The notes beneath the pieces were generated by a model. That model searched no databases and had not been told where the DNA came from. It saw only the letters and a program-made list of their open reading frames with translations. Positions 1 through 64,000 of a stretch of DNA of 64,000 nucleotides are shown here, one piece after another. Source of the DNA: Tomocerus qinae (taxonomy: Eukaryota > Arthropoda > Collembola > Entomobryomorpha > Tomoceridae); NCBI GenBank assembly GCA_020055645.1, contig CM034546.1, positions 87,110,001 through 87,174,000 on the forward strand, given 5' to 3'. Positions within the stretch are counted from its first letter, which is position 1. Every line of letters starts with the position of its first letter. A program made the translations under genes and the position numbers.

Positions 1-285
1 GATAAAGTTAATTGATAAGACAACTACTATAAGGGAAGGAAACCTTCCTTTGCTTATGTCAACAAGAAGTAATCGGTTAGTTTAGGTCATACCTTCCACA
101 CTAAAGTATTACTTACAGTTCAATTTCTTAAATATTTTGGAGGATCCATTACTATGAATGATAACCCCAGAATGTCACTCTTACCGAACCGCATGATAAT
201 GACATTCAGTTATCGGAGTAAATTTTCTTCACAAAGATTGTTTCTCAAAACTGCAAAATTCGTTCAATTTTTATTAACTTTTAAA

Positions 286-435
286 CCTTTTTAGCTCGTC
301 TGAGTAAGGCAGCTTATAGAATCGCACAGCCTGTTCGTGCGTCCGTCCGAACCCACGATAGCTTTCGAACGCATTGACCGAAGTTGACCAAACTCCTAGA
401 CATAAACAATGCCTGTAGACCGGTGATAAGTGTAA
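286..435 (+). repeat. dispersed repeat module, copy A (partial)
   Basis: This is a short, diverged copy of a module found four times in the window (also near 667, 2878 and 13700). Shared landmarks are AGCTCG at the start, a GCAGCTTATAGAA-like stretch, a run of CTGT/CCGT triplets, then CACGATA followed by CTTTCGAACG. Only the first 150 bases of the longer copies are present. The family is not identified. Confidence 0.7.
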
Positions 436-666
436 GTAGGTTGTGTGCATTAGCCAGCCATTAGCTAGCCAACAAAACATTTAGCCTACCTCAACACAAT
501 AAGTAGATATGTATACCGTTACGGTCAGCACAGCAACGGACATTATACATGTTCCATGGATTGGTGGAAATCAAAGTTACCTGTAGCCATAGTGAGACCG
601 AATGTATGCATGCTTTAGTAAGGCTAAGGTTGTCTCAAGCGGATATTTGAATATTGAAAATTCATT

Positions 667-1145
667 TTTAGCTCGCCTGAATAAGGCAGCTTATAGAACC
701 GCACAGTCTGTCTGTCTGTCCGGACCCACGACAACTTTCGAACGCATTCACCGAAGTTGACCAAATTACGCATAGACAATGCCTATGGACTAGTGACGAA
801 CCCTATTGATTTTGGTTCAAATCATTCCATAAGTTGCTGAGATACCGCGCGCTCACTTTGTCTTTATTTGATAGTCAAAGTGAAAATTTGCTGTATAATG
901 GATATTAAAAAGTTCAATGGCGTTTCCTATAAATTGTTAGCGAGATAGTACAAAACATTTCAATACGCTTCTACCAAATTTAAGATTTTATAATAAAGCA
1001 AATAAAACCGGAAAATAATTGTTATACGATGGAAATAAATCTATTTTGGATTTATAATCAATTTTATAGTCAAATTTTCATTTTTCGATTTCCTTTCAAT
1101 TTTACAGTCATTATTAGCCAAATTTAATTTTCTGCAGATTTTAAT
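667..1145 (+). repeat. dispersed repeat module, copy B (long)
   Basis: About 480 bases align almost base for base with 2878-3358. Shared segments include GATACCGCGCGCTCACTTTG and the CTGCAGATTTTAAT end. The first 130 bases match copy A. The two long copies differ mostly in their first 180 bases and are nearly identical afterwards, which suggests recent amplification or gene conversion of the distal part. No ORF of note lies inside. It is probably a non-autonomous transposable element; I did not find target duplications. Confidence 0.8.
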
Positions 1146-1189
1146 TATGTGTCATTTCCATCTTTCCATTTTTGCGAAGACACGCTTTG

Positions 1190-1501
1190 CATTTCGATCA
1201 ATATCTACCAAAGTTCTACTCCGATTTTATAATGCAGTACACGGTTGAAATTAGAAACGTATTCCCTTCAAGTTATATAAATAAAATTAGCATTATACGA
1301 GCTAATTATGTATTTTGTTAATATTAAGTTGTGAAATCATGGCAAAATTCGACAAAAAAGTTTAACCATTTTTAACGGATAGTAAGCTAAGAATATTTAT
1401 TTCTTTTTTTATATAACTTGAAGGGAATACGTTTCTGATTTTAACCATGTACTGTATTATAAAATCGGAGTAGAACTTTGGTAGATATTGATCGAAATGT
1501 A
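1190..1501. mobile_element. palindromic MITE-like element
   Basis: Two arms of about 95 bases (1190-1285 and 1400-1501) are near-perfect reverse complements separated by about 115 bases. The arm begins CATTTCGATCAATATCTACC and its complement closes the right side. There is no coding capacity. The structure fits a fold-back MITE. A target duplication could not be assigned with certainty. Confidence 0.7.
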
Positions 1502-2877
1502 AAAAATGATTTACATGTATTTTGATAGTCTTTTGAATTTTTTAAATCGTATATACCGGGCGCTTAAGTAATAAGGCTTAATAACCTGCATTAACATTAC
1601 AGAACTTCAGATAAATTGAAAACCTGATTTAGCTCCTATATCGCTTTATCAAACCTGCGGACATCTAAAGAATATAAACATAGTATTACGGAATAATATC
1701 AAAGTTTTAGGATGTTACAAATGAGGCAGATTTAAGTAAAAATCCCTATATTGCGGTCTCATGTATCATTGCGGTCTCATATATCATTCGTAGTAAATCT
1801 CTAAATTTTTGTGCGTCTATTGGAAGAAGTAAAGTATTTTTTTGTTGAAGGACGAATGTATCGTCAAGCCAAAAGTGTTCCCATTCTGCCCGATCCTCGA
1901 TCATTATCCCTACATTAAAGGGCTGTCGTACAATGTGCGCCTGAAACTGGCAATCTTCATGTGACACCTTCGTTAAAATAATACTTGGTCGTTCTACTTC
2001 GATTCGTATCCACATAGCTTGTGATACTTTAAGGCTGCGCGGACGGGGTACAAACTGTAGTAAATCGTCAAAAGCTAGGAAGTGTTCCAATGACATGACG
2101 CGTACCTCAAAAGGCTTGAATGGTCTAGAGTTTAGTAATCTACCCATTCATTCGGGACATAAGCTTTGCAGATTTTCTTCTGTATTTCTATAAGCGCAAA
2201 CAAGCGATCGCAAGATAAGAAAGAATGGCCACTTATAAAAATTTCTGTTCAAAAGAAGTATAAAATCTTCGTGCGATCAACATTTTCCCAAAAACTAGTG
2301 TGATGTAGTTATTGTTTGGTCCATAGCATCTGTCACTCCAGATAATTAAGTGTCGTTGTTGATTACATTGCAATGGTGGCACATTTTCTTTGACCCAACG
2401 CCATAGACAAGACAACAACTCTTCTGATCCTTTAGTGGCAACACTTTCAGTCCACAAAAACATTGTAGGGTCTTCTCTCCCCGCGTCGTAGACACAGAAA
2501 TTATAGGTAGAGTATTGTCGTAAATAGAACATATCTTTATGCTCTAACGTCGGTGTAAACAGTACCTAAAACATTAAAGTACATTTGAATTTAAAGAATA
2601 TTGAACTGGTTGTAAAATACAATAACATAAAATGATAATGGTATTTACTTGCTGCATGTCCACACACAAAACTGTTACATCATTTCTGTGTTCTGAAGCA
2701 AAGCGAATGTCGCCATTCATTTTTCTATAAGCAGAATCAGCAGCATAGTGGTGTACTTCGGTCTCCTGTTGAATTTGATTTCGAATGTCCTCATTAGGGG
2801 CAGATATTAGAGCTACAAATAATTTTTCGCATATTGACTGCATGTGTCAGATCTTAATTTGGCGAATTTAAGACCCG

Positions 2878-3358
2878 TTTTAGCTCGCCTGAGGAAGCGA
2901 GCTTATAGAACCGCACAGTCTGTCCGTACGTCCGTCCCCACGATAACTTTCGAAAGCAATGACGGATATTGACCAAACTTGGCAAAAACAATGCCTATGG
3001 ACCACTGACGATCCCTATTGAATTTGGGGTAAATCGGCATATTGGTTGCTGAGATACCGCGCGCTCACTTTGTCTTCATTTTGATAGTCAAAGTGAAAAT
3101 TTGCTGTATAATGGACATTAAAAAGTTCAATGGTGTTTCCTATAAATTGTTAGCGAGATAGTACAAAACATTTCAATACGCTTCTACCAAATTTAAGATT
3201 TTATAATAAAGCAAATAAAACCGGAAAATAATTGTTATACGATGGAAATAAATCTATTTTGGATTTATATTCAATTTTATAGTCAAATTTTCATTTTTCG
3301 ATTTCCTTTCAATTTTACAGTCATTATTAGCCGAATTTAATTTTCTGCAGATTTTAAT
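2878..3358 (+). repeat. dispersed repeat module, copy C (long)
   Basis: This is a second long copy, collinear with 667-1145. It lies inside the span of the broken minus-strand gene, between its RSDTCS exon and its RGKHNNRANR exon, so it is either intronic or a later insertion. Its 3' end runs directly into the 40-bp minisatellite, whose unit resembles the tail of this module, so the minisatellite may have grown out of the module end. Confidence 0.8.
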
Positions 3359-3870
3359 ACTCATAATCAATCGAAGTTGAATATCTGTTGATTTTCATAG
3401 TCAACATTAATGTACTTTAATTTTCTGTCGATTTTTATAGTCAAAGTTAATGTAATTTGATTTTTTTTTTGATTTTTACAGTTAACATTAATGTAATTTG
3501 ATTTTGTGTTGATTTTTATAGTCAACATTAATGTACTTTGATTTTGTGTTGATTTTTATAGTCAACATTAATCGACTTTGATTTTCGGTTGATTTTTATA
3601 GTCAACATTATTCCATTTTGATTTTTCGTTGATTTTCATAGTCAACATCAATCAATTTTGATTTTCGGTTGATTTTCACTGTCAACATTTATCAATTTAG
3701 ATTTTCTGTTGATTTTCACTGTAAACATTAATCAATTTGATTTTCGGTTGATTTTCCCGTTAAAATTTATCCATTTAGATTTTCTGTTGATTTTCATGGT
3801 CAACAATCAACAATTTTGATTTTCAGTTGATTTTCATTGTCAACAATCATCAATTTTGATTTTATGTTGA
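3359..3870 (+). repeat. 40-bp degenerate minisatellite
   Basis: About 12-13 copies of a 40-bp unit occur. The recognisable parts are TTGATTTTTATAGTCAACAT and ATTAATGTACTTTGATTTT. Units near 3480-3600 are the most regular; those after 3700 replace ATAG with ACTG or ATTG. Each unit contains the pair GTTGATTTT and AGTCAAC, which are weakly complementary to one another. Confidence 0.85.
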
Positions 3871-5269
3871 TGTTTCAAATGATATAGCTTCGTTTCCTTA
3901 TGATATCAATGTCTGAATTTTTAATATGCTGTAGCTACATATATAAAGACTCAATTCTGAAAGTTTGATCAAAATCCGTACGCTCAGTTTTGTGTTACCT
4001 ACTTGTGAGTACTTTTCGTCTACCAAAATGTGTACACGGTAACCATTACTCAGGTGAGCTTATGTTACGGCTTGCTGTAGGTTTTTTGAATTCTGTTCTA
4101 TACGCATTCCAAAGAAAAGGAGCCCGGACAAAGTTTTCGTTTTCTGCCACAAATTGCAGAAACATTTTAGATAAATTCAGACCTGACGGTAAGTATTGTT
4201 GGACAGGATCTCCTTTATTTCGTTTATAGTGTGATAATTGAGTTGGATATGCTGAAATGTGCGTATTGATTTGATGAAGAGTAAAAGCATCTAAACGATT
4301 AGCACGATTGTTATGTTTGCCCCTCAAATCATTTCCAATGAGTTTTCCTTGGGCCAACTTCTGATGAATGACCCGAACTCGTTTCCTGCTTATTTTAAGT
4401 ACATCCATGAAAGTTTGTACACATACTTCAGCTTTAAACCCGTCCGTTGGTAAGTAATACCTAAAATTAGTTTAGGTTTAGTCAATAAATTCGGCTTTTA
4501 GTGTAATACGAGAATATAAGGCTGGATGTAAATATTATTTTATCAGTCTAACCTGAAGGCATTATTTTGCCGCATAGCATTTTCTGGAGGTAAACTTCGA
4601 CTTATATGGGATAGTAGAAAGGTAGTCTGCTGGTCGTAATCTTGGCTGCTGTAAAATTCTCTGAATATTTGCTGTTTAGTTTCCAATTAATATAAACAAC
4701 CTTCTTTTTGGCAGATGTTCGTGCATATCTTGTTCTAAATATATACAAGAAAATTTCTAATAAGATTCACTCATTAATTTGGAATTTAACTAGGAATTAA
4801 AATTAATTTTGGAACTCGAATTTCATTTTCACTAACCTCTAATGTTGGAATTTTCCCTGGGACTGGACATCCTGATGTCGAGATATAATGCTCTGCTGAC
4901 TTTCTTTTTCGTACAACAGTTTGATGCAAGTCTAGATTTTGGGCCCTTTTTTGCAAACTTTTAATTTCAATACTTTTGATTCGGTTAATCTAATGTCTGT
5001 TTTCCCCATTTTAACTAATTAAAAAGGGTAAAATTTTCCGTGACCAAATTATCACAATTGGAAAGTTGAAACTCAATTTACTCTAATTTTATGATTTCAT
5101 GATCCATTCTTACATGCTGGCGCTATTTGTGAACCATCCCATTACATGTCAAATTTCGTTGCTAGGTTTACCAATTCATTTAAAAAATGGAAAAGGCCCT
5201 TCTTGATCTCCAATCGACAATTGTTTCTGTGAAGGGCTCAGCACCAATTTTACAAAACCATCTATTTAA

Positions 5270-7950
5270 AATTCAATCTTAATCATCAGGCTTTTCATCG
5301 GATTTTTTGGCGTAAATCAAGCAATCTCCCCCTGAAAGATTTTAAAATGTTAACAGCAACATTTTGGAACAGCATCAGCACCCTACCAAGCTATTAAGTC
5401 TGTTCAACATTTGGCTGAAACTGAAATTGCAAATTTTCCCGAAGCTGGGCAAATAATATTTCAAGATTTTTATGTCGACGATTTTCTTTCTGGAGCCGAA
5501 AGTAAAGATAAGGCATTGAAATTACAAAACGAACTAGTCAACTTGCTACAGTTGGGAAATTTTCAACTTAGAAAATGATCTTCCAATTCTGTTGAAGTTT
5601 TGGAAGCTATTCCTGCCAACATGAAGGAGACTCAACCACCGTTGAACATTGAGGAGGACTGCTCGAATAAAACATTTGCAAGTTCTGGAATCTTGCAACA
5701 GATGAATTTGCGTTAGAAGTTCATTTAACTGAAAATTCTTCATGGACAGAGCGGAATATATTATCAGAGATAGCAAAAACTAAAAAAAGTAAGGGTGAGG
5801 ACCTATTAGGGATACTCTCTCTTACCATAATGAAAACAAAAATTTTCAAGGAAAATTTTGTTGACAAGAAGTCTGGACTGGGAGGATATATTATCTCAAG
5901 ACGTCGTTCAAAGTTGGCAAACCTATAGAAATGAATTACAAAAAATTGAAGAAATAAGTATTCCTAGATTTTTTTGAAAAAGAAAAACTGTTCATTTCTA
6001 TTGCTGGGATTTTGCTTGCAATTCAGTTAAGACTCGTCACATCAAAAACCGAACGTTGCCCCAGTCCAACTAGCGAGACTTGAACTGTGCGGAGCTGTCT
6101 TACCATCAAGATTAATGAAAAAAGTCTGAAAATCTTTATCTTTGAAAATTGAAAATGTATTTGCATGGGCAGATTCGATAATCGTGTTAGGCTGGCTTGG
6201 ATCTCCACCGCAGCGATGGAAAACGTTTGTATCAAATCGTGTGGCTGAAATTCAAGATATTATTTCATTTGAAATCTGATCTCACATTTCGGGAAACGAA
6301 AATACAGCTGACTATGCAAACCGAGGAATTAGTCCTTCAGAATTGAAAGAATTTTCTCTGTGGTGGAACGGACCACAATTTCTCTCAAACCAAAAGTTTG
6401 AAATTGCTGAAGAATTACTTCTTGAAGAAAAGAAAAGTCTCAAATTGTAAACAATTCTTCGGTGAATGAAAATGACACATTGAAAGCTGCCATTTTGAAA
6501 CTTTCATCATGGGAGACACTACAAAATGTCGTTGCTTTCGTCTTGAGATTTGTACGTTATTCAAGAAGGAAATGTGAAAAAAGAATAATCTCACTTAAAG
6601 AATTAAAGGAAGCTGAGAAATTAATTGTAAAGAAAATTCAATCTGAAAAATTTAAAAGGGAAATGACAAGTATGAATCAAAAGAAGCCTTTACCAAAAGA
6701 TACTAGAAAATTTCAGAATTTAAATCCTTTTCTATATCATGAAGGAATTCGGAGGACGATTGGAGAAAGCAAATGTTGGCTATGATAAAATGCTACCAAT
6801 ACGCCTTCTTAAAAATCACCATGTCACAAACAGTGATAATTCGACATTATCACAAGTCATTGCTGCATACTGCATCTCAACTGTTGCTGGCCAATCTCCA
6901 AGATAAATATTCTATACTCTCTGGACGAGATGTAGTCCAAAAAGAAATAAGAAAATGTGTCGTCTGTGTTCGACTTCGAGCTTAAACAGCAAAACAGATG
7001 ATAAGAAATCTGACGGAGCTGCGAGTGACACCCTCCCGACCATTTTACAGTTGTGGTGTGGATTTTGCTGGACCTTTTAATTTAAAAAATGCTAGATGAC
7101 GCATTCCAATTAAGTACAACTCATATATCTCTGTTTATCTGTTTGTCAACTAGAGCTACACACCTGGAACCGATCAGTGATATGTCTACCGAATCCTTTC
7201 TTGAAATGTTCAAACGGTTCATATCCACTCGTGGGAAACCATCCGACATGTATTCAGACTGTGGAACGAATTTCTTTGGAGCTGATCGGGAACTCAAAAA
7301 TCTTATGTAAATGTTTGATGATCAACAACGTCAAAATGAAATAAAAAGCTGTGAAGGAAGACAAGGAATCAGGTGGGATTTTAACTCCCCTACTGGAAGT
7401 CAATTTGGAGGTCTGTGGGAAGCAGGAGTTGAGTCGATGAAGTTTCCCCTGAAAAGAGATATTGGGAGCTCCTGAATTTTGAAGAATATTAACAATATTG
7501 AAGCAAGTAGAAGCCTGTCTTAATTCTCGGCCCATAACTGCTCTGTCGACAGATCCTACTGAGATGTCTGCCCTTACTCCTGGTCACTTTTTAATAGGAT
7601 CTGCCATTATTGCAATGCAGGAACCAGACTTGACAACTTTAGGTGAAAATCGACTTTCTCTATGGCAAATGGTTTAAAGGATGTTCCAACATTTTTGCAA
7701 GCGATGGAGTCGAGAGCATTTGTCTAGATTACAGCAGAGACTTAAGTGGTGATCCGTAAAGGCTAACTTGGAAGTCGGAAAACTCGTACTGGTTAAAGAT
7801 GATCGTTTACCTCCTCGTATGTGAGAAATGGGACGGATCACTTAAGTATATCCATGGACTGATGATTGTGTCCGTGTCGTAAAGGTGAAAGCTGCAGATG
7901 GAGAAGTCTAAAGATTAATAGTCAAGCTGTTGCTTCTTCCCATTGATTAA
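5270..7950 (+). mobile_element. decayed BEL/Pao LTR retrotransposon (pol remnant)
   Basis: Translated in shifting plus-strand frames, this stretch reads as a BEL/Pao polymerase. At about 5285-5400 it shows reverse transcriptase text, followed by the YVDD catalytic box (YVDDFLSGAES, about 5470). At about 6058-6420 it shows the RNase H-like region (LARLELCGA, WADSIIVLGWL, NTADYANRG). At about 6840-6980 it shows an integrase zinc-finger region with spaced His and Cys (HYHKSLLHTASQ, CVVC). The integrase core follows, with all three acidic positions visible (CGVDFAGPF near 7055, YSDCGTNFFGA near 7255, FGGLWEAGVE near 7410). Many stops and frame changes show that it is dead. Neither gag nor protease was recognised, and no LTR pair was found, so the copy is truncated or its ends are too diverged to see. 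Confidence 0.9.
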
Positions 7951-8957
7951 AAATTTTGTTTTAATTTTAGTATAATACAAACGATTTAATTCTATAATAT
8001 AATCGCACTAATACCTGACTATCTATGTCTTGGTACGACAGCCTAGGAAACCTGCATATATTACGAAACCTAAAGCCCCCTCTTCCAAGTGTAGCACATG
8101 TGCATGTGTAAGCTCTGAACGCAACACTTCTGGGTATCTCCTCCTCTCATCAACGGCACACGTAATATATGCACGTTCCTTAAAGGCAAAAAAGCAAAAT
8201 GCGCATGCCCCCCTTCTCTAAACCAACGAAATGAGTTGTTGCATAATAAGCCTTATACCTAATCGTCAGCAATCTCAACTGCGTTTTGTGACAAGTGGTG
8301 GAATTTTTGTAACTTTTTGACCTTTTTTGACTGCTACGATTTCTCCACATTGGTAACTGGAACTGCCGCTGACGGATACCCGTTGTGAAGAAGAAGATTT
8401 ATTCTTTGTAATTGTAAGTAATCGTAATTAATTATTGAGATTGAACTAGCTACTATGACACCTGTAACATCTTTTAATTAGAACTATTGATTATTATTAT
8501 TATTTCAATTAAATAAATTTCCCACATTAGTGAATACAAAATACGATTAATGCGTTTTTGCAGTTTATCAAAAAATAATAATTCGGACCTAAAAATTAAC
8601 CTTCTTAAGGCTTACTTGGTTGTCATTTTCCCTGTATACCACGTGTTGTCAACTGTAAATAATAAAATCTGATCGATTGATCTACGATTTCCAAATTTGC
8701 TGATACTTAAAGTTTAAAGCTGTTTTTGTTGTTCACATTTGAAAAAATATCCAGCAACAGAATACAAAACTGTTCATAAATTATGTCACTGCTTAATGAC
8801 ATAATAAAATAATAGTAACTAATAAATAAGTTAACATTGCTTCATTTGTGGATTGTTCATTTAATTACATTCTTAAAACCTCGCAGCAATAATTTATAAC
8901 AAATGTGTACACATTACAAAATACCACTACGGTGGTAGAGAGCCAGCACGAAAGTAG
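7951..8957. other. no gene recognised
   Basis: AT-rich sequence with only short chance ORFs (the longest, near 8030-8221, resembles nothing I know). No RNA gene, terminal repeat or tandem repeat is visible. It could include the far-diverged 3' LTR of the upstream retroelement, but I cannot show this. Confidence 0.5.
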
Positions 8958-8965
8958 CGTCTACG

Positions 8966-9703
8966 CAGGGTTGTGGGTCGGGTTTTTATGGGTTGGGGTT
9001 TTTGGCAAAAAACCCACCCCGCTTTACTTAAAAAACCCTGGGTTTATTGGGTTTCTTACAAAACATACAATAATGTGCACTAAAGCTCCATCTAGATAAG
9101 CAAATCATACGAATTTTCTCCTATTTCTGTTCAAAAAAGTAAACAAATATATAATCAGATGGAAACAAATTGTAGCTTTTACACTTTTACGTGAAACGTA
9201 TCCTATCAATCAAGTTGACTATTATATTAGTTTTAAAAGTTTTATGCAATCTTTAATCATTGTGAAGATTATGTTTGTTGTATAGATAATTATGCTCAAT
9301 TTTAATTAACTACCTACATTTTCAAAATTTGCTCTACTGCTTCACAATTAAAGCTCCAAATTAATGAAGGAATTTCATACTGTCAATTTAATCAGTAAAA
9401 TATTATAATGCGTATGGTTATTTACTAATTTTAGTATAGTTGCTCAAAAAATACTATGTGTTTGCTGTTTTAAAATGGGTTTTAAATAAAACTTTTTGTG
9501 CTTTAATTTTTGTTTTTATAGGAGAAAATAATTGTAGTTTTAGGAATCAAAGTTGTTATTGTTAGGTGTATTTTTCCTATATGGCATAGTATAGACTTTC
9601 ATTCATACCTATCGTTATATAAAAAAACCCTTAAACCCAAAAAACCCAAAAAACCCTGGGTCGTGGGTTTTTTCCTAAAAAACCCGGGTTTTTCGATACC
9701 TTG
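8966..9703. mobile_element. hAT-like non-autonomous element 1
   Basis: The element starts CAGGGTTGTGGGTCGGG and ends ACCCGGGTTTTTCGATACCTTG. It is flanked by CGTCTACG (8958-8965) and CGTCCACG (9704-9711), an 8-bp duplication with one mismatch. Both ends are full of GGGTTTTT/AAAAACCC tracts. A CAGGG terminus and 8-bp target duplication are typical of hAT transposons. The AT-rich interior has no transposase ORF, so it would depend on a helper elsewhere. Confidence 0.8.
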
Positions 9704-9711
9704 CGTCCACG

Positions 9712-11160
9712 TCGCCTGGCTTTGAAACAATGTATTTTCATTGGCTAATGACTTTCAAAAAAATATTTCAATCAATTTTATCAGCATCACGTTAATGGTG
9801 AAGAATATTTCCTCGCTTTATATTTACATGTCATTCTAACAGCACAATATGATACTTCAAACACGAGCGTTAATAAAATCATTATTAACCACGGCTTTCT
9901 TTATGTGATGGTTTGCATGATGACTTTTACCTGTGGGCTAGGTTCGTTGGTGTGCTGGGTTCACTAGTATGTTATAATGTTATAATTATACAAAATTTAA
10001 TGTTGAAATGTAATCATCATAAATTAATATGAATTTAGTTTAAATTTATTTTGTTAAATTGAAATATTTGTATTTCAAAACCCCGGAAAATGTTTTGTAT
10101 AGTAGTATTGTTGTTGTAGTGATATTAATGTAAATCAATCATGCTTCATGCGCATGATCAAATATTGTTGTTGATGAGAAAATCTCATTTTAAAAACCAG
10201 TTCTGTCTAGAATTGCCTTGAGATAGGGTGTCAAAATTGTTTACTGTGAAAATTGCTATTTTTTTCGAAATTCAATATAGTGTGTTTAGTAGTTTTAATC
10301 AGTGTTTTCTCTGAATTTATTCTACTTGAATCTGTAATTAAATATCAGTTGACATTTGTAATTATACTACATTATAGACCATAGCTAGGCAGGAACTCAA
10401 AAGTACAATCGTATTTTTGGACATTCCATATTAGATTGTAAAAAGGCATATACCAGTCAAACTTCAGCGAACACACTCCAATACATAATTGGATTGGCAT
10501 GCACTGGAAACTTGCAACCGTTACTGCTGAATAAATACCTAGAAGTTTCCACCATTCTGTGTATGAGTCTTATAGACTCTTGTCCTAAACTCTAAGTGAA
10601 AATAAAACTTGAGAAAAGAGAGTGTGACAATGTAGATGTGAGAGACAATTACAAAGTGATTTATTCATGAAAAGTGTCATCTTTATATAGGGATACAATA
10701 CGATGTAGTGGGGTTAAATGAACTTAAAACTAAGTATTAATCTAGAGTACTAACCTAGTTATTAACTAATAAACTGGAACAGAGTTATACATTAAACTAG
10801 GAAAACTGGAACATACTTAAGAAACTGCCAGTAGGGCTCTATATACACATGTAAGTGTATGCGTACATATTCGTACCTGAAAATAAAGGAAGTGTAAATA
10901 TTATTTTAACTTGTATGGTGTATGAATAAAATGTAAACAAAAGCTTAAGTAAGCATAAAGCAGGTTAAGCATAAAAGTACTTAGCATAAAAGTACTTATG
11001 TATATGTGTATAAGTATGCATAAATGTAACTTGATTATTATATAGTGCATATATAGTGTAGGTATATATATAGAATCTACTTACTATGGTATATTATATA
11101 GTTTTAAATACATGGCCTTTAACTATTATATTATGGCAATTCCTTTATATACATAAATAC
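9712..11160. other. no gene recognised
   Basis: About 1.4 kb of AT-rich sequence without a supported gene. Around 10,840-11,060 there are alternating TATATGTGTATAAG-like stretches and a short direct repeat (AGCATAAAAGTACTTA, twice near 10,968-10,996). Nothing else stands out. Confidence 0.5.
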
Positions 11161-11288
11161 ATAATCCCGTACTTATTCCGCATATTATTTAATTCCTAAT
11201 CTCGTACTTGTTCCGCATAATAGTTGTTTTAATCCATAATCTCATATTTATTCCGCATAATTAATCCATAATCCCGTACTTTTTGCAT
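11161..11288 (+). repeat. short direct repeats, 31-38 bp unit
   Basis: About 3.6 imperfect copies of a unit carrying ATAATCCCGTACTTATTCCG occur in a row. The spacing varies between roughly 31 and 38 bases. No coding role is evident. Confidence 0.7.
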
Positions 11289-12926
11289 GAGAAGTCCGTT
11301 CGGGATATTTGGGACTGACGTTAATGGTGGATTTTTCTTAATGCATTTGTTATTTTGAAGGTTAATAATTATTATGATGTAAATAATAATTGATTTTACG
11401 GTATTTACTTGAATTGATTTGTGTGAAACTCCTCATTCATATGTAATAGCGCCAATTAGTTTTGGTGATTCATTAATCTAGCAAAATAATTGCGTTATAT
11501 TATCCTTAAGAATAGCTGTTAGGGAAAATAGTATCAAATTTCATGTTTTAGTAAATAATAAAATCTCTATGGATATTATTTAAAATTATGAATACTATTC
11601 AAAAAACCAGAATCCAAAGCCCGTCCTATGCATATATTGAACTTTTCTGCGGGAATATAAGAATTGCAATTTTGACTGTGACACTGTGACTATTCGTAAA
11701 CTTCATTGTATATACCCATTGTACACAAACACAGCTATATACAACCCAATTCGTGAGATTTTTCTATGGATGCGTATGAACTGATATTCGTGTTAAAAAA
11801 CAATAAATCCCGTGTTATTTCTTAGGACCTTCATTTGTAACTCTAGATGCTTTAGAATCTTCGGCTATAAAGACCACTGTTCTGTTCTGTCTTCCCATTT
11901 GATTGACTATTTTCAATTACTGGTTGTTAGTATTCAGTCATTTAGTCATAATATTGTTATTAATATTAGAATGTTAGAATTACTGTAATAGGAGGTCAAT
12001 AAACTCAATATCACAATAGTCACCAAATTACAAACACTATGAAATTAAATTCATCACACACTCTTTGTCACCTAAAAAGGCTGGAGAAGTTGTAGAGCCA
12101 ATTTAGGTGATTTATCTATTTTTTCCTATTTTTGAATGAGTTTTCTTAAAAATAGTAAAAATGGTTGTCCTATATTACGTTATGTGATACAATTTCATTC
12201 AATGATATACCAAAACATAGTTAAGATATATATACTCTTTCGACTTTACGCTTTACATTGCAAAGCAGTACGAAAGAGTTAAGAGGCTCAGGTCCAAAAA
12301 CTGTCTCCGGAGGAGCAAATTCTATCTCCACCAGGCTTATATATTTTCGCACTTCATCAGCAGCGCCACAGCATAGAGTTACAAAACGACAAGGGAAACC
12401 GCCTCGTCAAAGAGACGGATAGTTAGACACTGCGGCGGGGGAGCCTACAAACATTCGACTAAGTGTTTTATTGTTTTTCCCAAAAATAAGGTACCTTGCT
12501 TTTCGGTTAGTTTTAAATATCAGTCAGTGAACCCCTAGACTAACCAAAACACCAACACACACAATAAATGTTTTGAAAGATTTATATTTTAGCGCCCATC
12601 CAGCCAAGATCAGACAATTTACTAAGCCACTTGACTACCAAGAAGGTGGTCATAGGCAAAGCAAAAATTTCGACTTTTTTTCGCAAAGTCATTTTCAGTT
12701 TTTAACTTAACATTTTGGCAAAAAAATCATGTTTACAATTTTCAAACTGTGATATCTTAGAAAAAGAAGTCGAAAGTGTGAAATTTTCAATGAAACAATG
12801 AAGAAAGTTTCGATGTATCTTTTTCAAATTTACTTATGTGTGTAGGACCAGTCGTCTCAGATCCTCAGGGACTTTGCTAAAAAAAGTTAAGGGCAAATAT
12901 GATAGTCAGTGTAACCAGCTGTAACT
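11289..12926. other. no gene recognised
   Basis: This 1.6-kb stretch has no convincing ORF, RNA gene or repeat. A weak inverted repeat of about 8 bases (CTCTTTCG with CGAAAGAG) surrounds 12,235-12,280. The stretch 12,330-12,440 is locally richer in G and C, but no family was recognised. Confidence 0.5.
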
Positions 12927-13700
12927 CGTTATATTAATCCGTAATCCTTAAAAAGGCTCACCACGCCTGCATAGCAACCGCATGGGCCTATCTAAATGCG
13001 TGTTAAAAAATGCTTTACATCAAGCTTTATTCCTCCCGAAGGATAAGGCCGATTTTTATGGAACTTACATTTTTGGAATCCTGGACTATCGAGGAACACA
13101 CGAAGGTTCTTGGATTTTTGATATCGTTGCTTTTAATATCATATTCAGATAACTTTTCCAGCTCATTTTTAATCCTATTAATTTATCATTTGTTTTTGGC
13201 TGGCGAAGCAGTGAGCTCTGAAGGAATCGTGACTGGAGAAGAATAGGCCACCCAATTAGCTTGATGGGTGGTCTATTGATTCTCAATTACGATTTCTTCG
13301 CAGCTCACTGCTTCGCCAACAAAGAACAAAAGACCAATTAATAGAATTAAAAATGAACTGTATTATGAAATTGAAAGTTAGCTGAATATGATAATAAATG
13401 GTGCAAAAAAACAAAATTGTATAAAAACTAAAACTGATTCACTTTTTTTGGAATTTGATTTTTTTAAAAACATTTAAAGTAACTATATCAAAAATCCAGA
13501 AACCGTCGTTTGTTCCTCGATAGTCCAGGATTTCAAAAATGTAAGTCCCATAAAAATAGGGCTTATACTTCGGGAGCCAGAAGTAAAACATTTTTTAACA
13601 TGCATTTAGATTGGCCCGGTTGCTAATTGCTATGATGCAGGCTTGCGTAGTGAGCCTCCTTAATCCAACAAAATATTTGCGCTATATTAATCCCTATTCA
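12927..13700. mobile_element. fold-back element F1
   Basis: The left arm (12927-13140) and right arm (13471-13700) are reverse complements over more than 200 bases; both contain ATCCTGGACTATCGAGGAAC or its complement. A second, inner inverted repeat brackets the centre, with AGCTCATTTTTAATCCTATT near 13158 and its complement near 13340, and GCGAAGCAGTGAGCT near 13203 and its complement near 13300. The same inner sequence recurs at 17350-17520 in element F2, so the two belong to one fold-back family. No transposase ORF is present. The short ORFs within are products of the palindrome. Confidence 0.8.
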
Positions 13701-13887
13701 TTATTAAGTAGCGGTAGCTGCTTTATAGGAATGCCCAATCTGTCTGTCTGTATGTCCGTAAGCACGATAACTTTCGAACGGAATAAAATATTTCGTTCAA
13801 ACTTTTTTTACGCAATCTAGGGGTCAAAAGACAGATCAAGTTCCTGAATAGGCAAAATCGGCCACACCCCCTGACCAGGGGTGGGGT
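13701..13887 (+). repeat. dispersed repeat module, copy D (diverged)
   Basis: GCTGCTTTATAGGAATGCCC, a CTGT repeat, and CACGATAACTTTCGAACG reproduce the opening landmarks of the modules at 286, 667 and 2878. After about 100 bases the copies part company. It leads straight into the 132-bp tandem repeat, much as copy C leads into the 40-bp repeat. Confidence 0.6.
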
Positions 13888-14375
13888 TCGAAAATTATAA
13901 ATTGACGTAACTTCCGTTCTATGCGTCGTAAAAAGTCGTGTAATACCTCGTACGACATCAAAATGATTTAAGGAACACTATTAAGTAGGTTACAGTAATC
14001 CCCTTACAGGGGAAGGGGGTAAAAACATAAAAATTGGCATAACTTCCGTTATACTCCTCCTAAAAAATCGTTTAATACCTCGTTCGATATCAGAATGATT
14101 TAAGGAACACTATTAAGTAGGTTACAGTCATCCTCTAACAGGGGAAGGGGGTAAAATCATAAAAATTGACGTAACTTCCGTTATATTTGTCCTAAAAAAT
14201 CGTTTAATACCTCGTTCGATATCAAAATGATTTAAGGAACACTATTAAGTAGGTTGCAGTCATCCCCTAACAGGGGAAGGGGGTAAAATCATAAAAATTG
14301 ACGTAACTTCCGTTATACTCGTCCTAAAAAATCGTTTAATACCTCGTTCGATATCAGAATGATTTAAGGAACATT
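13888..14375 (+). repeat. 132-bp tandem repeat, about 3.7 copies
   Basis: The landmark CTTCCGTT recurs at 13911, 14043, 14175 and 14307, exactly 132 bases apart each time. Each unit holds TTAAGGAACACTATTAAGTA and an AGGGGAAGGGGGTAAAA tract. The first unit is the most diverged, and units 2 to 4 are nearly identical. No ORF runs through it. Confidence 0.9.
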
Positions 14376-14617
14376 ATTAAACTAAAAATAGACACTGTTT
14401 TACTCTTTTGCCGCTACTTTTTTACATCCATTTGTACATGGTTTATTCATAATCCCTATTTATTTCATAAATGTGGCCGTCAAAAATAATTTCAGTCTTT
14501 TGTGGCCGCCACGACCACCACCCACTTCCTACACTCCAACCAAGAGTTGTATGAATGCCAAAATAAGCTCTAGTAAATACTATTTTTCTTATGGAAGCAA
14601 GCCTTATACGCCTACAG

Positions 14618-15209
14618 CAGGGCATGAAAAAGTCAGGGTTTTTCCTAGGAAAAACCCAAAATCCAGCCTTTTTGGGTTTTTGCAGTAGCATCCGCCATCT
14701 ACTGTGGTTCACTGGACTTCTACTATTATTTTTCCATATTCAAACTTAAAATAATAAATTTATTTTGATTCTTTATTTGGGCAATCGAAGACTTTTATTA
14801 TAATGTAAGTGAAATTGTAGATTCGATTAGTAGTTTAGTTATATGAAGGTAAACTCAAAAATATTAAAGTATTGATCAAATATTCGGGTGGGAAGTTATT
14901 AAGTAGTTATTAGGTATATTGAGGCGACTTAATAATTAATATTAGACGAACTTAAAAACTATAATATTGAAAATATTCCAATTATTTCCAAAATATTGAG
15001 ATTTGTTTATCTCAATATTTTGGATTGACAAATAAATACTTGTATCAGTTGTCTATTACGTTGATTCGTTGATTAAGGGATTGGAATAACGGATATTTTA
15101 AACTAGACTTCTTGTAAATATTCTGCTCTAATCCTTAGGGTTTCAAATTGCCCCATTTCATAGCAAAAACCCTACCCAATAACCCGGTTTTTGGGTTTTT
15201 TATACCCTG
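14618..15209. mobile_element. hAT-like non-autonomous element 2
   Basis: The termini are CAGGGCATGAAAAAGTCAGG and GGGTTTTTTATACCCTG, flanked on both sides by the perfect 8-bp duplication GCCTACAG (14610-14617 and 15210-15217). The terminal GGGTTTTT/AAAAACCC tracts resemble those of the element at 8966, so both may be mobilised by the same hAT transposase. The interior is AT-rich and non-coding. Confidence 0.88.
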
Positions 15210-15309
15210 GCCTACAGTCGTGTAAGTTTTCAATGGTGTCTCGTAAGTTATTCCGTTTCCGTTACAATGGTTTATGATTTTATTTAAATACTTAAAAAAT
15301 ATATCAAAA

Positions 15310-15732
15310 TTATTGTAACGCACCAGACAGGGAAAGGCTGTTAGCAGTGCTACTGGGACAATTTGAGCGATCTAATGAAGAGTGAGTTGACGATGAGCTC
15401 TGAGAGTAGGAGATACGAGAAGCGAGCCATGAAGACGAATCTGACCATAGTTTTTTCCCTGAATTTGCCAATCCGGTAGGACTCAGAAAATCTGAATCTG
15501 AATATTCTGACATTGTGGATGCTGGTGTTGCAGGCTCTGTATTCATTGACGAAGTAGAAGGAAGTCTTCCGCCCCCAAAAAAGATTTGATGATGTTGGCT
15601 ATCGTTGGACATAATTATTTTCTTATAATTTGTGTTTCCCTTTTTGAATTGTCTAACAGTTGCTATCATGCATGGGTCCAGTATCTGTCTTAAATCTGTA
15701 GATGAACCTTCGACCGACGGGGGTGTTTTCAT
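15310..15732 (-). CDS. serine-rich hypothetical ORF
   Basis: A 140-codon minus-strand ORF starts at the ATG at 15732 with an in-frame stop upstream. The first 60 residues are mixed; the rest is dominated by Ser, Thr and Pro and acidic residues (for example STSSMNTEPATPASTMSEYS). I see no catalytic motif, signal peptide or membrane segment, and no neighbour suggests a role. The composition is unlike that of the repeat-derived ORFs nearby and looks protein-like. It could be an exon or a processed copy of a regulatory protein with a disordered tail, or chance. I do not recognise it. Confidence 0.35.
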   Translation of the reverse strand: MKTPPSVEGSSTDLRQILDPCMIATVRQFKKGNTNYKKIIMSNDSQHHQIFFGGGRLPSTSSMNTEPATPASTMSEYSDSDFLSPTGLANSGKKLWSDSSSWLASRISYSQSSSSTHSSLDRSNCPSSTANSLSLSGALQ

Positions 15733-16099
15733 GTCATCACAGTAATCATTAAAACTCTTGTATTAGTCATTGGTCCACATTCACATTTTTACAAAGTCAC
15801 AGAGAACACACTTCCACAAACTCAAAATCACAATGCACTTTATTATCAACGTGAACGTAAAACACAGGAAGCACTTAACTCAATCATATATTATTCTGTC
15901 CTGTCCTATATGGGTTCAAGGGTTCATAGCATGTGGCCTTAACCATTGATAAGAATGCATACTCGTTGGATTTGGCGTTAAATTGATAGATTTTTGTGTT
16001 GTTCTGAATTGTAGATTATAGACTATAATATGCTTCCAGGCGTTAACTGTGCGTCAGCTTTCTGTCATCCATCCCATTGTTCTTGTGCAATGTGTAGGG
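15733..16099. other. no gene recognised
   Basis: Unremarkable AT-rich sequence between the serine-rich ORF and fold-back element F2. No repeat, RNA gene or promoter motif is evident to me. Confidence 0.5.
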
Positions 16100-16142
16100 A
16101 TTACGGATAACTTGTATAAATTATTTCGTATATACTGTTAAT

Positions 16143-16881
16143 GGCTGAATTTAGGCAGCGGTACTTTGTTGCCACTGTCCCCGCTGTTGCCGCTGGGAGG
16201 TTTGGGGGGGGGGGGGGTTAGCGGCAACAACATAATAGCGGAGACAGTGGCAACAGCGGCGGCAACACAGCTAAAACCACTAGCGGCCTGACCAGCGGCA
16301 ACAGAGACACATTGGCTGAATTTAGGCAGCGGGATCTCGTTGCTTCAATTGCCCCCGTTGCCCCAAGTTAAGCCAATTAACCTATCGTCTTTTCCATTTG
16401 CTCCCAGTGTCCCAGTCACTATTTTTGCATCATTTTTGACCTAACCTAATTAAAAATAAACATGTTCCATTTTTGTTATGCATTAACAATAAAACAGTTT
16501 ATTTTTTATTAGGTTAGGTCAAAAAAGAGGCAAAAGTAGTGACGGGAGGCAACTTATTAAAGTAATAGGTAAAGTGACTAAGCATGGGGCAACGGGGGCA
16601 ATTGAGGCAATGAGATCCCGGTGCCTAAATTCAGCCGACACATTAATTAGGCTTAGCGGCAACAGAGGAAATCAGATTAATGTGTCTCTGTTTCCACTAG
16701 TGGTTTTAGCTGTGTCGCCGCTAGTGGATTTTGCGTGTCGCCGCTGTTGCCCATTGTGGTTTTTGTGTGTCGCCACTGTTTCCGCTTTTATGCCGTTGCC
16801 GCTGACCCCCCTTACCCCCTAGCGGCAACAGCGGCGACAACGGGGACAGTGGCAACAAAGTGCCGCTGCCTAAATTCAGCC
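16143..16881. mobile_element. MITE with 8-bp TSD, outer copy
   Basis: The terminal inverted repeat GGCTGAATTTAGGCAGCGG opens the element and its complement closes it at 16881. The 8-bp duplication CTGTTAAT lies at 16135-16142 and 16882-16889. The subterminal parts are GC-rich, with repeated GCGGCAACA/TGTTGCCGC blocks. A run of 14 G occurs at 16204-16217. The 8-bp duplication fits hAT, Merlin or P-like superfamilies; the GG terminus does not settle which. It interrupts the left arm of F2 and so inserted later. Confidence 0.9.
16314..16636. mobile_element. MITE of the same family nested inside the outer copy
   Basis: The same terminus, GGCTGAATTTAGGCAGCGG, appears at 16314 and its complement ends at 16636. 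The flanks are a second, different perfect 8-bp duplication, GACACATT (16306-16313 and 16637-16644). The interior is palindromic (GACCTAACCTAAT near 16438 with ATTAGGTTAGGTC near 16508). This is a younger insertion into the outer copy. Confidence 0.92.
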
Positions 16882-18159
16882 CTGTTAATTTCTCGTAGCG
16901 ATGGTATTACCCATTGCGGAGTGGCACTTGGATACGCATTCTGATTGGCTGAAATTTTTTGAAATCCAGCCTTCTGATTGGCTATTGCTATAACGAATAT
17001 TTATAGATTCCCCAGATGGGGAAATTTTAGCAATACTTTACAATTTACTACAAATTGCAATGCACTACATGAATTTCATACACAGGATATTCGTATATTC
17101 GTCGTAACTGATTCTGATATCGGAGATTGCAGTGCGGACGTACCTAAAGAAGGAGAAATTCTAGCGTTGATCTCCATCAAAACTCAATTCCTGTGTCCTT
17201 TACCGAAGGAAAATAAAGGAGTTTCTGATGGAGATCCTTCTGTCGAACATCATCGAGCACTATGTGTATCCCTATATGTAAATATTTTATTTTTATTATT
17301 TATTTATGATCCCTATAAGTTTTTGCTATCTATATTAACCCTATTCAGCGTTCTTTTCTAGCTCATTTATAATCCTATTATTTGGTATTTTTGTTTGAAG
17401 AATTATAGACCACACAGTTGGGTGGTCTACTGATTTTCATCACGATTACTTTACACAGCCCATTGCTTCCCCAGCCGCAAACAAAAATACCAAATAATAG
17501 GATTATAAATGAGCTAGAAAAGAACGCTGAATAAGGTAATATTTTGAACTATTATTATGCATTTTAATTATTTTAATTTTCAAATTTCAGTACTGATAGA
17601 TAAGATTATTATTTGTTAAGATAGTATATAGCATCTCTCCTTATTTGTTAGCTAACTTTCAGACTTTATGCAAAATCCTTCTGTGTATAATATTATTATG
17701 GTCTAGGTTGGAGTCGTATTAAATTCTGTATGTTATTGTTATTGCTATTATAGGTAGAGTAAAATTATGGGTTTGCTACAGTCAAAATGTCAATGCAGTA
17801 AAATAAAACCTAATGTGTCATCTTTTTGAAGCGGAGGCAGTTTATCAATATTCACATTTCACACTTCAACATCAGGGATTTTAATTACTATACGCGGTAA
17901 ATGATTCATAGCAGAATGAGAACGTTACCTTGCAAAGTTATAATCTTTGTGTGCATCCTGTGTATGGTATTCATTTAGTGCATTGCAATTTGTAGTAAAT
18001 TGTTGCTAAAATTCCCCCATCTGGGGAATCTATAAAATATTCGTTATAGCAATAGCCAATCAGAAGGCTGGATTTCAAAAAATTTCAGCCAATCAGAATG
18101 CGTATCCAAGTGCCACTCCGCAATGGGTAATACCATCGCTACGAGGAATTAACAGTAGC

Positions 18160-18541
18160 TTCACTCAGGGCTGGTTGCGCAAACTTGCAAACCGCAAAGT
18201 TTGCGAATTTGCAAACGAATGCGAAGGCGGAAACTTTTTTGAACGCAATAGAAACATCCCATTGGTCCAAACGATTGCGTTCTGATCGCAAAAATGCGAG
18301 CCGAAAAGGCATGTTTATTTTTGCGACATCTTATCAATCGGTCTATGTTTGTGCTTGTAACCACAGCAACGGTTTTGGGTATATGTAACTTGCATTCAAA
18401 AGTTATGACAAGGTATAAATTATGCTTTCGAGTTGCAAAATCAACTCAGCTGAACTCTAGAGCACGTTTGCAAAGTGATTCCACGCATGCGTGGTAGATT
18501 TGCGACTTTGCGATTTCGCACGTTTGCGAAGGCTCTGAGTG
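18160..18541. mobile_element. probable hAT-like MITE in the right arm of F2
   Basis: The ends CACTCAGGGCTGG and its imperfect complement AGGCTCTGAGTG are inverted. Both subterminal regions are rich in GCAAAC/GTTTGCG motifs. A clear 8-bp duplication was not found, so the superfamily is tentative. The short ORFs on both strands here are not recognisable. Confidence 0.55.
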
Positions 18542-18862
18542 GGGCTAGTATGAGTTATGAGTGAAGTGTGAAGTCTTGTATATGCCAATGGATATTTTGT
18601 ATATGCTCTTAGCATGGATTATTATGATAATTACCATGATTATTAATACAGCATTACTATCCCTTATATTGATGCTCATGCGTTCGAATTTGTATTAATC
18701 TTTTACTTAATGTCAATAATCTATGCTAAAAGAGCATATATGGGATATCCATTTGCGTATACAAGTTGTCACTATCCATATACGGGATATCCTTGTGCAT
18801 ATGCAAGTTGTCACTACCCTCATATACGAAATAATTTATACAAGTTATCCGGATAACCAATG

Positions 18863-20139
18863 TGTACTGCATTAAAATGTTATGCATGATCATCGAAAAT
18901 AGACTGAAAAATGTTATTGCAACAAATGAATGATTTGTTATTCATTCTAATAAATTAATAGTTTTAGTAATATAAGAACATGATCAACTAAGACATTTAC
19001 TATTTACTTGCTGAGTGCTAGTGTAGAAACCAAAAATTCCGATGTTATGTGCATTGAGCATCATCATCATCATCATCATCATCATGTCCCATATTCCACT
19101 CCACATATTCCACATCCATTTGACTTTAAAGCCTTTGGTCGTAAGGTAAACACTTCTGTTGATAGCCGGAAATGAAAATTAAAAAAAATAATTTATTATA
19201 AAATTAGGAAATCTAATAAGATGTAGAGTTCTACTTCTACTGCATTTACAATATATATAATAATTATGTCTAGAATTAGTGAGTTACGTTACGTCTAGAA
19301 TTTAGACTAGACTATATTATGGAAAAACCTTGATTAGAATATCCCATAATCAATATTCATTGTCATTATACATCATGTCATAATATTCGTAATCGTATAC
19401 ATATTAATTCATTTTACATTACAATTTGAATTACAGACAACAGGCATATGCTGTATGCTGAAAGGAATAGTTAACAATAAGCTGTCAATGGACAACTGCA
19501 AATTAAATTAAATTTAAAAGGAAGGACATGTAAATGGAAAAGTACATTTGTTATTATTTACTGATGAGAATAAATTTTCTAATTATTCTTGATTATTATT
19601 ATTATTTATTTTCTAATTAATACTTACTTACAATAATCAGCAATCAATTTACGTCTTGAGGAATCACGGGACGGGAATCACAACACCATCTAATCAAGAC
19701 TTCCTGTATTCTATTCTTATTATTTCATAATAAGAGAATCAAGAGTCTGAGTAAAATGTTTTGAAAATCACTTTGGATACGAGGTATTTTAATTCCAAAT
19801 CCCTCCCCTTCTCCTTGGAATAAATTGACACAAAACTGTATACCTTACAGTGGTACATAGTGATAATCACTATAGAAGAATACTTTAGTTGGCCAATTTA
19901 TTCTGAAAAGAAGAATAGGGGAAAATGAGGGAAAAATGAAAAATGAGGGAAAAGACCCCAGACTAAACACCATCAACGAAAAGAAAAGGATTGAATAGGA
20001 TATATTAATAGATATTGGAATTTTTGGAATACAATAACTGAATTATTTAGATAGTTTGTTTTTGGTGGCAAAGTAGTTTTGTTTCATTGAACAATCTTTA
20101 ATCACCGTACCGCGGGAAATACACATTTCTTTATTTATA
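18863..20139. other. no gene recognised
   Basis: AT-rich sequence without a supported gene. It includes the short microsatellite listed separately at 19058 and GGGAAAAATGAAAAATGAGG-type purine-rich text near 19,920-19,950. Confidence 0.5.
19058..19085 (+). repeat. (ATC)n microsatellite
   Basis: About nine tandem CAT/ATC triplets. It is a simple repeat with no surrounding ORF. Confidence 0.95.
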
Positions 20140-21636
20140 CTAGTAAGGTTACCCGTCCTACGGACGGGGCAGTAACAGGGCGCTTGAATATTCGAAAAAG
20201 AAAATTTAAAAAAATTTAAATATTTACTTTTAAAGTTTAAAACTTGATTTAAAAAATTTTAACCTTAAGGCTACTAATTTTACACTGAAAGTATTAGGCA
20301 AAACTTCATTATATACTCTTAGAAGCAAAATACTACTTTTACTTTTCCACAAAATACAACTTATTTTGTGGAAAAGTACCAACCAATGACCGAGTCTAGA
20401 TGTAACAGACCACACTTAATCTACCCAAATGTTTTACGTTTTTGTCTTTATTGATAAATAAGAAACCCTTAAAGTAAAAAATCGAATCTATACCCGTGTT
20501 TACTAAGTTTTGGAATTGAGTTTGATGTCTCCCACTCATGCTACACCATTATGAATTTGAGTTGAAAGTTACCCAATCACGCCACACCATTAGGAATTTG
20601 AGTTGGAAGTCTCCCAATCATGGTACACCATTTAGGAATTTGAGTTAGAGGTTTCCGACTTATGAACTCACTCCTCTCCTTTTTCCTATTAAGTTTATTA
20701 AGCCGAGAATATTATTTTATTTCGTGTGTGTGTTGAGAGCCTGTATTTGTTTGTAACATTTCAACGCTACTCAGCCAAATTCAGGCTCTCGAACAATAAC
20801 ACACACATCCACATTAAATGCAAACAACTTATATAAACATGATGATGATTACGATCATATCATTATAGAAAGCAAAAATTGTTACATCTTTCGTTCTTTA
20901 ATTCTGTATGTTTTTGCTATTACATGCTCTTTAAAATTTAATTTTAAACCTCCTGTTAAGATTTTAATTTTATCCTCGTTTTAACATTTAAATTTTTAAC
21001 CGCCTTTTATCATTTTAAATTTGAACCCCTTAATACTTTAATTTTGAAACAAATCTTAACATTTTTATCCAGTAAAACTACACCCCTTAACAATTTTAAT
21101 TTGAACCCACCCTTAACAGTTTTAATTTGAACCCACCCTTAACAATTTTAATTTGAACCCACCCTTAACAATTTTAATTTGAACCCACCCTTAACAATTT
21201 TAATTTGAACCCACCTTTAACAATTTTAATTTGAACCCACCTTTAACAATTTTAATTTGAACCCACCCTTATCAATTTTAATTTAAACCCTCAGACCTCC
21301 CCCCCCTCACTTTTCCTTACCAAACAGATGACAACCCTGACAGCAGATAGCAAATGGACTACAGACAGCAGATGGTCATCATACAGCAGATGGTCAACAG
21401 ACAACAGATGGACAACAGACAACAGATGGACAACAGACAACAGATGGACAACAGATATGAGCAGAGAAGGAGATCGAATACGATCTCGCTTGATTTCAAA
21501 ACTTGGCTCTGCCAGTTTGAAATTGTTCCCTCTCGGTCCGTTAGATTCCACTTCTGTGCTGCTTTGAGAGCAAAGAGGTAGAATGTTTTGCGTGTGTGAA
21601 ACCATATTATATATATGAACTATAGTACTATAAGGA
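20140..21636 (-). mobile_element. non-autonomous Helitron-like element, left copy
   Basis: Read on the minus strand, the element ends with a hairpin (stem CCCGTCC/GGACGGG, loop GTA) followed by TAACCTTACTAG and then a host T. This is the layout of a Helitron 3' end: a hairpin about 10 bases upstream of a CTRR terminus, inserted before T. The 5' end is less certain; a TCC start at 21636 is the best candidate. The body matches the plus-strand copy at 30502-33211 throughout, including a hairpin module at 20723-20806 and about 8 units of a 26-bp repeat. No Rep/helicase gene is present. Confidence 0.75.
21083..21294 (-). repeat. 26-bp minisatellite in left Helitron, about 8 copies
   Basis: Unit landmarks are CCCTTAACAATTTTAATTTG then AACCCA. 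The array in the right copy (30862-32341) is the same unit in inverse orientation, with about 57 copies. The unit is outside any supported ORF. Confidence 0.9.
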
Positions 21637-21734
21637 GTATTATAGTTAAGTCTCTTCTACAGGAATAGTGCCGTGCGCAAAAAGTGCACGAGCTTTGCAA
21701 GCTTTTTATGTATAAGGATGTTTGTAACCTTCTA

Positions 21735-24275
21735 TAACCCCCTTTCTTAATTCCCGATCGTAGCCCAACTCCCCTGAACTAGTTGACTAGTAACTACTGT
21801 TCATCCAAGAGAATTAGTCAGTCCAAAAGCTGAAAGGTTATTTGGCATATTTAAATGTTACTATGGTTATTTGTATTTCTGCCTCCAGTTAAATAAAATT
21901 TACCAGTGAACTAAAATTTCAAAATCGCTAACACGTAAAATGCCACACAGGACTGACTAATTTCCTTGGATGAACAGTAGGCTTGATTGCTGGCAGCAAA
22001 CAGCCTAGGGTCGTTCATTGTCTTATTTACACCCAAAATTGTAACGATATTCGTTACAAACAGAGTTAATGGCCGACACGAGGCGAGGCAGAAATGAGGG
22101 AAGGCGGCCAGAATTAATTTTTACAATTGGTGCTAATAATTATTGTAAAGTCGACTAGTTTACTAGATCCGAATAAATTAGACAAGTTTCGAATAAATTC
22201 GACAAGTTTCGAATAAATTCGACAAGTTTCGAATAAATTCGACAAGTTTCGAATAAATTCGACAAGTTTCGAATAAATTCGACAAGTTTCGAATAAATTC
22301 GACAAGTTTCGAATAAATTCGACAAGTTTCGAATAAAGTCGACAAGCTTCGAATAAATTCGACAAGTTTCGAATAAATTCGACAAGTTTCGAATAAATTC
22401 GACAAGCTTCGAATAAATTCGACAAGCTTCGAATAAATTCGACAAGTTTCGAATAAATTCGACAAGTTTCGAATAAATTCGACAAGTTTCGAATAAATTC
22501 GAAAAGTTTCGAATAAATTCGACAAGTTTCGAATAAATTCAGCAAGTTTCGAGTAAATTTGACAAGTTTCGAATAAATTTGACAAGTTTAGAATAAATTC
22601 GACAAGTTTCGAATAAATTCGGCAAGTTTCGTATAAATTCGGCAAGTTTCGTATAAATTCAGCAAGTTTCGAATAAATTCAGCAAGTTTCGAATAAATTC
22701 AGCAAGTTTCGAATAGGAGTTTATCTCCTATGTATGCGTTTACCCTTTCTCTCATTCGTAAAAACGAAGTTTTTTTGAACAAGTGAATACTAATTTCGAT
22801 TTCAACTATATCTTCATTTATGCCATTATACAAAAGCATCATGTAATAGCGTGTACTATAAAACATAAAAATACATGTTTATGTACAATTTGCTAGAAGA
22901 AAATCACACTGATTAATAAATGAAAATATAAGATTGTAGTGTACTTATTTTGAAAAACAACTGCCAACAATGCGTGTAAATAACGGCTAATAACTAATGC
23001 AATCAATTTTATTTAATCATTAAAATATCTGTGTCTATCAGTTTATTATCAATGGCAAAATCAGTACAAAATTGAAATTGAATTGTATTTATTTTCTTAC
23101 TGACTCCAAAAGTGTATTTTTTAATTCCTTCCAAAAAGAATTTCGAGCTGAAATTTCAAAACTTTCTGGTGGGTCTATTCCATTCATTGCACATATAGCG
23201 GCCTTAAATAACTTTTAATTATATGCAAAATATTTTCAATGATATCTTGTATTTGTAAATTTAAAAGTAAATCTAATTAATTAGTTTGTACTACTTCATA
23301 GAGAGAGATGTATACGCAGTGTAGTAGTGGTGATAATATAGATGCAAAATGTTATGATTATATGTTTGTTCGTTTGTTCAGACTGCTTAGTGAAGTAATA
23401 ATCAATTGTAACACATGCAAGCAGTTGCTCTGTTCAGCAAGTAAGCATCATAGAGTTGAGTACAGTGTATTAGTTTGCGATTATGCTAAAAGTGTTCGTC
23501 AGTATTTTCCTATCCTATCACAAGTCTGTAGTTCAATTTTAGTGTTGAAATAAATATTTCCCTTGGGAATGGTTTATGAAAATCATATAAAATTTTGCTA
23601 TGGAATTCTGTGCTCTGATAGGTCAATTTCAAAAATGCATCCACCAATCAGAAGCGATTTTCACCGCGGTTATTATTTGAAAAATATCTCTTAGTGATAA
23701 TTTGTACAGTAAACCAGGAGTAACGTTTATAACAGTAAGCAAACAGCACAGCAAAGTAGGGTTAAAGAAAAACGGATCCTTTACTGTGTTATTTAGCCCC
23801 ATTTTGACTTTTGCCCACTAGCCACCTGACATTTTGCCCGCCCACTAGCCACTTTTACCCCCTAGCCACCCGCCCACTAGCCGGTGACTAATAAAACTCT
23901 GCCAGTAACCCACGACTATGTGCTACAGACTGATTGTAACAATTACTTCTGGCCGCCTCCCCTCATTTCCTCCTCGCCTCGCTGTCGGCCATCAACTCGT
24001 TTGTAGTTTGTACCACGTGAGGAGTGGAAACAAGAATGCAAATAAACACACACAACGTCTTTCCACTCTTGTGTAAGCTACCAAGAGTCGGGTTTTCACG
24101 ACAACTGAACTAGATGAATAATTAAAATTATTTTTTGGTAGAAACACTGTTTTGGATGGAGTCTATCATCTATCCGAGATGGTAGTAAAAGGATATACAT
24201 CTTCAAAATTATTAATCTAGTTCAGGGGAGTGGGGCTAGGATCGTAGGATCGGGAATAAAGAAAGGCTGGGCTAA
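21735..24275. mobile_element. inverted-repeat element F3 between the Helitrons
   Basis: Two pairs of inverted segments frame this stretch. 21736-21785 (with AACTCCCCTGAACTAG) pairs with about 24225-24275, and 22040-22130 (GGCCGACACGAGGCGAGG) pairs with about 23935-24010. The interior includes a 20-bp minisatellite and about 1.2 kb of AT-rich sequence with no recognised gene. A short GC-richer patch at 23,810-23,885 repeats CCCACTAGCCAC several times. Element ends and target duplication are not resolved. Confidence 0.65.
22168..22715 (-). repeat. 20-bp minisatellite, about 27 copies
   Basis: The unit is GACAAGTTTCGAATAAATTC, with variants GACAAGCTTC, AGCAAGTTTC and GGCAAGTTTC. Because 20 is not a multiple of 3, a reading frame cycles through all three phases every 60 bases. 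The minus strand lacks stops in all three phases, giving overlapping ORFs of 96-155 codons with a period of 20 residues. These are artefacts of the repeat. Confidence 0.95.
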
Positions 24276-24747
24276 TTCTAGCTAGGTTTAGACTTTAAAG
24301 ATTAAAAAATGAAAACGTTTATAAATGTCCCATCACATATCCTAATTGATTTATTTTTAATACTAAAATGAACAGCTAATTCAAATTGGATTAATGCTGA
24401 TTATAATTCAAAATAAAAATGTACAAAAACTTTTAAAAAAAACATGTACCACGTATTTTCTGAGGGCTTATTGTGGCCCTTTTTTCCAAAACGGCCCTGC
24501 ATTTTTTTAAATTAAATAGTTTTTGGAGTGGGAGAAATAAATGTGAATTTGACAAACTCGTCTTGTTCTCTGCTGTTGTATGAAAAGTCATAAGGACACA
24601 ATAAACCATCCAGAATTTTGTGCCCTATTTTTTCTGGTACTACATTTTGAAATTGGTTGCCCCAAATAGGGGATTTCCAAGGTGGGGTAAATTCCTATAG
24701 TGACGCTTGTTTTGCTTATACACAGGTGGGGAAAGGACCTTTATATC
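24276..24747. other. no gene recognised
   Basis: AT-rich sequence after element F3, with no supported gene or repeat. Confidence 0.5.
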
Positions 24748-24801
24748 GGGGGACAAACTCTGGGACAAAAATATGAATTTTTGTCCCAGAGTTTGTCCCC
24801 C
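24748..24801. repeat. perfect 54-nt palindrome (25-bp stem, 4-nt loop)
   Basis: The left arm 24748-24772 begins GGGGGACAAACTCTGGGA. The right arm 24777-24801 is its exact reverse complement. The loop is ATGA. A second G/C-rich pair (CCCCAAATAGGGG) lies about 90 bases upstream. It may be a young fold-back element or a structured RNA hairpin; nothing in the flanks decides. Confidence 0.95.
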
Positions 24802-24868
24802 AATTAGACTTCCTTGTATGTGCATTTTGCATATTGACAGGTGTCTATTGTCTATTTCTGGAATTAAC

Positions 24869-24970
24869 GATGGTTAGGCGGTGTGCTGTCAAGGGTTGCA
24901 CAAATTTAAAAGGTAGCCCTTCTGCTACTTTTATCGTTTTCCAAGCGTACAGGTTGTTGCGGAGTTTTTA
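24869..24970 (+). pseudogene. THAP-domain N-terminal fragment
   Basis: From the ATG at 24869 the reading is MVRRCAVKGCTN followed by a short linker and ATFIVF, then a stop after about 33 codons. The spacing of the two cysteines, the Asn after the second, and the downstream aromatic residue fit the start of a C2CH THAP zinc finger. The conserved Pro after the aromatic, the Trp and the second Cys-His pair do not follow in frame. It is a fragment or a lone first exon. THAP fragments on the opposite strand lie 1.3-2.9 kb downstream. Confidence 0.55.
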
Positions 24971-26224
24971 AAGCGAACCTCGATAATTTTGGAGTCCGTA
25001 AATTTCATTTATTTTTACATGATTTTGCGGTGGCTCCAGGCTAAAAAAATTCAATTTTTTTGTGGAACTTCCTCAGCCAAATATATCCTAGGCTTTTCAG
25101 TTAATGGATTCGTTGGCTACTTATTTAGGTGTCGCATTTATAATTTAAAAGTGCCGATTTCAGATTGAAATTCTCAAGAAGTTCGCTTAATCTCTGATAG
25201 AGGTGCACATGGGGTAAGGTCAATAAGTTTGGAGGAACTGAGTGAAAATGAGGATTAAGCCCCTTCAAATTGCCCCGGAGCTGAGGCTGGAGTAAGGACT
25301 CCGGTTGAAAAATTTGATAACCAGTGACTAAAAAAAGCGGTTTATGGGACCGATTTTTATTGCCGCCCCACAGTCATTGTGGAAACAAGTCTACCCGTCT
25401 TGCTTTCAACCACTTTCAAATAAGATTCGATGATTAGTGATCAGTTTTTTGTCAGATACAATTTTATTAATCGACAAGTGATCCTAAAATACAAAAATGC
25501 AGAAGCCACAATCAAACACGTCTAACAGGAATCAATTCACACGTACGACTAAACTCAATTCACAATCCTGCAAGACTCCTCACCAAGCACGCCGATTAAC
25601 GGACAATTACAAAACAAAGGATATCTTGGTGAAAATGAAATGCTTCTATCACCCCAGATCACTCACACATAAAATAATCATAAATAATAGCAAGTAGTAA
25701 AACTTAATACATATACACTAAAATACTACTGCTATTTCCAACAGTCATTATCAGTCTGCCCCTCGTTGTTATATTATATACTTTTATACTTATTATACTA
25801 GAAGTTATAAGTTACAACCTGAACGACAGACTCAGTGCATTCTGCTAAGCATTCAGCAAACCCATGTCCAGTCAGGAATTACGCGAGATAACTTAACATT
25901 AACCACAGTGAGAAGTTATGAAAGCATAGCGCCTTTTTCCTTATCGGGGCCTTTGACTATAGTGATACCGTTTCATTAGAATGTTGTGGGCACTGCGTAG
26001 TCTAATTTCGACTAGGCTCCTTTCGGCCCGCATCCACAATTAACCTAGCCATATCAGTTTTAGAACGCCAAAGATTAGTACTGTGACTTGTAGATAGGTA
26101 AATGAGCAGGTCTTAGGACTAGGACAGTCATGACGATACATCCCGGTAATAACGAATACACACCACAGACCATACTCACTCACACTAACTTCCGTATGTC
26201 GTACTCCAAGATACTCCTTAAAGC
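24971..26224. other. no gene recognised
   Basis: About 1.25 kb without a supported gene. A 66-codon ORF near 25497-25697 is basic and unlike anything I know. No tandem or inverted repeat of note is seen. Confidence 0.5.
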
Positions 26225-26960
26225 ATTGCTTGGTGGGAAGACTTTTTGTAGGGCGATAACCAGTGACTAAAATGGCTGGCCGATTGAAATGTTGTAGATT
26301 AAGTAGATTTTTCATTTCTGCAACTTTTTTTATTTTTTCCATAGAAAGTTTGAGTTTTGCAATTTCTGATGTCTTACGAATTATTATTTGTCTTTGTTTT
26401 GATATCTTAGAATCTTGATAGTTGGCAATTTCTGATTGTAGGGCTACATACATATAAATATAAATTATCTGTTTATTGTAAATTGTTTATTGTTCCGACC
26501 TACAAAAACCAATACTGATTTATTTACCTAATAGAAGACTCTCCGTCATTTCTATCATGTCTGCGTTTTCTGCCGTTGCTTCACCGTCCACAATTTGACT
26601 ATTCGTCAGGATATTTTCATTACAATGTACAGTTTCTTGTTCTGAAACTACAGTAAAACGATTCTTAACGTTTTAGTTTAAATGTTTTGACAATTAGTAG
26701 CTTAAGAATTCAATTATTAAATCAAGATTGTCTGCATGTACATACCATTGTAACTATTTTCATTCATGGACAGAATTTCTGAAACTGAAGCTTTCCTTTC
26801 TCTAACTTTAGCTCTTTCTTGCCTTCCAATGACGCATGAATTTACGTTGATAGCAATTATTTCACGACCTGGAAAAATATTTGGGACTGCATCTGATTTC
26901 AATCGTTTACGAGGTGGTGGAATACCTAAAAGCTCGTACTTGAGGTCTCTTTCATAGGAC
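26225..26960 (-). pseudogene. THAP-domain gene remnant with three exons
   Basis: Minus-strand pieces can be chained. The first (about 26960-26750) reads ERDLKYELLG, then RKRLKSDAVPNIF, which is the conserved C-terminal part of a THAP domain ending in the AVPxxF box; it ends at a GTATGT donor. The second (about 26665-26531) starts after an AG with SEQETVHCNENILTN and ends at GTAAAT. The third (26447 down to about 26225) begins ALQSEIANYQDSKISKQRQ and looks like a charged coiled coil, as is common after THAP domains in transposase-derived proteins. The zinc-binding first half of the domain was not found directly upstream in frame. No transposase catalytic region was recognised. Exon edges are inferred. 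Confidence 0.6.
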
Positions 26961-27299
26961 GAAATCCAGCTATTTCATGGCCGGGGCGAACTGTCACATG
27001 TCACAGATTTAATTAAAACTAAAGGCATGCATTGCTATAATATAGCTAGTTACATTGACAAGAGATTTTTGTTTTCCAAGCACTCAGGCAATAGGAAACC
27101 CGCCTACAAGAAATTCGGATTTTTTGAATTATAAGATTAAAGCTAAGAAAAATTAATGTTATTACTGCTGAATTAAATTTTTGGATTTATATGCCATAAG
27201 TTTTGCTTATAAAGCAGTTTTGAAAAATCCGTTGATTTAATTTTTAAAAATGTTTTTCAATTTTGTGCCACCGAAATGACAACATTCTTGGCCGAAAGG

Positions 27300-27754
27300 T
27301 AAACTTTTGACAATTGAATCGGGTAGAACACCTTTGATTTTGATATAGTTGGGACAAGAAAATGTTTCCCAATCGACCAAGTGAACTATTAAAAAAGAAA
27401 ATAAAAAATTGAGTATAGGTATAGCATGGATCCAAGGATACAATATATATAAATTCTATCCTTGGCTACATGTTATAACCAAGCTTGTTTGAACTTCCAG
27501 CGAAAAACAAGTTACTCTTAGTCAAAAGTGTGCTTACTGCAGGAGCGCACCTAATGGAGACCATTCATTTGGATTGGGTCATAGACATCATTTTTAAAAT
27601 GAACCGAACGTATAATAGCTGTGAGGGGAATTAATTTCTTTTTGCATTTTGCTATCCATAATTTCAATACTGGCTTGTTTTGAATTGGAAAACGATGATC
27701 TGCTGTTTCAGGACCAGTTTTCCGAATACTGTTAATACAAATCTCTTGGAGCAT
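27300..27754 (-). pseudogene. second THAP-domain fragment
   Basis: On the minus strand 27754-27551 reads NSIRKTG, HRFPIQNKPVLKLWIAKC and then SVHFKNDVYD. The FP after the aromatic, the central Trp and the SVHF (Cys-x-x-His position changed to Ser-Val-His) follow the order of the middle of a THAP domain. Further on, about 27400-27300 reads KGVLPDSIVKSLPF, resembling the closing AVPxxF box. The first cysteine pair is not clear, and the penultimate metal ligand appears lost. It is probably a decayed paralogue of the gene at 26225-26960. Confidence 0.5.
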
Positions 27755-27759
27755 TCTGT

Positions 27760-28169
27760 ACCATCAAAGGTTATATTTCATCATAATGTTACTACTCTAT
27801 TATGCCTTTCGAACGGTCAATATTGATATCACAGAATCATTTAAAAATACAAATAAATATAAATGTTCATTTCTCTATAGTGCAATCGTATGGAAAAGAA
27901 CACTATATTATAGTATATAGTATGTAAATGTCCGAGAGTTAACATACAATTATTATGCAACTATCTGGTTAACCCGTCAAACGAAAGGGCTTTGTTTCAC
28001 ATTAGCAAAATTTAAAGATTCAAATATGACTAATATCAAGTGTCCTGATTGTTGACACTGAGCACAAAAAGCTATGCTGAAACCGAGCATAGTAGTAAAA
28101 GATATTGTGACTTGGTTATAGTAGCAATTATTAAATTCACTACTTATAATAATTTTTATCAGTTCCATC
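27760..28169. other. no gene recognised
   Basis: AT-rich sequence between the THAP fragments and a degenerate repeat. No feature is supported. Confidence 0.5.
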
Positions 28170-28435
28170 TAGATCCCTACCCATTTCACCCGAAGAAAAA
28201 AATTATTTTTCATCGACACATAGACCCCACCCCTCCCTGACCCTTCGCAAATACAGTATAACTTTTCAATAGACATTTAGTCCCCACCATTCCCTCCTTT
28301 CGAAATAAAATATAAAGATTTCTTAGACATGCAGTCTCCACTTTTCCACCCTTTCCCCAAATAACATATGATTCATCGACATGTATTTCCCACCTCCCCG
28401 ACCCTTTTAAAATAAAATAGAACTTTCACAACCAC
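28170..28435 (+). repeat. degenerate direct repeat, about 62-bp unit
   Basis: Roughly four units occur, each with a TTCATCGACA- or TAGACATGCA-like segment followed by a C-rich block such as CCCCACCCCTCCCTGACCC, then AAATAAA. The similarity is visible but weak. No ORF is supported. Confidence 0.55.
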
Positions 28436-28749
28436 AACCATTGATATATTAAATATAGATTGCCAGTCAGGTATGCTTATGTCACAGAATTCTAACGGCG
28501 GGGCTAAGTGAGAATTTTGTGCACAAGCTAACCATGCGGATATCCAAATAATAATAATAATTAAGGGTCCGTATATTAGGTGTTTATAGTACAGCAAGGT
28601 TTTATAAGAGTGGTAGAATGTGTACAAATCTTTAAAAGCAATTCATTTCTTACCGCGGTTGGCTTGTTATTGTATATGCAGCCAATGGGCATGACGTTGA
28701 ATTCGTAAAAATATAATTACACAGAGTTAATCAACACCAGCATTCTAGA
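28436..28749. other. no gene recognised
   Basis: No gene, RNA or repeat is supported in this stretch. Confidence 0.5.
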
Positions 28750-29063
28750 TCTCTATATCTCTCTTATATTTTGGGTGAATTTGTTGTGTGTGTTTGTGTG
28801 TGTTATTATTTGAGAGCCTGAATTTGGCTCAGTGGCGTTGGAATGTTACAAATAATTCCAGGCTCTCAACACACACAAGTCACAAAATACAATAATAATA
28901 TCTCAGCTCATTCCACTTTTTGCTGCTCTTCTCTCTCGAAGCAGCAAAGAAGTGGCATCAAACGGATTTTGAGCGAACAACAATTTTCAACCTGGCAGAG
29001 CCAGATTTAAATCAAGCGTAGTTTGGCTTGATCTATCTCTGTCTCTGCTCCAGTCTGTTGTCG
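28750..29063 (+). mobile_element. truncated 5' part of the same Helitron-like family
   Basis: A candidate 5' start, TCTCTATATCTCTC, is preceded by A. It is followed by the hairpin module (GAGAGCCTGAATTTGGCTCA to CCAGGCTCTCAACACACAC) and the AAGAAGTGGCATCAAACGGA segment, matching the right-hand copy at 30530-30760. The match ends near 29063, where sequence related to the F2 arms begins (CTGATTGACTGAAATTTTTT). The 26-bp repeat and the 3' hairpin are absent. Confidence 0.65.
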
Positions 29064-29233
29064 CATGCTGATTGACTGAAATTTTTTGGTATCTTCTCCT
29101 ATCTGCTGTCAACTATTCTCTGTTGACCAAGTGCTGCCGTTGGACCATTTGCCGGATTTCAAATTAAAAAAACGTCATAACTAAGGTGATTTTCATCCCA
29201 GTTGTCATTGGTAATTCCGATTGGTAACAATCA

Positions 29234-29301
29234 CAAATGACACATTCGGTTGATTGTACTTGGGCAGAAAACCGAGTACAATAAACCGAATGTGTCATTT
29301 G
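29234..29301. repeat. 27-bp near-perfect hairpin
   Basis: The arms 29234-29260 and 29275-29301 are reverse complements with one mismatch, across a 14-base loop. The arm includes CAAATGACACATTCGGTT. It is the left edge of the 270-bp tandem repeat. Confidence 0.9.
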
Positions 29302-29309
29302 GTTTTTGT

Positions 29310-30500
29310 GCATTCTGTGTATTATATTCATGTATTGTATTTTGTAGTACTTCGAATATTTTATAGATTCCCCAGATGGGGGAATTTTAATAATACTTTG
29401 CAATTTACTACAAAATACAATACACTATATGAATATTCTACACAGGATGCACACAAAGATTATAACTTTGCAAGGTACAACAACGGAGTCATTTGTGAAT
29501 GTTTGAATCAGTTTAAAATTATTAAAAGTAGAATGAATATGATTCCGTTGTTGTACCTTGCAACATTAATTTTTTGTGTGCATTCTGTGTATTATATTCA
29601 TGTATTGTATTTTGTAGTACTTCGAATATTTTATAGATTCCCCAGATGGGGGAATTTTAGCAACACTTTGCAATTTACTACAAAATACAATACACTGTAT
29701 GAATAATCTACACAGGATGCACACAAAGATTATAACTTTGCAAGGTACAACAACGGAGTCATTTGTGAATATTTGAATCGGTTTAAAACTATTAAAAGTA
29801 GAATGAATATGATTCCGTTGTTGTACCTTGCAACATTAATTTTTTGTGTGCATTCTGTGTATTATATTCATGTATTGTATTATTGTAGTACTTCGAATAT
29901 TTTATAGATTCCCCAGATGGGGGAATTTTAGCAACACTTGGCAATTTGCTACAAAATACAATACACTATATGAATATTCTACACAGGATGCACACAAAGA
30001 TTATAACTTTGCAAGGTACAACAACGGAGTCATTTGTGAATGTTTGAATCGGTTTAAAATTATTAAAAGTAGAATGAATATGATTCCGTTGTTGTACCTT
30101 GCAACATTAATTTTTTGTGTGTATTCTGTGTATTATATTTACGTATTTTATTTTGTAGTACTTCAAATATTTTATAGATTCCCAGATGGGGGAATTTCAG
30201 CAACACTTTGCAATTTACTACAAAATACAATACACTATATGAACATTCTACACAGGATGCACACAAAGATTATAACTTTGCAAGGTACAACAACGGAGTC
30301 ATTTGTGAATGTTTGAATCGGTTTAAAATTATTAAAAGTAGAATGAATATGATTCCGTTGTTGTACCTTGCAACATTAATTTTTTGTGTGCATTCTGTGT
30401 ATTATATTCATGTATTGTATTTTGTAGTACTTCGAATATTTTATTGATTCCCCAGATGGGGGAATTTTAGCAACACTTTGCAATTTACTACAAAATACAA
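29310..30500 (+). repeat. 270-bp tandem repeat of palindromic units, about 4.4 copies
   Basis: The landmark CCCAGATGGG occurs at 29371, 29641, 29912, 30181 and 30451, about 270 bases apart. Each unit is itself an inverted repeat: TTGCAAGGTACAACAACGGA on one side and TCCGTTGTTGTACCTTGCAA on the other, extending about 95 bases per arm. The arms match the inner arms of fold-back F2 (ATAGATTCCCCAGATGGGG and neighbours). The array is thus a tandem amplification of a fold-back arm. ORFs of 150 and 156 codons here follow the repeat and are not genes. Confidence 0.9.
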
Positions 30501-30529
30501 TTCCTATCAATAAGATTAATGTAAAGTGT

Positions 30530-30606
30530 GTGTGTTAACATTTCAGAGCCTGAATTTGGCTCAGTGGCGTTGGAATGTTACAAACAAATCCAGGCTCTTA
30601 GCACAC
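30530..30606 (+). repeat. hairpin module shared by Helitron-like copies
   Basis: This is a module of about 80 bases that starts GTGTGTGTTA, continues GAGCCTGAATTTGGCTCA and ends CCAGGCTCTTAGCACACAC, so that GAGCCTG and CAGGCTC can pair. It also occurs at 20723-20806 (minus strand), about 28786-28880 and 32605-32690. In the right-hand element it is found at both ends of the body, around the 26-bp array. Confidence 0.85.
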
Positions 30607-30861
30607 ACAAGTCTCACAGTTCTCAGCTCACAGCTCATTCCAATTCCACTTCTTTGCTCACGAAGTAGCAAAGAAGTGGCATCAAACGGATTGTAAGCGA
30701 AAAATTTCAAACTGGCCGAGCCAAGTTTTGAACTGAAGCGAGATCGGATACGATCTCCGTCTCTGCTCCTATGTGTTGTCCATCTGCTGTCTGTTGTCCA
30801 TTTGCTATCAGCGGTCAGGGCTGTCATCTGTTTGGTAAGGAAAGTGGAGGGGGGGAGGGAG

Positions 30862-32341
30862 GGTTTAAATTAAAATTGTTAAGGGTGGGTCCAAATTAAA
30901 ATTGTTAAGGGTGGGTTCAAATTAAAATTGTTAAGGGTGGGTTCAAATTATAATTGTTAAGGGTGGGTTCAAATTGAAATTGTTAAGGGTGGGTTCAAAT
31001 TAAAATTGTTAATGGTGGGTTCAAATTAAAATTGTTAAGGGTGGGTTCAAATTATAATTGTTAAGGGTGGGTTCAAATTGAAATTGTTAAGGGTGGGTTC
31101 AAATTAAAATTGTTAATGGTGGGTTCAAATTATAATTGTTAAGGGTGGGTTCAAATTGAAATTGTTAAGGGTGGGTTCAAATTAAAATTGTTAAGGGTGG
31201 GTTCAAATTAAAATTGTTAAGGGTGGGTTCAAATTAAAATTGTTAAGGGTGGGTTCAAATTAAAATTGTTAAGGGTGGGTTCAAATTAAAATTGTTAAGG
31301 GTGGGTTCAAATTATAATTGTTAAGGGTGGGTTCAAATTAAAATTTTTAAGGGTTGGTTCAAATTAAAATTGTTAAGGATGGGTTCCAACTAAAATTGCT
31401 AAGGGTGGGTTCAAATTGAAATTGTTAAGGGTGGGTTCAAATTAAAATTTTTAAGGGTTGGTTCAAATTAAAATTGTTAAGGATGGGTTCAAACTAAAAT
31501 TGCTAAGGGTGGGTTCAAATTAAAATTGTTAAGGGTGGGTTCAAATTAAAATTGTTAAGGGTGGGTTCAAATTAAAATTGTTAAGGGTGGGTTCAAATTA
31601 AAATTTTTAAGGGTTGGTTCAAATTAAAATTGTTAAGGATGGGTTCAAACTAAAATTGCTAAGGGTGGGTTCAAATTAAAATTGTTAAGGGTGGGTTCAA
31701 ATTAAAATTGTTAAGGGTGGGTTCAAATTAAAATTGTTAAGGGTGGGTTCAAATTAAAATTGTTAAGGGTGGGTTCAAATTAAAATTGTTAAGGGTGGGT
31801 TCAAATTATAATTGTTAAGGGTGGGTTCAAATTAAAATTTTTAAGGGTTGGTTCAAATTAAAATTGTTAAGGATGGGTTCAAACTAAAATTGCTAAGGGT
31901 GGGTTCAAATTGAAATTGTTAAGGGTGGGTTCAAATTAAAATTGTTAAGGGTGGGTTCAAATTATAATTGTTAAGGGTGGGTTCAAATTGAAATTGTTAA
32001 GGGTGGGTTCAAATTAAAATTGTTAAGGGTGGGTTCAAATTAAAATTGTTAAGGGAGGGTTCAAATTATAATTGTTAAGGGTGGGTTCAAATTAAAATTT
32101 TTAAGGGTTGGTTCAAATTAAAATTGTTAAGGATGGGTTCAAACTAAAATTGCTAAGGGTGGGTTCAAATTAAAATTGTTAAGAGTGGGTTGAAATTAAA
32201 ATTGTTAATGGTTGGTTCAAATTAAAATTGTTAAGGGTGGGTTCAAATTAAAATTGTTAAGGGTTGGTTCAAATTAAAATTGTTAAGGGTTGGTTCAAAT
32301 TAAAATTGTTTAGGGTTGGTTCAAATTAAAATTGTTAAGAG
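30862..32341 (+). repeat. 26-bp minisatellite in right Helitron, about 57 copies
   Basis: The unit carries GGGTGGGTTCAAATTAAAAT followed by TGTTAA. Variants with ATAAT, GAAAT, TTTTTAAGGGTTGG and CTAAAATTGCTAAGG recur in the same order several times (near 31330, 31440, 31600, 31830 and 32090), showing higher-order duplication inside the array. It has no coding potential. Confidence 0.95.
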
Positions 32342-32604
32342 TATGGTTTTACTGGATGAAAATGTTAAGTATTAAGGGGGTTCGAATTTAAAATGATAAA
32401 AGGCGGTTAAAAATTAAAATTTTAAAAAGAGGGTAAAATGAAAATCTTAACAGGAAGTTAAAAATTAAATTTTAAGAGCAGGTAATGGCAAAAACAATAG
32501 CATACAGAATTAAATAACGAAAGATGGTACAATTTTTACTTTCTATATTAATATGATCCTAATCATCATCATCATCAGTTTATATAAGCTGTTTGCATTT
32601 AATG

Positions 32605-32690
32605 TGGGTGTGTGTGTTATTGTTCGAGAGCCTGAATTTGGCTGAGTAGCGTTGAAATGTTACAAACAAATACAGGCTTTCAACACACAC
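32605..32690 (+). repeat. hairpin module, second copy in right Helitron
   Basis: Same module as at 30530, here beginning GTGTGTGTTATTGTTCGAGA and ending CAGGCTTTCAACACACAC. It matches 20723-20806 of the left element in inverse orientation almost base for base. Confidence 0.85.
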
Positions 32691-33182
32691 ACGAAATTAA
32701 ATAATATTCTCGGCTTGATAAACTTAATAGGAGAAGGGAGAGGAGTGAGTTCATAAGTCGGAAACCTCTAGCTCAAATTCCTAAATGGGGAAGCAAGATT
32801 GGGAGACTTCCAACTCAAATTGCTAAACGGTGTAGCATGAGTGGGAGACTTAAAACTCAATTTCAAAACTTAGTAAACACGGGTATAGATTCGAATCTTT
32901 ACTTTAAGGGTTTATTATTTATCAATAAAGACAAAAATGTAAAACATTTGGGTAGATTAAGTGTGGTCTGCTACATCTAGACTCGGTCATTGGTTGGTAC
33001 TTTTCCACAAAATAAGTTGTATTTGGCTTATAAGAGTATATAATAAAGTTTTGTCAAATACTTTCAGTGTAAAATTAGTAGTCTTAAGGTTAAAATTTTT
33101 TAAATCAAATTTTAAACTTTAAAACTAATTATTTCAATTTTTTTAATTTTCTTTTTCGAATATTCAAGCGCCCTGTTACTGC

Positions 33183-33211
33183 CCCGTCCGTAGGACGGGT
33201 AACCTTACTAG
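33183..33211 (+). promoter_or_regulatory. Helitron 3' terminal hairpin and CTAG end
   Basis: A 7-bp stem, CCCGTCC/GGACGGG, with loop GTA is followed after eight bases by CTAG. In Helitrons this hairpin is held to mark the end of rolling-circle transfer. The mirror copy lies at 20140-20168. Confidence 0.75.
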
Positions 33212-35035
33212 TTGTATTATATTATAAGTTCACAACAGCCTCATCCCGACCCCTGTATCACACTTTGAAAGATAAAAAGCTACTTCTAGTGCCCACGTCT
33301 CTTCAAAATTAACTGCTTTCAAAAGCGTCAAAGTGTGTTATTAAATTAAAATATGTTTACACAATCACACAGGGATTCCCAAATTCTAAAAATGTCAACA
33401 TAGAATTTATTGATTAGGATTCAACATGCTTTAATAGGGATTCAACATGCTCTAATAGGGATTCAACATGCTCTAATAGGGATTCAACATGCTCTAATAG
33501 GGATTCAACATGCTCTAATAGGGATTCAACATGCCCTAATAGGGATTCAACATGCTCTAATAGGGATTCAACATGCTCTAATAGGGATTCAACATGCTCT
33601 AATAGGGATTCAACATGCTTTAATAGGGATTCAACATGCTCTAATAGGGATTCAACATGCTCTAATAGGGATACAACATGCTCTAATAGGGATTCAACAT
33701 GCTCTAAAAGGGATTCAACATGCTCTAATAGAGATTTAACATGCTCTAATAGGGATTCAACATGCTCTAATAGGGATTCAACATGCTCTAATAGAGATTT
33801 AACATGCTCTAATAGGGATTCAACATGCTCTAATAGGGATTCAACATGCTCTAATAAGGATTCAACATGCTCTAATAGGGATTCAACATGCTCTAATAGG
33901 GATTCAACATGCTCTAATAGGGATTCAACATGCTCTAATAATGACTAAACATGCTCTAATAGGGATTCAACATGCTCTAATAGACATTCAACATGCTCTA
34001 ATAGAGATTCAACATGCTCTAATAGGGATTCAACATGCTCCAATAGGGATTTAACATGCTCTAATAGGGATTCAACATGCTCTAATACGGATTCAGCATG
34101 CTCTAATAGGGATTCAACATGCTTTAATAGGGATTCAACATGCTCTAATAGGGATTCAACATGCTCTAATAGGGATTCAACATGCTCTAATAGGGATTCA
34201 ACATGCTCTAATAGGGATTCAACATGCTCTAATAGGGATTCAACATGCTTTAATAGTGATTCAACATGCTCTAATAGGGATTCAACATCCTCTAATAGGG
34301 ATTCAACATGCTTTAATAGGGATTCAACATGCTCTAATAGGGATTCAACATGCTTTAATAGATATTCAACATGCTTTAATAGGGATTCAACATGCTTTAA
34401 TAGGGATTCAACATGCTTTAATAAGGATTCAACATTCTTTAATAGGGATTCAACATGCTCTAATAGGGATTCAACATGCTCTAATAGGGATTCAACATGC
34501 TCTAATAGGGATTCAACATGCTCTAATAGGGATTCAACATGCTCTAATAGGGATTCAACATGCTCTAATAGGGATTCAACATGCTCTAATAGGGATTTAA
34601 CATGCTCTAATAGGGATTCAACATTCTTCAATAGGGATTCAACATGCTTTAATAGGGATTCAACATTCTTTAATAGGGATTCAACATGCTCTAATAGGGA
34701 TTCAACATGCTTTAATAAGGATTCAACATTCTTTAATAGGGATTCAACATGCTTTAATAGGGATTCAACATGCTTTAATAGGGATTCAACATGCTCTAAT
34801 AAGGATTCAAGATGCTCTAATAGGGATTCAACATGCTCTAATAGGGATTCAACATGCTCTAATAGGGATTCAACATGCTCTAATAGGGATTCAACATGCT
34901 CTAATAGGGATTCAACATGCTCTAATAGGGATTCAACATGCTCTAATATGGATTTAACATGCTCTAATAGGGATTCAAGATGCTCCAATAGGGATTTAAC
35001 ATGCTTTAATAGGGATTCAACATGCTCTAATAGGG

Positions 35036-36760
35036 ATTCAACATGCTCTAATAGGGATTCAACATGCTTTAATAGAGATTCAACATGCTTTAATAGGGAT
35101 TCAACATGCTTTAATAGGGATTCAACATGCTTTAATAGGGATTCAGCATGCTCTAATAGGGATTCAACATACTCTAATAGGGATTCAACATGCTCTAATA
35201 GAGATTCAACATACTCTAATAGGGATTCAACATGCTCTAATAGGGATTCAACCTGCTTTAATAGATATTCAACATGCTTTAATAGGGATTCAACATGCTT
35301 TAATAGGGATTCAACATGCTTTAATAGGGATTCAACATGCTTTAATAGGGATTCAACATGCTTTAATAGGGATTCAACATGCTCTAATAGGGATTCAACA
35401 TGCTTTAATAGGGATTCAACATGCTCTAATAGGGATTCAACATGCTCTAATAGGGATTCAACATGCTCTAATAGGGATTCATTATCCTCTAATAGGGATT
35501 CAACATGCTCTAATAGGGATTCAACATGCTCTAATAGGGATTCAACATCCTCTAATAGGGATTCAACATGCTCTAATAGGGATTCAACATGCTTTAATAG
35601 GGATTCAAAATGCTCTAATAGGGATTCAACATGCTTTAATAGATATTCAACATGCTTTAATAAGGATTCAACATTCTTTAAGAGGGATTCAATATGCTCT
35701 AATAGGGATTCAACATGCTCTAATAGGGATTCAACATGCTCTAATAGGGATTCAACATGCTCTAATAGGGATTCAACATGCTCTAATAGGGATTCAACAT
35801 GCTCTAATAGGGATTCAACATCCTTTAATAGGGATTCAACATGCTCTAATAGGGATTCAACATGCTTTAATAGGGATTCAACATTCTTCAATAGGGATTC
35901 AACATGCTTTAATAGAGATTCAACATGCTTTAATAGGGATTCAACATGCTTTAATAGGGATTCAACATGCTTTAATAGGGATTCAGCATGCTCTAATAGG
36001 GATTCAACATACTCTAATAGGGATTCAACATGCTCTAATAGAGATTCAACATACTCTAATAGGGATTCAACATGCTCTAATAGGGATTCAACATGCTCTA
36101 ATAGGGATTCAACCTGCTTTAATAGATATTCAACATGCTTTAATAGGGATTCAACATGCTTTAATAGGGATTCAACATGCTTTAATAGGGATTCAACATG
36201 CTTTAATAGGGATTCAACATGCTTTAATAGGGATTCAACATGCTCTAATAGGGATTCAACATGCTTTAATAGGGATTCAACATGCTCTAATAGGGATTCA
36301 ACATGCTCTAATAGGGATTCAGCATGCTCTAATAGGGATTCAACATCCTCTAATAGGGATTCAACATGCTCTAATAGGGATTCAACATGCTTTAATAGGG
36401 ATTCAACATGCTTTAATAGGGATTCAACATGCTCTAATAGGGATTCAACATGCTTTAATAGGGATTCAACATGCTCTAATAGGGATTCAACATGCTTTAA
36501 TAGATATTCAACATGCTTTAATAAGGATTCAACATTCTTTAAGAGGGATTCAACATGCTCTAATAGGGATTCAACATGCTCTAATAGGGATTCAACATGC
36601 TCTAATAGGGATTCAACATGCTCTAATAGGGATTCAACATGCTCTAATAGGGATTCAACATGCTCTAATAGGGATTCAACATCCTTTAATAGGGATTCAA
36701 CATGCTCTAATAGGGATTCAACATGCTCTAATAGGGATTCAACATGCTCTAATAGGGATT
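35036..36760 (+). repeat. 861-bp (41-monomer) tandem duplication in the satellite
   Basis: Rare monomers recur at an offset of exactly 861: AGATATTC at 35263 and 36124, again at 35641 and 36502, and the private variant TTAAGAGGG near 35678 and 36539. The order of CTCTAAT and CTTTAAT monomers between them is also largely preserved. Confidence 0.85.
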
Positions 36761-38354
36761 CAACATGCTCTAATAGTGACTAAACATGCTTTAATAGGGA
36801 TTCAACATGCCCTAATAGGGATTCAACATGCTCTAATAGGGATACAACATGCTCTAATAGGGATTCAACATGCTCTAATAGGGATTCAACATGCTCTAAT
36901 AGGGATTCAACATGCTCTAATAGAGATTTAACATGCTCTAATAGGGATTCAACATGCTCTAATAGGGATTCAACATGCGCTAATAGGGATTAAACATGCT
37001 TTAATAGGGATTCAACATTCTTTAATAGGGATTCAACATGCTTTAATAGGGATTCAACATGCTTTAATAGGGATTCAACATGCTTTAATAGGGATTCAAC
37101 ATGCTCTAATAGGGATTCAACATGCTCTAATAGGGATTCAAGATGCTCTAATAGGGATTCAACATGCTCTAATAGGGATTCAACATGCTCTAATAGGGAT
37201 TCAAGATGCTCTAATAGGGATTCAACATACTCTAATAGGGATTCAAGATGCTCTAATAGAGATTCAACATGCTCTAATAGGGATTCAACATGCTCTAATA
37301 GGGATTTAACATGCTCTAATAGGGATTCAACATTCTTCAATAGGGATTCAACATGCTTTAATAGGGATTCAACATGCTTTAATAAGGATTCAACATTCTT
37401 TAATAGGGATTCAACATGCTCTAATAGGGATTCAACATGCTCTAATAGGGACTAAACATGCTCTAATAGGGATTCAACATGCTTTAATAGGGATTCAACA
37501 TGCTCTAATAGGGATTCAACATGCTCTAATAGGGATTCTACATCCTCTAATAGGGATTCAACATGCTCTAATAGGGATTCAACATGCTCTAATAGGGATT
37601 CAACATGCTCTAATAGGGATTCAACATGCTCTAATAGGGATTCAACATGCTCTAATAGGGATTCAACATGCTCTAATAGGGATTCAACATGCTCTAATAG
37701 GGATTCAACATGCTCTAATAGGGATTCAACATGCTCTAATAGGGATTCAACATGCTCTAATAGGGATTCAACATGCTCTAATAGGGATTCAACATGCTCT
37801 AATAGTGACTAAACATGCTCTAATAGGGATTCAACATGCTCTAATAGGGATTCAACATGCTCTAATAGAGATTTAACATGCTCTAATAGGGATTCAACAT
37901 GCTCTAATAGGGATTCAACATGCTCTAATAGGGATTCAACATGCTCTAATAGGGATTCAACATGCTCTAATAGGGATTCAACATGCTCCAATAGTGACTA
38001 AACATGCTCTAATAGAGATTCAACATGCTCTAATAGAGATTCAACATGCTCTAATAGGGATTCAACATGCTCCAATAGGGATTTAACATGCTCTAATAGG
38101 GATTCAACATGCTCTAATAGGGATTCAGCATGCTCTAATAGGGATTCAACATGCTTTAATAGGGATTCAACATGCTCTAATAGGGATTCAACATGCTCTA
38201 ATAGGGATTCAACATGCTCTAATAGGGATTCAACATGCTTTAATAGGGATTCAACATGCTTTAATAGGGATTCAACATGCTTTAATAAGGATTCAACATT
38301 CTTTAATAGGGATTCAACATGCTCTAATAGGGATTCAACATGCTCTAATAGGGA

Positions 38355-41330
38355 CTAAACATGCTCTAATAGGGATTCAACATGCTCTAATAGAGATTCA
38401 ACATGCTCTAATAGAGATTCAACATGCTCTAATAGGGATTCAACATGCTTTAATAGGGATTCAACATGCTTTAATAGAGATTCAACATGCTCTAATAGGG
38501 ATTCGACATGCTTTAATAGGGATTCAACATGCTCTAATAGGGATTCAACATGCTCTAATAGGGATTCAACATGCTTTAATAGGGATTCAACATGCTTTAA
38601 TAGGGATTCAACATGCTCTAATAGGGATTCAACATGCTCTAATAGGGATTCAACATGCTCTAATAGGGATTCAACATGCTCTAATAGGGATTCAACATGC
38701 TCTAATAGAGATTCAACATGCTCTAATAGGGATTCAACATGCTCTAATAGGGATTTAACATGCTCTAATAGGGATTCAACATGCTCTAATAGGGATTCAA
38801 CATGCTCTAATAGGGATTCAACATGCTCTAATAGGGATTCAACATGCTCTAATAGGGATTCAACATGCTCTAATAGGGATTCAACATGCTCTAATAGGGA
38901 TTCAACATGCTCTAATAGGGATTCAACATGCTCTAATAGGGATTCAACATGCTTTAATAGGGATTTAACATTCTTTAATAGGGATTCAACATGCTTTAAT
39001 AGGGATTCAACATGCTTTAATAGATATTCAACATGCTTCAATAGGGATTCAACATGCTTTAATAGGGATTCAACATGCTTTAATAAAGATTCAACATTCT
39101 TTAATAGGGATTCAACATGCTTTAATAGGGATTCAACATGCTCTAATAGGGATTCAACATGCTCTAATAGGGATTCAACATACTCTAATAGGGATTCAAC
39201 ATGCTCTAATAGAGATTCAACATGCTCTAATAGGGATTCAACATGCTCTAATAGGGATTTAACATGCTCTAATAGGGATTCAACATTCTTCAATAGGGAT
39301 TCAACATGCTTTAATAGGGATTCAACCTTCTTTAATAGGGATTCAACATGCTCTAATAGGGATTCAACATGCTTTAATAAGGATTCAACATTCTTTAATA
39401 GGGATTCAACATGCTTTAATAGGGATTCAACATGCTCTAATAGGGATTCAACATTCTTCAATAGGGATTCAACATGCTTTAATAGGGATTCAACATGCTT
39501 TAATAAGGATTCAACATTTTTTAATAGGGATTCAACATGCTCTAATAGGGATTCAACATGCTTTAATGGGGATTCAACAAGCTCCAATAGGGATTCAACA
39601 TGCTCTAATAGGGATTCAACATGCTCTAATAGGGATTCAGCATGCCCTAATAGGGATTCAACATGCTTTAATAGGGATTCAACATGCTCTAATAGGGATT
39701 CAACATGCTCTAATAGGGATTCAACATGCTCTAATAGGGATTCAACATGCTTTAATAGGGATTCAACATGCTTTAATAGGGATTCAACATGCTTTAATAA
39801 GGATTCAACATTCTTTAATAGGGATTCAACATGCTCTAATAGGGATTCAACATGCTCTAATAGGGACTAAACATGCTCTAATAGGGATTCAACATGCTCT
39901 AATAGAGATTCAACATCCTCTAATAGAGATTCAACATGCTCTAATAGGGATTCAACATGCTTTAATAGGGATTCAACATGCTTTAATAGAGATTCAACAT
40001 GCTCTAATAGGGATTCGACATGCTTTAATAGGGATTCAACATGCTTTAATAGAGATTCAACATGCTCTGATAGGGATTCAACATCCTTTAATAGGGATTC
40101 AACATGCTTTAATAGGGATTCAACATGCTCCAATAGGGATTCAACATGCTCCAATAGGGATTCAACATGCTCTAATAGGGATTCAACATACCCTAATAGG
40201 GATTCAACATGCTCTAATAGAGATTCAACATACTCTAATAGGGATTCAACATGCTCTAATAGGGATTTAACATGCTCTTATAGGGATTCAACACACTCTA
40301 ATAGGGATTCAACATGCTCTAATAGGGATTCAACATCCTCTAATAGGGATTCAACATGCTCTAATAGGGATTCAACATGCTCTAATAGGGATTCAACATG
40401 CTCTAATAGGGATTCAACATGCTCTAATAGGGATTCAACATGCTCTAATAGGGATTCAACATGCTTTAATAGGGATTTAACATTCTTTAATAGGGATTCA
40501 ACATGCTTTAATAGGGATTCAACATGCTTTAATAGATATTCAACATGCTTCAATAGGGATTCAACATGCTTTAATAGGGATTCAACATGCTTTAATAAAG
40601 ATTCAACATTCTTTAATAGGGATTCAACATGCTTTAATAGGGATTCAACATGCTCTAATAGGGATTCAACATGCTCTAATAGGGATTCAACATGCTCTAA
40701 TAGGGATTTAACATGCTCTAATAGGGATTCAACATTCTTCAATAGGGATTCAACATGCTTTAATAGGGATTCAACCTTCTTTAATAGGGATTCAACATGC
40801 TCTAATAGGGATTCAACATGCTTTAATAAGGATTCAACATTCTTTAATAGGGATTCAACATGCTTTAATAGGGATTCAACATGCTCTAATAGGGATTCAA
40901 CATTCTTCAATAGGGATTCAACATGCTTTAATAGGGATTCAACATGCTTTAATAAGGATTCAACATTCTTTAATAGGGATTCAACATGCTCTAATAGGGA
41001 TTCAACATGCTTTAATGGGGATTCAACAAGCTCCAATAGGGATTCAACATGCTCTAATAGGGATTCAAGATGCTCTAATAGGGATTCAACATGCTCTAAT
41101 AGGGATTCAACATGCTCTAATAGGGATTCAACATACTCTAATAGGGATTCAAGATGCTCTAATAGAGATTCAACATGCTCTAATAGGGATTCAAGATGCT
41201 CTAATAGGGATTCAACATACTCTAATAGGGATTCAAGATGCTCTAATAGAGATTCAACATGCTCTAATAGGGATTCAACATGCTCTAATAGGGATTTAAC
41301 ATGGTCTAATAGGGATTCAACATTCTTCAA
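38355..41330 (+). repeat. 1449-bp (69-monomer) duplication in the satellite
   Basis: The private combination of AATGGGGATTC, AACAAGCTCC and then AATAGG occurs at 39566 and 41015, 1449 bases apart. The preceding monomers match through ACCTTCTTT and AATAAAGATTC variants for most of the unit, with a few monomers gained or lost. Confidence 0.8.
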
Positions 41331-42007
41331 TAGGGATTCAACATGCTTTAATAGGGATTCAACATGCTTTAATAGGGATTCAACATGCTTTAATAGGGAT
41401 TCAGCATGCTCTAATAGGGATTCAACATACTCTAATAGGGATTCAACATGCTCTAATAGAGATTCAACATACTCTAATAGGGATTCAACATGCTTTAATA
41501 GGGATTCAACATGCTTTAATGGGGATTCAACATGCTCTAATAGGGATTCAACATGCTCTAATAGGGATTCAAGATGCTCTAATAGGGATTCAACATGCTC
41601 TAATAGGGATTCAACATGCTCTAATAGGGATTCAACATACTCTAATAGGGATTCAAGATGCTCTAATAGAGATTCAACATGCTCTAATAGGGATTCAACA
41701 TGCTCTAATAGGGATTCAACATGCTTTAATAGGGATTCAACATGCTCTAATAGGGATTCAACATGCTCTAATAGGGATTCAACATGCTCTAATAGGGATT
41801 CAACATGCTCTAATAGGGATTCAACATGCTTTAATAGGGATTCAACATGCTTTAATAAGGATTCAACATTCTTTAATAGGGATTCAACATGCTCTAATAG
41901 GGATTCAACATGCTCTAATAGGGACTAAACATGCTCTAATAGGGATTCAACATGCTCTAATAGAGATTCAACATGCTCTAATAGAGATTCAACATGCTCT
42001 AATAGGG

Positions 42008-45000
42008 AATCAACATGCTCCAATAGGAATTCAACATGCTCTAATAGAGATTCAACATGCTCTAATAGGGATTCAACATGCTCTAATAGGGATTCAACAT
42101 GCTCTAATAGGGATTCAACATGCTCTACTAGGGATTCAACATGCTCTAATAGGGATTCAACATGCTCTAATAGGGATTCAACATGCTCTAATAGGGATTT
42201 AACATGCTCTAATAGGGATTCAACATGCTCTAATAGGGTGTTAACATGCTCTAATAGGGATTCAACCAGCTCTAATGTGGATTCAACATGCTTTAATAGG
42301 GATTCAACATGCTCTAATAGGGATTCAACATGCTCTAATAGGGATTCAACATCCTCTAATAGGGATTCAACATGCTCTAATAGGGATTCAACATGCTCTA
42401 ATAGGGATTAAACATGCTTTAATAGGGATTCAACATGCTTTAATAGGGATTCAACATGCTCTAATAGGGATTCAGCATGCTTTAATAGGGATTCAACATG
42501 CTCTAATAGGGATTCAACATGCTTTAATAGGGATTCAACATGCTTTAATAGGGATTCAACATGCTTAAATAGATATTCAACATGCTTTAATAAGGATTCA
42601 ACATTCTTTAATAGGGATTCAACATGCTCTAATAGGGATTCAACATGCTTTAATAAGGATTCAACATTCTTTAATAGGGATTCAACATGCTTTAATAGGG
42701 ATTCAACATGCTTTAATAGGGATTCAACATGCTTTAATAGGGATTCAACATGCTTTAATAGGGATTCAACATGCTTTAATAGGGATTCAACATGCTCTAA
42801 TAGGGATTCAACATGCTTAAATAGATATTCAACATGCTTTAATAAGGATTCAACATTCTTTAATAGGGATTCAACATGCTCTAATAGGGATTCAACATGC
42901 TTTAATAAGGATTCAACATTCTTTAATAGGGATTCAACATGCTCTAATAGGGATTCAACATGCTTTAATAGGGATTCAACATGCTTTAATAGGGATTCAA
43001 CATGCTTTAATAGGGATTCAACATGCTTTAATAGGGATTCAACATGCTCTAATAGGGATTCAACATGCTTTAATAGGGATTCAACATGCTTTAATAGGGA
43101 TTCAACATGCTTTAATAGGGATTCAGCATGCTCTAATAGGGATTCAACATACTCTAATAGTGATTCAACATGCTCTAATAGAGATTCAACATGCTTAAAT
43201 AGATATTCAACATGCTTTAATAAGGATTCAACATTCTTTAATAGGGATTCAACATGCTCTAATAGGGATTCAACATGCTTTAATAAGGATTCAACATTCT
43301 TTAATAGGGATTCAACATGCTTTAATAGGGATTCAACATGCTTTAATAGGGATTCAACATGCTTTAATAGGGATTCAACATGCTTTAATAGGGATTCAAC
43401 ATGCTTTAATAGGGATTCAACATGCTCTAATAGGGATTCAACATGCTTTAATAGGGATTCAACATGCTTTAATAGGGATTCAACATGCTTTAATAGGGAT
43501 TCAGCATGCTCTAATAGGGATTCAACATACTCTAATAGTGATTCAACATGCTCTAATAGAGATTCAACATACTCTAATAGGGAGTCAACATGCTCTAATA
43601 GGGATTTAACATGCTCTAATAGGGATTCAACATCCTCTAATAGGGATTCAACATGCTCTAATAGGGATTCAACATCCTCTAATAGGGATTCAACATACTC
43701 TAATAGGGATTCAAGATGCTCTAATAGGGATTCAACATGCTCTAATAGGGACTAAACATGCTCTAATAGGGATTCAACATGCTCTAATAGAGATTCAACA
43801 TGCTCTAATAGAGATTCAACATGCTCTAATAGGGATTCAACATGCTCCAATAGGGATTTAACATGCTCTAATAGGGATTCAACATGCTCTAATAGGGATT
43901 CAGCATGCTCTAATAGGGATTCAACATGCTTTAATAGGGATTCAACATGCTCTAATAGGGATTCAACATACTCTAATAGGGATTTAACATGCTCTAATAG
44001 GGATTCAACATACTTTAATAGGGATTCAACATGCTCTTATAGGGTTTCAACATCCTCTAATAGAGATTCAACATGCTCTAATAGGGATTCAACATGCTTT
44101 AATAGGGATTCAACATGCTTTAATAGAGATTCAACATGCTCTAATAGGGATTCGACATGATTTAATAGGGATTCAACATGCTTTAATAGAGATTCAACAT
44201 GCTCTGATAGGGATTCAACATCCTTTAATAGGGATTCAACATGCTTTAATAGGGATTCAACATGCTTTAATAGGGATTCAACATGCTCCAATAGGGATTC
44301 AACATGCTCCAATAGGGATTCAACATGCTCTAATAGGGATTCAACATGCTCTAATAGGGATTTAACATGCTCTTATAGGGATTCAACACACTCTAATAGG
44401 GATTCAACATGCTCCAATAGGGATTCAACACGCTCTAATAGAGATTCAACATACTCTAATAGGGATTCAACATGCTCTAATAGGGATTTAACATGCTCTA
44501 ATAGGGATTCAACACATTTTAATAGGGATTCAACATGCTCTAATAGGGATTCAACATCCTCTAATAGGGATTCAACATGCTCTAATAGGGATTCAACATG
44601 CTCTAATAGGGATTCAACATGCTCTAATAGGGATTCAACATGCTCTAATAGGGATTCAACATGCTCTAATAGGGATTCAACATGCTCTAATAGGGATTCA
44701 ACTTGCTCTAATAGGGATTCAACATGCTCTAATAGGGATTCAACATGCTTTAATAGGGATTCAACATGCTTTAATAGGGATTCAACATGCTTTAATAGGG
44801 ATTCAACATGCTTTAATAGATATTCAACATGCTTCAATAGGGATTCAACATGCTTTAATAGGGATTCAACATGCTTTAATAGGGATTCAACATGCTCTAA
44901 TAGGGATTCAACATGCTTTAATAGGGATTCAACATGCTCTAATAGGGATTCAACATGCTCTAATAGGGATTCAACATGCTCTAATAGGGATTCAACATGC

Positions 45001-47480
45001 TCTAATAGAGATTCAACATGCTCTAATAGGGATTCAACATGCTCTAATAGGGATTTAACATGCTCTAATAGGGATTCAACATTCTTCAATAGGGATTCAA
45101 CCTGCTTTAATAGGGATTCAACCTTCTTTAATAGGGATTCAACATGCTTTAATAGATATTCAACATGCTTTAATAAAGATTCAACATTCTTTAATAGGGA
45201 TTCAACATGCTTTAATAGGGATTCAACATGCTTTAATAAAGATTCAACATTCTTTAATAGGGATTCAACATGCTTTAATAGGGATTCAACATGCTCTAAT
45301 AGGGATTCAACATGCTCTAATAGGGATTCAAGATGCTCTAATAGGGAATCAACATGCTCTAATAGGAATTCAACATGCTCTAATAGAGATTCAACATGCT
45401 CTAATAGGGATTCAACATGCTCTAATAGGGATTCAACATGCTCTAATAGGGATTCAACATGCTCTAATAGGGATTCAACATGCTCTAATAGGGATTCAAC
45501 ATGCTCTAATAGGGATTCAACATGCTCTAATAGGGATTCAACATGCTCTAATAGGGATTTAACATGCTCTAATAGGGATTCAACATGCTCTAATAGGGTG
45601 TTAACATGCTCTAATAGGGATTCAACCAGCTCTAATGTGGATTCAACATGCTTTAATAGGGATTCAACATGCTCTAATAGGGATTCAACATCCTCTAATA
45701 GGGATTCAACATGCTCTAATAGGGATTCAACATGCTCTAATAGGGATTCAACATGCTTTAATAGGGATTCAACATGCTTTAATAGGGATTCAACATGCTC
45801 TAATAGGGATTCAACATGCTTTAATAGGGATTCAACATGCTCTAATAGGGATTCAACATGCTTTAATAGGGATTCAACATGCTTTAATAGGGATTCAACA
45901 TGCTTTAATAGATATTCAACATGCTTTAATAAGGATTCAACATTCTTTAATAGGGATTCAACATGCTCTAATAGGGATTCAACATGCTTTAATAAGGATT
46001 CAACATTCTTTAATAGGGATTCAACATGCTTTAATAGGGATTCAACATGCTTTAATAGGGATTCAACATGCTTTAATAGGGATTCAACATGCTTTAATAG
46101 GGATTCAACATGCTTTAATAGGGATTCAACATGCTCTAATAGGGATTCAACATGCTTTAATAGGGATTCAACATGCTCTAATAGGGATTCAACATGCTTT
46201 AATAGGGATTCAGCATGCTCTAATAGGGATTCAACATACTCTAATAGGGATTCAACATGCTCTAATAGGGATTCAACATGCTTAAATAGATATTCAACAT
46301 GCTTTAATAAGGATTCAACATTCTTTAATAGGGATTCAACATGCTCTAATAGGGATTCAACATGCTTTAATAAGGATTCAACATGCTTTAATAGGGATTC
46401 AACATGCTTTAATAGGGATTCAACATGCTTTAATAGGGATTCAACATGCTTTAATAGGGATTCAACATGCTTTAATAGGGATTCAACATGCTTTAATAGG
46501 GATTCAACATGCTCTAATAGGGATTCAACATGCTTTAATAGGGATTCAACATGCTTTAATAGGGATTCAACATGCTTTAATAGGGATTCAACATGCTCTA
46601 ATAGGGATTCAACATACTCTAATAGGGATTCAACATGCTCTAATAGAGATTCAACATGCTCTAATAGGGATTCAACATGCTCTAATAGGGATTCAACATG
46701 CTCTAATAGGGATTCAACATCCTCTAATAGGGATTCAACATGCTCTAATAGGGATTCAACATCCTCTAATAGGGATTCAACATACTCTAATAGGGATTCA
46801 AGATGCTCTAATAGGGATTCAACATGCTCTAATAGGGACTAAACATGCTCTAATAGGGATTCAACATGCTCTAATAGAGATTCAACATGCTCTAATAGAG
46901 ATTCAACATGCTCTAATAGGGATTCAACATGCTCCAATAGGGATTTAACATGCTCTAATAGGGATTCAACATGCTCTAATAGGGATTCAGCATGCTCTAA
47001 TAGGGATTCAACATGCTTTAATAGGGATTCAACATGCTCTAATAGGGATTCAACATACTCTAATAGGGATTTAACATGCTCTAATAGGGATTCAACATAC
47101 TTTAATAGGGATTCAACATGCTCTTATAGGGTTTCAACATCCTCTAATAGAGATTCAACATGCTCTAATAGGGATTCAACATGCTTTAATAGGGATTCAA
47201 CATGCTTTAATAGAGATTCAACATGCTCTAATAGGGATTCGACATGCTTTAATAGGGATTCAACATGCTTTAATAGAGATTCAACATGCTCTGATAGGGA
47301 TTCAACATCCTTTAATAGGGATTCAACAAGCTTTAATAGGGATTCAACATGCTCCAATAGGGATTCAACATGCTCCAATAGGGATTCAACATGCTCTAAT
47401 AGAGATTCAACATACTCTAATAGGGATTCAACATGCTCTAATAGGGATTTAACATGCTCTTATAGGGATTCAACACACTC
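42008..47480 (+). repeat. long duplications with offsets of 3087 and 3360 bp in the satellite
   Basis: The variant GGGTGTTAAC with AACCAGCTC and AATGTGG occurs at 42237 and 45597 (offset 3360, 160 monomers). GGGACTAAAC at 43748 and 46835, GGGTTTCAACATCC at 44042 and 47129, and TCTTATAGGG at 44371 and 47458 are all 3087 (147 monomers) apart. TCTTATAGGG also occurs at 40276, 195 monomers before 44371. Confidence 0.85.
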
Positions 47481-50400
47481 TAATAGGGATTCAACATGCT
47501 CTAATAGGGATTCAACATCCTCTAATAGGGATTCAACATGCTCTAATAGGGATTCAACATGCTCTAATAGGGATTCAACATGCTCTAATAGGGATTCAAC
47601 ATGCTCTAATAGGGATTCAACATGCTCTAATAGGGATTCAACATGCTCTAATAGGGATTCAACATGCTCTAATAGGGATTCAACATGCTTTAATAGGGAT
47701 TTAACATTCTTTAATAGGGATTCAACATGCTTTATTAGGGATTCAACATGCTTTAATAGATATTCAACATGCTTCAATATGGATTCAACATGCTTTAATA
47801 GGGATTCAACATGCTTTAATAAAGATTCAACATTCTTTAATAGGGATTCAACATGCTTTAATAGGGATTCAACATGCTCTAATAGGGATTCAAGATGCTC
47901 TAATAGGGATTCAACATACTCTAATAGGGATTCAAGATGCTCTAATAGAGATTCAACATGCTCTAATAGGGATTCAACATGCTCTAATAGGGATTTAACA
48001 TGCTCTAATAGGGATTCAACATTCTTCAATAGGGATTCAACCTGCTTTAATAGGGATTCAACCTTCTTTAATAGGGATTCAACATGCTCTAATAGGGATT
48101 CAACATGCTTTAATAAGGATTCAACATTCTTTAATAGGGATTCAACATGCTTTAATAGGGATTCAACATGCTCTAATAGGGATTCAACATTCTTCAATAG
48201 GGATTCAACATGCTTTAATAGGGATTCAACATGCTTTAATAGATATTCAACATGCTTCAATAGGGATTCAACATGCTTTAATAGGGATTCAACATGCTTT
48301 AATAAAGATTCAACATTCTTTAATAGGGATTCAACATGCTTTAATAGGGATTCAACATGCTCTAATAGGGATTCAACATGCTCTAATAGGGATTCAAGAT
48401 GCTCTAATAGGGAATCAACATGCTCTAATAGGGATTCAACATGCTCTAATAGAGATTCAACATGCTCTAATAGGGATTCAACATGCTCTAATAGGGATTC
48501 AACATGCTCTAATAGGGATTCAACATGCTCTAATAGGGATTCAACATGCTCTAATAGGGATTCAACATGCTCTAATAGGGATTCAACATGCTCTAATAGG
48601 GATTCAACATGCTTTAATAGGGATTCAACATGCTCTAATAGGGATTCAACATGCTCTAATAGGGATTCAACATGCTCTAATAGGGATTCAACATGCTTCA
48701 ATAGGGATTCAACATGCTCTAATAGGGATTCAACATGCTCTAATAGGGATTCAACATGCTCTAATAGGGATTCAACATGCTCTAATAGGGATTCAACATG
48801 CTCTAATAGGGATTCAACATGCTTTAATAGGGATTCAACATGCTTTAATAGGGATTCAACATGCTCTAATAGGGATTCAACATGCTTTAATAGGGATTCA
48901 ACATGCTCTAATAGGGATTCAACATGCTTTAATAGGGATTCAACATGCTTTAATAGGGATTCAACATGCTTTAATAGATATTCAACATGCTTTAATAAGG
49001 ATTCAACATTCTTTAATAGGGATTCAACATGCTCTAATAGGGATTCAACATGCTTTAATAAGGATTCAACATGCTTTAATAGGGATTCAACATGCTTTAA
49101 TAGGGATTCAACATGCTTTAATAGGGATTCAACATGCTTTAATAGGGATTCAACATGCTTTAATAGGGATTCAACATGCTTTAATAGGGATTCAACATGC
49201 TCTAATAGGGATTCAACATGCTTTAATAGGGATTCAACATGCTTTAATAGGGATTCAACATGCTCTAATAGGGATTCAACATGCTTTAATAAGGATTCAA
49301 CATGCTTTAATAGGGATTCAACATGCTTTAATAGGGATTCAACATGCTTTAATAGGGATTCAACATGCTCTAATAGGGATTCAACATGCTCTAATAGGGA
49401 TTCAACATGCTCTAATAGGGATTCAACATGCTCTAATAGGGATTCAACATGCTCTAATAGGGATTCAACATGCTCTAATAGGGATTCAACATGCTCTAAT
49501 AAGAATTCAACATGCTCTAATAGGGATTCAACATGCTCTAATAGGGATTCAACATGCTCTAATAGGGATTCAACATGCTTTAATAGGGATTCAACATGCT
49601 CTAATAGGGATTCAACATGCTTTAATAAGGATTCAACATTCTTTAATAGGGATTCAACATGCTTTAATAGGGATTCAACATGCTTTAATAGGGATTCAAC
49701 ATGCTCTAATAGGGATTCAACATGCTCTAATAGGGATTCAACATGCTCTAATAGGGATTCAAGATGCTCTAATAGAGATTCAACATGCTCTAATAGGGAT
49801 TCAACATGCTCTAATAGGGATTCAACATGCTTTAATAGGGATTCAACATGCTTTAATAGGGATTCAACATGCTTTAATAAGGATTCAACATTCTTTAATA
49901 GGGATTCAACATGCTCTAATAGGGATTCAACATGCTTTAATAGGGATTCAACATGCTCTAATAGGGATTCAACATCCTCTAATAGGGATTCAACATGCTC
50001 TAATAGGGATTCAACATGCTTTAATAGGGATTCAACATGCTTTAATAGGGATTCAACATGCTCTAATAGGGATTCAACATGCTCTAATAGGGATTCAACA
50101 TCTTCTAATAGGGATTCAACATGCTTTAATAGGGATTCAACATGCTTTAATAGGGATTCAACATGCTTTAATAGGGATTCAACATGCTTTAATAGGGATT
50201 CAACATGCTCTAATAGGGATTCAACATCCTCTAATAGGGATTCAACATGCTCTAATAGGGATTCAACATGCTTTAATAGGGATTCAACATGCTCTAATAG
50301 GGATTCAACATGCTTTAATAGGGATTCAACATGCTCTAATAGGGATTCAACATGCTTTAATAGGGATTCAACATGCTTTAATAGGGATTCAACATGCTTT

Positions 50401-53400
50401 AATAGATATTCAACATGCTTTAATAAGGATTCAACATTCTTTAATAGGGATTCAACATGCTCTAATAGGGATTCAACATGCTCTAATAGGGATTCAACAT
50501 GCTCTAATAGGGATTCAACATGCTCTAATAGGGATTCAACATGCTTCAATAGGGATTCAACATGCTCTAATAGGGATTCAACATGCTCTAATAGGGATTC
50601 AACATGCTCTAATAGGGATTCAACCTGCTTTAATAGATATTCAACATGCTCTAATAGGGATTCAAGATGCTCTAATAGGGATTCAACATACTCTAATAGG
50701 GATTCAACATGCTCTAATAGGGATTCAACATACTCTAATAGGGATTCAAGATGCTCTAATAGAGATTCAACATGCTCTAATAGGGATTCAACATGCTCTA
50801 ATAGGGATTCAACATGCTTTAATAGGGATTCAACATGCTTTAATAGATATTCAACATGCTTTAATAAGGATTCAACATTCTTTAATAGGGATTCAACATG
50901 CTCTAATAGGGATTCAACATGCTTTAATAGGGATTCAACATGCTCTAATAGGGATTCAACATCCTCTAATAGGGATTCAACATGCTCTAATAGGGATTCA
51001 ACATGCTTTAATAGGGATTCAACATGCTTTAATAGGGATTCAACATGCTTTAATAGGGATTCAACATGCTCTAATAGGGATTCAACATGCTTTAATAGGG
51101 ATTCAACATGCTTTAATAGGGATTCAACATGCTTTAATAGATATTCAACATGCTTTAATAAGGATTCAACATTCTTTAATAGGGATTCAACATGCTCTAA
51201 TAGGGATTCAACATGCTTTAATAGGGATTCAACATGCTCTAATAGGGATTCAACATGCTCTAATAGGGATTCAACATGCTTTAATAGGGATTCAACATGC
51301 TCTAATAGGGATTCAACATGCTCTAATAGGGATTCAACATGCTCTAATAGGGATTCAACATGCTCTAATAGGGATTCAACATGCTCTAATAGGGATTCAA
51401 CATGCTCTAATAGGGATTCAACATGCTCTAATAGGGATTCAACATGCTCTAATAGGGATTCAACATGCTTTAATAGGGATTCAACATGCTCTAATAGGGA
51501 TTCAACATGCTTTAATAGGGATTCAACATGCTCTAATAGGGATTCAACATGCTTTAATAGGGATTCAACATGCTTTAATAGGGATTCAACATGCTTTAAT
51601 AGGGATTCAACATGCTTTAATAGGGATTCAACATGCATTAATAGGGATTCAACATGCTCTAATAGGGATTCAACATGCTTAAATAGGGATGCAACATGCT
51701 CTAATAGGGATACAACATGCTCTAATAGGGATTCAACATGCTCTAATAGGGATTCAACATGCTTTAATAGGGATTCAACATGCTTTAATAGAGATTCAAC
51801 ATGCTCTGATAGGGATTCAGCATGCTTTAATAGGGATTCAGCATGCTCTAATAGGGATTCAACATGCTTTAATAGGGATTCAACATCCTCTAATAGGGAT
51901 TCAACATGCTCTAATAGGGATTCAACATGCTCTAATAGGGATTCAACATGCTCTAATAGGGATTCAACATGCTCTAATAGGGATTCAACATGCTTTAATA
52001 GGGATTCAACATGCTCTAATAGGGATTCAACATGCTTTAATAGGGATTCAACATGCTTTAATAGGGATTCAACATGCTCTAATAGGGATTCAACATGCTC
52101 TAATAGGGATTCAACATGCTTTAATAGGGATTCAACATGCTCTAATAGGGATTCAACATGCTCTAATAGGGATTCAACATGCTCTAATAGGGATTCAACA
52201 TGCTTTAATAGGGATTCAACATGCTCTAATAGGGATTCAACATGCTCTAATAGGGATTCAACATGCTTTAATAGGGATTCAACATGCTTTAATAGGGATT
52301 CAACATGCTTTAATAGGGATTCAACATGCTTTAATAGGTATTCAACATGCTTTAATAGGGATTCAACATGCTTTAATAGGGATTCAACATGCTTTAATAG
52401 GGATTCAACATGCTTTAATAGGGATTCAACATGCTTTAATAGGGATTCAACATGCTCTAATAGGGATTCAACATGCTCTAATAGGGATTCAACATGCTCT
52501 AATAGGGATTCAACATGCTCTAATAGGGATTCAACATGCTCTAATAGGGATTCAACATGCTTTAATAGGGATTCAACATGCTCTAATAGGGATTCAACAT
52601 GCTTTAATAGGGATTCAACATGCTTTAATAGGGATTCAACATGCTTTAATAGGGATTCAACATGCTTTAATAGGGATTCAACATGCTTTAATAGGGATTC
52701 AACATGCTTTAATAAGGATTCAACATTCTTTAATAGGGATTCAACATGCTCTAATAGGGATTCAACATGCTCTAATAGGGATTCAACATGCTCTAATAGG
52801 GATTCAACATGCTTTAATAGGGATTCAACATGCTTTAATAGGGATTCAACATGCTTTAATAGGGATTCAACATGCTTTAATAGGGATTCAACATGCTTTA
52901 ATAAGGATTCAACATTCTTTAATAGGGATTCAACATGCTTTAATAGGGATTCAACATGCTTTAATAGGGATTCAACATGCTCTAATAGGGATTCAACATG
53001 CTCTAATAGGGATTCAAGATGCTCTAATAGGGAATCAACATGCTCTAATAGGAATTCAACATGCTCTAATAGAGATTCAACATGCTCTAATAGGGATTCA
53101 ACATGCTCTAATAGGGATTCAACATGCTCTAATAGGGATTCAACATGCTCTAATAGGGATTCAACATGCTCTAATAGGGATTCAACATGCTCTAATAGGG
53201 ATTCAACATGCTCTAATAGGGATTCAACATGCTCTAATAGGGATTCAACATGCTCTAATAGGGTGTTAACATGCTCTAATAGGGATTCAACATGCTCTAA
53301 TAGGGATTCAATATCTTCTAATAGGGATTCAACATGCTCTAATAGGGATTCAACATGCTCTAATAGGGATTCAACATCCTCTAATAGGGATTCAACATGC

Positions 53401-56400
53401 TCTAATAGGGATTCAACATGCTTTAATAGGGATTCAACATGCTTTAATAGGGATTCAACATGCTTTAATAGGGATTCAACATGCTCTAATAGGGATTCAA
53501 CATGCTTTAATAGGGATTCAACATGCTCTAATAGGGATTCAACATGCTTTAATAGGGATTCAACATGCTTTAATAGGGATTCAACATGCTTTAATAGATA
53601 TTCAACATGCTTTAATAAGGATTCAACATGCTTTAATAGGGATTCAACATGCTCTAATAGGGATTCAACATGCTTTAATAGGGATTCAACATGCTTTAAT
53701 AGGGATTCAACATGCTTTAATAGGGATTCAACATGCTCTAATAGGGATTCAACATGCTTTAATAGGGATTCAACATGCTCTAATAGGGATTCAACATGCT
53801 TTAATAGGGATTCAACATGCTCTAATAGGGATTCAACATGCTTTAATAGGGATTCAACATGCTTTAATAGGGATTCAACATGCTCTAATAGGGATTCAAC
53901 ATGCTTTAATAGGGATTCAACATGCTTTAATAGGGATTCAACATGCTTTAATAGGGATTCAACATGCTTTAATAGGGATTCAACATGCTCTAATAGGGAT
54001 TCAACATGCTCTAATAGGGATTCAACATGCTCTAATAGGGATTCAACATGCTTTAATAGGGATTCAACATGCTTTAATAGGGATTCAACATGCTCTAATA
54101 GGGATTCAACATGCTCTAATAGGGATTCAACATGCTCTAATAGGGATTCAACATGCTCTAATAGGGATTCAACATGCTCTAATAGGGATTCAACATGCTT
54201 TAATAGGGATTCAACATGCTTTAATAGGGATTCAACATGCTTTAATAAGGATTCAACATGCTTTAATAGGGATTCAACATGCTTTAATAGGGATTCAACA
54301 TGCTTTAATAGGGATTCAACATGCTCTAATAGGGATCCAACATGCTCTAATAGGGATTCAACATGCTCTAATAGGGATTCAACATGCTCTAATAGGGATT
54401 CAACATGCTCTAATAGGGATTCAACATGCTCTAATAGGGATTCAACATGCTCTAATAGGGATTCAACATGCTCTAATAGGGATTCAACATGCTTTAATAG
54501 GGATTCAACATGCTCTAATAGGGATTCAACATCCTCTAATAGGGATTCAACATGCTTTAATAGGGATTCAACATGCTTTAATAGGGATTCAACATGCTTT
54601 AATAGGGATTCAACATGCTCTAATAGGGATTCAACATGCTTTAATAGGGATTCAACATGCTTTAATAGGGATTCAACATGCTTTAATAGGGATTCAACAT
54701 GCTTTAATAGGGATTCAACATGCTCTAATAGGGATTCAACATGCTCTAATAGGGATTCAACATGCTCTAATAGGGATTCAACATGCTTTAATAGGGATTC
54801 AACATGCTTTAATAGGGATTCAACATGCTTTAATAGGGATTCAACATGCTCTAATAGGGATTCAACATGCTTTAATAGGGATTCAACATGCTCTAATAGG
54901 GATTCAACATGCTTTAATAGGGATTCAACATGCTTTAATATGGATTCAACATGCTTTAATAGATATTCAACATGCTTTAATAAGGATTCAACATTCTTTA
55001 ATAGGGATTCAACATGCTCTAATAGGGATTCAACATGCTTTAATAGGGATTCAACATGCTCTAATAGGGATTCAACATGCTCTAATAGGGATTCAACATG
55101 CTCTATAAGGGATTCAACATCCTCTAATAGGGGTTCAACATGCTCTAATAGGGATTCAACATGCTTTAATAGGGATTCAACATGCTTTAATAGGGATTCA
55201 ACATGCTCTAATAGGGATTCAACATGCTTTAATAGGGATTCAACATGCTTTAATAGGGATTCAACATGCTTTAATAGGGATTCAACATGCTTTAATAGGG
55301 ATTCAACATGCTCTAATAGGGATTCAACATCCTCTAATAGGGATTCAACATGCTCTAATAGGGATTCAACATGCTTTAATAGGGATTCAACATGCTTTAA
55401 TAGGGATTCAACATGCTTTAATAGGGATTCAACATGCTCTAATAGGGATTCAACATGCTTTAATAGGGATTCAACATGCTTTAATAGGGATTCAACATGC
55501 TTTAATAGATATTCAACATGCTTTAATAAGGATTCAACATTCTTTAATAGGGATTCAACATGCTCTAATAGGGATTCAACATGCTTTAATAGGGATTCAA
55601 CATGCTCTAATAGGGATTCAACATCCTCTAATAGGGATTCAACATGCTCTAATAGGGATTCAACATGCTTTAATAGGGATTCAACATGCTTTAATAGGGA
55701 TTCAACATGCTTTAATAGGGTATCAACATGCTCTAATAGGGATTCAACATGCTTTAATAAGGATTCAACATTCTTTAATAGGGATTCAACATGCTTTAAT
55801 AGATATTCAACATGCTTTAATAAGGATTCAACATTCTTTAATAGGGATTCAACATGCTCTAATAGGGATTCAACATGCTTTAATAGGGATTCAACATGCT
55901 CTAATAGGGATTCAACATGCTCTAATAGGGATTAAACATGCTCTAATAGGGATTCAACATGTTCTAATAGGGATTCAACATGCTCTAATAGGGATTCAAC
56001 ATCTTCTAATAGGGATTCAACATGCTCTAATAGGGATTCAACATGCTTTAATAGGGATTCAACATGCTTTAATAGGGTATCAACATGCTCTAATAGGGAT
56101 TCAACATGCTTTAATAAGGATTCAACATTCTTTAATAGGGATTCAACATGCTTTAATAGGGATTCAACATGCTTTAATAGGGATTCAACATGCTCTAATA
56201 GGGATTCAACATGCTCTAATAGGGATTCAAGATGCTCTAATAGGGAATCAACATGCTCTAATAGGAATTCAACATGCTCTAATAGAGATTCAACATGCTC
56301 TAATAGGGATTCAACCTGCTCTAATAGGGATTCAACATGCTCTAATAGGGATTCAACATGCTCTAATAGGGATTCAACCTGCTCTAATAGGGATTCAACA

Positions 56401-56682
56401 TGCTCTAATAGGGATTCAACATGCTTTAATAGGGATTCAACATGCTCTAATAGGGATTCAACATGCTTTAATAGGGATTCAACATGCTTTAATAGATATT
56501 CAACATGCTTTAATAAGGATTCAACATTCTTTAATAGGGATTCAACATGCTCTAATAGGGATTCAACATGCTCTAATAGGGATTCAACATCCTTTAATAG
56601 GGATTCAACATGCTCTAATAGGGATTCAACATGCTTTAATAGGGATTCAACATGCTTTAATAGGGATTCAACATGCTTTAAT

Positions 56683-58741
56683 AGATATTCAACATGCTTT
56701 AATAAGGATTCAACATTCTTTAATAGGGATTCAACATGCTCTAATAGGGATTCAACATGCTTTAATAGGGATTCAACATGCTCTAATAGGGATTCAACAT
56801 CCTCTAATAGGGATTCAACATGCTCTAATAGGGATTCAACATGCTTTAATAGGGATTCAACATGCTTTAATAGGGATTCAACATGCTTTAATAGGGATTC
56901 AACATGCTTTAATAGGGATTCAACTTGCTCTAATAGGGATTCAACATCCTTTAATAGGGATTCAACATGCTCTAATAGGGATTCAACATGCTTTAATAGG
57001 GATTCAACATGCTTTAATAGGGATTCAACATGCTCTAATAGGGATTCAACATGCTTTAATAGGGATTCAACATGCTCTAATAGGGATTCAACATGCTTTA
57101 ATAGGGATTCAACATGCTTTAATAGGGATTCAACATGCTTTAATAGATATTCAACATGCTTTAATAAGGATTCAACATTCTTTAATAGGGATTCAACATG
57201 CTCTAATAGGGATTCAACATGCTCTAATAGGGATTCAACATGCTCTAATAGGGATTCAACATGCTCTAATAGGGATTCAACATGCTCTAATAGGGATTCA
57301 ACATGCTCTAATAGGGATTCAACATGCTCTAATAGGGATTCAACATGCTCTAATAGGGATTCAACCTGCTTTAATAGATATTCAACATGCTTTAATAGGG
57401 ATTCAACATGCTTTAATAGGGATTCAACATGCTTTAATAGGGATTCAACATGCTTTAATAGGGATTCAACATGCTTTAGTAGGGATTCAACATGCTCTAA
57501 TAGGGATTCAACATCCTCTAATAGGGATTCAACATGCTCTAATAGGGATTCAACATGCTTTAATAGGGATTCAACATGCTTTAATAGGGATTCAACATGC
57601 TCTAATAGGGATTCAACATGCTTTAATAGGGATTCAACATGCTCTAATAGGGATTCAACATGCTTTAATAGGGATTCAACATGCTTTAATAGGGATTCAA
57701 CATGCTTTAATAGATATTCAACATGCTTTAATAGGGATTCAACATGCTCTAATAGGGATTCAACATGCTCTAATAGGGATTCAACATGCTTTAATAGGGA
57801 TTCAACATGCTCTAATAGGGATTCAACATGCTTTAATAGGGATTCAACATGCTTTAATAGGGATTCAACATGCTCTAATAGGGATTCAACATGCTTTAAT
57901 AGGGATTCAACATGCTTTAATAGGGATTCAACATGCTTTAATAGGGATTCAACATGCTTTAATAGGGATTCAACATGCTCTAATAGGGATTCAACATCCT
58001 CTAATAGGGATTCAACATGCTCTAATAGGGATTCAACATGCTTTAATAGGGATTCAACATGCTTTAATAGGGATTCAACATGCTTTAATAGGGATTCAAC
58101 ATGCTCTAATAGGGATTCAACATGCTTTAATAGGGATTCAACATGCTTTAATAGGGATTCAACATGCTTTAATAGATATTCAACATGCTTTAATAAGGAT
58201 TCAACATTCTTTAATAGGGATTCAACATGCTCTAATAGGGATTCAACATGCTTTAATAGGGATTCAACATGCTCTAATAGGGATTCAACATCCTCTAATA
58301 GGGATTCAACATGCTCTAATAGGGATTCAACATGCTTTAATAGGGATTCAACATGCTTTAATAGGGATTCAACATGCTTTAATAGGGATTCAACATGCTT
58401 TAATAGATATTCAACATGCTTTAATAAGGATTCAACATTCTTTAATAGGGATTCAACATGCTCTAATAGGGATTCAACATGCTTTAATAGGGATTCAACA
58501 TGCTCTAATAGGGATTCAACATGCTCTAATAGGGATTAAACATGCTCTAATAGGGATTCAACATGCTCTAATAGGGATTCAACATGCTCTAATAGGGATT
58601 CAACATCTTCTAATAGGGATTCAACATGCTCTAATAGGGATTCAACATGCTTTAATAGGGATTCAACATGCTTTAATAGGGTATCAACATGCTCTAATAG
58701 GGATTCAACATGCTTTAATAAGGATTCAACATTCTTTAATA
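56683..58741 (+). repeat. 1029-bp (49-monomer) duplication in the satellite
   Basis: AGATATTC markers at 56683, 57145 and 57376 are followed by markers at 57712, 58174 and 58405, each exactly 1029 bases later. The marker at 56494 has no partner at 57523, so the left boundary of the duplicated block lies between 56494 and 56683. Confidence 0.85.
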
Positions 58742-61700
58742 GGGATTCAACATGCTTTAATAGGGATTCAACATGCTTTAATAGGGATTCAACATGCTCT
58801 AATAGGGATTCAACATGCTCTAATAGGGATTCAAGATGCTCTAATAGGGAATCAACATGCTCTAATAGGAATTCAACATGCTCTAATAGAGATTCAACAT
58901 GCTCTAATAGGGATTCAACCTGCTCTAATAGGGATTCAACATGCTCTAATAGGGATTCAACATGCTCTAATAGGGATTCAACCTGCTCTAATAGGGATTC
59001 AACATGCTCTAATAGGGATTCAACATGCTCTAATAGGGATTTAACATGCTCTATTAGGGATTCAACATGCTCTAATAGGGATTAAACATGCTCTAATAGG
59101 GATTCAACCAGCTCTAATAGGGATTCAACATGCTTTAATAGGGATTCAACATGCTTTAATAGGGATTCAACATGCTCTAATAGGGATTCAACATGCTTTA
59201 ATAGGGATTCAACATGCTTTAATAGGGATTCAACATGCTTTAATAGGGATTCAACATGCTTTAATAGGGATTCAACATGCTCTAATAGGGATTCAACATG
59301 CTTTAATAGGGATTCAACATGCTCTAATAGGGATTCAACATGCTTTAATAGGGATTCAACATGCTTTAATAGGGATTCAACATGCTTTAATAGGGATTCA
59401 ACATGCTCTAATAGGGATTCAACATGCTCTAATAGGGATTCAACATGCTTTAATAGGGATTCAACATGCTTTAATAGGGATTCAACATGCTTTAATAGAT
59501 ATTCAACATGCTTTAATAGGGATTCAACATGCTTTAATAGGGATTCAACATGCTCTAATAGGGATTCAACATGCTTTAATAGGGATTCAACATGCTCTAA
59601 TAGGGATTCAACATGCTCTAATAGGGATTCAACATGCTCTATAAGAGATTCAACATCCTCTAGTAGGGGTTCAACATGCTCTAATAGGGATTCAACATGC
59701 TTTAATAGGGATTCAACATGCTTTAATAGGGATTCAACATGCTCTAATAGGGATTCAACATGCTTTAATAGGGATTCAACATGCTTTAATAGGGATTCAA
59801 CATGCTTTAATAAGATTCAACATGCTTTAGTAGGGATTCAACATGCTCTAATAGGGATTCAACATCCTCTAATAGGGATTCAACATGCTCTAATAGGGAT
59901 TCAACATGCTTTAATAGGGATTCAACATGCTTTAATAGGGATTCAACATGCTCTAATAGGGATTCAACATGCTTTAATAGGGATTCAACATGCTCTAATA
60001 GGGATTCAACATGCTTTAATAGGGATTCAACATGCTTTAATAGGGATTCAACATGCTTTAATAGATATTCAACATGCTTTAATAAGGATTCAACATTCTT
60101 TAATAGGGATTCAACATGCTCTAATAGGGATTCAACATGCTTTAATAGGGATTCAACATGCTCTAATAGGGATTCAACATGCTCTAATAGGGATTCAACA
60201 TGCTCTAATAGGGATTCAACATGCTCTAATAGGGATTCAACATGCTCTAATAGGGATTCAACATGCTCTAATAGGGATTCAACATGCTTTAATAGGGATT
60301 CAACATGCTTTAATAGGGATTCAACATGCTCTAATAGGGATTCAACATGCTTTAATAGGGATTCAACATGCTTTAATAGGGATTCAACATGCTTTAATAG
60401 GGATTCAACATGCTTTAATAGGGATTCAACATGCTCTAATAGGGATTCAACATGCTCTAATAGGGATTCAACATGCTCTAATAGGGATTCAACATGCTTT
60501 AATAGGGATTCAACATGCTTTAATAGGGATTCAACATGCTTTAATAGGGATTCAACATGCTCTAATAGGGATTCAACATGCTTTAATAGGGATTCAACAT
60601 GCTTTAATAGGGATTCAACATGCTTTAATAGATATTCAACATGCTTTAATAAGGATTCAACATTCTTTAATAGGGATTCAACATGCTCTAATAGGGATTC
60701 AACATGCTTTAATAGGGATTCAACATGCTCTAATAGGGATTCAACATCCTCTAATAGGGATTCAACATGCTCTAATAGGGATTCAACATGCTTTAATAGG
60801 GATTCAACATGCTTTAATAGGGATTCAACATGCTTTAATAGGGATTCAACATGCTTTAATAGATATTCAACATGCTTTAATAAGGATTCAACATTCTTTA
60901 ATAGGGATTCAACATGCTCTAATAGGGATTCAACATGCTTTAATAGGGATTCAACATGCTCTAATAGGGATTCAACATGCTCTAATAGGGATTCAACATG
61001 CTCTAATAGGGATTCAACATGCTCTAATAGGGATTCAACATGCTCTAATAGGGATTCAACATCTTCTAATAGGGATTCAACATGCTCTAATAGGGATTCA
61101 ACATGCTTTAATAGGGATTCAACATGCTTTAATAGGGATTCAACATGCTCTAATAGGGATTCAACATGCTTTAATAAGGATTCAACATTCTTTAATAGGG
61201 ATTCAACATGCTTTAATAGGGATTCAACATGCTTTAATAGGGATTCAACATGCTCTAATAGGGATTCAACATGCTCTAATAGGGATTCAAGATGCTCTAA
61301 TAGGGATTCAACATGCTCTAATAGGAATTCAACATGCTCTAATAGAGATTCAACATGCTCTAATAGGGATTCAACCTGCTCTAATAGGGATTCAACATGC
61401 TCTAATAGGGATTCAACATGCTCTAATAGGGATTCAACATGCTCTAATAGGGATTCAACATGCTCTAATAGGGATTCAACATGCTCTAATAGGGATTCAA
61501 CATGCTCTATTAGGGATTCAACATGCTCTAATAGGGATTAAACATGCTCTAATAGGGATTCAACCAGCTCTAATAGGGATTCAACATGCTTTAATAGGGA
61601 TTCAACATGCTTTAATAGGGATTCAACATGCTTTAATAGGGATTCAACATGCTCTAATAGGGATTCAACATGCTTTAATAGGGATTCAACATGCTCTAAT

Positions 61701-64000
61701 AGGGATTCAACATGCTTTAATAGGGATTCAACATGCTCTAATAGGGATTCAACATGCTTTAATAGGGATTCAACATGCTCTAATAGGGATTCAACATGCT
61801 CTAATAGGGATTCAACATGCTCTAATAGGGATTCAACATGCTTTAATAGGGATTCAACATGCTTTAATAGGGATTCAACATGCTTTAATAGGGATTCAAC
61901 ATGCTCTAATAGGGATTCAACATGCTTTAATAGGGATTCAACATGCTTTAATAGGGATTCAACATGCTTTAATAGATATTCAACATGCTTTAATAGGGAT
62001 TCAACATTCTTTAATAGGGATTCAACATGCTCTAATAGGGATTCAACATGCTTTAATAGGGATTCAACATGCTCTAATAGGGATTCAACATGCTCTAATA
62101 GGGATTCAACATCCTCTAATAGGGATTCAACATGCTCTAATAGGGATTCAACATGCTTTAATAGGGATTCAACATGCTTTAATAGGGATTCAACATGCTT
62201 TAATAGGGATTCAACATGCTTTAATAGATATTCAACATGCTTTAATAAGGATTCAACATTCTTTAATAGGGATTCAACATGCTCTAATAGGGATTCAACA
62301 TGCTTTAATAGGGATTCAACATGCTCTAATAGGGATTCAACATGCTCTAATAGGGATTCAACATGCTCTAATAGGGATTCAACATGCTCTAATAGGGATT
62401 CAACATGCTCTAATAGGGATTCAACATCTTCTAATAGGGATTCAACATGCTCTAATAGGGATTCAACATGCTTTAATAGGGATTCAACATGCTTTAATAG
62501 GGTATCAACATGCTCTAATAGGGATTCAACATGCTTTAATAAGGATTCAACATTCTTTAATAGGGATTCAACATGCTTTAATAGGGATTCAACATGCTTT
62601 AATAGGGATTCAACATGCTCTAATAGGGATTCAACATGCTCTAATAGGGATTCAAGATGCTCTAATAGGGAATCAACATGCTCTAATAGGAATTCAACAT
62701 GCTCTAATAGAGATTCAACATGCTCTAATAGGGATTCAACCTGCTCTAATAGGGATTCAACATGCTCTAATAGGGATTCAACATGCTCTAATAGGGATTC
62801 AACATGCTCTAATAGGGATTCAACATGCTCTAATAGGGATTCAACATGCTCTAATAGGGATTCAACATGCTCTAATAGGGATTCAACATGCTCTAATAGG
62901 GATTCAACATGCTCTAATAGGGATTCAACATGCTCTAATAGGGATTCAACATGCTTTAATAGGGATTCAACATGCTTTAATAGGGATTCAACATGCTCTA
63001 ATAGGGATTCAACATGCTTTAATAGGGATTCAACATGCTTTAATAGGGATTCAACATGCTTTAATAGGGATTCAACATGCTTTAATAGGGATTCAACATG
63101 CTCTAATAGGGATTCAACATGCTTTAATAGGGATTCAACATGCTCTAATAGGGATTCAACATGCTTTAATAGGGATTCAACATGCTTTAATAGGGATTCA
63201 ACATGCTCTAATAGGGATTCAACATGCTTTAATAGGGATTCAACATGCTTTAATAGGGATTCAACATGCTCTAATAGGGATTCAACATGCTTTAATAAGG
63301 ATTCAACATTCTTTAATAGGGATTCAACATGCTTTAATAGGGATTCAACATGCTTTAATAGGGATTCAACATGCTTTAATAGGGATTCAACATGCTCTAA
63401 TAGGGATTCAACATGCTTTAATAGGGATTCAACATGCTCTAATAGGGATTCAACATGCTTTAATAGGGATTCAACATGCTTTAATAGGGATTCAACATGC
63501 TTTAATAGATATTCAACATGCTTTAATAGGGATTCAACATTCTTTAATAGGGATTCAACATGCTCTAATAGGGATTCAACATGCTTTAATAGGGATTCAA
63601 CATGCTCTAATAGGGATTCAACATGCTCTAATAGGGATTCAACATGCTCTAATAGGGATTCAACATGCTCTAATAGGGATTCAACATGCTCTAATAGGGA
63701 TTCAACATGCTCTAATAGGGATTCAACATGCTCTAATAGGGATTCAACATGCTTTAATAGGGATTCAACATGCTTTAATAGGGATTCAACATGCTCTAAT
63801 AGGGATTCAACATGCTTTAATAGGGATTCAACATGCTTTAATAGGGATTCAACATGCTTTAATAGGGATTCAACATGCTTTAATAGGGATTCAACATGCT
63901 CTAATAGGGATTCAACATGCTCTAATAGGGATTCAACATGCTCTAATAGGGATTCAACATGCTCTAATAGGGATTCAACATGCTCTAATAGAGATTCAAC

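Follow-up and report, generated by a model that had tools for sequence, protein, structure and literature searches.

Two described systems come closest to the locus considered here. In Drosophila virilis, the 220-bp internal repeats (TIR-220) of the foldback element Tetris are described as having multiplied within it to form satellite arrays with as many as 66 copies (Dias et al., 2014, PMC4079207). More broadly, a recent review presents it as a general route to satellites that short arrays inside Helitrons and MITEs expand (2025 review, PMC12628747). The birth of a satellite usually has to be reconstructed from arrays that are old and complete. In the genome of Tomocerus qinae, seed, growth, and homogenization become directly comparable, because a single unit with a 6-bp direct repeat, short and medium arrays, and a 55-kb array share related element backgrounds in one genome. 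We consider it highly probable that the longest of these arose in a foldback-like DNA transposon, as a minisatellite of the inner arm that expanded in place in one copy. The case would thus illustrate one kind of repetitive DNA growing out of another, a 21-letter word becoming roughly 2,600 repeats; since the general idea has already been published, it is a good example and no surprise.

As far as the published account of Tetris goes, the likenesses comprise long inverted arms with internal tandem repeats (here in relatives of the locus), the lack of a known transposase (none was found for the present family), and the in-place amplification of arm repeats to satellite-like arrays; the target-site duplication is 8–10 bp in Tetris, and here a candidate of 8 bp is seen in one copy, L023 (PMC4079207). 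The differences, within the same portion of that account, lie in the unit (21 bp here vs. ~220 bp), in the number of units per array (2,612 vs. up to 66), and in the arms, which here, unlike those of Tetris, each hold several different minisatellites (PMC4079207). By analogy, the present family may work as Tetris does, with a shorter unit and many more units, and we do not claim that it is Tetris. Two relatives here (L020 and L023) have long inverted arms, whereas to our knowledge Helitrons are without them. What would be shared with Helitrons and MITEs, as outlined in the relevant part of the review, is that a short internal array of a mobile element seeds a satellite (PMC12628747).

The window, that is, the whole 64,000-nucleotide stretch analyzed, corresponds to C1:87110001-87174000 on the 140.45-Mb contig C1 of a 334-Mb assembly of 115 contigs. 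Its right part is occupied by the array:

33417 to 64000, forward strand: 21-bp tandem array, (GGATTCAACATGCTCTAATAG)n, delimited by TRF and a unit-by-unit split, with 1,456 units in the window.

TRF finds a single array of period 21 here (1,456.4 copies, 94% matches, 0% indels, score 52,229). The unit-by-unit split sorts the 1,456 units into 96 kinds, all but one being 21 bp long (1,455, plus one of 20 bp at 59793); the consensus GGATTCAACATGCTCTAATAG is matched exactly by 555 of them, and in 437 others a C-to-T change at position 15 is the sole difference. Because every window unit lies within 5 edits of the consensus, there is no insertion or inversion within the window part of the array. 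The observation made in a sequence-only reading of this DNA, a single satellite running head to tail with nothing inserted or inverted, is thereby confirmed. That reading also described the array as open at the right edge, which is true of the window, because the window itself ends there, but not of the assembly, where the array runs on for 24,271 bp to C1:87198271 and then stops. The whole array measures 54,855 bp and holds 2,612 units of 144 kinds, with an indel in 4 of them, and neither array nor window contains any Ns. It is kilobase-scale, head-to-tail, and locally homogenized, as satellite DNA is, and the satellite size once ascribed to it stands; so does the prediction that most monomers carry the HinfI motif GANTC, which occurs 2,410 times per 2,612 units. 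The monomer, which the same reading did not recognize, is indeed absent from the open-access papers searched, judging from six strings taken from its core and six taken from neighboring repeats; monomer-based patterns had 0 matches in viral and genome contig collections, from which the window's own genome records were possibly left out. The accompanying interpretation is partly supported. A subtelomeric position, one of the options offered, is contradicted on the present assembly, since the locus, at 87 Mb, lies more than 50 Mb from either contig end.

Evidence for a transposon background comes from the junctions. To its left, the array adjoins a sequence that recurs elsewhere:

33231 to 33416, forward strand: left flank, part of the host element, with seven further copies, each adjoining 21-bp units.

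These seven copies are 73–80% identical to the window's, five of them spanning essentially the whole flank and two (L026 and L031) a part of it. Together with the window's own, they make eight loci on C1, C2, C4, and C5, and in all eight the switch from flank to 21-bp unit falls at the same point, the last few bases of the flank being a partial first monomer. The smallest array among the eight has 2 units, none has 1, and L029 and L031 have a variant of their own in the units closest to the junction. To its right, the array is followed by GGGATGGACAAAGGTACTAACAGACAACTGTAAATTATAATATAG, a 26-bp piece of which occurs at 74 genome places on 7 contigs (3 mismatches allowed; 1 place for the reversed-pattern control). 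A 46-bp junction of monomer and right flank, in the form seen in single-unit elements, has 16 places, all on C1 or C2 (control 0); the window array's own right junction is absent from these because its last unit has diverged too far. Inverted pairs of this junction, 0.8–3.3 kb apart at C1 21.49, C1 65.89, and C2 26.35 Mb, indicate that the monomer lies in both arms of the element. The sequence to the right of the array is diverged yet recognizable in L021, L029, and L030, partly alike in an array at 48 Mb of C1, and unlike the window's in L025, L026, and L028. The sequence-only suggestion of a species-specific satellite at a centromere, subtelomere, or heterochromatic block thus lacks support in that form. 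The monomer belongs to the interior of a transposon-like family with dispersed copies, some of which have it as one or a few units. In the window copy, homology ends at 33231 on the left and after ~75 bp on the right, where it is cut by a different repeat family (at least 31 matches, fragments included; all on C1 among the matches listed), and a search for the copy's own termini, both arms, and a target-site duplication found none of them. Since the window copy is an internal fragment, we class the array as family-derived and do not count the locus among intact elements.

The anatomy of the family was read from four relatives examined at 10 kb (L020–L023). Long inverted arms with tandem repeats, the foldback-like combination, are present in two of the four, with arms of 632 bp at 96% in L020 and 689 bp at 94% in L023; in L021 and L022, inverted arms were searched for at the same scale and none were seen. 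The arms of L020 and L023 contain GAGGTG-type minisatellites and also 40-bp minisatellites, the latter clear in L023, and the monomer sits on the inner side of these, facing the middle of the element. By inspection of the flanks, L023 has the termini GGTTAAAGTAAGACAGTGG and is the only copy with an 8-bp duplication, CTCATTTC, on both sides; the ends of L020 are unequal. Three arms, both of L020 and one of L022, carry a single monomer, ACAGGGATTCAACATGCTCTAATAGGGATGG, in which AGGGAT occurs twice at 21-bp spacing. This pairing in the single-unit form is the expected look of a slippage seed, and a contracted array would look identical. To the left of the monomer, the three single-unit arms do not resemble the window-type left flank of the eight loci, which implies that the modular element has at least two subfamilies and that the long arrays belong to a different one from the single-unit arms. 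A piece of the family also appears to lie far to the left of the array:

3334 to 3877, forward strand: 40-bp minisatellite of the host-family arm type, identified by TRF and similarity to L020.

Window positions 3118–3499 match L020 3858–4234 at 73%, and from this resemblance the segments at 3118–3499 and 3334–3877 are probably a relic of the host-element family. The middle of L020 (4518–5434) holds a 27-bp tandem repeat of 34 copies with 99% matches; the same repeat, inverted, lies to the right of the window array (L012 1089–1339, 9.3 copies), and there we take it, on its own, for another internal repeat of the host family.

Along the array, the units do not follow a random order. Among the window's 1,456 units, stretches of ten recur exactly in 22.1% of cases, whereas 20 shuffles gave 0.12% on average and 0.41% at most; the recurring blocks favor offsets of 147, 182, 124, 306, and 117 units. 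The commonest variant of the whole array is the C-to-T change at position 15 (759 of 2,612 units), and dimers of this variant (CTT–CTT) are nearly private to it, 350 of 354 genome-wide falling within the window array. We read the block recurrence and the near-private dimer as local duplication and homogenization. A simple fall of similarity with distance does not describe the array: mean identity is 94.4% at 1–2 units and 93.5–94.1% in all greater distance classes, and what is shared instead is blocks. Substitutions are broadly spread, the window part containing 49 of the 63 possible single changes, with none of the 21 positions left untouched, and the variants are ordered along the array in a variant map.

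Other arrays of the monomer provide the comparison. The exact monomer occurs 3,413 times genome-wide (2,508 forward and 905 reverse; control 0), of which 1,028 lie in the window array and 255 in the 48-Mb array (C1 48.138–48.156 Mb; 840 units, 111 with an indel). Run lengths at the other loci examined are 1, 1, 1, 2, 3, 10, 11, 15, 15, 53, at least 70 (this array runs past the end of the locus), and 833, the last being 840 units by the unit-by-unit split. Recurrence of the same array at many loci had been named as a sign of artefact; other examined arrays do exist, and neither their variants nor their flanks are the same. At 129.2 Mb, two array ends combine the window-type right flank with a CTAGTAG variant, a CTCGAAT variant is found at C1 33.92 Mb, and a TGCAACATGCACTTATAG-type subarray at 100.27 Mb. 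The two CTAGTAG array ends, L062 (C1:129250621-129250780) and L063 (C1:129204946-129205100), are nearly identical, 45.7 kb apart on the same strand, and are perhaps a segmental duplication. The array at C1 81.27 Mb has 17 perfect units among the matches listed. At C1:83554590-83556521, at least 92 identical 21-bp units stand in a row, more uniform than the window array and likely a very recent expansion. Considering the window array, the CTCGAAT, CTAGTAG, and TGCAACATGCACTTATAG-type variants, and the 83.55-Mb run, whose flanks are unseen, we lean slightly toward the idea that the family is a repeated satellite igniter, its 21-bp seed having expanded independently in many copies. Such independent expansions would give a single genome with stages from 1 to 2,612 units.

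How might a single word have become 2,612? Initially, AGGGAT at 21-bp spacing would have allowed polymerase slippage or microhomology repair to duplicate the unit. The number could then have risen to 2,612, and variants spread locally, as parts of the copy underwent unequal exchange and segmental duplication. Finally, later insertions and truncation may have damaged the host element, leaving a satellite-like block. Expansion within the transposon copy is supported by the shared junctions, the dispersed copies, the graded unit numbers, the local homogenization, and element sequence on both sides of the array, and the transposon-first direction rests on anatomy. The reverse order, in which an existing 21-bp satellite was captured or invaded by the transposon family and the single units are shrunken remnants, we consider improbable. 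Contraction would also leave single units with a 6-bp partial second unit, and the arrays at C1 81.27 and 83.55 Mb, which had no match in the left-flank or 26-bp right-flank genome searches, would fit a satellite that came first. However, the left junction is the same in 8 of 8 loci and the right junction in 16 places, so a satellite that came first would require capture, then transposition, and then array growth inside the element, an extra step that explains nothing more at the window locus.

In-place expansion in the transposon calls for no function, and we infer no cellular role for the array, which most likely arose neutrally through repeat turnover; perhaps it is tolerated in a low-recombination or heterochromatic region. 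We regard it as very unlikely that selection maintains the array as a centromeric or other structural satellite, such as a phased 21-bp repeat that binds protein every two helical turns. The scarcity of indels (only 4 of 2,612 units) and the four loci with 21-bp units at C1 81–88 Mb would accord with it, but the element copies are scattered on 7 contigs, and the 49 of 63 possible single substitutions present in the window part also speak against it. A phase constraint drawn from indel scarcity is contradicted by the 48-Mb array, where phase is lost (111 of 840 units), and the scarcity itself is equalled, at 0% indels, in an unrelated 26-bp array next door:

20139 to 33212, no strand assigned: 13-kb inverted-repeat element, unrelated to the host family, ~200 bp left of the 21-bp array.

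30856 to 32339, forward strand: 26-bp minisatellite in the right inverted arm of the 13-kb element (TRF: 57 copies, 93% matches, 0% indels).

An assembly artefact, in which the assembler over-extended a short minisatellite, is extremely unlikely in view of 144 unit types, the ordered variant map, the absence of Ns, and a longest exact internal repeat of 650 bp in the whole array. The last of these means that the array is not trivially inflated and that long reads should resolve it; from the absence of longer exact repeats in the assembled sequence, an overstated array length appears unlikely. A protein-coding heptapeptide repeat, which a unit length divisible by 3 and a frame open for up to 3,030 codons might suggest, has a negligible chance of being correct: three of the six consensus-monomer frames are stop-free by composition, which explains the long open frames, and the substitution pattern contradicts coding, the longest frame containing 14 of 14 possible non-synonymous transitions vs. 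5 of 7 synonymous, along with 2 of the 3 changes that could create a stop, with frequent frame shifts in the 48-Mb array, so that the array is without sign of coding.

The terminus of the 13-kb element, AAGGTTACCCGTCCTACGGACGGGGCAGTAACAGGGCGCTTG, lies at 20145, and the inverted copy ends at 33206; the 42-bp terminus is found at 38 genome places, 25 of them exact, which suggests recent activity. Its outermost 6 bp, ACTAGT, form a palindrome and are therefore ambiguous: they may belong to the terminus or represent a target duplication. The 26-bp minisatellite has an inverted counterpart at 21084–21290. Ten ORFs of the element were scanned without a Pfam match at the cut-off, the weak zf-H2C2 resemblance at 23302–23553 (15.2 bits) staying below the cut-off of 25. 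Across the window, none of the 20 stop-to-stop ORFs searched, out of 55, reached a curated Pfam cut-off, Rfam gave 0 matches in positions 1–36000, and a tRNA search gave 0. On the reverse strand, an ORF at 2233–2565 resembles DUF7869, although its 16.8 bits fall short of the cut-off of 26; beside it, the ORFs at 1746–2147 and 2574–2846, also on the reverse strand, have no Pfam match, and the three are perhaps a decayed transposon gene. Further tandem repeats at 22170–22715 (20 bp), 13899–14380 (132 bp), and 29303–30501 (270 bp) mark the region as repeat-rich.
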